A stretch of 64,000 nt of DNA from positions 619,239 to 683,238 of the forward strand of contig FN649744.1 of NCBI GenBank assembly GCA_000310025.1. The letters are read 5' to 3'. Positions 1 through 64,000 of this stretch are shown here, piece after piece. Position numbers and translations under genes: made by a program. Below the pieces are notes generated by a model, which saw nothing but the letters and a program-made list of their open reading frames with translations, was not told the DNA's origin and ran no database searches. Each line of letters begins with the position of its first letter. Positions within the stretch are counted from its first letter, which is position 1. The stretch comes from Ectocarpus siliculosus (Eukaryota; Sar; Phaeophyceae; Ectocarpales; Ectocarpaceae).

Positions 1-466
1 CACGTAGTAAGAGGACTAAAGGATTACATATAACTAACTCTAAGAAGGATGATCAAGTGCCTTTTCGCAACTACTGTGCTGAAGTTCCAATTTGTTTTCG
101 GCATGTGCGTTTCACCCGATTCCGGTCGTTTTTTCCGCTACCGTACGAGAACAATGTAGCAGGCACGAACCGAGAGTCTCGCGCCACGCGGCGCGCTGTG
201 TCGGGAGCTACTGGCGTTGTCAAGTCGCTGGAAATCAAGGATTTGGCTCTCAGTGGTTCCAGTCTCGGTTCCGTTTTGTTTCTGGTTCTCGCCCAGCACA
301 TCACACACGTCACAACATACAACAACTAGCCGTGGAATGATGAACGCATGGCGCGCCCCGCGCGTAGCGCGCTCGCTGCGTGCCTTGCTGTGAGCCACGG
401 ACACGGACACTTTCTTTCATCACCAAGCAGAACTATGCTCTTCTTTCTTTCGGATCCAATTTCTTT

Positions 467-600
467 TTTTTTTTTTTAATCTTCACTTCAAATCAGCGCT
501 CACAGCACTAGTGCCGTTTACTCCAACCCGTGGTCACACAGAAGAGCTTCTCTCCAATGCATTTTTAGGAACGAAACTTCACAAATTACCTTCTGTCTAG
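467..600. repeat. Truncated SINE copy (3' part of a tRNA-derived family)
   Basis: The stretch around 483-562 matches the distal part of the SINE copies at 10.1 and 58.5 kb, sharing the blocks cagcgctcacagcac and ggtcacacagaag. The tRNA-like head is missing. A T-run precedes it at about 465-478. The rest of 1-940 holds no gene that I can recognise. Confidence 0.55.
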
Positions 601-943
601 TTTACCTTCTGCACAGCTATATGTTCGTATGTCTACCTTCTATTGTACAGCACTTACGAGATGGTACACAAGCACTTAAAGCCACATGCACGTTGTGTTG
701 TGATGGACTTCTACCGCGGCTGTAACAGCAATGCTGCTGCCGCTGCTTTATAGAGCCAGGCGGGGAAACATAGATATCTCTTCCAAAATTGGGAGAAACA
801 ACCAACAAACCCCGCTTGCTGGAACCCGAGGCCGTTTCCGGATTCATTGCTGTAATCCTACACGGCCATAGCATCATCCAGAGTTACACCCAGAACACAC
901 ACAAACAGAGTCGCTGTGATGTACAGTTTACAACAGACCGAAA

Positions 944-1669
944 GCGCCATTCCGACTTAAGATCCGCCTCCTCCAGGCGGAGGCGATGGAGGCACTGCTG
1001 TACGGCTGCATGACATGGTCACCACTCAGCGCCCACTACCAGACGCTGCGGTCGATACACCACCGACTGCTCCTTCGAGTTATCGGGAACAAGCGCAAGA
1101 AAGACACCTACCGGCAGCTTTCCTACGCCCAGACGCCGAAGAGGGTCGGATGCCAGAGCGTTGAAGCCACGATCCGACAACGACACCTACTGTTCGCGGG
1201 AGCATTGGCAAGGCAGCCGGACGGGCGACTCCCGAAACGACTGATGCTCGGCGCATTGGCGGAGGGAGAGAAGCGACGTAGGGGGGGACAGGAACAGAAC
1301 TGGCCGAAGTGTGTGCTCGACGACCTGAAGGCATTCAGGGCCGACCACGGATCTACGAAAACCGATCCATGTTGTCTCGGAATCCCGGTACCGAAAGACA
1401 CGGCACCGAAGTTAAAGTGGACGGAAGCCGCGAAGGTGGAGGGGGGAGTACCCTGGCATGCGGCGGTGCTGCAGGGAGCTGAGAGGTTCATGACCTCCTG
1501 GCACAAGAAGGAAGAAGAGGCCAGCCGACAACGAGCACTCAAACGAGACCACAAGCCAAAAACCAATGGGGCGGGAGGGGGGCAGGAGACGGACGAGACG
1601 GCGAGGGAAGAAGTAAACGAGAAGAGACGGACCGAGTGGCGTGATAGGTGCCGGATTGAAACCTTTTAG
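944..1669 (+). pseudogene. LINE reverse-transcriptase C-terminal fragment (5'-truncated)
   Basis: An open frame runs from about 944 (before the first ATG at 986) to a stop at 1669. It reads like the region after the catalytic domain of a non-LTR retrotransposon: LLYGCMTW, then LRSIHHRLLLRVIG, then KDTYRQLSYAQT, SVEATIRQRHLLFAGALAR and RLPKRLMLGAL. These blocks follow the usual order of C-terminal endonuclease-reverse transcriptase proteins (YGCETW-like, LR.I.G, S.E..I..R.L...G...R, RLPK). The polymerase motifs and endonuclease are absent, so this is a dead 3' fragment typical of 5'-truncated insertion. The tail is rich in Arg, Lys and Glu. A run of 13 C residues follows the stop at 1676-1688 and may mark the 3' end of the element. 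Confidence 0.75.
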
Positions 1670-1835
1670 CCAATCCCCCCCCCCCCAACGCTGCACCATT
1701 GCACCAACCCCCCTCTAATGATGACGTACCGTTACCATGTATCGCTGGTTGGTGGCCATGTTTGCGTGTTTGCTTGTTCGTTCGTTAGTGGTCTCTCCAC
1801 CGTGTGCTTTATTCTGTCTCTAATTTTTTGTTATT

Positions 1836-1985
1836 TTCGGCCTGGTCTCTTGTTGTCCTCGCTGTTTTTCTTTTTCGTTTTCTTTTTCGTTTTCTTTTCT
1901 CTTTTCTTCTTGTTTCCTTTTATTTTTTTCTCTGTTTCTCTTTTTTTCTTTTTGTCGCTCTTTTGTCTCTCTTTTTCTGTGTCAG
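1836..1985. repeat. Pyrimidine-rich (T/C) low-complexity tract
   Basis: About 150 bases are nearly pure T and C on the plus strand, dominated by repeats like tttttcgttttc. Long open frames here are compositional and I reject them as genes. From 1990 to about 3290 I see no gene, RNA or clear repeat. Confidence 0.7.
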
Positions 1986-3299
1986 ATGGCCTTGTCTCTG
2001 CTTGCGTTTGAAGCACCAAGATTGAGCCACGGGGGTGTACCTCTTTCTCTCTTGCCCGTGATGCTGACTCCTAGTCTCAGTTGATGCCTCGCATAGCGCG
2101 CAGAGGGAGCGGAGGACTCCAGAATATCTGTCGTTGACTTCTATTGACTTGCGGACCCCTCGGGGCCAGTTTGTTCGAGCGTACCTTTTTAGGGTAAGTT
2201 AGCCTGTGACCACGGGAACCGACCGCGTCAAGTGTTGGATCAGTACAGGTATATGAAGGTACTGGGTAGAGAGAGATCGGAACGGTTTTTAATGTGAAGA
2301 CAACAACAACAATAACAACAACAACACGTCTTTGATATCAGACTGCGACCCTTCGAACCTGGAGCTATGGTTGTTTCGCTCCATGCATACCAACGTAGAC
2401 AGAACGTGTAGGCATGCTTCGCAGTATATATGCACATCCGATCCTCGATCTTTGTAGTGGCCGCAGCGCCAACTTGGTTGTGCTAGTGCCAATAGTCGTA
2501 CAGCTCTGCATACCGTTGCCAAGTAACATCGCAATACCTGCCATGGAGTATGGGAGGTGTGCAATACGACGGGACCAGGGGTTGCAGCCTACCTACAGTG
2601 TGCTACATGTAGAGTACACAACGTTCCCGCATATATTGCGCTTTATGTTAGAATATATAAACTTGGCACTTTTGCTCTCGGAAGGAGACTACAGGTACAC
2701 ATACACACACGTCGCCCAACCATTGTAGTAGTCCAGGTTGCAAAAAATTAAGTCGTCGACATCTACACCAACCAGTGACCACACCCCTTGCCGATGATAT
2801 TGTTTACCACTTCAAACACTTCCTTTTCTTTAACTACAGTTACTGCGCGAGCTCGGCCCCCCACGAAGCACCCTTGAAGCCCTCCCTCTAAAGGCTTTGT
2901 TTTGCCCCTGCTGGGAAAATTCTTAAAACCTACCGCTATATTCGATTTTTGACCCCAGTTGTCTTGACCCTAGTTTTTTCTATTCCAGTTAGCCCGCATT
3001 CCCGCAATATGATTTTGGTTTTAGAGTTGGCCATCTCCGATTTATTCCCCAACAGCAAGTCATTTATTTTTCTTCGGTCGACATTCTTGAGTTTGCTAGA
3101 CATATTTTCGAGTGGGTTGGAAGAAGTGTAGCTGCTGCCACCGCCCGCCATTCTTGCAAGTTTGGCACAAAGTTTATGATACTCTCGCGTCTCTTCTTCG
3201 GCCTTCTCTAACGACTACTGCCTTGTTCGTTGATCTTAGGAACCCCCTTCGTGCCACACCGAAGGTACGATCCACGCAAATTTTCGCCGCCCCCCCACT

Positions 3300-3835
3300 G
3301 TCCCCCCCCCCGGTGTTATTCATCGGGGTTGGGTTTTCGTCGCTTGCCAACGGCGTTCTAAAACAAGTCGATCACTTCGTGAGCTCGGCAACCAGGTTAC
3401 GGCTTTGCTTTTTTACCTTGGTTTCTTTTTTGCGGTAACCATAATGGTGGTGGAGTAGATTATGTTGTGCGGGGTCGAGAACCCTCACTCCGTGCAAGGG
3501 AGATGATCGCACCACGTTGGGTTATATTGGTCAAGCATCGTCGAGGCAGTACACAGTGCCTACAACTGTCTCTGGAAGTGGAAGCACCAGAAAGTATACG
3601 CAGCTGTCATCCGTACGCAAGGAAGTTAGCACAAGATGCCGAACACCCTTAGCAGGATGCAGCTCACCCTTCATGCGACTCGCCAAATACCTCACGGCGC
3701 TTCGCGCTTGGTGATGTGAGAGCCTGGTCCGGTGAGAACCCGGCGTGCTCCGTCCCGGCTTTGTAGGGATGCGAGGTCAATGGTCAAACGACTACGGCAT
3801 GCACGACTATGAGTATACCCCCCCCCCCCCCCCTA
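3300..3835 (+). repeat. Interspersed repeat ending in a C-run, copy 1
   Basis: This matches, in opposite orientation, the stretch at 48268-48850. Shared blocks include gatcacttcgtgagctcggc, a T-rich patch before gcggtaacca, atgttgtgcggggt, and the distal block gagagcctggtccggtgaga. Each copy ends with gcatgcacgactatgagta followed by a homopolymeric C-run (15 C here). No coding frame is conserved between copies, so it behaves like a non-autonomous retroposon or a 3' fragment of a larger element. Confidence 0.7.
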
Positions 3836-4189
3836 CTGTAGACGTAGCGAAAACCATCCTAGAAATGCAGCCGTAAGGGTACAACTGGGGATCCCTTCCC
3901 CTTTGCTTGATCGGAAGAGACGCAAGGAAGCTTGAGTTGTGGAATCTATGAGGCCTTGGATTTTGAGCCAAAAGCAGGGGCCCAAATGGCAGTAGCATGT
4001 ACGGTAGGGAGAGGAGAGGTTGCGGAGAACAGCTTGGGAGGCAAAGTGAGCAAACAAGAAGGGGGGTAGAACAACAATACGATGTATGAAAGGAGGTCGA
4101 ATTGACTAAGTTGATTCTGGAAACGGAAGGTCAGAGAGTTTCAAGGAGAAGATGTATGTTGCTTTTGCAGAGAGAGAAAAACAGAACCT
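3836..4189. other. No gene recognised between two repeats
   Basis: Ordinary mixed-composition sequence between the C-run repeat and the LINE fragment. It may be partly the 5' portion of the LINE copy that follows, because purine-rich coding-like sequence starts by about 4106, but frames are broken. Confidence 0.4.
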
Positions 4190-4670
4190 ACCAAGCAAGA
4201 AACCAAGGATAGATGATCTAGATCTGTACGGAATGTTGGAAGAAGAAAGGAGTTCAAGGCATACCTTCATGGACAAATGGATGCAGGGACAAAGCTGAAG
4301 GTGAAATTTAGGGCTGGGGACATTAGCCTTGGAATGTGTAGACAAAGATTTAGGAAGGTAGACAAACACGAAGACAAGTTTATATGTGAATGCGGCTCCG
4401 AGTGTGAAGACCGGATTCATGTAGTTGCGGAATGTTCGTTGTACAAGAAAGAGAAGGAATTGTGCACGACTAGGCTGCTGGTGAAAGTAGAAGGAAGAAG
4501 GCACAGGGAGATGTTTGAGGCATGGGATAGCCAGGAGAAGACGGTAACTGGACTGGGGCAAGGAAGTAGGTAGAAGAGGTGGGAAGGGACATCGATAGGA
4601 TAGATAGTCTAGGATAGGAAAATCATTTTTGAGCCACCTGTGGCAAAGTAGGAAGGAACGATGGGCCATC
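4190..4670 (+). pseudogene. LINE 3' fragment with zinc-binding C terminus, copy 1
   Basis: The frame through 4220-4573 encodes KFRAGDISLG, then RQRFRKVD, a CECGSECED cluster, HVVAEC and SLY. This is the Cys/His zinc-binding tail commonly found after the reverse transcriptase of LINEs (C.CG.E.ED..H...EC). After the stop, a short 3' untranslated part carries imperfect GGATA repeats at about 4590-4618, then tttttgagccac and gaaggaacgat. The same order is found in inverted orientation at 63575-63911, so the two are copies of one family. No polymerase domain remains. Confidence 0.75.
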
Positions 4671-4764
4671 GGTGATCGATCCTGTGGAAAAAATGCTCCG
4701 TCCTCTCGAGGACGCGTGGTCAAGTGGTCGGAACGCTGCGGAACGCAAGACATAAAAGTACGCC

Positions 4765-4948
4765 CCCCCTCCGATGCAGCTCACCCTTCATGCGACTCGC
4801 CGAATACCTCACGGGGCTTCGCGCTTGGTGATGTGAGAGCCTGGTCCGGTGAGAACCCGGCGTGCTCCGTCCCGGCTTTGTAAGGATGCGAAGTTAATGG
4901 TCTAACGACTAAGGCATGCACGACTATGAGTACACCCCCCCCCCGCCC
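4765..4948 (+). repeat. Interspersed repeat ending in a C-run, copy 2 (truncated)
   Basis: Near-identical to the last 180 bases of copy 1 (3650-3835): gatgcagctcacccttcatg, then the block with gagagcctggtccggtgaga, gcatgcacgactatgagta and a C-rich end. It lies about 1.1 kb downstream in the same orientation. 4950-5340 holds no recognisable gene. Confidence 0.75.
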
Positions 4949-5349
4949 CGCCCGGTAGACCAGACTCTGCTAGGGGCTTTGATCGTATTCTCCAGAGAAA
5001 ATAATGGTACACGAACAAATGCGCATCTTCCCGTCTACCGTATGCTATGGGCGTCTGGTGGCTCGGCCTCCCCCCTCTCACCTGGGGAGGCTGTGCCTGG
5101 GAGATCAGCCAAGGGGGCTCTCTGGTCCGTACCCCGCGCCCCTAGCAGCGCACCAGGCATCGCATCACCCGTCTCACATAATTGTTGTTGTGTATTTGGG
5201 TATGGATGCTCACGGAGAGGCGCAGCGACCAGAGACGAGGCAGAAATGATCAGGTCTTGACCGGAAAAACATTGATTTCTTCCATCCACCAAACACTCTT
5301 CTTACGGTTGACGAGCCAATACGTATGTGCACGCCGGGGAAACTAGAGA

Positions 5350-5490
5350 GCTCCTATCCGTGGTCATGCAGAAGGTTTCTCCTTTCCCTAAGGCCCCCTA
5401 CCCACTCCTCCTGCGGTGTTTCCTTCGATTTTCAATACGAGAGGTGTGCAGCGCTCTCTATGAACAGAAGCGAGTTATCGATCTACGCAC
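5350..5490. repeat. SINE fragment, internal part
   Basis: Matches the body of the SINE copies at 10.1 and 58.5 kb: ggtcatgcagaaggtttctc, then ctcctgcggtgtttccttcg, aatacgagaggtgtgcagc and gaacagaagcgag. Neither the tRNA-like head nor the distal end is well preserved. 5490-6030 shows no gene. Confidence 0.55.
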
Positions 5491-6034
5491 GAAAAACTCT
5501 TTAAAAGGTGGTGTCTCTGTTGAATTTTGGTCCACTCCACATAAAAGTTGAAGCTGCATTTATTTGTGCAAAGTGGTTTATTTTTAGCGAAACGCGTTTC
5601 TTTTTATAGGTACAACCTTCTGTTTTTTGTGAGGAGCCAACCGCTGCCTTAACTAAGAACATCTTGTTTTGCTGGAGCCTCTTTGGTTATTTTCTGAGAG
5701 GATAGCACACCATCGAATTGCAGGTACAATTAATTGTAGGCATTCTGACAGCGTTTCATGGTTCCGATGGTAAGCCTAAACTGTCTGAACGAACTCCCGA
5801 CTTGTTCGTAGTGGCGCGTATTGTACTCCCATACCTTAGCAGTACGAGTAAGCCTGCGAATTCAACAGGAGTAGCATCAGTGTAGGAAGTCGCAAAGTGA
5901 TTGTTGAGCAGATAACAATGTGTGTTTGCAGAAACTGAGTCACAGTATCGTCCGGAAACTTGGGGCATGCAAGGTACGTGGTATGTATGTGCTTGCAACC
6001 AGCGCACGACGTCATCTCGTGCACGGTTCATGTA

Positions 6035-6296
6035 TGTTATGGGATTTGAATGTAGCCAGTGCCAACGGTATTGCGGAGTAATTCCCAGAAGAAAGTGCGG
6101 GAGATGTAACTCCCGATGGAAGGATAAAACGGGGACAGGACCTTTGTGGCCTTTTAGAGGGAGCATGTCCTCCCCCTCTGTGCTCAGTCTACCTTTGAGA
6201 GCAAAGCAACAGCAAGCACTGCTGTTCCAAGAGATGATAAACAAGTGAGTCTTCATCAGGGTCTTCAGGGATCGCTACGCGTGTAATCTCACAACA
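6035..6296 (+). repeat. 5' LTR
   Basis: Starts TGTTATGGGATTTGAATG and ends TCTCACAACA. Aligns along its full length with 8042-8308 with scattered substitutions and small indels. The target duplication TGTA lies directly before it. Confidence 0.85.
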
Positions 6297-6965
6297 TTTG
6301 GCGTGTCTGCAGTAAAGGATTTTACGACTTCGGTCGAACGTCTCGAGGTGGAACAAATTACTGGTCACCAGTCTGTTCGCGGTCGTGGTGGTGTTATCGC
6401 TGTTCTGTATCAGACACATTGGAGGGGTCTTCTCCGCCCTTCTTGGGAGCGTGAGATGGACCTTCAGCACTCTCGATCGCAGATTCTCTGGTATTGGACG
6501 GGTACGCCCGATCAACACCGTCAGACGAATCGCCGTTACCGTGCAATGCGTATTGGCGCAGCCGCACGCGAATTGGCACGTGCTAAGGGCGAGAGATATT
6601 TGCCTCCGGGTTACTCCTTTGTCTCCCGCTCAACCTGGGACCGTCGTTTCGCCGATACTCCTCTGCCTGTGGGTGCGTTCTTCTGGTACAAGGCTCAAGA
6701 TGGACTCTGGTGGCTGGGCAAGATTTCTGGACCGACTGAACGGGCCGACCACTACATCGTACGCTTCCTCGACGACCCCGGACCGGTCAACATCTCCGTC
6801 TCCGTTGTTCGTTACTCTACCCTCGGATCGGCCGTCTGCGGTTCGTGGTGCCTTCAAGTTCACAGCGGTAGCGCCTTCATGAAAGGACTTCTTCGCAATG
6901 TCGACATGTCGCGAAACGTGGAGGCGGAGCATTCGCCGCCAAATGATCCGGCACGCGCCGATTAG
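6297..6965 (+). pseudogene. Ty3/gypsy-like pol C-terminal remnant with chromodomain-like segment
   Basis: The frame is open straight from the end of the 5' LTR and stops at 6965; there is no convincing start codon. The segment VRGRGG, then THWRGLLRPSWEREMDL, then SQILWYW has the spacing of the chromo-like domain at the end of chromoviral integrases (WKGY..PTWEPE.DL...IL..Y). A second module with FFWYKAQDGLWWLGKI, then YIVRFLDDPGPVNIS resembles a small Tudor/SH3-like barrel. The integrase core and everything before it are missing, so the frame is a leftover of a large deletion inside the element rather than a host gene. Confidence 0.65.
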
Positions 6966-7023
6966 CAAGTGTGTGTGTCTTGGGATCTACCTGTGTGACG
7001 TGTGTGTTCTATCCCAGATGGAT

Positions 7024-7467
7024 GCGGGCTCGAGGTCGCCCCTGATCTCGTCCGGTCCTCTCATTTGCAAGTACGTGTAGGCTGTTGTTGCCTCTGGATA
7101 GCGCAGTGAGTGTTAGGCCTCGTTTTGGTATTTCGACCCCTTTTCTCCGTCATTCTGGCGATCGGTTTGTTTCCGCCTGGTACGTCGTCTTGTCTTTCGA
7201 GTCCTTTTTGCCTGTCTGCTTCTTTCGCCGTTCGCGTGGTTGAGTGCGGGCTCGAGGTCGCTCCTGATCTCGTCCGGTCTTCTCATTTGCAAGTACGTGT
7301 AGGCTGTCGTTGCCTCTGGATAGCGCAGTGAGTGTTAGGCCTGGTTGTGGTATTTCGACCCCTTTTTCTCCGTCATTCTGGCCATCGGTTTGTTTCCGCC
7401 TGGTACGTCGTCTTGTCTTTCGAGTCCTTTTTGCCTTTCTGCTTCTTTCGCCGTTCGCGTGGTTGAG
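7024..7467 (+). repeat. 222-bp tandem duplication inside the LTR element
   Basis: The unit beginning gcgggctcgaggtcg at 7024 recurs at 7246 and continues in register through ccgttcgcgtggttgag. The two units differ at only a few positions. It lies in the noncoding 3' part of the LTR element. Confidence 0.85.
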
Positions 7468-8041
7468 CTTTATTTTCGGCTCCCCGCGGCGGTTTGATTT
7501 CGTCGGACCTTATGTTGGGTCATGGCCCCCTGGTTTTCGCTGTCGAAACGATTGGTTTCTTACCTTTTTGCGTACGTCGCCCTATGGCGTCATTAGGTTT
7601 TCTTTGTGATTAGTTAGCTTATACGGGCATGCCGTGAGTATTTTCGTCGCTTTTCGTCGTTTAGGCGACACCGACTGCTTCGTGTTTTGTATCTTTTTGT
7701 CGATACGGTTGGTTTTCGCCGTTCCGACGGTGTTTTTCAAGCGTTTTCTTCCTTTCTTTGGGTTCCGACCTGTTATGGTATTTGTAGCGTTGACGTTTTC
7801 TATTGTCGTGTCTATTGTCCCCCTGTTTCATTCTTAGCCCCCGTCTTTTCCTTCTCTTTCGTTACTTTTGGTTGGGTCAAACGATGGTCTTGCGACTCAT
7901 CGTGTGAGAGGTGTGGGAGGGTAATTCTTGGTATTTTGGAGCTCCACATCCTCGATCCTTTCATTTTTTGGGATTCGACAATTATTTGTCAAGTTCCTAG
8001 GTTTCAAGTATCTGCGTATGAGCACCTCCAGGGTGGGCTAG

Positions 8042-8308
8042 TGTTATGGGATTTGAATGCGGCCAGTGCCAACGGTATTGCGGAGTAATTCCCAGAAGAA
8101 AGTGCGGGAGATGTAACTCCCGATGGAAGGACAAAACAGGGGACAGGACCTTTGTGGCCCCTTTTAGAGGGAGCATGTCCTCCCCCTCCGTGCTCAGTCT
8201 ACCTTTGAGAGCAAAGCAACAGCAAGCACTGCTGTTCCAAGAGATTAATAAACAAGTGAGTCTTCATCAGGGTCTTCAGGGATCGCTACGCGTGTAATCC
8301 CACAAACA
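8042..8308 (+). repeat. 3' LTR
   Basis: Second copy of the LTR, ending AATCCCACAAACA and followed by target duplication TGTA at 8309-8312. Confidence 0.85.
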
Positions 8309-8312
8309 TGTA

Positions 8313-9578
8313 CAACTGATAGGTGGGTTCGGGAGTATCTCAATGATTTCGTGCGTGGCAAGGACTGAAAAATAAATTCGGTCATTCACTCCTTCATTTA
8401 TTCACGCCCGAGGTTTGATGAACAAACGAGTCTCCAGTCAACAACAGCGAACAGTCTGCCCCTGAGGTAGACTGTATGCTAGCGCTCTCATTATCGCAGA
8501 CGATGTGTGCGTGTTGTCATGTCATTCTGACGAAACTCTTGACACCTTTCGTTATGGTTGGACTTCCCAGTCGAGCGGTGGCACACAGGGGAAGGAAGGC
8601 CACACATTGCCATGTTGTCCGCTTTCGTTTTCGGGTCATACACGAAAGTACAAAATGTATGCAGCCCCTAAAAAAGTCGTCACGACAACCGCGGGTGACA
8701 ATGTTTTCGGTGGAAACCGACAGCCCCGGGAGGGAACTATGGCCGCAAGGGATTTCGTAAGATAAGTGGATTGCTGTCCCTGAGGTGATTGCATCCACGT
8801 TGGTTGTTCGGAAACGCACTCTTTTAAAACACCCGCGTCGGACCTTTGCCGCGACGTCGGACTTTCGTGTCATCTCTCATTAACTGATCGAGCAGTGCGG
8901 GTTGATTGAGACCACCACGTGCGACAGTTTGTCCCATAGCGAACAACTGTGCGCAACACCTCTCGCGATCGCTAGGGCTACATCTGAATCTCTAGTGCAT
9001 GCCTATTTTAAGGCCACACAACAGTTTCCCTATTGTTTTACTTCTAGTACAACGATGGACGTGAGGCACGCAACAAATGGGGGCCAATGGAACGACGAAT
9101 AGATAAATCGGTATACGACACTGGTACACGTAGGTGGCAACAAAAGATACAACAAACGGGACGGGGAAGCAAAACAAAGAAGAGGTTTCCGTAGACCGTC
9201 GCCGGGAACAGGCAACCCTACTTCGACAAGCAAAAATCAAACGCCTTGGCTGTGTCTGAGAAAACATCCCCACGTTGAATACCACTTCTACTTTTGCAAG
9301 TGTTGAAAATAGCAACATCTGGTTGGACGGATACATACACTGCAGAAAGTCTTCGGCAGATCACAACCCGCACTTTAAATGGCCTATACATTGTAATAGT
9401 GCGGGATGCATAAAAGCGGGTTTGTCAGTGACAAGACTACCACCCACTCGCACCTACTTGTCACTGCCCGCCCTTTCTATTAATTGCGTGTCCGTCACTG
9501 CCCACGATAGAACCCTGTAGTTTCTGCTCGACGAAAGGAAGGCAACAAACCATTATCGCGAGAAAACATTCCCTGAAC
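8313..9578. other. 3' flank of the giant gene, no gene recognised
   Basis: No coding frame here has family features. On the minus strand this is downstream of the stop codon of the giant gene and must contain its 3' untranslated region. I see no clear AATAAA signal close to the stop. Confidence 0.4.
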
Positions 9579-11673
9579 TTAATAATCTGTACGTCGTTTT
9601 TCCCCTCGTTGCTGTAGCCTTGCCCGAGCTGTGCGAAGCCAACGGATGGCTAGTGCTTTACTCGCATCTGACAGCACCACCTCCGCGACTGCCCAATCTG
9701 CTGGTATGTCCTCGCCTTCATCGTCGGAAATATCTACTAGAACCGGAGGCCTCTTTCGTCCTGCTTTTCCCCAGACATTCTCTTGTGCCCGTCGGTACCA
9801 CTTCATTAGGATCGCCTTGGAGGCAGCACTGAGATATATTGGTCCCCAGTCGGGGTATGCGCCTTGATCTCCGTCGTCCTCACTTTCTTCCATGGCACCA
9901 TGAACGTAGCTATCCCGGGCCTTCTCCTTATTCTTGCTTATGCACTGTAAGCAAATGGTCTCGTACCGTTGATTCTGCATCCAGAAGCGCTTCCACGCCA
10001 CCTTCACGACCCGGACAAAACCATTTTCATTGCACAAAAATCTCAGCTTTCTGGTCATCTATAGGCCTCAACAAGTTGGACATGGGCCAGCGGGTATCGA
10101 ACAACGACCATTTTGTTTTTGGTTCATCACTTGAAATCGGCGCTCACGGCTCACAGCATTTCTACCGGGTAGGAGCTGCAATCCGCAGTCACACAGAAGG
10201 GTTCCTCTCCCTCCACCCCTCTTGCGGTGTTATCCTTCGATTAATAATGCGAGAAGAGTGCAGCACCCTCTTCCCTCAAAGTGTACACACGAACTAGTGC
10301 TTTTTCCACTACCAGGAACGGAAGCGAGAGAAACCTCATTTCTAAGCAAAAACTCGCTTACGCCGGGATTCGAACCCATGGCCCTGGCCGCTAGAAGTTG
10401 CGAGGAAAGCAGCTAGACTACGGGGCGACCGGGATCATTGTCCAAGATACACCCAGCCAGCACACCAAATAGAAGAAAACTTGCTGCATACCACATATCG
10501 TTATATGTGCGTGATATAACCGTCCGTTCGCGTCACACATAAACACGGAAGTAGGAGCCTATCATGTGGAGCGAAGTTCAAACAGAATTTTGTTTGAGCG
10601 CACCCCAACTGTTCAAAACAGTGATCAGCATGTGTCAACATTTCAACCTACACGCCGAAGAACATTTCCGTTCTTCCTCGGTGGACACGGTGAGGCATGC
10701 GCATGATGCACTGGCAAATCCTCAGCGGAAAATTGTCTACCACGCTGAGGGTTTGGACCAACAGAAAGTAATTGAGAAGGTATTGCAAGCACGGTTTAGA
10801 GAGCGATACCTGGAACGTCAGTGCAAAAGGTTTGTTGATTTTCTTTTTCACCTTGTCGAACTCGTCCGCAGGCTGTTCCGCTGCAAATTGAGCAGCCAAG
10901 TCCTCCAGTTCAAACACGAGTTTGGCCTGCAGCTGCTTTTTTGAAAGGCACTGCTCGCAATGTGTCCCCCGTGCTTTGTTGATCAGTGGTTGGACTGTTT
11001 CGCGAAGCTTTACCTGCGTCAGTGATTTCACGTGTTTTGCGACGCGGCTTACAACTGGGGATGGTGTTCTCGTGGTTACATATTTTCAAAGAGCAAGTTG
11101 CTTTACGTCATTGCAGATATCGAATATCCAGTTCCTGGACTAACAATGTTTTAAGCACCGACAAAGTGGATTTAGCACGGACAAACTTTTGTCCCACCGA
11201 AACGCGTTGATAGCATCATTCACCGACCGTGGTTGCTTTACAAGGGCACGCAAATCATCGTGCGCTACGGTATTCATCACCTGTTTTCTAGCTTTGGCCA
11301 GCCACCATCGTATAATCTTGCGTGATGTAGCCGTGAGGGCGACAGGTCCAAAATCTGGGGAATCGTCTTCACTGTCGGATGAAATATCCCGATTGAGCTG
11401 GTTCAAAATTCTTGAGAACTGGTTGATGAGGTACGGTCGGCTCCTCTTCAGTGTGCGAGGGGTGAGCATGGACGGGAGCTGGTTCACCAGCCAGGAGCGG
11501 TTGTAGTTGAGAAACTTGTAGCGAAATGTTTCGCTTGTAATTCGCTGGTTCATCAAGTACGCATCGTGGCTGGCACCCTTGAGGTCATCCATGTCTGGAA
11601 TGTCGAAGTCGTCGTCATCATCCACGTTCGAGTGCCAAGCGGTATTCTCGTGTTTGATCTTCCACATGTTCAC
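9579..11673 (-). CDS. Giant gene: cytosolic C-terminal tail (3 exons)
   Basis: Exons about 11180-11673, about 10851-11010 and 9579-about 10005. After the last helix comes NMWKIKHENTAW, an acidic patch VDDDDDFDIPDMDD, then RSWLVNQLPSMLTPRTLKRS. A Cys-x2-Cys (HCEQC) lies in the middle exon and another (ICLQC) in the last exon, so a zinc site may be split by the intron. The acidic block followed by (D/P)(W/F)(G/A)P, LSAxSKAI and RWLxxAR occurs three times (about 11310-11400, 9770-9890 and 9600-9720). The protein ends QQRGEKRRTDY with the stop at 9579. The tail probably binds partners inside the cell. Confidence 0.75.
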
Positions 11674-14600
11674 CTGCGCAGAACGACGTCCAAACAGGTA
11701 TACAAACCAAGCCAACCGTCATTGTTATCCATCCCAAGCTTTGTAGAGACTACGTGATCGGAATCAGGTACAGCGTAAAGGTATGAAAGCAGGCTTATTT
11801 GAAACAGACGCGTAAAACAATACGTTGAGCACGAACACCCACCTTCAGAGCTATCCAGAGAAGCAGCCACCCGGTCAGGTAGGCAATTGCTACCACGAAG
11901 GGAATCATGATCACGAGCAGCGGATCGCCCCACAAGTTGTATCTCTGCAAATAACACATAGACGAAGGAAGTTTGTAAAAGCCGTTGTGCCCCTCTTGAA
12001 ACACCGCACACCGCGGACATAGCACCAATCAGTTTTCTTAAAAGCTTCGAAAACGAGCGTTGCCCACCAGCGCTCTGGTGGTGGGACAACTCTCGGACAG
12101 TGCTCTCCCTGCTGTCACTTACCAAACTTGGCAGCGGAGGTCAAACACTTTCTTCGGGCAATGACAAACAGGTCAAAAAGGAGCTCTACAAGTTACATAG
12201 TCTCGCACACCTTTCGTATCATCATTTGCACACCCAGCACGAAGTAAACAATGCCATTGACGTGCACGGTCATCATCATGTAGTACTGAGACGAGAAGCA
12301 CATCTGGCAAGCAAGACAAGGATGAAACGAACGTTGGACGAGTACAACAGCGGGAGGTGGGGAGGTATCGTCAGGGTTTCGCGGTTTCCAAAATATGCGA
12401 GAATATTGGTCACAGCACTATCCGTGCCAAAGCGAAGGAATTAACTTACTTGGTTCGCTTAATTTTGCACGTACCTGATCCATGGTGCGCATACTCTCAT
12501 CTATGCACTCGTCCAAGCTGTCTTCGAGTCCTTTCCATCGAGTCTCCCGTTGCAGAAACCTGTATCGAGTGTACACCTACAAGCGAAACACAAGAGACGG
12601 TTGGTTTATTGGGAGTTAGCAAGATTGCATCCCAAACAACTTCACCACAGGAATTCGCCTGCAGTGAAAACGCACGGGGTACGAGCCATAGCTTCCTCAC
12701 CAGGTAGTCGTAGATCTTCCAGCCGTGAAAGAGCTCCAGCACGCCATGAATGAAAACGTCGACGCAAAGCTGGAAAAAAATAATGACGAGCGCAAACGAT
12801 AGGTAGTACTCCATATCCTGCACTTGAATGCCATAGAGGGATGGAAGCCCAACCTGTCGTAGAAAGAAAAAAATAGCATTCGAAGCAAAAACACGAGGAC
12901 GAAGTGAGAGAAGGGTACACGTATAACATGCGATACTTATGCTATCGCGTTTAGGTTTATTATCTGGGTTCTTTGTCCTTAACTTCGCAAATATGGACCG
13001 TATTTCGGTAGCCAACCTGTCACCACTGAAGGCGTGTGCTCAGCTTGGCCAGCACAGATGTTCCAAGGTAGGGCAGAGGCTGTAATTGTGCGGATTGTGA
13101 AGAAGACGAGCAACGACGCGGGTCACGGATATCGATCGAACCTACGTGGCCATGAGCTAGGCATCAGGCCTTTATACTGCTGTAAACATGTAAACGGTGA
13201 CTCACCTCGTCGCGGAAAATCATAAGCAGCACAATGATGTAGGGGTAGTAGAAGTTACTGAGGTTGTCAGTGGAATAGCCACCAAATGAACCAAGTATGG
13301 GCTCCACAGTTTCCGCTCCCTCTCCTATGAGGCCTTCCAGTTCGCGCTTCCTGCACAAGGAACCATTATTGAACGAGGTATGTGGGCATATAATTATCGA
13401 AGCCCGGCTACCGATCAAGGCCACGACGCTCTCCTGAAAGTTGGACCCGATCACCACTGTGAATCACTTGCACAAACCCGCTGGTACATCAACCACGTAC
13501 TTTGAAGAGCTGGCCGTCGTGTCGTTGGTGTCTTGCTTTACTGCCAAGCGCGCCGCCAACCAGATAGGCATCCGGTTTCTGATAGAGTCTTTAGCCGACT
13601 GGTACCTGCAAGTCAAGAGATAGGCATTGCACAGTAGAGTGGCGTAGAATGGAAGCAATTATTAAAGGAACCAAAAAAAGAGGGAAATGGTGATGTTGAA
13701 GTGACGCGCCCTCATTGAATCGCGAAATTGTGATGAACCGATTCTGTGGAAAGACGCATCCTCACATTTCTCCAATCGCTTCAAGGATGTCACCCAGCGC
13801 GGGGTCGATGTTGACTCGGAAGAGCATGATTAGTCCCAGGTCTACAAAATACGATAGCAGGAAGTCCATGAAGTCGTTGGCGCCCATCCCCGTGATGCCC
13901 ATCACGATACCAAGGCCAGTCCCTACCGGGGCTTCCAAGAGGACCTGCGTAAACATCGAAAGGATTAGTTTGTCTTAACCCTATATAGTCCATATATATA
14001 CTAGTATGTTTTGTCTTTGTTGTGGTTAGTAAAATAGCTGTCTCATGATCGATCCACAAAGAGCTCGCCGCAACCTCCACCCACCTCTTTAAGTTGGTAG
14101 CTGATGATATCACCGATGACCATGTGCAGTATGGTGAAACCGATGGATACGTACCAAATGTAGTTGCCGAAGTTATTCCACAGGGAGAACTCCAAGATGA
14201 AGAGTCCGAACAAACCCACAACGTAGGATGAAAACACCATGTTGCTTCGTCGCCAGGTCAGAGGAATCCACACCTGCCAACACCCAAAACATCGACACAT
14301 GATCAACTAGAGGGCACACCACCAGTCGAGTTGATTGGACAGCTCGAGGTGATTAGGAAACCAACACGGTTCAGTTCCATGGCGCCCCGTGGAAACTCGC
14401 TGCGGAATGGTGAGATGAAGCGTGCACTTGAATGCACACCTTCCTACCTGCTCCTTCTCGGCCCGAGCGTCGCGTTTTATCTCCAGTTCTTTGGCGCGCT
14501 TGCTTTGGCGATCAGGAAGAAATATCCGCGCTCCTTGCCAAATGCACACAGCGCTTACTGTGACGAAGCACACTCCCAGCCGGCCATACCTGAGGAATAT

Positions 14601-17600
14601 ATATGTAGGTTAGTGTCCGAAAGGGCTGTACGGAATAATTACGCACAGCAGTAAACTTCGCTTAAGTGATATATATTTATTTACCTTGGGCAATGCCTTC
14701 AAGACTCAGGGGATACATACTCACAACCACTCTTTTCGGTGAATGGAGGCGTTTGGTTGGGAGGGAAACAGGCGGGCGAGCCGTAACGTCGCTGAAAGTT
14801 GAATGGCTAGGGCCACTTGCGGATATCTTGGTGCAACCTCATCGCATACAATCAGAATAAGGTGCAGTAGAGGCATGTGGCTGCCTGGAAATTTTTTTGT
14901 TAACAACGAGAGGCGAGTTTTGTCAAGTCTACGATACTGCGAACTTCGTCCTCTAAGTCGCGAAGAGATGCTTGTACCTCCCCCCCACCTTAGATCTACG
15001 CTTTTGATTGGAGTTTGAGTGGCCCCAGGCAAAACATTGGAAAGAAGGTGCCGCATTTCGAAATATTGGCCATCGTCTTCTTTTGCGTACTAGACATGGG
15101 GAACGATTTTCCTCTGAACGAGAGCGGGCTTGTGTAGTGCACGACGCGGTCTACCGTCGTCATGAGGAGCACGGGTCTCACATCGTGAAATACGACTCGC
15201 TGACATTCAGCGCCGAGGGCTGCTCGCGAGAAAAATGTTCGAGTACCCAGGGTGATGTCCCTACAGAACGGGTTCTTGGCGGAAACAACTGTGCCGATAG
15301 GTCACAAGGGAGAGAGGGAGGATATCCGCAGCCGGCAAAGCTACTCGGATCTATTTATTTGCAATGGCGGGTAATGCGCAGAGCATGCCAAAGAATTTCC
15401 CCGGCTATCAACAGATTCTCGATGCATCCACCTGGCCTTAGCGTAGTTGTCGGGATCCACGGCCGTATCCATGTAGTGAAGTTTGTAGCTGTCGAGAACC
15501 CAGTCGGTTGTTTCGATGTACGGAGGGCCGTAGAGGAGAACGTACACCGCCATCGTCATGATCACGATGGGAACCAGCCCAAGCAGCGTGCCCGAGAAAG
15601 CCGGGGGGGCAATCAGGCTGAACATGCTCCAGAAGTGCAGCCGCGATGGATTTACAAGCTGGCCGTCAAGAAGAGAAACGGCATGGTCACCACCCGTCAG
15701 GTTGTGCTCAACAACGAGGCTCACACCACATAAGCACTTACGATTGTTAGTTCAGCCGCCCAGTCGGTATAATTTTATTCCAACGATGTGCCTCAGGAAG
15801 GATTTTCTCAAACGCGGATATTTGGCGTGGCGGAACAAAATTCCATATCCATCATCGCACAGAGTGGAGAGACTTAGTCCTCATCGATCTACGGAGAGGA
15901 ACCCGCAGGGTCTTAAAGGGCTGGCCGTGCACATAGGAAGTGTTAGCCGCGGTGTGATTTTGATGAACGGCTGGAGGGGGGTAACGACATACCGAGCGAA
16001 AATATTGGTGCGATCGCATGTAGTAGTAAAAATTTCCACCGCGTAGACACGGCCTTACAAAAAGAACATAATGCGACTACAAAAGTTTGATAGAGTCTCA
16101 ATAAACATTGCACAATAGCCACGGGCATTATGGTGGGTCGGTTGTAATACTCTGTGACTAGCTTCAGCAGGCGGGTGCCGGCCGGAACACGACTTCAGCC
16201 CACCTGTGTAGTGATGCGGACATTCAGCCAGTAAAGGGCTGCCACCAGCACTGACGTGCAGCCAATCACCACGAAGAGCGCAATGAAGACGGTGTTCTCG
16301 AAAGCGAACTTGATTATCAATTCCCAGTAGTCCAGCGGGTAGTACACCACGTTGAGTGTATAACCAACTTGAGACGGGTCCTTGTCGAAGTCATCAAACT
16401 TCAGTTTCGCGTCAATGATACGCTTCGTGCTAGTGTCTAATTGGTAGTAGGCGATGGTCAACGTCATCGTCCTGGGATAGCAAAGATCTGTGCATCCACC
16501 ACTGAACGTGTTTGCCGCTTTGCGATCAACCGAGATGGGCACGAAGACGTCGGATCCCTCTTCACGGGTTAGCGACGATATCTTATGCCCAGTGCCCGCA
16601 TCTTCATAGCCAACACGCGTCTCAGCTCGCCCCGTGAAGTCCTTTCCGGATAGAACACGATTCGGTAAAACATGGCAAATCATTTCGAACAGCAACCTTA
16701 GGAGGAAACAGTTTTTCAACCTGATTCTGCATTGGAACGTGCACAGTTTGTGCTGTCAGTGACGAAAGTACTCAAATCTCGTGGTGCGCAAGCCATGCTC
16801 GCGGTGCTAACGCAATGATCTGTAGACGGTTTGATCCTATAAATCATAAATCAACAGGTAGTGATTAAAGTTCCGGTGAACTTCGACCTTACTCGTACAT
16901 TTTGGGGAACGTGGAACACCAAGCATAGGTTTTATAGCAGCTGACCATGTGACGGACGACTGCCCAAAATGCTTCAGCGTTAGATCTCTGTAACAGCTGG
17001 TGGAGCTACACGTCCCCTGGTGGCATTAACGGTCGATAAACCCTCAACACAGCTGAGTCAATTATCAAGGACCACAGCAATAAGGATCTAAATGCGGGGC
17101 CTTGCGTGTGCTCATCATGGATATTGTTAATGTCAACATCTCATAAGCATACCTGCCATGTGATTGATTCACGAATGAGGTAGAAAATACTGTCTCCTGT
17201 CGCAGCTTCAAACCACCGCGGAGTAATGTCGACGCTCTCGAGCTCCTCCTTAGGAGTTGAAACAGAAAACCACGGCCAGTATACGGGTACAAGGATCAAA
17301 TGCCGATTGGGAATGCAATACAGAAGCGACTCACTAACTGTCGAGGGGAAGTTTCATGGATGCAACATGCTCGCGAGAACCGGGGTCAAATTTCAACAAC
17401 AGACACCTAGCCTTGCCTCATTTAACATGACCTACAATTACCAAGAACATAGAGAAATGGAGGTTAGAAATTGTCGAATTGGATGTGACGTGGAGGTTCC
17501 CTCTGTCCACCTACCTCGTACTGGCATTCGATGGAGTAGGTGCACCAATCTGCTATTGGCTTGTTTCCAACGTCCCACGGCCCGACGTGAACAACATCGT

Positions 17601-20600
17601 CTTCATGTGGAAACACAGGATGCGCATACCTGGAACGGCAAGGGAGAAAATCAAATACCTTAGCACCCTCACCTCCGTGTAGTTTTGCATGGAACCGTTG
17701 AGATGGGCTCGAAGTAGTTGGTATCTTGGAGAAGGCACGGAGACATGAAAACACCAAGGAATCGTTTCAGCGCTTACCGCCACCAATCTGAGTCGCGGTC
17801 GTCCGGCAGGGCGCACTGGCTACTCTCCAACAGTGCGTACACAGGGATGTGCGAGTCGAAACCACGGCAGTTGGAGAAGTAGGGCAAGTATGGTAGCATC
17901 AACTGCGAGAAGGCGTAGGCTGGAGTGCCGTCTTCGTTCACAGCATATTCGTCGAACACCTGGCGTGTTGGATTTTTCAAACAAAATCCAGCGACAGGGT
18001 AAGCTCAGATGGAAAAAGGGTGTTGGTGCAAATTCTCTCATGCGAAGGTTGACTTTTATTTCGTACCACGGCACACGCCAAGGAGTAAGTGTTCCCAAGC
18101 AAAGCCTACAACAGAGATCACTTCCACAAACGACGGGCTGACGACACATCGACGTCAAGAGGCCAGGAGTTGGGACAACAGCATGTTTTTCGCATTATGA
18201 AATTTCGGTACAAAAGGGAGACCCACATAGTCCAAACGACGACCAACCAAGCGCAAGTTTGCCTGCAGGGTGGCCTAGCTATATCGTGCCTCGCTACCCA
18301 TCATCTCACGATGTGTGCATACTCGCACACTCAATTGTCATGGTTAAGGCGGAGATCCCCCCCCCCCCCCGAAGGCGCGAACCTCGTGGAAAGTATCCTT
18401 CAACTCCTTCCCAAGCTCGTCAGATGCTGCCGGGTTGTCCCAGTAGTCGCTGGCTATCGCGACATTTTCTCGGTCTTCTCTCAGCCATGGAGTATCCATG
18501 TTTTGACTTGATGTGTTGAAACCCACCAAAACGCGGCCCTTCGAGAACTCCGCGTATCGGGGTGGCATGTTGAGAGGCGCTGAAATCGTATTCATGAGGC
18601 TCTCATAGTAGACGGCCGCGAAGAAATATTCCTGGAACGAAGGAGAAGAAAGGGTGGGGGAACGTCGACCGAGATCGGGTGGGATGCTTCGTGCACTAGC
18701 GATAAGCCGCAATACCACCACGCGCTGGATTTTTTCGATCTCTCAACTTCAGCCAGCCCCCTCCCCCGATCCTTGTAGTTACAATTGTCAGCGACACTCA
18801 CTTTCACCACCTTGCGCTCCTCGAAGGATACGAACGGGTTCAAAGCACGGCTCTCTGGAACAGTTCCCAGTCGAGTCTTCGCTCGACTGGGGGCCATCTT
18901 CATTAGGGTTGTGGTGTTTCTGAAGAAAGCTGCCGATGGCATAAACAGGCCGTGCATTATATGGACCTCCGTCTGTGGTGCGCCAGCGAAGAGAGAGAAC
19001 AACAACCGGGACTTTGTAATTTTCTTGGTTGCCGAAGCATGGAATCACTTTCAGTAAGGCGTCGGTGGGAAAATCGTAATATCAAATACCAGATATAGGC
19101 AGCGGAAGGAACAGCAGACAGCGTCAATACCGCATGCGTACCTTAAGTAAGACATCCTCCAAAGCGAAAATGGTGAAGTTGAGAGTCTGATTTTTTGGAA
19201 TGCTGGAGTCCAGAAACCCTGCCGGCATATCTAGTGGTTGGCGACAGGGTAACTTCTCTGCTGCCGGGAGGCGAATCCGGGCAGAATTGCAGACCTCGTC
19301 ATCGCATCTGCTAGGCGTCACGTATATGGCCAACTTGTAGTGTTCGTCGTACACCTGAAGATGACAAACAGGACGGAGAACGAAGCGTCAACATTCAAAA
19401 CGACAACACGCGAAATGAAGCAATTCGGGACCGTCAGGGTGTATTGAGGCACCTCAATGAGCTCGATCACTCAGTTCCCATGCACGCAAAGAAGATGAAC
19501 CCACCGGCGCACAGGAACCAAAAGGATAGCCACCACCATTCAAACTGGCATCACATTCTTATTAGCGCTGGCTTGAGTCGCGTCTCACCATGCTGGATGG
19601 AATATGTGACAGATCGAAGGACATTTGAGCGGTCTGCAGAGCCCGGAGAAGGAACCATCCCTGCTCCCGCTGTCTATCGCTCTCTTCGCTTATCCTTCTT
19701 GTCATGCACCTACGAGCATCCATGTCCGCCACTCTCGTATCGTCAAGCCAGTAGTCCTTTGAAGTTTGATACGAACGGTACAAAGAAACACGAGATCAGT
19801 AACAAACATTGTGCAATTGTTTGGTCGGCAGAACCGGTGCATCATGCACCTGGTGCGTGCATCACAGAGGTGCGTCCCATAGCAAACAAAACCCTATTCG
19901 GCGTCCGTACGCCCACCTCCAGCACGACTGTGTAGGTAGCAAACGTTGCATCCACAGTGTAGTCCATGTAGTTCTCTTCGGCCAGAGCACTGGGCAGAGT
20001 TGAGTGCGGGTAGAACAGGCCATCCCCACTGAAGATGGAGCCAGAGACTGACACGTCAATTCGTATCTGGGAAGAGCAGCAAGTTCATTGAGTGCCGAGA
20101 GCACAACGGAGCAAGAATTTACACCAAACGAAGAGACTCACCGGCATGTTACTCGGAAGCAGAGGTGATCAACTTCTAGGCGAGATGCCAACCCATGACG
20201 GCGCGTCACCGCCCATTCACTCCCAGGTGGTCTATCGAGGTACGGCAACCTAAACCCGCAGGGGCGGACGGGCGGTGCTACCAAACCTGGTTAGAGGTAG
20301 GTACAGAGGTTCTAGTGGGGTATCCTCTCCCGAGATATCCCAGGCCATTGAATACCCAGTACTAAGTCCACAACGCCCCCGAAATGCATTTCTACATCGT
20401 AGCGACCTCAATAAGCTTAATCCGAAACTAGACCCTGAAAACGAACCACACATCACGACACAACCAGCGCGAGTATTGAATTAGAACGCGTCAATCATTC
20501 ATTCCGCCTGAGTGACAGTAGCCATATCCAAGTCTCTCCGGCATGCCAGGTTCTAAAAGCATCCGCAAGAACCATCAAGCCCACAGTGTGTCCTCATCGA

Positions 20601-23600
20601 GTATACTATACATCGGATGTCACTCGACTAGCGCACCGACCAGATGCTTCCCCCTGCGATCAACTCCATCGTACCTCGGCTGTGTAGCAAGGGTTCCACA
20701 TCCTTCCTGATACTGGGGTGTTGTCGCATGTCCCGCGTTCCGTTTCATCAACAGTGCAAGACACCTGTGTTTGCGTGACAGGGGGAACCGTGCTTACGCC
20801 TCAAGTGGTGGCATTGTGCCACGCAATATAGACGCCGTCCTGCGTGTGTAGGTAGTTTGTCTCTGAAGCTCATCCTTAATGCCAGTACGAGTTGAAAGAG
20901 CAGCAATTGCTTACCAGTGTATCATAAACGAAACGGTAGCCGGCCCCTGCGTCGTCTTCACAAGATCCATCGGAAATGGCGCTTGTTTCGCAGCTCTGCA
21001 CGTAGGCTACAACTCCAGCATCGTCCGTCTCGCACACGCCGTCGAGGAGAAGGAAAGAATCGTTAGACGGGAAAGCATATTCCGGGATAGGACATTCCAC
21101 TCTTGTCTCGCTGATGTAAGTGGCTGCCACCTCAATAGATCTCTGGTCTCCAGAAGTTTCACTTGACGGAAGCTTCTCGCACTTTCGGGGCCCAGCAGTG
21201 GAACTTGTGCACGGCATGAACCGGCACATCAGAACGTCGCTATCTCGAAAGTTCCGACCGATGACAGTTGTAGTCTCGCTTGCGCTTTGGGTGCCGTACT
21301 CTGGGCAAACTCGAAAGACCTCGATTGTGTCGTTCGTCCAGAATGGGTCCGAGCCGGATTCGTTAATTGGCATTATCTTCTCCAAAACCTGTCGGAAAAC
21401 AAGCCGAAGCGCAAGCACGGCTTTTGTATTGAATAGTGTGGAGCTAGAAAAACGTCATGTTATGCATGTGTTCCTCGTTTTCTCCGTCTTAGTTTGTTGA
21501 AACTCGCGTTTCCAACTTGTGCAATTCGACATTCGTTCCTTGCAGAAAGCTTGGTACAAGAGGCTCACGAACGAGCTAAGATACGAACTTTTTCACCAAA
21601 CGCGTCTAGTACTTAGTGTCGTATGGAGCTGTTGGATGCTTACAATACTTCAACCTATCCTTCGTCTCTTTTCGTGAAGAACACCTGCGCCATGTGGGTT
21701 GCTAGAACCTCTCCGAACCCCGATTGGAAGGGTAGGAGGGTGCCTACTTCTACCGCCGTACCTGTACTTCTCCGGTGGGATCCTTGGCCGGCGTACTGTC
21801 GAAGGCTATCTCTTCTCCAGATCCATCCATCAGAGTGTACACGAAACTGCTGTAGTATGAAGAATCCAGGGATGGATCCCTGGAGCTGACTTCAACTTTG
21901 TCGCAGACATCCACCTACAACGGCACGGCGTACGGGTATTCTTGATAAATGCTTAACCAATACAAGAACAGCGTCCGTTCAGAATGCGTACCTAGGTCTT
22001 GGGGGCGAAACAGATCCATTTTGTTCGAAGATTGAGACTCATTTGTCTACCGGAAAACGTTGACAGGCCGACGTTGGCGATGTTTAGATTCATTCATTTC
22101 ATCATACGTTGAGTACTCTAGCTCCGACAGGTTGTAAAGCAATACATATGCGACCACCAAAAGGACGTTAATTCAGCAACAAGAGTTTCGCCAACCTCTA
22201 CTGTAGGGTGGTCAACGAGAAGCTTGGGAGGTTTCTCACGGCTCTCCAGCTGCAAGTGCTACGCACATATTCTAAAGAGCATCATGTCGCTTACCGCTTC
22301 AATGATGCACTCTAAGAGTTCGGATGCGCCCACGAGGCTTGTTGTCTTCCTCGGGCATCGCACATCTGAAGACGCGCCTGATGCTGTGCCATCTGGACAG
22401 TATGACCCAACCGGACATTTGTTCTGGGAGCAAAGTTCACACATGGGGTAGGTGTGGTCGGTAGCAAACATTGGTGTGAGTGACCGCCATGCGCTTGGTT
22501 TGTGCATTTCGCCGCGTCGGTGCTTGATAACGCGCGTGGTGGTTTTTGTATAACACAACATCTCAAACAAGGGCTGAGTGCCCAAGCGTGCTCGCTCGTC
22601 CTGCGTTTGGCTGACAACTACTCACCTGCGTTGCTAAATAGCTAGGCGTTCCGCGGATACAGTAATAACCCGCGTCGCACACGCTCTCGTACTGATCATC
22701 TGGCTCCGTGCCGGCTGAACAGAACAACCCAGCAGGGCATTTGTGAGCGAACTGGGTCCAACGGTCTGTTCCAGAACCACAGTTGTACCCAGCCGGACAA
22801 ACCTAAAAGTAAGAGAGGCATGTACGCATCAACGTCCAGAGCGAATGGCAAGATCCAACGCACAAAGGTGCCGGATTTGCTACAAAAGTGGCCGAAGTCT
22901 AGTTTGGAACAGCGAGTTTTCGGATGTTAGAGACATTCGAGTACCTGGTCTACCGCAGACTCTTGTGGCGTTTCAGCCGCCTAGAGAGTTGTCAGTGCCT
23001 TGTTCACCTTTCCGAAGTTCCCTCTCAGGGGACCTAACGGGCCAAGACTTGGGTTGCGATGAGAGCACGGGCCTGCATCTCTCTTTCACACCAGCCTGCT
23101 CTAGTTGTCCGACCGAGCGACCCTGTCTTACGAAACAATTCCTGACAAAACTACCTTGTCGTGTTCTCACATTGCTCTCTGTGAGGTTGACCATGGCTTG
23201 GACACCGCAAATGCGACCGGGAGGGCACGGAAGGCACGACGACACATCTGTTACTCCCGGCGATGACGAGAAAGTCCCGGTGGGGCAAGGTCTGCACGTG
23301 ACTGAATCAGACAACGAGCGATAGTGCCCCACTTCGCAAACGGTTGGCTCGTACGTTCCATAGGAAGGGCATGTATAGCCTGACGGACAGACTCGACACT
23401 CATTTGCTCCCGTCAGGGGGGCGTAAGTTCCTGGAAAGCACAACATCGGCACCACGGAGCCTTCATCTGCCGCAAAGTTCCCGATCGGAGTTTCAATGGG
23501 GTAGCTGATGCCAGGCGGGCAGTAGTGGCCCTCGAAACATGGACCTGACCCAGAAGGTGAAACCGATGCCTCCTCGCAGTAGGTCCCTTCCGTGCAGGTC

Positions 23601-26600
23601 TGGGGGGCCGAAGCTCCTGCCGGCGCTAAAGCTATCCAATCGACCGTCATATTGTGCGCGACACCACCGAGACAGAACGTGCCCGGCGGGCATGGTAGAG
23701 GCCGCCGCTCGACAGGATCTGCCGGATTCACGGTAAGAGTTCCTTCCTTGCAGAAATAACCCGACGGACAAAGCAAAACCGGTGCAGACAAACCCTGCGC
23801 AACGCATACGAACCCTGGCGGGCAGACTTGTGGGGCCACATGACCCCATCCCGGACAAATGTGGCCACTTTGGCAGAGGGTGCAGTTGGACTGTGCCATG
23901 AAAGGGTTGTATGTGCCAGGCGTGCAGTCTCTGGGCTTGGTATTGGCCACTCCAGGGCAAAACTGACCGCGAGGACACTCAATCGCTTCGAGTGGGGTGG
24001 GGCAGAAATGACCGGTAGGGCAAGGGCCAGAACCTTCCGGACTGAAAGACCCTCTGGGGCAGAAGAACCCATCAAAGCACCTTTGAGGAGTGCTGAAGTT
24101 CTTGGACACCGGGGTCTCGACGGCAACACCTTGCCCGCAGTAGAAGCCGACGGGGCACGGAAGAGGTTGTTCAGCGAGGATGGCGTTTCTTGGAGCATGC
24201 TCCCGACGACCTTCCCCGGTTGCGGGTCCAGGGCGCTCAAAAGCTTCGAACTGCTCGTTCCTGGCAGAATTATTGAAGAGTGCTGCTCCACTGCCAGAAG
24301 TTGTGATCCACTGATAGCCCTCTGATGAGTTTGAGACTCCGTCATGACGAGCGGTTTTTGTACCCTCCGGGCAAAAATGACCTGTCGGACAAGGGTGCCA
24401 AGGACCCACCAGCCCCAGCTCATGACACACGAATCCAGCAGGGCACACCACAGGAGCCGAGAGCCCGAAATCTGGAACGGCAAGAAACGAAAGGGATTCA
24501 AGGGCTCGAGGCGTCTTCCAGGGCACCAGCGCACCTCACACACAGGTGGTAGTCTATACGGTTGAATACTTGGCGAAGAATTCCCAGGACTACGTTGCCA
24601 AAGACTGCATCCGCGATCACCTATCGATGGGCATTCAAAGGCTGAAGGATGGCTTACAAACGAGAAGGGCGAGCGTTGCCGCTGCTATGGTTCGAGACGG
24701 ATCGGACAGCAAAATTTGTGGAATTTTTGGCGCCCTCTTTTGCTTGGAAAGCAATATTTCGGTATTGTAAGTTTCCTACGTACAAGCAACACGATCGTCG
24801 AACAGGACGCACCTGGGCACATGAACCCGACGGGACACGGTAAGCACCGCCCTGTGCCTGACAAGGGTTGGAAGCTCCCGGGTTCGCATAATGAAAAATT
24901 CGTGTTGCCCACCCCAGCGCAGTACGTGCCGTTGGGAGATAACGTGGGCACCCAGTCTTGCACAAATTGGCCCTCTGGGCTCGCCTGAACGTATTCGATC
25001 ATCTTCCCGCTATCTGTGTAGTCTAGCCCGTTGACGGACACTTCCACCGGGAAGAATCCAAGCGTACGTTGCAAGCGTGGTTGCGCCGAGTGGGACGGTG
25101 CCACGCAGGTCACGAGCCATGGGCTGAGGAACGATGCCTTCACCGCAACGTCTCCAAACCTGCAGACCAGCGTGCTCGTGTTCAAAAAGTTTGACCCTCT
25201 CACCATTACTGGGACCTGACCCGTCTCGAGCACTTGAGTCGGTCGCACATCCTCTAGCGAAGACTCGTTCACGTACAAGTATTTCTCGGCTGTCGGAGAG
25301 AAGTCAACGCCATTGTTCGCCACATAAACCGTCACCAGACCCGGCCGATGCCGCGGGGCCGTGCATAAAACCACAGTTGACGACAACCACTTTGCTCCGA
25401 TCCCGACAACGTTGTCGAACTTGCACACGAGCTGTGCCGAGTTCACAAACCCCTCCCCGTTCACCGTGACGACGGTACCACCTTCGGAAGCAGGGCCTAA
25501 GACAGGCCAAATCGATCCAATCTCCACATGAGGGTGGTACGTAAATACTGCCCCTGAAAACGAGAAATCGGCACCATTGGACGTTACTTCCAGAGATACC
25601 GCACCAGGCGAATGCGGTGGCGTCGTGCATAGTACCGCCTGGTCTGTGACAAACTTCGCGGGAACCATAATAGTGCCGAACTTGCATCCTTTCTTTGTCG
25701 AATCCAGGAAGTGTCCACCGGTGACAAGCACCTCCGTCCCACCACTGGTCGCCCCTGTCGGCGGGGTTACTGATGCAATCACCATGCTTCTGTCGTAGGT
25801 GAACGTCAGGAACTCAGAGGAGAAGCTGGCGTTGTCGTTACTCACCTAGCACACAGCAGCGGAAGACACCGCGTTACTGAAGGAAACATGGAATAGTCAA
25901 GAAATCGGGTTTAGGGTACACAACGGTGTCCCGACATATCACATCGGTGAACCTGTTTCATCGCGAGGAAGAGACTTGGCACGTGTGATTATGAAACCTA
26001 TAAGGACCTTTTGCGATTCCTAGAGGCGACAAAAAACAACAAACAAACAAATGCACTTACTACCGTCACACCTCGCTCGAGAAGGCGTACCTGTACTTGG
26101 ACTGCTGCCCCTGCGTTCTCCATGGGTGGCGTCCAGCATTCTATCTTGTTCGACGAAAGGTAGATCCCAGGAACAGTCGTATCCCCGAAACGGCAAGTCA
26201 CATGACTCGAGTGTCTGAAGTGGCCACCCGTGATTGTCACGTGCGTAGATCCATCGACTGATCCGTGGGAAGGGTCAATGGACAGAATACAGGGATCCGA
26301 GTAAAATCTGAACGTCAAACCAGAGGCAGAAAATGTTGCGCCGTCATTGGAGACCTCCAGGAGCACGTCAGCCGGCATGTGCCGTGGTGCCAAACACTGC
26401 ACAGCCACATCTGACAGATAAGTCGCCTCGCCGTGGACTCCTCCAAACGAGCACGCTAATGTAGGCGAACTCGTAAAGTTACAACCGTGGACAAGGATCA
26501 TCACAGTTCCGGAGCTCGAACAACTGGTCGGCTCGAAATTGCTGATAGATGGTAGTGACAACATCCCGGAGAACACGTCCTGTTCGCGTCGTTTGGGCGC

Positions 26601-29600
26601 CAGCGTCCTTAACATCGGATCCTCCCTGGGTTGCCTCGGAACGTATGTAAACTCCGCCCCTCTGGCAGCCACTATCCGGCCATCGACTACGAGTCGAAGA
26701 GGTACTCGCCCATCGTATCCTTGTGGCATTGGCGGGCTGATACAGACAGCTTTGAAATCAGACATCACCCATGCTGATACGGTTGACGTCCCGAAGAGGC
26801 ACGAGAGTTTTTCGCTCGGAAACGCCACTCCAGTTATGGTTACAGGCGTTCCTCCCGTGGACACTCCTGAGCCAGGCCACACGGCAGATATAATGGCTGC
26901 AGGCTGGAACGTGAGCCTTGCACCTGCTGATGTAAAATCTGCCCCGTTCGTGGTAACTTCCACACGGCCATGGATGCCCGAAGTCAAAGCCGCCTCCAAC
27001 ACTGGCGTGACGCACGCGATCTTGGTCGGTGAAATAAATTGGGCTGGGGCTAACACAGACCCATCCTTCCACGGTGTGGAAAATTTACACGCGAGTTCCT
27101 TCGACGGAACGAAATTATCGCCTGATATTACCACGCGTTCGCCATCCCTCCTGTAGCTATGTTGAGGGTGGACCGAACGCACCACCGGGGGGTTGACAAA
27201 ACTGAAACTCGCTCCTTCCGCTATCGTAGTTCCCCCTTGCGTCAAGCTCATCCAAGCTGTTCCCACTGTCAATCCAGGCGATGGTGGCGTCTTGCACTTG
27301 AACGTATCCCCTTCGGCTACCGCTGTGCTTGAGGTACTAGTCGCTCCAGTCGCCCGTTGAGACGTGAAAGTGCACTCTAAGTTTGATGTAGTTGAGGAGA
27401 TGTCGGCCTTGATCGTGAGTAAAGTGCCCCCGTATAGGCTACCTTCCGATGGATTCAGTGCAGGAATGAGTACTTCTGTCTCGTAAAAGAAGTGCAGTAT
27501 CCCCGACACCGTGTGCGTTTTTCGTGTAGATACCAACACGCGGACGCTTCCCCGTCCTCCTGGGGGAGCAAGGCAGCGTACGCTTGTCGAGTTAATAAAT
27601 GTTGCAGACGCCTCCAGCTCGCCAAACCGACATATCAGATCAGCTGACGGGTGAAAGCCACTCCCTTTCACCACTACGGCCGTGCTTTCGCCGTGTCTGC
27701 CCCTCTGAGGGTCGATGGACAGTAGAACAACAGGCTGCTCAAACGTGAAGAAGGCCCTGGCGTGCCAAGCGGGCAACGTTTCCCCAGACAAAACACTTAC
27801 ACCAAGTTGGCCAGTTTGGTTACCCGGTGCATGGCAATCAACCCTTTGGGACGTGACGAACGTCGCCGGGGCTCTCAACTTTCCAAACAAGCACTCAAGC
27901 TCGAAGCTGGCATCGAAATTTTCTCCCAACACTTGCACAGGAGTGCCTGTTGGCCCGCGATCAGGAACCACAGCGGTTACTGTCACCGGTGCCGCATAGT
28001 GAAAAGGTTTCGATGTCGCTGACACAACGCCTGAGCTGTCGACGACAGAAACAGCTATCACCGTCATCCCGTCACCAACGCCAGTTCCAAGGGACGCCTG
28101 CGTTGCCGTAGGAGAGGAGCAGACCATACTCCCCTGGTTGACATCCACGGTGATTGCTGCTTCACGATGACTCCCGAACACGCAAATAAACGAAGCGTCC
28201 TGTTCGTAGCGCTGTAACCCCGCAACGCTCAGAGTGACGTTCGTGCCTCCAGTGGTCCAACCATATGCGGGTGTCAAGGACAATATGCCTAAATCCTCGA
28301 AGTAATGGAAGAGCAACCCGGAATCCTCGAAGTGTTCTCCATCCATAGCCACGCTTACCGAGTAGACACCAGGAGGCGATCGTGGTGAAACACAGAGAAG
28401 TGAACTGGAGTTCACAAAGGTCGCTTGAACGTCGAAGGAGCCAAATCTACACGCTATTAATCCTGTATAGAAGAAGTTGCTCCCCCTCAACCTCACAACT
28501 GTACCCCCGGATGTTGGTCCTTGAAATGGCAACAGGAAATTGACCCGTGTTGATGATTTGATCAGAATCTCCAGAACACCGTCCGTTTGCTCTCCATTGA
28601 CAGTCATCGAAAGGTACGCCGGTCCGGGAGGGCGCGCCGGAGATTCGCACAGAAGCTCATTGTCGGACAGTCGCACAGCTGTTGTTGATGACACGCGATC
28701 GGCCGAACTCACTGGAGAAATCTCTTCGCCTCCAAATACACATGCAAAATGTGAATGTGGGCTAAAGCCGATTCCCCGAACTCGAATTTCTGTGCCGCCT
28801 TTATCCGTAGCCCAGCGAGGCGTGAGAGCAAAGATATTCGCTCGGTTGGAGTAGAGGAAGAGGTGGTCGTCGATATTTCCCTGAAAGCCGTCCACAGCAA
28901 GTTCCAGCTTGACCAACGATTGATGCCCAGGACGTAACCGCCAAGGAGGAGAGGAGCAAACCACCAACAGCGAACCAGAATTACCCATAGACACCTCGCC
29001 TGCCACCGAAACCGTGTCGTACGCATCAGCAAATGTACAGCCGGCTGTTTCGGGCAGCTTGAACAATCCTGTGGGCCCAACCTCAATCGTGATTGCCGTC
29101 CCGCCTCCGAACGCTCCAACTCGTGGAGAAATGGAGGATGGTGTGACCATTACGTCGAACGCAAAGATTGATGAACTAGTGAGTGGAGCTCCTGTACCAT
29201 CCACGATACGCAGGGAAGCATTCCGTGCTTCTAGCTGAGAAGGCGCTGTACACCGGACAGAAACACACTCAAACGATGCTCCTTCAGCTTGCACACCACA
29301 CTGTTGAACCAGCGTCAGCGCAGACACGGCCTGCACGGGCTCATCGTCGAAGAGGCAAAAGAGTTGCTTTTCAGCAGCATGGTGTGCAAGATATTGGTTG
29401 TGTGCTCGTAAAAACATAACAACTGGCGTACTCCGATCGAAAGGAGCTCTGGCTGGTGAAACCGACAGAATCCTCAAGGGTGGTCGAACAAGAATACTCG
29501 TGGAAGATGCCGATACGTCTTGGCCGTTGTTCGACACAGCCACTGGAATCGTTTGGCTACCCGGTCTCAACGCGATCGGAACCGGACACCGTAGAAGAAC

Positions 29601-32600
29601 GGGCGATAACCATTGGGCCGTAGCAGAAAGCGTTCCGTTGAACAAGCACTTCAGGTCAGGGCCTTGGATAAAATTGACACCTGTTACGGTCACCCAGCTT
29701 GACTCGGTGAAGTATATATCGTGCGGTGACACATCGAGCACTGTCGCACCAAGGACATATCTGTAGTTGACTGATGATGCAGAGGCCACCCCGTTCACGC
29801 GTACCGTAACTGGAACGACGGTTGGCGTCACACTCGGAGCGGTCTCACAAACAACCTCTTCAGCAGATATAAATGCCACCTTTAGGGCGGGTTGAGTGCC
29901 AAAATGGCATTCCAACTCGGTGGTATTGGCAAAGTTGGAGCCCAGGATTGTAACTCGAGTCCCACCATGCACAACGCCTGTTGACGGATGTACGCTGGTG
30001 ACCGCTGGTACCTCAACGAACGTAAACGCCACGGATGCCGCGCTGAAGAGGTCCTCACTCGTTCCAACTTGGATGCGCATCTCGCCAGCCTGACTTACAG
30101 GTGAAACGCACCGCACGGTGGAAGTATTGACGACTTGCGCAACCACATCGCCCGCACTGCCAAATCTGCAGACCGTTTCTCCTCGTCCCTTCAGGTTGCT
30201 GCCTCCAATGGTGACCACGGTGCCTCCGTGACATGGCCCGAATGCTGGTTGTACAGACTCCACCAGCACACTTGGTGGGGGTAAAATCTCGAAGTTTGTA
30301 TAACCCCGGTGTAGCTCCTGGCGATTGAGTGATACCGTCACTTTCACAAGGTCTGGCACACGTAGGTCAGGCAGCTTGCACCATACATTCTCCGCTGAGA
30401 TCCATTTTGCCGGGAAAACATGTTCTCCGAAAACGCACGCAAGCTCAGGAACGTCCAAGAAGTGCAAACCCGACAAAAGGATGCCCGCCGCGCCAAATGA
30501 TGGTGCAGCGGAACGATCGATACCAGTCACGAGTGGTTGGGGAACGAAGGCAACGCCATGCCCGCTTGAGCTGAAGTCTACACCGTTATTGGTCAACTGC
30601 AACCGAACATGTCCGACGTTTCGCGGCATAGAACAAACAGCGGACGTGTCGGACAGGAACTTCGCTCGTACGATGGTCTCATCACCCAACAGGCAAGCAA
30701 GCAATGAGTCATTGCGGAAGCCTTCTCCGGTCACCACGACATCGGTACTGTCGATACCCTGGTACACAATTCGTGGCTGTACCTGTAATAGGACAGGTGC
30801 GTCCTCGAAGTTGTACACAATATCGTCAGACGGCAAAGGCCGGCCGTCACTGGCCACATGGAAGAGCACGGATTTATTTTCGCGAGAGGGTGGCGCCAAG
30901 CAAACCAAGCGCGTGGTGTTTACGGCGTATCCGTGGGTTTGTTGTGTTCCGAAGTGGCACGTCAAAACTCCGCTCGCCTCGAAGAAAAGCCCCGTCACGA
31001 CAACAGGAGTTCCTCCTGCCCGTGGTCCGTTGTCGGGTCTGATGTATTCCACTCGACCGCGTGTGACGTCGCAACCACTCCCATCATAGCTCCTGCCCAC
31101 CCCGTCTCGACTAGTAGCGCACGCAGTGTGGTTGCTGCCCCTCCACGTTCCACTGTCGATCTCGTTGAAGCTGGTGCCAGCGGATGTCGATGGTACCTCC
31201 GTGGCGGACGGGGGTATCCGCAGAGAGGAGTTGTAGACGAAGCTTGGTCCATGCTGTGAAACGATGGCCCGGCCGCCGTCGTTTCTTACGGCCACTGCGA
31301 TGTCTCCGTCGTGGTGCGGTGGAGAACTACAGAGAACCCGGTTCACAGACATCACCGTTGCTGGAGTGGCGTCAGCCCCGAATACGCACTCAACACCGTT
31401 TCCCGTATCGACAAAGTTGTCGCCTTCCACGAATATACTGGTTCCGCCTGCTGCGGGCCCAGCTTTTGGAGATATTGCTGACACCACGGGGTAGGCGACG
31501 TAGTTGAAGGGGAAGGTGTTGGAATAGGAAGGTCCCGCCTCTTTGCTGTTCAGGGTCAGAACGAAGTTGACCTGCTCGGGTGTCGCAGGCAGCTTACGTG
31601 AGGTGGGTGGAGCTGTACACACCACCAAATTGTTGTTCACTATCGTTGCAGGGACTGGTGCTCCGTCGAACTTGCAAACTGCCGTGCTTGAAATCCCGAA
31701 AGAAGTGCCACGAACTGCTACCTCCGTGCCACCTGTGGCAGCACCCACCAACGGGCTAACGTCGAGAACCATGGGTTCCATGACGATCGTAAACACTAAC
31801 CCAGAGCCTTGTGTATAGTCAACACCATTCGCAGATATTTCGACGACCATTTGCCCAGGTTCAGCGATTGGAGTTCGGCACCACACGCCCGTCTTCGTCG
31901 TCCACACCGCGGTACTGAAGGCAATGAGGGTGTTCATGGCATCGAAGAACCCACACGTTGGGTTTGCCATCACAGATGTCCCACTCGTCACAACATGTAT
32001 CATCGGCTGTTCCTGAGTCGTCCCCGTCAGTGGATCCATGCCGTAGAGAATAGGCTGTGGGTAGTACAGGAATGGCGTTGGTGCGGTTAGAACATCTGAA
32101 TCACTGCTGGTAACCTGCAGGAGCACCGCGCCGGAAGTAGGCCACGGTGGAGATACGCACCTCACCGTGCCTCGCTGCCCCAAAGGGAATGCACTTGCCA
32201 GCACGATTTTTCCACCGCCTGCAAATTTACAGAAAACCGTGTCTTCGTGATCGTCCAACCCCTCGTTCAACCCTGAAATATCCACCATCGAGCCACCCTC
32301 CACGGGACCCGAGGAAGGCGAAACTTGGATTATGTTTGCAGTGTGGCCGGTTTGATCTGTTGGGTGGACGGAAGGAGGGTCCACAAGCGAAGTACAAGCA
32401 ATAGACCGATGCTCCCTGTAGTCTGACGAGTTGACCTCAGCCTCTTCCAGCGCGCATCGCATCGAGCTCTTTCTGTAGCCCACAGGTGAATTGGGGGAAA
32501 CACTCCCAGACTGATTCTGGGCGTTGGAGAGGTCGCTGTCATAGCTGAAGTCCAGACCCGTACCATAGAAGTCCTCACAATTGTGCGAGACCTCGACGAC

Positions 32601-35600
32601 TACCGTAGTCGGGTCCTTGCCAACTCGAGGCGGTACCACACACCTTAATGCGATCGTCGATAGCAACTCCGCTGGAATGCTTCGGCCACCAAAGCGACAA
32701 CAGATCAACGAGGTATCCACAAACCCGGTCCCACGCACGATGACGGTGTAACCTCCGGCTGATGATCCTGATGCAGGATTCAAAGAGTGGAGTTCGATGT
32801 CTGGGAAAACTTCGAATGGCATTGACGCGGTCAAACCTTTCCCGTCGGCTAACTTCACCCGGAGGTCCACGATGCGCTCCCCGGCGAACGGTGGCGAACG
32901 GCACGTTACGGAGGAAGGAGAAGTTACGAGCGCCGGAGTGGTCTCGTCGTCGAAAACGCATTCATACCCTTCGCCCGTAAACGTCTCGAACGCAGCATGC
33001 ACCGCCACTTCCGTGTCGCCCCTTCGGTCTCCGTAAGTTGGATGCCCAGAAATTGACCAAATTTCAGCATCGGACCCAAAGAACTGAAATTTGTGTCTGT
33101 CCGAAGTGAAATCAGCACCATTCACAGATACTTCGAGGAGTACCTTCTGGGGAGTCAAGAGGGTTGGCGATAAGCAGATAACACCAGATGCGTGGAATGC
33201 TGCTTTCGTAGAAATGTCACCGAATCGACACATGGCGGTGCCTGTGAACGCTAGGTTGGTCCCGGTAACAAGCACCTCAGTGCCACCTTCCAAGCCTCCT
33301 CCGGTAGGATGAATGTTGGTGACATGAGGTGCGGGATCAAAGAAAAAGTGCGCAACTTTGCGCGTGGCTTCGTGACCACTGTGAACCACCTCCACCGTAG
33401 TCAAGCCCGGCTCGTGCGGGGGAGAAATGCACCTAAGCTCGTGGTACGACACCCATTCTCCACTAGTGGTGGTACATGCATCGCCGCCCGCCGTGCATAT
33501 GAGACATGCCAGCGTCCTCGAATTGCGAAAATTGGCGCCACGGAGTCGAATCTCGGTACCACCAGATTCAGGTCCATGCCGCGGGTGAATCTCTTCGATA
33601 ATCGGCGACGCGCTGAAATCGAACATCATGGTAGCATTTCTCGAATACTGAGCGCCACGTCCATCGACCAGTAGTTGGACAGGTACGGCCCGTTCCGGTT
33701 GATGCCATCGCGGTGATGTGCACACTACGGCACTTGATGACAGCCAATCTGCCACAATATCGACACTTCTAGTCCTGCCTTGGAGACGACACACAATTCG
33801 CGTCGCGTTGGAAAAGTAGGCGCCACCAATAACAAGACTCGTGCCACCTTCGACAGGCCCAGACATTGGTGACATAATTTGAACGGTCGGCTCCTCGGCA
33901 ATGACCTGGAATCGTACTTGTGCACCACCGCTGTTCATTCGCCCTCGTCCGTCCGTATACTGCAGGTTGATATCCACCGACCCCACGCTCAGCTTGGGAC
34001 TTACACACTCCAGAGACGTCCGATTAAGTACGACCGCTGGCGTTGCAACATCCCCAAACAGACACTCCAAGCCTCCCGTCAGCGGAATCCTGTTGCCAGT
34101 GATCGCCACCACAGCGCCCCCAGTAGCGTGTCCAATGGCTGGTTCCAGACGGTCAAGCACAATATCCTGATGAACTGCGTACGTTGAAGCGTTTGAGGGC
34201 TCGCTGAATCGGACCCCGTCGAGCGAAACCGTGACATGAGCAATACCTGGCAGCAGCTTTGGTATAGTGCACTGTATTTGTAAGGTTGACAACCACTCTA
34301 TGTGCGTCGACCTTTCGTTGCCAAAGAAGCAGGCTAGATCTTGAGAGTAGATGAAGTTGTGCCCGAAAACATCCACTTGCGTATCTCCACCAGACGGCCC
34401 ACCAACAGGGTTAACCTTGCTGACGATCGGCACAGAAGCATACGACAGCCTCAAGTCTCCCCGCGATGTTTGATATCCCTCACTCCACAGGCCAATTTCT
34501 GCAGGTCCTGGCGGTCCGGCAGGCGCGACGCACACGACGCTCAATCCAGTCGGGTGCACCAAGGCTGGCACCAGGTCATCACCGATTCTGCAGCTCACGT
34601 TCGCTGCATCTGGTATAGCGCCAGAAGCTTCCTCCAAGAAAACAGTGAGGTGAGTGCCACCATCAGTGTCTACCACAGCTGGACGCACACTGGAGAGCAG
34701 GACGTATGTCTTGTACTCAAATTCGCCAACGGCCTCCTTGTAGTCCCCCCAAACTATGTTGACATCCACGCGACCTTGCGCAAAAGCTTTCGGTGCAACG
34801 CAAGCAACCTCACAGGAAGACACAGAGACTGCTGACGTAACTTCTTCGCCGAAGAGGCAAAACACCGGGCCGGTAAGTCTGTTCGTGCCGGTGATCGATA
34901 CGACCGTACCCCCTTCCGTGGTTCCAGCGGTGGGGCTCAGGATATAGCTGGTGTTGCCATGGCCACCGTCGACATATGAAACATTCACGGTTGTTACCAC
35001 CTCCTGGTACATGGAAGTCGAGATACTGAGCACCGCCATGCCAGGATCCTTTGGAGGCGAGCGACACAGCACCAACGCTTCGGATACCCACACTGCAGGT
35101 AGTGGCGTATCGTCGAAAAAGCACAGCAGACTGGGACTCGCAGTTCCTCCGTCCGCCACGTTTTGAAATCCTCGACCACTCACGTGAACGACTGATCCCC
35201 CTTCGCTTGAAAGCGAAAGGGGAAACGCGTCATACACAAAAATCTCAGGGTAGCGCATGAGTTGTAGAGGGTCCGAAAAGTCGACCCCATTGCACGACAC
35301 GGACACGTTAAGAAGTCCATCCTCGCTTGTCGGAAAGGCACATGTTACGGAGTCATCGAGTACCGACGACGCACGTATAGCAATATCGTCGAATCGACAC
35401 CAAACGTCCACAGAATCATGGCCACAACCCTTCGATGTCTCCACCTTGACCATTGATGCTGCGTGCACAGAACCCATGTTAGGCACAAGCCGTTTCGCGA
35501 CAGGAGGATCTACGAAAGAAAAATCACCCTGGCTTTGAGAGCATCTGTCGGACGAGTCGCAGACACTCACAGGTAGCGTCCCCTCCTCGTGAGCTGCCGT

Positions 35601-38600
35601 AACGCACTCCACATGTTGCTTGCTTGACGTGGTCGCGTTCAACACGAGATCCCCGATGATACAATGCCGCACAGAGCCAAGGTGTTCCACGTCTGGTCCG
35701 AACACCTTGATGGAGGTTCCGCCCTCGATAGAGCCCCTGCTAGGGGCGACGTGACCTGTGCTCACCGCGAGGCTATCACTTGGCAATGTAACGAGGATCA
35801 CGCCTGCGAGAACGAAATCAACCATGTTGTTGGACACCTCGATAGCGTGCTCTCCTGGAAGAATCGCCATAAATGGGCACTCTACGACCGATCCCGATAG
35901 CCACAAAGCATTGACCATCGTCCCATTGATTCGACAGGAGAGAGGACCAGAGCCCACAAAGTTTCCTCCCGTAACCGTCACGACGAACGGTGTGCTGCCG
36001 CTTGTTTCCACTTCAAGAGGGTATACGAACGAGACCGTCGGCGGGTAGAAGTACCAGTAGGGACAAGTCCCACCTATTTCATTTCCGTTCGCGTTTGAAG
36101 AATAGATACCCACCATAACTTTCCCTCGGAACGGTGACGAGGGGGCTTTGCATTCCACAGCCGATTCATTTATCCAGGTAGAGAGTGTAGATCCCGCTTC
36201 ACCGAAACTGCAATAAAGCGGAGGGGGAGACCTCCCGAAACCGTGCTGAACTATGACGTTGACGGATGTGCCGCCTAGAGTAGAACCACTCGTCGGGTAG
36301 AGTGAAATCACCTTCACTGATGGGATATACGTGAAAGGTACCCCAGAATAAAAATCAGGGAGAGAAGAACCAGCACCGATATTGAGGGTAACAACGGTAT
36401 CCAAGCTAACCCTTGGTGGTGACAAGCACTGCAGGGACATACCTTCGCCGTCGGCGGCAACAACGCCGGGCGTTTTCTCCAGACCAAACCAACAAACCCA
36501 CTGCTTGCTCATGTCAAATCCTCGTCCAGATATCGTCACGAGCGTTCCGCCGGAATCTTCGCCTTTCTCGGGAAAGATGGAGAAAACCAAACGCCGCTCG
36601 TACGTAAACACCCCAGCGCCAGCTTCGTAGCCGTCCACCAAGGCTGTCACATGTACCTGATCCACCTCTTGCCATGGAGGACTTTCGCACTGAATCTCCC
36701 CCTCGGAGAGCCAAATGGCTGGAACTCTTGTGTGACCAAAGGAGCATTCCACTCCATCAAAGCGCCGAAAGCTCCCACCAGATAGCACAACAAGTGTCCC
36801 CCCCACGGCCGGGCCACTCGAAGGGTCAAGCATTAGCAGAGATTCCTCCTCTTCGCCCACGAACACAAATCCGGCTGGCACAAACACGAAGCCGTCGACG
36901 CTTAATTCCAGCGCCGTTCGTCCAGACTCGGTCAACGGAGGTACGCCACACCACACCTCGCTCGCCGATATGAAGATACCTGGCACCCGCATATTTTCAT
37001 CAAATCTGCACTGAAATTGACTGGTGCTGACGAAGTTGGCGCCTCTCACAACTGCCGTTTTACGTCCGACGATGTCGCTAGATGTGACGGTAACATCTGT
37101 CACCTCTGCGTCATGGACGTACTGGAACTGAATCGAAGTGGTTGCGGAGACGTCGGCCCCAAGTATGGGCACCACTTCGGTGAACCCAGGCTCCCCGGCA
37201 GGAGAAACGCATGCAACTAGCGTCTCGTTCAAAAACGTGGCTTGAACTTCGACACCACCAAAACGAACGCGTAGATCTCCACCAAAAACGAAGTCCGTGC
37301 CTCGCAAGAAAACCATGGTTCCTCCGGCTGACGAGCCAATAGTGGGAGAAAGGCTGGAGAAGTTAGCGGGACGAGCTAGCTCAAAGACAACCGCTTCAGT
37401 CTGTTCTGCACCGCCAAAGCCTACGGCGAGGGTTGTGGTGTTTCCTCCCACGGCGCTGATCACGTCTGATGTTGGTGGGGCGCATTCGACTAGTGTAGTC
37501 GAAATCCACCTTCCTGGCGACTCGCTCGATGCACCGTAGAGGCAGACAAGGGTCTCGGAATCAACAAAATATCCGCCACGGGCCAGAACAGCATTGTCAT
37601 ATGCTGTGCTGACGGAGGTGATCAAAGGGCTTCCATGATAGGTAAAGTGATGCCCACTGTCGCTGAACTCGATTCCATCGACAGTCACTTCCACCTGTAC
37701 GGGTCCCGTGTCTTCCCCCATAGGGGTGGTGCATACGAGCTCTACGGTTGAAATGAATTTGCCCTTAACGACATTTTCGCCGGTTGGCCCAAACCTGCAA
37801 CCTAAGGTCCTCGTGTCTTCGAATCCTTCGCCGCGTACAGAAATCAAGGCCCCTCCAGCAATGCTCCCGCGAGAGGGTTCGATGTCTACCACCCGAGGTT
37901 TGCCGTGGAAGGTGTAGCGCCATGTGGGTTGATTCATGCCGCGTGCTCCATCAACATTGAGGCCAACCTTAACCGTTTGCGCAGATGATGCGACTGTCAC
38001 GCAGCGAAGCAAGGTTGAATTGATAAATACAACGGGGACTTCCACAGCTCCAAGGCTTGCCGTGAGCGTTTTAGAGAACGTGAACTCCCCAACAAGATCG
38101 AGCGTCGTCCCTCCCTCGACAGATCCCACTTGCGGGGATATGCCCAACACGGTCGGCTCCTCATAGTACGAGAACATCGTCTCATGGTCGAGGCGGTGGA
38201 CCTCCTCAACTTCGAGGGCAAACGGCACTCCTTGCGCCTCGCTTGCTTGAGGTGATGTGCACACTACTCGAGTAGAGGAAACCCAGCGCGCAGGTACGAC
38301 CTGAGCACCAAACACACACCGAATATGTTGCGCATCGACGAAGTGAAAACCGTCGACGTGAACGAGTGTTCCACCTGAAACTGGGCCACTGTTGGGGTGT
38401 ACTGATGAAATGCTGGCTCCTCCTCCGTAAATAAACACTTTGCCTTCCGCAGCATGCTCTGGTCCGCCGTTTACAACGGTGACGACCACTTGACGGTCCT
38501 TCTTGGCTGGGGGCGTGACACAACTCACTAGTGTCTCTGAATGATACGTCGCTGCGGCAATCTCTCCATCGAACATACAGCCCAGTCCGGAGCCCATCTT

Positions 38601-41600
38601 GAACCCACTCCCGCTGACAGATATTGATGTCCCACCAATTTGCGGTCCTTCCCGAGGTGAGACAGTGATCACTCTTGTCGGAATCACGTAGTTGAACTCC
38701 GCGTCATCTCGCCCAAAGAAGTCCACACCGTTTACAGACACGAGTATGGCAGCCAGCCCCGGGGATGGTGTCGCGGGTGAATTGCACCGCAGCTCAGAAG
38801 GGCTCACAAACGTCACAGGAACATCTGTTCTCCCAAAACGAATACGAAGTCCACCCGAAAACCAGAATCCGGCTCCAAAAATCGACAACGTAGTTCCACC
38901 GTGGATGCTGCCATGCATGGGAGAAATCCCGTTAAAGGTGGGTTGTGCAAAAGAGTAGAATTCTGCACCACCGATAGTTGTTTGACCCTCGAAAAAAGAG
39001 ATCGCCAGTGGAACTGTCGTATCGGGAACGCCTGGAGGGGTCACGCACTGAACGACTTGCGACGAAATCCACCGTGCCGACACTGACGAGCTACCGAAGT
39101 GGCAGGAAAGATCACTGGAATCGACGAAGTTGACCCCCTCTACGACGACAACTGTGCCACCATTGGCACTCCCACTGTCTGGAGTAGCAGAAAGAATGGC
39201 AGGTGCCCCGGTGAACGTGAAAATGTTTCCATCAGATGTAAAGTCGATGCCGTTGACGGTGATCTCCAACCCTTGAGCCATTTCCCCGACGAAGGCCGGC
39301 GTGTCACATACAATCTCTGTGTCCGACTCAAACCTGGCCGTAACAACGCCGGCTTCACCGAACATGCATGCTAGATCCGTACTGTTCGCGAAGTGTCGTC
39401 CACGGACGCTCACCTTCTCGCCTCCGGCGACGCTTCCACGGGATGGTTTGAGACCTTCAACTACCGGTTTGCCGGTGTATGTGAAGATCAACTTGTTGAC
39501 ACTGCTCAAAGCTTGGTCATGGTCGCTGACAAGAACGGTGACGTCTCCAGCAAAGGAAGGCGGACAAGTGCACGCTAGCTCTCTCTGGCTGACAAACGTG
39601 ACTGGAACGACAATGTCTCCGAAGCGCGCCCTCAAACCGCTTGAGAATACGAATCCGTCCCCTCGAAATGAAACGATCGTGCCTCCTTGAACGGATCCCA
39701 ATGACGGCAGCATGTTGATCACAGTAGGGAAACCCTTGTACGAGAAGAAGAGAGACGAAGAACTCGAGGCCATGCCTTTTACGGCGACATTGAAAGGAAC
39801 CCTGCCTGGGGCATCCCCAGGGGCTGAAAGGCAAGTCAGCAGGGCCGGAGAGAGCCAGCGGGCCGGAACCACTGATGCACCAAACACGCACTCGATGTTT
39901 TGAGTGTCGATGAAGTTGGTGCCAACAACAAGAACGGTAGTGTTTCCGGCGTAGGAGCCACTATCAGGAACTACGCGCAGGACAGTTGCGTCGCGATTTC
40001 TGGCGTGGTTGTTCACATACCCCAGGACGAAATCTGCGCCTGCAGTGGAATCGCCGTGGGATTCGCATCCATCTTGCATCTCCGACTCCGAAATGAAACG
40101 GGCGTTGTCCGGAAAAACAGCTCCCTGGAAAGATTCTCCCGTGATGTTGGCACTATAGTATTGCCCAAACGCTTCCTCCAGAGTTTGGTTCCCCCTGCTG
40201 GCCACCAAAAGGTCAATTGGAGCACTCTTGGGGCCTGCCACGCACTGCTCTGCAGAGTAATCCCGGAACATAAACAAGTGTGCCTCAGAAGAGGACGGGC
40301 GATCGTTCAGGGTAACCGTGAATGGGACACTGTGGCCTGTGTCTCCAGAAGGCGAGACACACCACAAGCTTGTCGACGACTCCCAACGAGCATTTACGGC
40401 TGTTGATCCAAATAAGCACCCAAGCCGCGAGGTACGCTTGAAGTTGAAGCCCTTGACATGTATTGCTTCTCCCCCCCAGTGTGGGCCACTGTTCGGAAAA
40501 ATGGACAAAATGGTCGGTTCCTCCTCCACTCTGAACGTGGCTCCACTCCTAGTGAACTCTTGCCCGTTGGTCGTCACGTCCACGTCGTATTCACCCTCAG
40601 TGATTCCGATGGGAAGTGTGCATGAAGCATGCCGTGTGGATATAAACGTTGCGACAAACCGCATTCCACTCCCACCGAAGGAGCAGGCAAGATCGGAGGT
40701 ATTCGCAAACCCGCTGCCGTGTAGGATGATAATTGTCTCATCGTCCTTGAGTCCCCAAGTAGGTTCAATGGACGCCAAGGTGGCTGGCGCAGTGTAGGTG
40801 AAAACAGCGTCGGAACCGGTGTCAACGTCGATGCCATTGACGGTGACCGAAACCTCTACCTCGCCGGCGTTCAGCTGTCCTGGTGTGAGGCACTGTATTT
40901 CGGACGAGGTCACGAAAATGGCCTGGGCATACATCAGCCCGAAACGCACCACATAATCTCCAGATTTCTCAAATCCCTCGCCTAGAATTGACACCAGCGT
41001 GCCACCACCCCTAGGTCCCATTCTTGGAATGGCCGATAGCACTGCCGCACTGTAGAACAAGAAGTGCAGCCCCTCCGAAGCAAACACGCCTCCACCCGCC
41101 AACGCTTGAACAACCACTGCGCCAGTTTCGGGCGTTGCTGGGGACTCACAGTGTAGGAGCTCCCCTGACAGCCATCTCGCAGGTACAAGCAGCCCACCGA
41201 AGCTGCAAACAAGTCCGCCAGAATTGGGGAAGTGTGCTCCGGACAAAAATACGGAGGTACCGCCACGATGTGGCCCTGTTGTGGGATGAATTGACAACAC
41301 GTATGGCATCCGACTGTGGGTGAACAAGGCACTACCCGCGGAAAAATCGATTCCGTCCACGGTAGCCTTGACCACGGCCGAAGTTTCATCAGCGAAGGGT
41401 CCAGGATCAGGACAGCTGATCTCGGTCGAAGACGAAAAAAATGCCGAAACCGGATCGGCGTCGCCGATCTTGCATGCCAACCGAGTGCTATTGACGAAAC
41501 CCCGCCCCGCCAGCACTACGCGTGTATCTTTCGCCATTGAAACTGCGTTCTCGATGGAAACGGAATGGTACCTGCCGGATCGATTGCATGCGAAGTGTTA

Positions 41601-44600
41601 ATAACGCGAACTCAACTTGGCAAAAATTGTCGTTTGTTCTCGGCATACAGTTTCAGGTTGTTGCCCTGAAGCGTCAAAATTGAGGGCCGCGTCCACTTCG
41701 GATACATTCGCTTTAGTCTCCTATAGCATTCGGTACACCGATAGGCACACAATCTCAATCAACTGCCTGAACTGTATTCTACTTGCGAATATCCTCGACC
41801 ATGATCCTACCTGAAAGGGTGAGCGGCGGAATCGCAGGCAGACCCATGGGTTGCAACAACCCTGAAAAATGTGTGTTCAACATGGTCAGTAACGATCGCA
41901 GCGATGCCGTGCTCCAGCCCAGGGGATGCTTCCGAGTACATGTAGAGGACATCTGGGGCATCCATTGGCACGAGGAAGTTCACCACGCCCGCTCCTGTCC
42001 CGTTTGTACCAACGGCGCTACCGGCATGTGTTCCCATAGACAAAGCAAGCCGCTGCACACCCTTGGTCCAAGCTTTTCCACCGGAACCGTGGACCCCTCT
42101 CGGGTCGGACGAAAACGCTATCGGATGTCCAAAATTAGATGCATCGCTTTGATCCAGCCAATACTGGTGACCACGCACAAGCGGAAGAACGACAGTCCCC
42201 GGGCCAAGCCCTAGCTGGACCTGGCTGATGGAATCCAAAGTCTCGCTCACAGTCGCGAGGTCGGCGTCAACCACCTCGTATCGATCGGAGTGCTCGATCC
42301 CAGGAGCACCGATCTTTGATGCTACCGTTATTCTGAAGGTGCGCTCAAGTGGAGTTCCACGGGGTGGTACTGTACATTGAAGATAGGCATCCTCTTGAAC
42401 TGCGGGTACTACTTCATGGCCCCCGATGATGCAAGTAAGATCGTAGCCGTTGAGATGTGCGCCGGAAATCGTAACGTTTGTCCAGCTTTCTGCTGAACCC
42501 GTTTCGGGCGAAACGCTCTCAACAGCAATGGAGGCCACGAAGCGGAAGGAAGCGACGGATTGCTGGCCGTACTCCCTGCTCGTGCTCACAACGAACGGGA
42601 CGATGACGCCGTCTTCTCCATGCGGCAATGCCCATGATGGTGAAACACACTCCAGGAGGTCAGAAGAACGCCAACTGGCCAGAGTTGACGCGTTGCCATT
42701 GCCATCGCCAAACACGCACATCAAAGACTCTGACGGGAGAAAATTTCGTCCGATAACCGACACGCTGGTCCCTCCGCAAGCGGGACCAGCATCTGGCCAT
42801 ATTGACAAGACGTCCGGCTGAGTCTCGACGAAAAGTGGGACAGCATTGCTCCAGAAGTTCACGAGGTCTGTGAGCTTTACGAACACAAAGTAGCCTTGAA
42901 CACCCTCCGAATAGGTACTGCTGGAGGTTGTCGGTGGTGCCGTACAAACAATTTCGGTACTATCCACCACGTCACCAACCACTGGTTCGCTGGACCCAAA
43001 TTGCACGTAAACCGTGGCCGAAGGATCAGGGAACGTATCGAAAAAAGTACCAAAAATCGAAACCGTGTCGCGACCTTCGGGGCTTATCTGATTGGGCTCT
43101 ACCGAGATGATTCTTGGAGACGGCATCGTGGCATCTGGGTCTCCCATGCGGTATAAGCTAACCTCGAAAACAGACCGCTCGATTCCTGCAAGGCTTCCAT
43201 CCCCAACGCTGACCTGTGACGCACGAGATTAGTCGAGAAAAACAACCCACGCTTTACACGTGGTAATTCTATCGTTGACGTCTACATCGATAGGGATGCT
43301 GCATGCAACCTGTGCCTGCAAGGGTTTTGTCATGCCAACTGTGTCACGGAATCTCACGCCGTACTGATGAAGAGCAGCTTCAGATCGATAGTCAGCAGAA
43401 TAACACAGCAGCATCAATACACACAACTGCTAATTGGGAAGAATGACGCAACGAGGCACAGCCTTGCGCGGTCACTCATAGTTGTACCAATTGCCGGGAA
43501 ACTGGCAACACAGAGACGCCGGAACACTGGACAGAGAGCACAGCACCTGAAAAGCGTGTGGGCCGTCATAACCTGGGCTTCTGGTGTACATCAACTCTGC
43601 CTGCGCCAGCTCTGACGTCAGGTCCTCTGCACTTCCGGTCAACACGATCTCCATCCCATACGTCGCCCCATCCACCACCTGGGGCCATTCAATTTAAACA
43701 TCGCAACGCAGCCACTGTTGATCAGGTCGTCTACATCATCATTCATGCGCGAAGCAATCCTTCCATACAAGTGTCACATTGTAGTCCGGTCCTTCGCAAC
43801 TGCATGTCTTGAATTGTTCCTCGTGCGTGGTGCCGCATATATTCCCACAACGAAACCACGATATGTAGCCGTTTCATATCTTCTTTCATTGTTTTTCATA
43901 CTCACTCGAGCCTGGGATGACACTATTCAGGAAAATTTGGCGAACCACACAGAAGACTGCTCTGCGGTGCTGAAGTCCAAATCTATGGCGACAAGCGTCC
44001 AACACTCTCTTTCCCTCAGTGACATTCTAAAGTTGATATGTGGGCAAACGAAAAAAGCTAACTTTTTTCTCGGAAGACGGATTAACCTGGCGTTGTAACC
44101 GAAAGGGTTAAAAAAAGCATCATTTTGGAGAACCGGGGTCACGAACAGATCTCGCGTACCCCTTCTGGATACTAATGGGGAGAGAAAGTATCTCGTAGTC
44201 GCAAGTCGTTATGCTTGAAAGCGAGAGAGAGGATTACACAGCATATGAGGCGCTGGCCAACATAGACAGGTGGCAAAAAAAAAGTAGTGTCGTTTCCCGC
44301 CCACCCATTCCTTTTCTTTCGAAGGTGGAGAACCGGAAAATGGTACGAAATCTATGTTTCCTTTGGTTGGTTCTAGTATTATCCGTGGGGTGGGGTGTAG
44401 TTGAATGCTCGAGTACCATTTAGATACTTGGTGATTCCAGACTGACCCCTGCGTGCAGTAGGGGTACTTGGATTGCCTCGGCTGGACACAACTGACTTGT
44501 GAGCAGAGAGAGAGTGAGACTGTTGAGGGGGTTCAGGCGCGAGGTTTGAGTATTTCTAGCGCTGGCTCCTACCCCATTCCCTCTCTTTATCCCTGGTGAT

Positions 44601-47600
44601 CTAGAAACCGATAATGACGAAGCAATTCGAACGACAACAAATGAGCGCTTTTTGAACCGTTTCACACCAGCGCTGATGGCCACGCGTCGAGTCGGGGTTG
44701 GGACATACCGTAGGTTGCATAAGATACCACACCTCCTGGACCGATTCGTATACTGTAGCCCGATCACCCCGCGACGAAGAGAATGCCAAAATCAAATGAT
44801 ACGTTTTCGGAAAGCTCTCGACGAGACGGTTCCAACGCCGCCATTTTCGGCCTAGCACTGCAAATGTGGAACAGTTATGGGAAACAACTTCACCTGGAGG
44901 GATACACTCTCGGTGTCAATCCCATGGAGCATGATTTGCCCGGATGCTGTATCGGTCAATATTCCAACCGTTAGGTTGCCTGTGGTCGCCGATATTCCTG
45001 TCTGAGTCTGGAGGAATTGATTCCAGATCCCAAACGCACCAAGCTTCATCACGTGATGATGCGGGGTGACTACTTTTGGGGAGTCATTGACCGCATCCAC
45101 CGTAACAGGTAGAACACCGACGACCTTCGTTGGGTAGTAGGGCACCAAAGGAGAGCGAACCATTGGGTAGCAGGCGCAGGAATGCTAGAAGAAGCATGGT
45201 CTGACGTGTTCTACCATGCAGGGTGCCAAGCATCAGGGCGATGAAGCCAAGACGGGCATAGAGATCAGGTAGCAGGCAACTGCCGCCTGGCGACCTCGGT
45301 TAGAGCGTGGGGACTCAAACGAGAGCATGTTGCCAAAGGTGGCAAGGGTCAAGATACAACGCAAGGGACCGTGCCACGCAGGCCTACAAAGAGCGGAGTG
45401 AGTCCGCGAAGCTCGGCAAGCCTTCGATCCACATTTCATAGGCGGGGTGGCGAGTCGATGAGAAGTAGAACATCTTTTTCTGCTCAACGACATGTAGCCA
45501 ATGGACCAAGAAATGCTCGTGCGATACTGCTGGTGCTTGTTGGGTGTCCGCGAAATCGCACCTTGACTTCGCTGGATCCTACTTGCCATACCGAGACCGT
45601 CAAGAGCTCTGCGTGCTGATGGCTGTTGAAGTTTTCATCTGGTACATATGTGAGCAGACCAACGGCTTCGTTGATACCCGTAAGAGTGCCCGTGAAGTAC
45701 ACGAAGCGATCGGAAATCCCCTGTCCTGTGGTGAACATCAGCCCCTTTTGCACACCCGGGGCGGCATCGATGCAAGCGTTCAAAAGAAGTGGGTCAGTGC
45801 TGCACATAGCACGTTCTCTCTCGGCCAGCATGCGTCGTTGTACTAACATGCATAAAAATAATCGGACTGGCTGAAACGCATCACCGTCGATATCCCGTTT
45901 GAGGTACACAATCTGATATTTAACTTCTGGCTATCCATGTGCCTGATACCCCGATGGGATGAACAAATGTAACGATGAATTACAAGTATGGAAGCGCTTG
46001 TGGCAACTGCAGACGTCTCTCTTGAAACCCTCACCGATGTTCCATTCAACGAGAGCCGCCCAGAGACAGCCTCAAGCCAAACGTCGAAGAGCAGCCCTTC
46101 GTCACCAGGTCTGGACACGTCAGCGTCGTACATGCCTAAACCACTGAGGATGAGCTCACCGTCTTCCTCGACGACAGGGCTCGTGGGAATCACAATCTCA
46201 GGAGCATCTGGGACTGACACCACAGTAATGATGACCTGTGTGAACGCGTGTTGAGGGATCTTTGAGCGCACGCTTTCTCGTGGCAGTGTGTCGCCTAAAC
46301 GCTGAAATCATGTGGTTCCGAAGTCCCTTCCAACCTGGTCAATGCTAAGGAGGTTTGTGCCGTTCTGCGGCCTCCAGTTCTTGATTCCGCCGCTCGAAGT
46401 ACAGTACCCAGTACACTTGATTGTACCGATTGAAACGTGTGTTTAACGTCCACAAACCGGAACCTGGTCCCATACGACAGCGTGGTGTAGCTTATCACCG
46501 TGTTGCCATCAACTAGGTCAGGTCGAGCGCTCTACGATGTACTCGACGTACCTGCTTTGTATCGGATTTGGCTTCTCCTGCCCCAAGATACATCTGGTCA
46601 TTCACTGTCAGAGTCAGCGTATCATTCCCGTACCTGTAATTGAGCCAATGGTGGCAATAGCAATCCACACAGACAACGTCATAGAACGTTTTTGTCATGG
46701 TTCATACCAAGCGCCAGCGTGTCGGATACTGCGGGCCGCGCGTGGTTTCTGTTGCAAGGGGGATGCATAAACGTGTGTCGTACAGTAATCTGGAACGTGC
46801 CAAGGGGGAACTCCGAGATCCACCGACGCTTTTGTGTCGTAAACATAACGAGCCCACAGCACCCACCAGTTGAAGTGCCCTCGGTATGATATGCTTCCCA
46901 AAGCATTACCGACGTTGGCAGCGGACCCGTGAAAGTATACGAGCTCATCCTCAACGCCGTCGCCAACGCTGAAACCGAGTCCATCAGTGCCATTGAGGGA
47001 CACAACCCCTTGCTCGACCGACAATCGAACGGCAAGCTCGTAGTTGGCCGAAACTTCCATATCGACATCTGAAACGCGTGCGCCAGAGATATATGTCTCT
47101 TCGTCCTCGTTGACACTGAAAGGGCCCGACGGCAAAATAACTTCCGGCTGGTTATTCTCAGCGTTCACCAGAACCAAGAGCTCCTCTCCTCCCTTCAGCA
47201 ATGGGGAGAAAAAACAGGCGTGTTTTTTCGTTTAGCAACGACTTATGACAGCTACAGCCCCTACAAGACTTCTTTGAAACATAGCCGGGCGTCGGTGCAG
47301 CTCATAGGGTGTCGGATGCGTAACTCATAAGATACCTATACATTTCCATGATAACAACCACGCCAAGAATACGATTGCAGCTAGCGGGCCGTGAAACAAC
47401 TCACGACGTCTAAATGAATGGGAGAAGCAAACGAGGCGGCTCGCGGTCGTGCAACACATGCTGACTTGCCTTTTGCCAAGTTTCACACTCGAAATTCACT
47501 GAAACTCACCTGAAAAAAACCGCCGACGCCGTTCAGCACGTACCACGGGACCGATCCGTGGGTACTGTCAGCTTTCCACTGAAGCGCCGCGGTGTGGCTA

Positions 47601-50600
47601 CCAGAAGCCAAACTCACGACAAGCAAACCTCGAAGTTCGCCAACCGCTCGCTGTGACCCATCTCGCTGGCTCGCAGAATGCCTGCGCATATGTCGAAACA
47701 TGGCACGCTCAAAGCTGACCAGTTGCTGCTGTCATAGGATCCGCTCGATATAATAATTTTGGAAACGAAAACCTGGAAACGAAACTCACACCACATGTAA
47801 CGGTGTTCCTGCAAAAGTGGATGCAGCAGTGTTGGCCTGATAAGTGGTGTATTTAGCTACTCCTGTTTTGACAGGGTCAAGTAATGACAAGTTTTCGTTT
47901 GTCAATCAGGACTACGTGTGCCACAGTGTCGCAGATTTGGTTAAGCACACAGGCACCCGGACAACACCAAAAGAGCGCGGGGGTAGATTCAGCATACTCT
48001 GCAGACGCAAACCTTCCTCCTGTCAGCTGCAATCTACCGCGGATGATCGAGTGCAGAACTACGATGGGGCCCGAACACAGGAACCGTCAGTATCGGGTCG
48101 AGGCTTAATCTCTCATGTTGGGACGAAAAGCCACCTGCTCTAGTTGAAACGATCAACGGAATGTTCTCGGTCTTTGAATTTTCTTGGTTGTTTCGGTCAA
48201 ACGTATCAACCTCTAGTTGTCAATCTCATTCAGCAGACAGCCGTGTGGTCCGCGACGTGCGCGGGAAGGGGGGGGGGGGTGTACTCATAGTCGTGCATGC
48301 CGTAGTCGTTAGATCATTGACCTCGCATCCCTACAAAGCCGGGAGGAGCACGCCGGGTTCTCACCGGACCAGGCTCTCACATCACCAAGCGCGAAGCACC
48401 GTGAGGTATTCGGCAATTCGCATGAAGGGTGTGCTGCATCCTACTAAGGGTGTTCGGCGTCTTGTGCTTACTTCCTTGCGTACGGATGACAGCTGCGTAT
48501 GACTTAATTTATTTTCTGGTGCTTTCACTTCCAGAGACAGTTGTAAGCACTGTGTAACTGCCTCGAGGAAGCTTGACCATTTTAACACAACGTGCGATTA
48601 TCCCCTTTGTGCACAGTGAGGGTTCTCCACCCCGCACAACATAATCTACTCGACCACCATCCATGGTTACCGCAAAAAAAAAAAAAGGCAAAAAAAAGAA
48701 AGGCAAAAAAAACCCGGTAACCTGGTTGCCGAGCTCACGAAGTGATCGACTTGTTGTACAACATCACTGCCAAGCGACGAAAACCCACCCCCGATGGCAA
48801 ACGCCGGCGAGGAGCAGGAAGGGGGAGGGGTGCAAAAACACCGCGCCCACAGAAAAAGTAAACGCACGTACTTCGGGGTGGCGGGGATGGGTACAGTAGT
48901 GACATGGGCAAGTTTCTTATTGGACACACTCCCGTCGATTCAATTTTATTTTTTCTTAGGGCGTCCTGGCTCCTGCTTCTCAACTGGGATGTTCTTGTCT
49001 TGATGCCCAGATTGGACTGTCTTTCTTCACCCCATGTTCTCATCTCCCACGAAATGTGAGCCTTTTTTCGCAACATAAAACACATTGCTCATTGTCACGG
49101 GGCCCATCTGTAAGAACATACATGACTACATCACGGGCACGCTATCAACTCGCTGGAGACACGTGGCAGTAATTATCATGCGCCCGTTCTTACCTGTACG
49201 GCACCCCATCGACCAGCAATCGCGCTTGGATAGAGCTCCAGCGTTCCCACGACCAAGAGTCAAAGGTTGGATGGCCATACTGTCAGATATACAAGAGTTC
49301 AGGTGAAATGTGGTCAGTTGCAGAGGGTCAACAAAACGTGAATCAGTCTTGGTCTCAGATCGTCATTCGGTGGTAGTACAATATACGTACACCTCACATT
49401 TCCTTATCCCAACACATCCTTGCTGAAACCACTCTTGTCGCTGATAAACCACGACATTGCTAATTTGTACCCTGCTCGGAGAAAGGTGCGTCCCACCATT
49501 GCATAAAAGGCTGAACAAAAGACACTCCTGTGTTTGGGCTTGTTCGATGCTACTGACCTGCGTGACGGGCAGTCCATAAGTGAAGAGTGCGGTGGCTGGG
49601 CCATGAAGATAGAACTCGAGCTGTTTTCCTCCTACCGTGTGCCATTCGTTCAGAGGGTCTTTGAGGACAACCGGAGTGAGGAAATTTTGTGACACCACGT
49701 CGAAGCGCTCTCCCATAGCAACGACGAAGCGCGACATGGCGAACCCGTCCAAGAAGGAGGGCGAGTTTCTCCAAGCTCGAATGTACGAGCCCCACTTGCG
49801 CCATTCTACCACCATGGTGTGCTCGCCGGCCTGCGCAGCCAGGGGGGACGGATCGCGTGAAAGTGGGGTTGTACCTCCGAAAACGACACTATCGGCGTTT
49901 ATCGCAGGTGTACGGAACGAACTCTTGACAAACCATCCCGAGATGGATACATCACTTCGAGCTTCCCTCCAGTTCTCAAGCCTTCTTTTGAGCCGGCTTG
50001 AACGCAGACGTAGTGGTGCGAAGATTTGAACAACAAAAACTCCTACAAGAGGTCGTTTCCACACCACACCAGAATACCGACGTGCGATCATGTCGCAACA
50101 ACCAATGTTGACGCGGTTCATACCTGGAGGCTCAGAACAATGTCTCTTTCGAGCATGCCGCTTTTCGCGTGCCGGGTTAGCAAAGCGTAGGAGCCAACCG
50201 ACTCGCGATATGGTACCCCATCCACTACCAGACGTGCTGACAGATCTTCCGCAGGGTGACTTGCTGAAAATTACAAAAAATAATTGGAACGGGGGTATAT
50301 CTTCAGGCTGAGAGGCCACTGGACATTGGGTAAAACCTATAGAAGCTCAAGCTAGGATCAACCTAACAACCTGATGAAATTTGGAAGCGCTGAGTTAGTT
50401 ACACCGACATCGCGTTGCTTGCATGGCTCCGTTCGGCCAAGTGATTACGTTTTCCCCAGGTCTCACCGTCGCTGTCGAAGTTTTGATCCGGCATGACTGA
50501 CATTGAGTACAGGACCCGGATACTGGCGGGCTCAGGTAACTCGAGTTGGAGTCTCAACCCAGGTATTTCGTTCCATGTCCCCGTTTGGTCTATTTGCACA

Positions 50601-52624
50601 TCATCGTTGCTCTCCGCTGAGTACCACATGTAGCGGTGCTGGTCAGCAGAAAGAACGAAGGGAAACAAGCATTGGTGCTCGTCATGAGTCGTTGGCTGGA
50701 GATGGAGATGTAACGCGATTTATTGGTGTCGTCATTGAGAAGGACAGCAAACCCGCCACGCTATGCCTTGGCGACCCCGGTGCTTGTTTGGTCTGCGTTG
50801 CCCGAGACATGTGGTGACAAGTACCCTCCATCTTAACTACATGCGACAAAGAGTCAGTCAAAAATAAGTTCAGTCCTCGAAGCAGAACCGATCGGTTTTA
50901 CTCGTGCAAAATGATGACATTGAGCAAGCGAGCTCTTATTAAACGAATAACTCTTGGTTTCTGCCCTATGGCTACACCACTGGAACTGCTGTAGGTATAC
51001 TCCCATTCATGGCAAGGAGAAGAGGTACTCACTTGAGCCGATACTACAATGGACCTTCCGCCGGCAAACCCGTCGTGGGAGCTTGGTCGATTGCTCCAAC
51101 TGGTGACAATCCCTCCAGAAGACTTTTTCCATTGTAGCCCAACCGAGTGATTCCCTTGCCCAAACTCCATCGATAGGTGGCCGCCAAGCGTATCAACGTA
51201 CGACTCGTATGGACCAGCAGGGGATGTGAATGCTGCCGATTGCCGCATTGGTAGCCCATTAACAACCAATCGCATCTGGAAGCACCAGTCAACGAGTGTA
51301 GGGTGTAATGTATGGAGTTGAGACCCGGAATCCACATATGGCCAATGAATATGGTTGGCATGCGAAGAAACGTGGAACCAACATTGCCTTGTACATGGTG
51401 CATAATCCTAAGACACACACCGATGGCCGAAACAGTTGCTTAAGGGCCACATCAAGATGCATGTTATTTACATAATAAGGTAGTTACGTGTTCTTCGCAA
51501 AATAACAGCAATAAATCTGCGACAGCACCACGCCAAAGACCTAGTAGTACACCCAACAACACCTGCAGAGGTACAGGCGCAACAATACGGAGTAAATATT
51601 CATTATTAGTTAGAAATTCTGCAGAGTTGAACACTTCCTGACGACAGACACCGTAACACGTTGGTGTGCCTACTAGTAGAGCATTTCGCTCTATTTTCCT
51701 CAAGCTCAGACGGTATCACGCGGCAATCAAGACTTGCGGTCGTCCGGCCAGTGGCTGGTGGATTAGAGCTCCTATTGCTACTTCGAAGTAGTTCAGTACA
51801 TGGTGCAAACCCTTGCTCCTCGTACAGTACCTGAAGGAAATCCTTGCTCCCACCGCTGCTACGCTGTTCTCCAAGAAAAGACGAACCAGGAAGCTGGGGC
51901 TTCGCCGCAACAACGACAATGCTATAGGATATCAAGGATGTTACTTCGCTTTCCAGAACAAGCTCAAGTTGGGTGTCCGGGACGTCAACCCATACTCCAG
52001 ACTCCTCCAGGCGACAGGCGGTTAGAGGCCGGGAGCTCCACATGAGCCCTGTACAGCAGTATGCATATGATGATAAATCAACATTTTCTGTGTTTGTTTG
52101 TTTCCTAGACTAATGTGCTTATGCACCCGTACTTTAGACCACAACTTTTCACAGCAGCGAGTGTAACAATCCAACAAGCGATGGATGAAGTCTAGACGAT
52201 GACAGATCTGCTAAGTCCAGTGCGACAACAACGCAGTACAACGGAAGTGCTATCACATGTATTAACCGGGTACGTCTCCCGAGGGCAACAACCTCTACTG
52301 CCGTAGCTGTAGCTGTAGTCTTGGCGATTGATTCACTGCGGTGAAATGAAGAATACTGCTTGTGATATGCATACGCGTATCCAAATGGGCGAAAATATCC
52401 AACGTGTATGCGAGAAATGCGGTGCATGTGTGTGATAGCGTCGAGTCCTACCATGCCACACCCAGGTGTCACGCTAGCCGCATGCAGAGCTACAGCGTAC
52501 AACAGGATTACTGACCGTCCCGCCCGTTGCTCGCGATTGCACCGCATACTCCCCAAAGGAGGGACGTCAATGCCACGGCCACTCCAGCCCACGGCGAGAG
52601 AAACTGAAGCACTCCATGCTTCAT
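9579..52624 (-). CDS. Giant multidomain membrane protein (about 9,400 aa): beta-rich units, CSPG, IPT/TIG array, GCC2/GCC3, ~10 TM
   Basis: I read one gene of about 45-50 exons from a signal-peptide exon (ATG at 52624) to a stop at 9579. Exons join in phase at nearly every junction I checked. Order: signal peptide; three beta-rich units (49.2-52.0 kb, ending 47.5 kb); CSPG/cadherin-like repeats (43.2-47.2 kb); about 62 IPT/TIG repeats, 55 of them in one exon (26061-41550); GCC2/GCC3 cysteine-rich array (22.3-24.9 kb); a multi-exon ectodomain; about ten membrane helices (11.8-16.3 kb); cytosolic tail (9.6-11.7 kb). The expected role is a surface adhesion receptor or channel whose long ectodomain senses or anchors, but no member I recognise fixes a function. 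A less likely alternative is two or more adjacent genes. Continuous phase and absence of stops argue against this, but 45.2-45.6 kb is unresolved. Confidence 0.75.
10105..10440 (-). mobile_element. tRNA-derived SINE, full-length copy (intronic)
   Basis: Read on the minus strand, it begins near 10440 with a tRNA-like head: an A-box-like TAGTCTAGCTGC and a B box GGGTTCGAATCCC (about 10365-10377). A body shared with the copies at 58.5, 5.35 and 0.48 kb follows. It lies in the intron between the two Cys-x2-Cys exons of the giant gene, in the same orientation as the host gene. Confidence 0.8.
11844..15690 (-). CDS. Giant gene: polytopic membrane domain (about nine further TM helices)
   Basis: Exons at about 15441-15661, 14447-14591, 14088-14277, 13762-13945, about 13510-13607, about 13206-13350, 12702-12853, 12479-12577, 12211-12307 and 11844-11946, in phase. 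Helices: LLGLVPIVIMTMAVYVLLYG; VCFVTVSAVCIW; VFSSYVVGLFGLFILEF; YIWYVSIGFTILHMVIG; DFLLSYFVDLGLIMLF; FYYPYIIVLLMIF; YYLSFALVIIFFQLCVDVF; MMMTVHVNGIVYFVLGV; and LLVIMIPFVVAIAYLTGWLL. Loop motifs LFHGWKIYDYL and RYRFLQRETRWKG, DSLDECIDESM look strongly constrained. With the helix at 16.25 kb the total is about ten. Ten helices would suit a channel or scramblase-like fold, but this is only a count. A polycystin fold (6 TM) fits less well. Confidence 0.7.
16204..20764 (-). CDS. Giant gene: membrane-proximal ectodomain and first TM helix (about 10 exons)
   Basis: Exons read at 20675-20764, 19917-20066, 19142-19354, 18802-18972, 18383-18631, 17778-17959, about 17690-17725, about 17514-17650, about 17153-17232 and about 16204-16645. 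Most junctions are phase 0. Segments include IRIDVSVSGSIFSGDGL, VYDEHYKLAIYVTPSRC, LHGLFMPSAAFFRN, VLVGFNTSSQNMDTPW, VFDEYAVNEDGTPAYAF and TMTLTIAYYQLDTSTKRI. The last exon carries YTLNVVYYPLDYWEL and then the first helix, FIALFVVIGCTSVLVAALYW. The ectodomain looks globular and Cys-poor. I cannot assign a family. The 17.65-kb junction needs an intron of only about 29 bp. Confidence 0.65.
20915..21914 (-). CDS. Giant gene: linker exon and last IPT-like domain
   Basis: Exon 21762-21914 encodes VDVCDKVEVSSRD and runs to PTGEVQ. Exon 20915-21388 (158 residues) opens VLEKIMPINESG and has IEVFRVCPEYGTQSASETTT, VIGRNFRDSDVLMCRF, then ISETRVECPIPEY, an IPT-like fold with an extra Cys-rich insert and a Cys-rich end. 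Both are in phase with their neighbours. Confidence 0.75.
22295..24471 (-). CDS. Giant gene: GCC2/GCC3-type cysteine-rich array (3 exons)
   Basis: Exons 23171-24471, 22626-22802 and 22295-22423, all in phase. The array repeats C-P-x-G-(F/Y/H)-x-C about 20 times: CPAGFVC, CPTGHFCPEG, CPVGFYCG, CPPGTFC, CPSGYTCPSYG, CDAGYYC and CPVGSYCPDG. This is the GCC2/GCC3 (ephrin-receptor-like, TNFR-like) signature, extracellular and disulfide-bonded. The 23171-24471 exon alone encodes 434 residues. Such arrays often stand next to the membrane part of large protist surface proteins. Confidence 0.85.
24813..25845 (-). CDS. Giant gene exon: three IPT repeats and start of the cysteine-rich array
   Basis: Joined in phase to the 15.5-kb exon (GTA|GTG). 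It encodes three more IPT repeats (VTPPTGATSGGTEVLV, IWPVLGPASEGGTVVTV, VRPTQVLETGQVPVMV). After FVQDWVPTLSPNGTYC it enters the cysteine-rich part, with GSFQPLSGTGRCLPCPVGFM. The donor at 24812 (GTGCGT) splits an Asp codon completed by the next exon. Confidence 0.8.
26061..41550 (-). CDS. Giant gene: single 15.5-kb exon with about 55 IPT/TIG repeats
   Basis: Uninterrupted coding for about 5,160 codons, from NAVSMAKDTRVVL (phase-0 acceptor near 41550) to the donor GTAAGT at 26060. By eye I count about 55 IPT/TIG (Ig-like, plexin/transcription-factor) repeats of 85-95 residues. Each has P..G...GGT.V.V.G..F, then L.C.FG, then a strand like VPARWLS and a C..P end. Some lack parts, for example the repeat starting LITSVSTAYDN. 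One short non-IPT insert (about 32380-32510) contains RKSSMRCALEEAEVN. Such arrays form rods in plexins, fibrocystin-like and protist surface proteins. The exon is striking beside neighbours of 100-250 bp. Confidence 0.9.
36850..40010 (-). repeat. Higher-order repeat: four copies of a three-IPT super-unit (about 787 bp)
   Basis: Three IPT types alternate A-B-C. A carries NF(V/I)D and (V/S)(P/S)ARW(L/V/I)S. B carries (F/W)(F/S)(F/S)GLR.RFG and VPVTFVS. C carries PSRGS(V/I)AGG and SVRG. The B-type LR.RFG segment falls near 39628, 38842, 38058 and 37265, intervals of 786, 784 and 793 bp. The copies have diverged in protein sequence, so the amplification is old. Confidence 0.75.
41811..43213 (-). 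CDS. Giant gene exon: three IPT/TIG repeats plus a phage-tail-like domain
   Basis: It starts after an AG at 43213 with VSVGDGSLAGIERSVFEVSL, the end of the CSPG part. Three IPT repeats follow: IISVEPNQISPEG, VLSIWPDAGPACGG and VESVSPETGSAES. The last 110 residues or so (about 41830-42215) differ: RGHQYWLDQSDASNFGHPIA, a Gly-rich loop, GVQ, then VPMDAPDVLYMYSEAS and LEHGI. This follows the order of a cupredoxin-like fold common in marine phage tail proteins (Y.FDQSD.SN.GHP..FS ... VP..AP..LYYYC..H..MG), but the Cys and His positions typical there are replaced here (MYSEAS). The exon ends at 41811 with a GTAGGA donor. Confidence 0.75.
43240..47195 (-). CDS. Giant gene: CSPG/cadherin-like repeat region
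   Basis: Supported exons: about 46867-47195, 46552-46633, 46035-46232, about 45599-45745, 44894-45123, about 43556-43682 and about 43247-43300. Hallmarks are VNAENNQPEVILP and SVPDAPEIVIP (the xDAPxI start of Ig-like CSPG repeats), NEDEETYISGARVSDVD and EEDGELILSGLGMYDAD, then FHGSAANVGNALGSISY and FTGTLTGINEAVGLLTYVPD, and YGNDTLTLTVND. This is the RHL-like CSPG repeat pattern (F.G....N.AL..L.Y.P..); about four repeats are visible. Such repeats are extracellular, calcium- or ligand-binding in other proteins. Between 45.13 and 45.59 kb I could not settle the exon that must link the blocks. Confidence 0.65.
43690..44890 (-). other. Intron of about 1.2 kb in the CSPG region
   Basis: Lies between the exon ending TESVSLQ (44894) and the exon starting VVDGATYG (about 43682). 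Short frames in it lack coding features. No repeat or RNA gene recognised. Confidence 0.45.
47510..51994 (-). CDS. Giant gene: three tandem beta-rich extracellular units (exons 2-8)
   Basis: Exons read at 51831-51994, 51033-51275, 50467-about 50616, 50124-50263, 49558-49830, 49194-49279 and 47510-47681. Each unit has two halves. Half A has a W-x2-(I/V)-P/G-x-(Q/L)L-x-L pattern followed by a strand like VLYSMSV or ALFTYGLPV. Half B has a strand like ARLVVDGVPYRES, a variable loop, then GxHxVxLxWxKxG, WxNxPSxxDGFA and GR-type end. Unit boundaries match exon boundaries in phase. This looks like a jelly-roll-type ectodomain repeated three times, the third copy being more diverged (PWYVLNGVGGFF). 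I do not recognise a named family. Confidence 0.7.
47690..49190 (-). other. Long intron (1.5 kb) carrying an inserted repeat
   Basis: It separates the half-B exons 49194-49279 and 47510-47681, which join in phase 2 (AG|G). About 580 bases of it are the C-run repeat copy 3. No other gene is seen in it. Confidence 0.6.
48268..48850 (-). repeat. Interspersed repeat ending in a C-run, copy 3 (inverted, intronic)
   Basis: Reverse complement of the 3300-3835 repeat. It begins on the plus strand with 11 G residues, then tgtactcatagtcgtgcatg, through the block with accaggctctcacatcacc, and ends beyond gagctcacgaagtgatcgac. An A-rich patch near 48673-48715 corresponds to the T-rich patch of copy 1. 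It sits in an intron of the giant gene, with the repeat reading in the same direction as the host gene. Confidence 0.75.
52516..52624 (-). CDS. Giant gene exon 1: signal peptide
   Basis: ATG at 52624 opens MKHGVLQFLSPWAG, then a hydrophobic core VAVALTSLLWGVCG, then AIA-SNG, a good signal-peptidase site. The exon ends in phase 1 at a GTCAGT donor at 52515. It is the only strong signal peptide on this strand directly upstream of the repeated extracellular units, which is why I place the start here. The next exon (51831-51994) joins in phase to give V-WVDVPDTQLEL. Confidence 0.7.
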
Positions 52625-52629
52625 GACGG

Positions 52630-54095
52630 CATGTCCTCTGCAGCGTGGGGCTTTCGGCTTTGCCGTCGGCTTTGCCGCACGTGTCGGTCGCCCGTGTGCA
52701 TACGTGCCTGCCTCCGTGCCTCCTGTTTTGGTTTCTCTCTTCCGTTACGGATTCGGTACTTTTTTTTTTTTCGGCGGAAGATACAGGTCTCCCCCATCAT
52801 AAATCATTTTCAGCACAGCTATATCTATACGTGTGTAGATAACATGTAGTTCTGGAGCTTGTCTGCTTGCAGTATCGTCATCAGTCTACAGGCCATTGGA
52901 TCAGGGTCGAGCCAGCAGTAGTTAGCCCTTGTTGATGCCATGCATGTTTTTATCTCCGAATGTGTTGCTACACAGCCATGTTTTGGTTGCGCGGTGTTGG
53001 TGTGCAACCTCCGCAGTACACTGCAGATCAGACGGAATATATCGATGCTCCTAAAATACCGCTCGCTGCGTGTCGCACTGTTGGACCCCGCGGAGTGGAG
53101 CGCCTCACCTCTACTTTTACTCGTCTTGACCTTCGTCGTGTACCTGGTATGAAACTACAGCGGCCAAGTCTACAGAAGCGAAGTTCTCCCAAGCTATTTA
53201 TTGTCCATGGGATTGATGTAGGAAGGCACATCGCACTTTCATTAACCTGACGAAGCACCTGCTGGTGTTTTTAGAGTGTTGGTTCGTGTGCCGATCCTGC
53301 CTGACGACCGACGCACATGCCTTGAATGACGCTGATGTAGACGAGTACTACTGTACCCCCGAATCTTGCTTGCAGCGTTCTACGTTACGGCCGTCAGCTT
53401 GGGCATGTAGCCTATGCATCCAAAAAATGTAGCTCCACAATTTCAACACTGTATTCATGCTTGGTGCACAACGGGGGTCTGTTACAAAGAGGAGGACATG
53501 TGCCACAAGCTTGGTGTTTAACGTGCCTTATCCACCAGATGACTCGAAACACGTCATCGTCGGTGTACGTACGAAGATAAACCCATAGGACCACCAACCT
53601 CATCAGTGTCCTCGAAGAAACAAGCGGCCAGGAGTCATCCGTTCAGAATGAAACCGGGGTACACCCTGACACGCAACTGAACAAAACCCTGGATTTTGGA
53701 ACCTCTTGATCCAATACAAGAAGGACGATGTGCCTCACACAGGTAGGTCATTTAAATAGAGTTCACATTTTCTGAGTAACATCCCTTTGGGCATTGAGCA
53801 CTTCACACCCGACAATGAGCGATCTAGTGAAGGACACGAAACACGTTTTTCTCTTTTAAACAGATAGCACCTGGCTTGCCGAGAAATCCAGCCCTCCCGC
53901 CTGGTGACTACAGACCTCGGGGCCTCTAAATCGTACCTCATGGTCAACAGTGGTACAACCAAGAACCGGCCGCCAATTCTCTACGGTGGATCAAGAACGA
54001 ACACAGCTCAACGCACCCAGCCGCAAAAGAAAAGGGGGTCCAAAACACTTTACAGCCAAGCGTGTGCGAGACACAGCGTGATCTGTTGCCCTTGC
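52630..54095. other. Intergenic region between the two minus-strand genes
   Basis: About 1.5 kb between the stop of the RING-CH/FHA gene (54099) and the start of the giant gene (52624). It must hold the 3' end of one and the promoter and 5' leader of the other. A T-run at about 52758-52772 is the only feature I note. No gene or RNA recognised. Confidence 0.5.
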
Positions 54096-54098
54096 CGC

Positions 54099-54245
54099 CT
54101 ACAACGAAGGACCCCCCCCATCCCGGGCCACCGCAGCTTTGACACCGCCATCTGCCGCACCATCGGTTGAGGGAGAGTTCCCAAGCTCGCACAAGCTTTC
54201 GAGCATCGTGAACTCTTGCTCCGGATTGTCCTTTTTATTGGTCAC
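54099..54245 (-). CDS. RING-CH/FHA gene: terminal exon
   Basis: An acceptor after ATGCAG opens VTNKKDNPEQEFTMLESLCE, followed by an acidic/Gly-rich tail GAADGGVKAAVARDGGGPSL and a stop. It is in phase 0 with the FHA exon ending at 54669. Low complexity makes the call moderate. Confidence 0.5.
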   Translation of the reverse strand: MTNKKDNPEQEFTMLESLCELGNSPSTDGAADGGVKAAVARDGGGPSL

Positions 54246-57200
54246 CTGCATTGTCCATGAAGCCAGGTGTATCCCAAACGGTCAAAAGGTGTGCAACGGG
54301 GGATTCATATCTACAGTAGTGTAAAATAAACGTTTTACGACGCTATTCGTGCAAAGTAACCCAATACCAACCCCCCGAAGGAGGTCCGAGCAAACGTGTT
54401 TGATCAAATTTGGAGGCGGTGTTTCCACTACATATTTCTATATCGTATGCTGCAGGTCCCTACAACTTGCCAAAGCTGGGCTGAATATCGCGTAAGTCTA
54501 TTTCACAAGACGTCCATATGCGCTTCGCAACAGATAAAAAATCAAAATTTAGGTCGACACGGCGCGCACACACCAAAGAGGCAGCCACGTTTCACAAATC
54601 TCAGATCAAGTATCCCATTGCACCAAATGGTTTGGTACAGACACATTTCAGCACGAAGCCGGACTTACCGTAGCTCGCCGCCCGACAAGGCTGCTCAAGC
54701 GGTGGCGGATAGACGACCGCTTTGCCTTCAACGACACGACGTTGGATCCCCACTTGAGGAACACAGTCTCGCCGTAAGGCAGTTGCAGGGGTTCGCGCAG
54801 GTACCTGCGATGTGAGCAGGAATCGAACGCAAACGGTTAAAACATGAGCCACACCAATATGATCGGCCCCATACATATCCAGTGAAAGAAAGCTACTCAT
54901 GCATGCCTGCAGAAGGGTTGGCCAAATCCCGGTGGGGCCGACAATAGGGGTACGGCGATACATAACGAATCTGACCGCATGTGCAGTGAGAGCTTCTGGG
55001 TGCATCGTTGAACACGTTTGACGCTTGCTTACAGGTAGCTTCCGTTGCTGCTCATCAGATCCGAAAAGTAGAACCTCCCACCCTGGAATCTGACGTTCGC
55101 ATGCCGAGTCGATACGGTCCTGGTATAGAGAGAAGAAAGGGGACGACAGTGGTGTTCGCTAGGGTCATCATCTTGTCTGCAATTAATCCGTACCCTCAAA
55201 AACAACGAATCTTTTTTTTTCATCCTACCCGTTGAGAGAGATACCTGTCTTCGTATGCATAACTCAGCGCAAACCTACTTCGCTCCGCTACGTGGGACAG
55301 CGTGTTTCACGTTACACCAGCGCGACAGAACCGTATTCACCTGTAGTCGAGAACCATATCGCATTGCCTGGATCGGCCGACGACCAGCTCTTTGGTGCTT
55401 GCAGTGCCTCCGCGGTTCATGACGCTGTTGAAGCTCAACTGGTATTTTGTGCTGAACAGCTCCTGGGAAACGTGCAGACAGGCGGGGTACCAGTTTCCAA
55501 ATTAGTGTCGGTGATAAAGGAACCTTAAGAGCAGAACCAGCCCAAACCCAACGGCATCACCGAACAAGCGGTCGTTCAGCGGAGAGTGCTGAGCACGTTG
55601 TGATAGTCTCACCTCGTTGTTCTGATGACGTGTCACCACCATGAAACAGATGTATGGAGGCGGGAGGGGACTCTGGAACAACGAGATGCTTTCACCTCCC
55701 GGCAGTCGCACGCTAGCCTTGTATGGCGATTTGCAAACGGTGCAAACTCGCACCCCCTTGTTGTTGAGAACAACGCACACCTGGTTTGGGGGAGAAATAT
55801 GCCACGCGCCATTACTACAAACATTAGATGTTAGCCCCAGTGTATCCACGGGCAAACCATGTGCTCTTCATATATACACAACGACGTTGGTTCATGCGAA
55901 CTATCAGGCCAGCCAAGGGTAGGAACCAAGACGTCTTTGCATACTTCTGCCCACATGGTCTTGACCAACGCCAGTCTTGTCGACGCGCAGTGTTCGAACC
56001 AACAAATTACAAAGAACAGCAGGAACACCAGAGATCTGGAGCGGCAAGAAGGCAGTTCGCAATAACGCAGGTACATCCAGCGCCGATCACGTACAACTAG
56101 GTCTTACGTGCTGTGCGCTTCGCTACCAGGCACCATGGGATGTGCCAATACACAAAGCTCCAGCGCGAGGGAGGGGGGGAGCGAATGCCCACCTTGTTCT
56201 CGGAGGTGGTGGTGTGCCACTTCTGGAGACAGTTGAGGTGGACGTACCGTGTGTCGCCTTTGCACTCGCAAGGTGCGACCTGTGGCCAACGTCACATGTC
56301 ATGTACAAAGCGAAACGTGGAGGTATTTTCGTCAATTCAAAGACGCAACGAACCACACACGAACATGGACGTTGCCCCTCTTGAACGACCACGGGAAAAA
56401 GTACGTCTGAACGTTGTTCGCAATTCCGCGTGGACAATTACATCAAAAGTGAGCTTGTCCCAATTCCTTGGCCATCCCATCTCGTCAGACTTCCCCTACG
56501 GTTCAAACTGAAAGCTGCCCATCACAACATCCATCCTCTAGATCCCTAGGTCTTGCGTGCCACTGTGATACCGCTCGAGTCTCTAAGCTCGGCAGGTGGT
56601 AAAGGGGGGTTAGGCAACAAGGGGCAACGAGTGTTTCCTAACATCGGTTTTAGCCTGAAAAGGTTTAGTGGTGGTTGCCGCTCACCAGAGGGTTGCCGGG
56701 TTCGTCGACATCGTCGAAGCACATATAGCACATCCTTGTGTTCACTACGCCCCCACCCCCGTTTTGCAGCACCCCGGTCAACTTGTCCGCCTCGGCATTC
56801 TCCTCCTGAGCCGTGAGCGCTTCGATAGTCACGAGGTCCTGGAAGAAAAATGGATAGCTTTCGTCAAGGACATGCAAGCAAGGACCACTATGATACACCT
56901 CAATGAGTTCCAACGAAGTCAGCCACGCGCGGGTAAACACGTGACCCGTAGCGGCTTTTGCCGGGCAGAGTACAAACAGCAACATGCACGCCGATCCAGG
57001 TGCAGAAAGGCAAGGCTAATTCCAATTGAGGGAAAAGGTGAACACAGCACAAGGAACTACAAGCCGTCTCGCATGCCTTTTGAATTGCAGCGATGTCCCC
57101 CTTGAGACACGTGAGCTCCTCCCACGACAAACACTTGTGCTCTCCACCAGCGCCCGTGTGGATCTCGCTTACGACCACGCCAACGGAGCCAATCCGCAAA

Positions 57201-60200
57201 AAGTTCCCCAGCTTGAGCTCGTAAGATTTGGAGGTGCCATTCCCATAAGCGCCCTGAGCAGAGCAGAAAATGAGGTCATGTGTAAGAGGTGGAAGGGTGC
57301 TTTTTTTTCTCCGTTGTGTGTAACGCGATGTTATGATCGCATTATATGCGGATTGTTGTTTTGACAAGGGAAAGGTGTGTGACATGTCGGGAGTCGGGGC
57401 TGGAATCCATTTCGTGATGAACATTTAGTACTTGTAGCTCTTCTGCCTTACCAGAATGCACCCTTGCTTTAGTTCTTCGCCCATGTATCGGTAGTGCATA
57501 CATACTCCATGAGGGGGTGTTGTCACGACATGAATAAAAAAAGGGAACCATGAGCTGTCGGCATCGGTACCTCAACAAATAACGTGAAAGGTGTAGTTTG
57601 ATCGGGCACAAGAGTTTTAAGACTTTCATCACGAGTCGCTTTCAGCCCGACATATGCATATGTATACGCCACCTTATCCCTGTCAAAACCAAACCCACAA
57701 TCATACCATCGTAACATTGGTACTTAGGGACAAGCGACGTGTTCGAAACGTCGTTCTGGATTTTTTGGCAATCTGCTGAAACTTTCAACAGGGGCACGAA
57801 AAGTAAACCGTCAAGGTATAACTTGGATTGTGAGCCGCGCGGGACAGCAAAAGCGGGACTGAATTCGCTCCAATGTACCATGGTGCAGTGGTGTGCGTAC
57901 TACAACTACTCAACACTTGGGAAACGCGTCCTTGCCAAAGAAACCCGCGTCTGTTTGTGGCATAGAGTGCTAAAGGTGAATGTCAGACGACACAGGTTAT
58001 TCGAGGATGTTCCACCAAAAATTGGCTCCGCCCAGTTCAAGCCAAGACACACCGAATTACACACCCGCGTCGAAAAGCTTTGCAGGTTTAGATCTGTCCA
58101 AGCCGTCATTGCCATCGTATCACAAGCTCCTGGAAGACAAGAGCGTACCTGTCCACCGAGAATCATACACGTCCCTGAGTGTCGCGAGAACGCCTCCGGC
58201 GCCGCCACAGCAACGAACTTGTCGTCATTGGGTACAACCAACAGCTGCTTGGCACGGTGGTCCTTGATGTGGTGCCGCACCACTTGCGAGCCCTTTCGCT
58301 TTTCGTACTCTGAGAAGTCAAGGGATTGGCGCACGCCAAGAAAAATATTTGGGTCGGACCAACAGAAGAACCTTTGACTTGTGTCGAAGCCGTGACCGAA
58401 ATCTAGGAGCACGGTGTGTCTTCCGGTCTCGAAGGAAAGCCTTAAATTCGTAGCAACGGCATCACGAACCGAAGAACGTGATTCATACTTCACTTCAATT
58501 CAGCGCCCACAGCACTTGTGCCATTTACTCCAACCTACGGTCACACAGAAGGGCTCCTCTCCCTTACGCCCCTACCCACCCCTCTTGGGGTACTTTCCTT
58601 CGAGAATTAATGCGAGAAGAGTGCAGCACTCTATTCCCTCTGTGTACACACGAACTAGCGATTTACACCCAGGTCAGGAACGGAAGCGAGAGAAAAACTC
58701 ACTTTGCAAGAAAATCTTGCTTACGCCGGGATTCGAACCCCTGGCCCTGGCCACTAGTGGCTTTTCGAGGATACCAACTAGACTACCGGGGCGACCGGCT
58801 CATCGAGATGGTACCCAACGAAAAATGCAAACAACCCCAAGCACCAATAACATGTGGGCAAGTGCAATGCCACTCTCTCTGTTGGTAGACGGTGTGGGCC
58901 TCACACAGCAGAAAGGAACAGCACGAGGAACAGACTCTCGTGCGCTGAACGAACACCTCGCCGGAACCGTACACAGGTGTTACAACTGATAATGCATGTG
59001 CTTGGTTGCTATCTCCTGCTACACGAGAAAAACATCCAATGTACACGCCACAAACACCACGTGAAATGTCTGTCTCATATTCTACACCATTGCAGGCTGT
59101 AGGGCTCGGGTCCAGAAATATTGGGCCCAAAAACAGGATCAGAGTCCAGCTGGACGCAACATAAATATGGCATCAGGTGTATTCTCCCATGGTTCCGGAT
59201 TCCAGAAACGTGATTGTCGTACGCCACGCAAACGCTTGCCAGCCGTGCCGAATCGGCCGGAGCGAGGACTCATTGATGCACGGGATCGAAGCAAAGCGCT
59301 TTGTGCAAGAAAATAGTTTTGCGTGCAGCCACTCTTGTTTGTGATCCCGTGCGTGCACAGATGAAGGTAGGCAACGGAGACGCGAACGATGCGAAACAAA
59401 TACGGTGTGAATATCACTGCCGAGAGTGAAGGGAGACAAACGGTCGAGCGTATTGCCATCAACAGATAGAAAGGCACCTAGAGGACATCGAATGACGAAG
59501 AACACAAACAAACCTGCAGCGATATCCACCGACCCGCTAACGTTCTCTCCCCTCCTCTCTTCCGTCTGGGTAAGACTCCCCGTGATGGCTCCTCCTCTAG
59601 AGCTGATCCGGTAGTTGTGAAGTTGTTCCACCGGGGTTTGCACCCCCGGTTGATATTTGAAGACCGACACTTCGACGCTGCTCATCGGGACGCGGAGAAC
59701 AGGAAAACGTGCGCATATGCCGTGGGAGAAAAAAAGAGCACCCGACACATAAATATGAGCCAATCAGGGGTCTACTTGAAGTTCCTCAACGCGCATCTTA
59801 GGGTGCAACTACCCAATCATGTGTCAAAACAACCAAGGTACCCGGTTGCCTGCAACAGAAGAAATAACTTCCAATCACCATGGGCGGTAGCTTTGAGTTC
59901 GACGTCGCACACCCGTTGTTTATCACAGGATTCAGTTTGAGCAAACGAAACGTAAAACTGCGATTTTCTCCGCCGCACTGTTCGTTGTACCCGTGTGTCT
60001 CGGGTTTTGGACGACAAGGACGCCTCTCCGTCGAGATTTCGCAAAACGACACTTAAATGAACGGGAGGGGATGGTTTCCAAGGGTCGGGCTTCAGGGTGC
60101 AGAACTCCTCTGAGCAATCCAGTACACGCCTCAATCTTGGGGCTTCCAGCATCGTCATTTAAGCATGCAAGACATCGCGATAAACTCACCACAGCCGCTC

Positions 60201-61918
60201 CGGTGGCCACGATGTCTAGAATCTAGTACCGCACATTTATTGAGGCACTTTCGGCTGAAAATCACCTTTCAACAAGATTTTGTTCGAACAGTGTGCGACA
60301 CGCCCGCTTCGCGAGTTGCTGCGTAGAAACATTTTTTCACCAAATCACCCACACTGCAACAACCCCGACAGGGAGCCCTCGTGTCTGTACCGACAACCAT
60401 CGATTGCAGCGCTCTAACCTCGCACGCATCACACCCAAAACCGCGATCGATTTTGCAGCCTAAAAAATCGGGACATCTAGGGTTAGGTCACCCGCGAGTG
60501 AGCGGAGGCATATTTGAGAGAGGCCTCATTTCCTGCGGCAGAATCCAAATCTGATCGATCATGTACAAGGTGCAGCCTTTCGCTACGAAGCTTCGTTTCA
60601 ACATCACTCCACGGCCAACCTCAACACAATCAGTGTTGCTTAGATCGGTTTTGGCCCTGGGGGTGACTGTGGCGAGCAGATGGCAATGGTATTGCGGTGA
60701 AGTTGAAATGCTGGAACCTTTAAAACCTAGCGGCGGTTTGGGGACTCCGTGGGTGCTATCCGACCGCATATACTGCAGTACTTCGTTCACAGCAGAAGAA
60801 ATGAGATATGCGTGCCTCATTCATAGACGAGTTTTGCACCTTGCAAGGCGCGAGATTAACGCGTGCCAAGTGCCGGGCTAGCCTGTAAGTGTAATAAGGA
60901 CAACATGAGATCTAATGCCGATTATCGAAGCACTTCGTCAGGGGACACTGACTCACCAACCGACTGCTGCCCGGCGGTTTTCAAGGCCACCAATGTTCAG
61001 CCAATATCCGATATTTGAACCAGTGGGTCTACCCCTACCCCCGTATACACGGGCCTCATTTAACTGAGAACTTTGGTAAGTTTGAGAACTTTGACCTCAA
61101 GATGGCTTTGGATCGTACGATTGTAAAAGGTGCCGTTATAGATAGATACCGGGGTCGCCTGCGAAAAAATCTTAGTACAGCGCACTAAGGGGATGAAGGT
61201 ATGGTTTTCAGCCGTCGAACACCACAGTAGCAACAGCGGTGCATCCGACAGCGACCTCCTTGCTTCGGGAAAAGTGCGGCAAGCGCCAGGCCTGGCGCGC
61301 AAAAACTTGGTTAAATCTACCGAAAGAAATGCGGAGTTCACACCCTACACATGCACCCTGCACGATGATGGAGATAGCAATACCAGGCTGCTCAGCACAT
61401 GCTTCATGAGAAATACCACCATGACTACCGTGGCCTAAGCAATACCTACTGGACTAGCTCGTGTGTTTGGCGATCAAGACCTTCACTCCGCTCTTGAGAA
61501 AATACAAAAATAGAAGCACACGATCAGGCGGGTGCAAAAACCCGCCCTTGGTGAAACGTAAGTTTTCGGTGCCAAGAAGACATACATCCAACCGAACGAA
61601 ACAAGACAATGGCAAGATGGCAAGATCGAGAGGGGACGCAACAGGCAGCCCACTAAAACATTAGTACCGCTTCTTAAGGCCAGACTTCCCCCATTCGATG
61701 ACCCTCGACTGCCATTACACCTCGCATATCATTCCATCATAACTCACTGTGCTCCTTTGTGATCCCCACCGCTGCTGGGAGAGCCACGCCCGGACAGCCT
61801 TGGCGCTTCTTCAGACCCTGAGGGATCGTTGAGAGGAGGGAGCTGAAGGTCGTTGGCAACGGCGGATGGCGGAACCGATGGAGGAGGGAGAACCGGCGGT
61901 GGAGGGGGGAGAACCGGG

Positions 61919-61983
<65 letters not shown>

Positions 61984-62364
61984 GTCGTTGTCGTTGTTGG
62001 CGACCGTCATATGCTCCAAAGCCCTTACCGCAACAGCATCGGCACGCGGCGACCCAGCCGAGGGTTGATTGTTGCTCGTCGAGGTCTCACTCTTATTCCG
62101 AGAAAAATTGTTGGCTTCCTCAGCACGTTCCCCCGGGGCGAGGGTGGTGACAGCCTCCACTTCTGCTCCCTCTTCCTCTGCCTCGGCCGGGCTACCGTAA
62201 GCCCTTTCGTCAGCCCTTTCGTCATCGCCGCTACCATCGGAGGCACCAGCGGCAGCACTTGGCAACCCAGAGCACCCTTCTTCGTTCACGCTCATGACCT
62301 CTCCCTGCAAGACCGGTGCTTCCCCGTTCGATAGTTCGAGCTGGATCGCCGCCTTATTCCCCAT
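54099..62364 (-). CDS. RING-CH (RINGv) and FHA domain protein, probable membrane-associated E3 ligase
   Basis: From an ATG at 62364 to a TAG at 54099-54101. The C-terminal half is well resolved: exon 56686-56838 (CYMC), 56193-56279 (C-x-C and H-x2-C), 55613-55780 (C-x2-C), 55341-55462, 55033-55119, 54669-54804 and a terminal exon 54099-54245, all in phase. Together they give a C4HC3 RING-CH followed by an FHA domain. RING-CH domains recruit E2 enzymes for ubiquitin transfer; FHA domains bind phosphothreonine, so the product may ubiquitinate phosphorylated partners. The start MGNKAAIQ fits N-myristoylation, suggesting membrane attachment. Exons between 57.4 and 61.2 kb are less sure, and the first exon could belong to a separate gene. 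Confidence 0.7.
54669..55462 (-). CDS. RING-CH/FHA gene: FHA domain (3 exons)
   Basis: Exons 55341-55462, 55033-55119 and 54669-54804 splice into ELFSTKYQLSFNSVM, KELVVGRSRQCDMVL, STRHANVRF, FYFSDLMSSNGSYL and EPLQLPYGETVFLKWGSN. These are the FHA landmarks in order: the GR(S) loop, the S-x-x-H-A strand, the SSNG(S/T)Y loop and the following PL..G strand. The key Arg, Ser, His and Asn for phosphothreonine binding are present. Splice phases complete the Arg before TVST and the Leu after GSY. Confidence 0.85.
55613..56838 (-). CDS. RING-CH/FHA gene: C4HC3 RING-CH domain (3 exons)
   Basis: Exon 56686-56838 ends RMCYMCFDDVDEPGNPL, exon 56193-56279 encodes APCECKGDTRYVHLNCLQKW, and exon 55613-55780 carries RVCTVCKSPYK. 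The ligand order C-x2-C, C-x-C, H-x2-C, C-x2-C plus the conserved Trp (QKW) is that of RING-CH (MARCH-type) ligases. Zinc ligands are split over three exons. The domain is followed by LPPPYICFMVVTRHQNNE leading straight into the FHA region. Unlike animal MARCH ligases there are no obvious TM helices near it. Confidence 0.85.
57070..61157 (-). CDS. RING-CH/FHA gene: central exons, poorly resolved
   Basis: Coding-like blocks bounded by splice signals occur at about 57075-57258 (SYELKLGNFLRIGSVGVVVS), 57471-57515 (HYRYMGEELKQGCIL), 57569-57690 (VAYTYAYVGLKATRDES and PFTLFVEVP), 57740-57850 (SKLYLDGLLFVPLL), 58149-58470 (RHTVLLDFGHGFDTS and KQLLVVPNDDKFVAV), 59340-59690, 59830-60130 and 60495-60690 (CVEVGRGVMLKRSFVAKGCT, YMIDQIWILPQ), and about 61093-61157. 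The LRIGSVGVVVSE block resembles a first, degenerate FHA-like strand pair. I could not fix every junction, and some blocks may belong to another transcript. Confidence 0.4.
58480..58800 (-). mobile_element. tRNA-derived SINE, full-length copy (intronic)
   Basis: On the minus strand the head reads TAGTCTAGTTGGTATCC (A-box-like, near 58780-58796) and GGGTTCGAATCCC (B box, near 58730-58742). The body is the same as that of the 10.1-kb copy and ends in the block around cagcgcccacagcac at about 58500. It sits in a presumed intron of the RING-CH/FHA gene, in sense orientation. Confidence 0.8.
61746..62364 (-). CDS. First coding exon with MGN start and poly-alanine tract
   Basis: ATG at 62364 opens MGNKAAIQLELSNGEAP; Gly2 and Asn3 with small residues following fit an N-myristoylation site. 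The rest is low complexity: acidic and Ser-rich, about 20 alanines from a triplet repeat, then a Pro-rich stretch (PPPPPVLPPPSVPPS). The exon ends in phase 2 at a GTGAGT donor at about 61745. An in-phase acceptor near 61157 gives RPRYLSITAPFTIV. I favour it as the first exon of the RING-CH/FHA gene, but a separate short gene is possible. Confidence 0.55.
61921..61985. repeat. CTG/CAG triplet microsatellite encoding poly-alanine
   Basis: About 20 uninterrupted ctg units on the plus strand, read as GCA codons on the minus strand inside the MGN exon. Length is likely to vary between individuals. Confidence 0.9.
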
Positions 62365-62399
62365 CAGCTGCTCGTCCGCCCTCCCCCAGCTCTCCTCCG

Positions 62400-63430
62400 C
62401 CTTGGTGTTTCCTAGCAGAGTGTACCGGGTGAGCTACAGCAGACCTGTCTGACTCCCTCCCGCAGCGTGCCTCCCGGAAATTTGCGTCGCACTGGGCCGG
62501 ACGAAAACAACTAGGGGTTTTTCGTATGCGATTGATCCAGCACGACAGACTTGCTACTCCTTTCTTGTGCTACTTCTTGTTCGATCTCTGTCGCTCTCTC
62601 CGTGTTTTGGCTGTCGTGATGTCACCCGTGGCGTGTGAAGAGAGAGATGCGTGAGATGGGAGGGGTGCGGAAAAAAAAAAATGTAATTCGACAGAGATGA
62701 GGCGTTTTTATCTAAGAAGGGCGGATCACGCGAAGAGGAAGTCTGCGCGCACGACGAGGCCGAGAGAGAGGTGATGAGATTATTATTGATGATGCGAGAA
62801 CCCAAAGCAGAAAGGCAGGGAGAGAAGGGAGACGGTGGCAGGGGCGGGAAAAGCTCCGACATTCCCGGGTACGGCTGATACTCTGAGCTTCCGGTTGACT
62901 TGTCTGAAAAGCTCGAGGCCTCCTCCGCCGGAGGAACCACACCTACACACTGGGCTCCCCATTTTTGTATAGAGCTAAAATATGAGAGAAACAACAACAA
63001 CTGCTGTTGTTATATTTTAGAAAACTCGATCCACTTCATAAGTCGCGAGGGAAGGGATTGCTGTACCCTTCTCGCGATAAAAATATCTCAGGCAGGACCC
63101 GCAGGAGGGGGTCCAGCCCCCCCCTCCTATGTGACCCCGGTTGGGTCGTCTAGCTAGTAGAAGTGGAGGATAGGGGCCAGAGGGGCAGACGACAGAATCC
63201 AATGATGGGAGGAAAAAAAAAAATGTCCGAATTCTGACAATGTTGAAATTTTTGAAGGAAGTCTGGAACAATTAATTCCGGAACCTACCGCTACAGCTTA
63301 CAGCGAGGGGTGGGGGCCCGGTTTTCTTAATATCGACCACAAAAATCGCGTTGCACTGCACCTCCACATATAGCCGCTACAACAGCAATAGGTACCGGAT
63401 TCCCTCCAGATATAAGATTTTTGGAGTAGG
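62400..63430. other. Upstream region of the RING-CH/FHA gene
   Basis: About 1 kb upstream of the MGN start with no coding frame I trust. It contains several A-runs on the plus strand (about 62670 and 63213) and should contain the promoter and 5' leader. No core promoter element is certain. Confidence 0.4.
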
Positions 63431-63439
63431 TGCGGGAGG

Positions 63440-63505
63440 ACTTTCGTCTCGTTCGTCTCTCGTTCGTCTCTCGTTCGTCTCTCGTTCGTCTCTCTCTCGT
63501 ACTGC
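63440..63505. repeat. Short minisatellite, unit about 11 bp
   Basis: At least five near-perfect repeats of tctcgttcgtc follow each other, ending in tctctctcgt. Confidence 0.85.
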
Positions 63506-63574
63506 GGTTTTAAATAAAAGTACACAGAAAGACTGCTGTAGTGTATAGTCTACCCATTCGAGATAAAACCTATC

Positions 63575-63911
63575 TATGGCCAATCGTTCCTTCGTACCCT
63601 GCCTAAAGAAAAGTGGCTCAAAAACGTTTTCTATCCTATCCTATCGTTATCACTTTCCGGATAGCTACCGTCTTCTCCTGGCTAATTCCATGCCTCAAAC
63701 ATATTTCTCTCTCTCTCTCTGTGCCCCCCTTCTGTTCCCAGCTCAGTCTGTACGTTTCTCTCTCATTTTCGTATGAATACATCGGACATTCAGCAACGAC
63801 ATCGGCATGGTCTTCGCACTCGGAGCCGCAGTCACAGTTGAACTTGTCGCCGTCTTCGTCTACCTTCCTAAATCTTAGTCTACATTCTCGAAGGGGAATG
63901 TCCCCAGTCAT
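63575..63911 (-). pseudogene. LINE 3' fragment with zinc-binding C terminus, copy 2
   Basis: On the minus strand it encodes TGDIPLRECRLRFRKVD, CDCGSECEDHADVVAECPMY and then a short tail, the same zinc-binding module as at 4.3 kb. After the stop come ATAGGATAGGATAG-type repeats (63630-63650), tttttgagccac and gaaggaacgat, in the same order as the other copy. It is 5'-truncated near 63911. A G-rich run follows at 63917-63951. Confidence 0.75.
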
Positions 63912-64000
63912 TTTTACCTTGGGGGAGGGGGAGGGGGGGGGGGGGGGACACCCTCCGGACCCCGGGACACGAAGCGAAACGCCCCCGAAAAGCCCCCGGC

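What the first reader, a model, noticed from the sequence alone, without database searches (positions are those of the whole stretch)
9579..52624. A roughly 9,400-residue mosaic membrane protein joining CSPG, IPT/TIG, GCC2/GCC3 and a ~10-TM domain
The sequence shows phase-compatible exons from a signal peptide to a cytosolic tail. IPT arrays and GCC2/GCC3 arrays are known separately in surface proteins, but this order with about 62 IPT repeats and an unnamed polytopic membrane domain is unusual. It could be a flagellar or cell-surface mechanosensor or adhesion receptor of stramenopiles; that role is inference.
Basis: partly seen in the sequence, partly recalled or inferred. Interest (0 to 1): 0.85.

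Follow-up and report, generated by a model that had tools for sequence, protein, structure and literature searches.

The report
Giant algal surface receptor, CRMP-like
This looks like a real gene for a giant algal cell-surface protein, a long stalk of 62 repeated modules on a cysteine-rich neck and a many-pass membrane part; it has a sister gene in the same genome and is built like the proteins that malaria-type parasites and ciliates use to trigger secretion.

Summary
A hint-guided minus-strand model runs from ATG 52624 to a stop at 9579: 39 exons, 8,576 aa. It has a signal-peptide-like start, an unnamed N-terminal region, a cadherin-like region (not CSPG), 62 IPT/TIG repeats (own HMM; Pfam alone sees 53), a GCC2/GCC3 block with 19 CxxGxxC motifs, a hydrophobic polytopic region and a 325-aa tail. 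TIG and GCC repeats share one open exon. A 5,199-codon ORF carries most of the stalk.

New here: a paralogue on C12 (approximate model 13,628 aa, 65 TIGs, 19 CxxGxxC motifs) with the same order and a related membrane core, which argues against chance neighbours. All 91 TIG matches listed for this genome lie at these two loci. No Pfam family or PDB sequence convincingly matched the core.

The closest described kind is the CRMP family (apicomplexans, ciliates; homologues named in Dictyostelium): variable giant ectodomain, ephrin-receptor-like repeats, nine helices in Toxoplasma and Plasmodium, long cytosolic tail; in Toxoplasma an A/B pair needed for rhoptry secretion. I read this gene as a CRMP-like contact sensor with an IPT stalk. 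Homology to CRMPs could not be tested here; function is inference.

The parts
9579..52624 (-). whole gene: 39 exons, 38 GT-AG introns (30 of 38 in phase 0; median 352, max 1892 bp), 8,576 aa guided model
   Evidence: intron statistics
52516..52624 (-). exon 1: start codon and signal-peptide-like start (hydrophobic run at residues 13-31)
47510..52048 (-). unnamed N-terminal region that by eye looks repeated; no other match in this genome at E<=0.01; no Pfam match
41811..43213 (-). exon with TIG repeats 1-3
   Evidence: Pfam 3 stretches, own HMM
26091..41571 (-). 15.5-kb exon, 54 TIGs wholly inside; lies in the open frame 25998-41597
   Evidence: own HMM by exon; Pfam 25 + 22 stretches
24813..25845 (-). 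exon holding the last three stalk TIGs and the first GCC2/GCC3 repeat (weak in Pfam) in one open frame
22295..24471 (-). GCC2/GCC3 (Ephrin_rec_like) block, 4 exons; most of the 19 CxxGxxC motifs
16642..21914 (-). membrane-proximal spacer with the isolated 62nd TIG (exon 20915-21388)
11843..16641 (-). polytopic membrane core (12 hydrophobic segments by crude scan; 10 in the paralogue), no convincing Pfam or PDB match; about 26% identical to the C12 paralogue; loop exon 13206-13456 uncertain
9579..11673 (-). tail, 325 aa, by eye three acidic/SxAL..WL..AR type repeats and CxxC motifs; similar pieces in order in the C12 paralogue

Best explanation
One gene encodes a giant polytopic surface receptor. 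Shown or strongly supported: a signal-peptide-like start; a stalk of 62 old, diverged TIG modules, 46 of them with exactly two cysteines; a GCC2/GCC3 neck; a hydrophobic membrane core; a tail; and a paralogue with the same membrane-proximal order. Inferred: it works like the apicomplexan/ciliate CRMPs, which their authors read as contact sensors. The stalk reaches out and binds a surface or partner cell, the cysteine-rich neck passes force or conformational change to the membrane core, and the two paralogues may pair as CRMPA and CRMPB do. The tail then recruits cytosolic factors that start a contact response, most plausibly local exocytosis (adhesive or wall material of settling swimmers, or at gamete contact).
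For: TIG and GCC in one open exon. The same order TIG - GCC - spacer - core at a second locus: 32% identity across last TIGs + GCC (E 1.6e-135) and 26% across spacer end + core (E 3.5e-72). Independent of the window model: the C12 core as a query hits this locus in 4 places, E 1.8e-12, 1.6e-5, 0.0011, 0.041. Only these two loci for the core were found in the genome. Tail: best piece E 2.3e-7, with further pieces (E 0.034, 0.019, 0.002) in the same order. Published CRMP plan: cysteine-rich domains, 9 TM, C-tails of 478 and 565 aa, A/B complex, block of rhoptry secretion on loss (PMC9815656 section 6, section 11 part 1, passages); cytosolic C-terminus, two Tetrahymena members needed for mucocyst discharge, reading as a contact sensor (PMC9670195 section 6 and passages). 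Babesia relatives: PF07699 with 8-10 TM (PMC9843837 passages).
Against: No CRMP sequence could be fetched, so homology of the core to CRMPs is untested. The window core as query did not hit C12 at E<=1 (0 of 14 rows), and the window tail as query found only itself at E<=10 (3 of 3 rows). My hydropathy counts (12 and 10) are not the published 9. CRMP numbers vary: four in Plasmodium, Babesia and Theileria, many in Chromera and Paramecium, and Tetrahymena members have five predicted TM, so 'two paralogues' is weak support. TgCRMPa and PfCRMP1 are called GPCR-like and carry kringle and MAR domains; no such match appeared here. IPT and TIG have 0 occurrences as words in PMC9815656. Ferlin domains were not found (PF08150, PF08151), though those searches rang nowhere and do not show absence. 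Nd proteins are called alveolate-restricted.
Confidence: 0.5

Rival explanations
1. Flagellar or cell-surface mechanosensor/ion channel: the stalk is a tether that gates the polytopic core.
For: Long stalk on a core with 12 hydrophobic segments. The genome holds meckelin-like exons, a ciliary transition-zone protein by recall, which hints at flagellate stages.
Against: No match of the core to a channel family in Pfam or to a PDB sequence at E<=10 (a two-sequence profile, so weak).
Confidence: 0.2
2. Cell-cell adhesion or self-recognition receptor without an exocytic role (gamete recognition, wall anchoring).
For: TIG modules are common in adhesion proteins (recall). The paralogue has Laminin_G_3 matches at its N-terminus, and Ectocarpus male gametes are reported to have lectin-like receptors on the anterior flagellum (PMC4700764 passages).
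Against: A polytopic core with a long tail related in both paralogues is more than an anchor needs (inference).
Confidence: 0.22
3. Two or more neighbouring genes read as one (secreted TIG/GCC protein plus a separate membrane protein).
For: No transcript available; the GCC-to-membrane link rests on predicted splicing, and hint-free models differed at both ends.
Against: The same order and a related core at a second locus; the GCC and core exons were joined in hint-free runs too; no intron over 1.9 kb; TIG and GCC in one exon.
Confidence: 0.05
4. Member of the meckelin/TMEM67 family (cysteine-rich ectodomain plus several TMs).
For: Similar general plan (recall).
Against: No PF09773 match for the core in either paralogue at E<=10; separate meckelin-like exons sit on C9.
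Confidence: 0.03

Closest known systems
Cysteine Repeat Modular Proteins (Plasmodium CRMP1-4, Toxoplasma CRMPA/CRMPB, Tetrahymena CRMP1/2, Babesia GDP1-4; homologues named in Dictyostelium)
   Same: large variable ectodomain, ephrin-receptor-like/GCC2-GCC3 or EGF-like repeats, multi-pass membrane part, long C-terminal tail, core conserved while the N-terminal part varies; two members in Toxoplasma and other coccidia
   Different: 62-65 TIG stalk (PMC9815656 names a putative Ig-like fold in some CRMPs, but no IPT/TIG); unnamed and LamG-like N-termini; no kringle match in the pieces scanned; core homology untested; photosynthetic alga
REJ-type protein of Ectocarpus (Esi0130_0068, PMC4700764 passages)
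   Same: large ectodomain on a polytopic membrane part
   Different: REJ and GPS domains, 6-7 TM; neither domain matched here
Meckelin/TMEM67
   Same: cysteine-rich ectodomain and several TMs (recall)
   Different: no Pfam match of the core; separate exons in this genome
GCC2/GCC3 array model on C16 of the same genome (3,088 aa)
   Same: GCC2/GCC3 repeats
   Different: no TIG match listed on C16 and no similar membrane core seen in the 27 kb read

Membership tests
CRMP | several cysteine-rich (ephrin-receptor-like/GCC2-GCC3 or EGF-like) domains next to the membrane core | tested here: met
   PF07699 in two exon pieces (one over cut-off), 19 CxxGxxC motifs
CRMP | 9 transmembrane helices near the C-terminus (Toxoplasma, Plasmodium; 5 predicted in Tetrahymena) | tested here: inconclusive
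   12 and 10 hydrophobic segments in the two paralogues by a crude scan
CRMP | long cytosolic C-terminal tail | tested here: inconclusive
   325-aa tail with similar pieces in order in the paralogue; sidedness not shown
CRMP | sequence homology of the conserved core to known CRMPs | not testable with these tools
   no CRMP sequence or profile is held; no PDB match, and no CRMP structure was solved when PMC9815656 was written
CRMP | A-clade and B-clade pair forming a heterodimer through the membrane part | not testable with these tools
   two paralogues found; dimer not modelled
CRMP | role in regulated exocytosis | not testable with these tools
   ferlin searches uninformative
IPT/TIG repeat proteins | PF01833 matches over cut-off | tested here: met
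   53 stretches at E<=0.1 in the four exon pieces scanned, every piece over cut-off
CSPG/FREM type | CSPG (Cadherin_3) repeats | tested here: not met
   only Cadherin_4 matches
Meckelin | PF09773 match of the membrane core | tested here: not met

The most novel reading that the evidence does not exclude
A photosynthetic alga carries a CRMP-type A/B pair in which both partners grew stalks of 62 and 65 TIG modules (about 8.6k and 13.6k aa). The contact-triggered secretion switch known from apicomplexan invasion and ciliate discharge, with homologues named in Dictyostelium, would then also work in algae, serving surface attachment or gamete contact of swimming cells.
Probability: 0.25. Interest if true: 0.8.

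Novelty: new variant of a known kind. Interest (0 to 1): 0.62.

Why it matters
If the core is homologous to CRMP cores, a machine known mainly as a parasite invasion trigger has an algal counterpart outside alveolates, and its function becomes testable in a free-living organism beyond ciliates. Even without that link, two giant paralogues hold every TIG match listed for the genome and share an unnamed polytopic membrane domain and tail.

Tried and rejected
CSPG: Pfam gives Cadherin_4 only. Meckelin: no PF09773 match of the core; separate exons on C9. Other folds for the core: Pfam gives only PrgI (E 0.25) and Fun_ATP-synt_8 (E 4.1), taken as chance; no PDB sequence at E<=10. Other GCC loci as further family members: parts of C2, C82 and two places on C16 were read; no TIG match is listed there and I saw no similar core, but exon-wise searches can miss one, C2 held 3,317 N, and one of the three C82 GCC matches lies beyond the stretch I got. 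Viral contigs: no relative of the core or tail; prokaryote contigs: no relative of the tail. Recent tandem expansion of the TIG array: rejected; mean pairwise identity 26% (max 43%), 14 reciprocal best pairs with the paralogue, not collinear; TRF lists no array between 1978 and 48675. Ferlin partners: not found, uninformative.

Those aimed at TIG/GCC proteins listed none whose title or abstract start describes a TIG + GCC2/GCC3 polytopic protein; 62 and 77 were swamped by other terms, a slash cannot be searched, and subscription journals are missing. Passages only: PMC12223298, PMC4700764, PMC6019070, PMC9843837. PMC9670195: section 6 whole, plus passages. PMC9815656: section 6, section 11 part 1 of 2, plus passages.

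Full report
Setting. The window is C19:619239-683238 of a 189-Mb, 492-contig genome, photosynthetic by 87 PF00504 matches.

The gene. On the minus strand an open frame of 5,199 codons (25998-41597) translates largely as IPT/TIG repeats. A small splice-aware predictor trained on the long open frames was run without hints and with peptide hints. The last gives 39 exons, 8,576 aa, ATG at 52624 and stop at 9579; all 38 introns are GT-AG (the predictor allows little else), 30 in phase 0. Hint-free, the model either fused with neighbours (1123-62364) or lost the first exons and parts of the membrane and tail exons (50503-11103). Exon ends in the N-terminus, the 13206-13456 loop and the 3-nt exon at 44733 are unsure.

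Domains. Residues 1-31 signal-peptide-like; about 50-406 an unnamed region that by eye repeats, with no other match in this genome at E<=0.01; 407-682 cadherin-like; 716-6594 61 TIGs; GCC2/GCC3 block with 19 CxxGxxC motifs at 6647-7168; spacer with TIG 62 at 7276-7381 (own HMM; weak in Pfam); core from about 7777; tail 8252-8576. The 62 TIGs average 26% identity to each other, and 46 of 62 have exactly two cysteines, so the stalk is old rather than freshly amplified. TIG and GCC meet inside one exon (24813-25845), which needs no splice model, though the GCC piece there is under Pfam's cut-off.

The paralogue. PF01833 in the whole genome lists 91 matches, all on C19 or C12 (a lower bound by the tool). 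The C12 model (561185-645015) has 13,628 aa in 100 exons, 65 TIGs at E<1e-3 with the window-trained HMM, Laminin_G_3 matches at the N-terminus and also 19 CxxGxxC motifs. The region holds 4,128 N in 85 kb and the model begins about 185 bases from the edge of what was fetched, so it is approximate. Its order is also TIG - GCC - spacer - core - tail. Last TIGs plus GCC align at 32% identity, spacer end plus core at 26%. In the tail the best piece has E 2.3e-7 and three more with E 0.002-0.034 lie in order (13 rows at E<=10). The TIG arrays are not collinear. Independent of the window model, the C12 core hits this locus in four places, E 1.8e-12 to 0.041; the reverse query found no C12 row at E<=1, and the window tail found only itself at E<=10. 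Two loci with the same composite order make one gene far more likely than neighbours.

What it is. No Pfam family convincingly fits the core and no PDB sequence does at E<=10. The published plan that fits is CRMP: cysteine-rich repeats, 9 TM, long tails, variable large N-termini and a conserved core (PMC9815656); cytosolic C-terminus and the authors' reading as a contact sensor (PMC9670195); Babesia members listed with PF07699 and 8-10 TM (PMC9843837). CRMPA and CRMPB of Toxoplasma form a complex, with a heterodimer predicted through the membrane parts, and are needed for rhoptry secretion. Loss of two Tetrahymena members impairs mucocyst discharge. Two cores in this genome parallel that pair, but Plasmodium, Babesia and Theileria have four CRMPs, Chromera and Paramecium many, and Dictyostelium homologues are named. 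It is a parallel in anatomy; homology is untested.

Mechanism. Shown: the parts and the paralogue. Inferred: surface placement and topology, binding by the N-terminal and stalk modules, transmission through the neck, pairing of cores, signalling by the tail, and a contact response such as exocytosis. Against: ferlin domains not found (uninformative, as nothing rang in the controls), Nd factors called alveolate-restricted, no kringle match. The mechanosensor and pure-adhesion rivals remain open.

Verdict. Observation confirmed apart from the CSPG label and the exact length; interpretation partly supported; new variant of a known kind.

Noticed in passing
window about 55041-55690, minus strand: An FHA domain (PF00498, E 2.9e-11) and, by eye, a RING-like cysteine stretch upstream of the gene on the same strand. 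The peptide comes from the fused hint-free model; the flank-only model (53856-62364, 293 residues with stop) leaves the FHA part out.
   Followed up: partly
C12:561185-645015 (L001-L009): Paralogue model of 13,628 aa, 100 predicted exons, with Laminin_G_3 matches at the N-terminus and long unnamed stretches rich in EVQ-type motifs in mid-protein.
   Followed up: partly
C16:3824689-3850982 (L014, L016, L017): A separate GCC2/GCC3 array model of 3,088 aa, with Calx-beta-like sequence by eye near its start; no TIG match is listed on C16.
   Followed up: partly
C9:4847001-4849117: Meckelin-like exons (PF09773, 3 rows, 2 over cut-off, best E 1.2e-5), a hint of a ciliary transition zone.
   Followed up: no
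window 9579-11673: Tail with acidic DISSDSEDD-type runs, SxAL..WL..AR repeats and CxxC motifs by eye; resembles tails I recall from other stramenopile proteins, untested.
   Followed up: partly
C92, C232, C488: Clusters of light-harvesting (PF00504) matches with the same score, 10, 3 and 5 rows respectively, as if near-identical copies.
   Followed up: no
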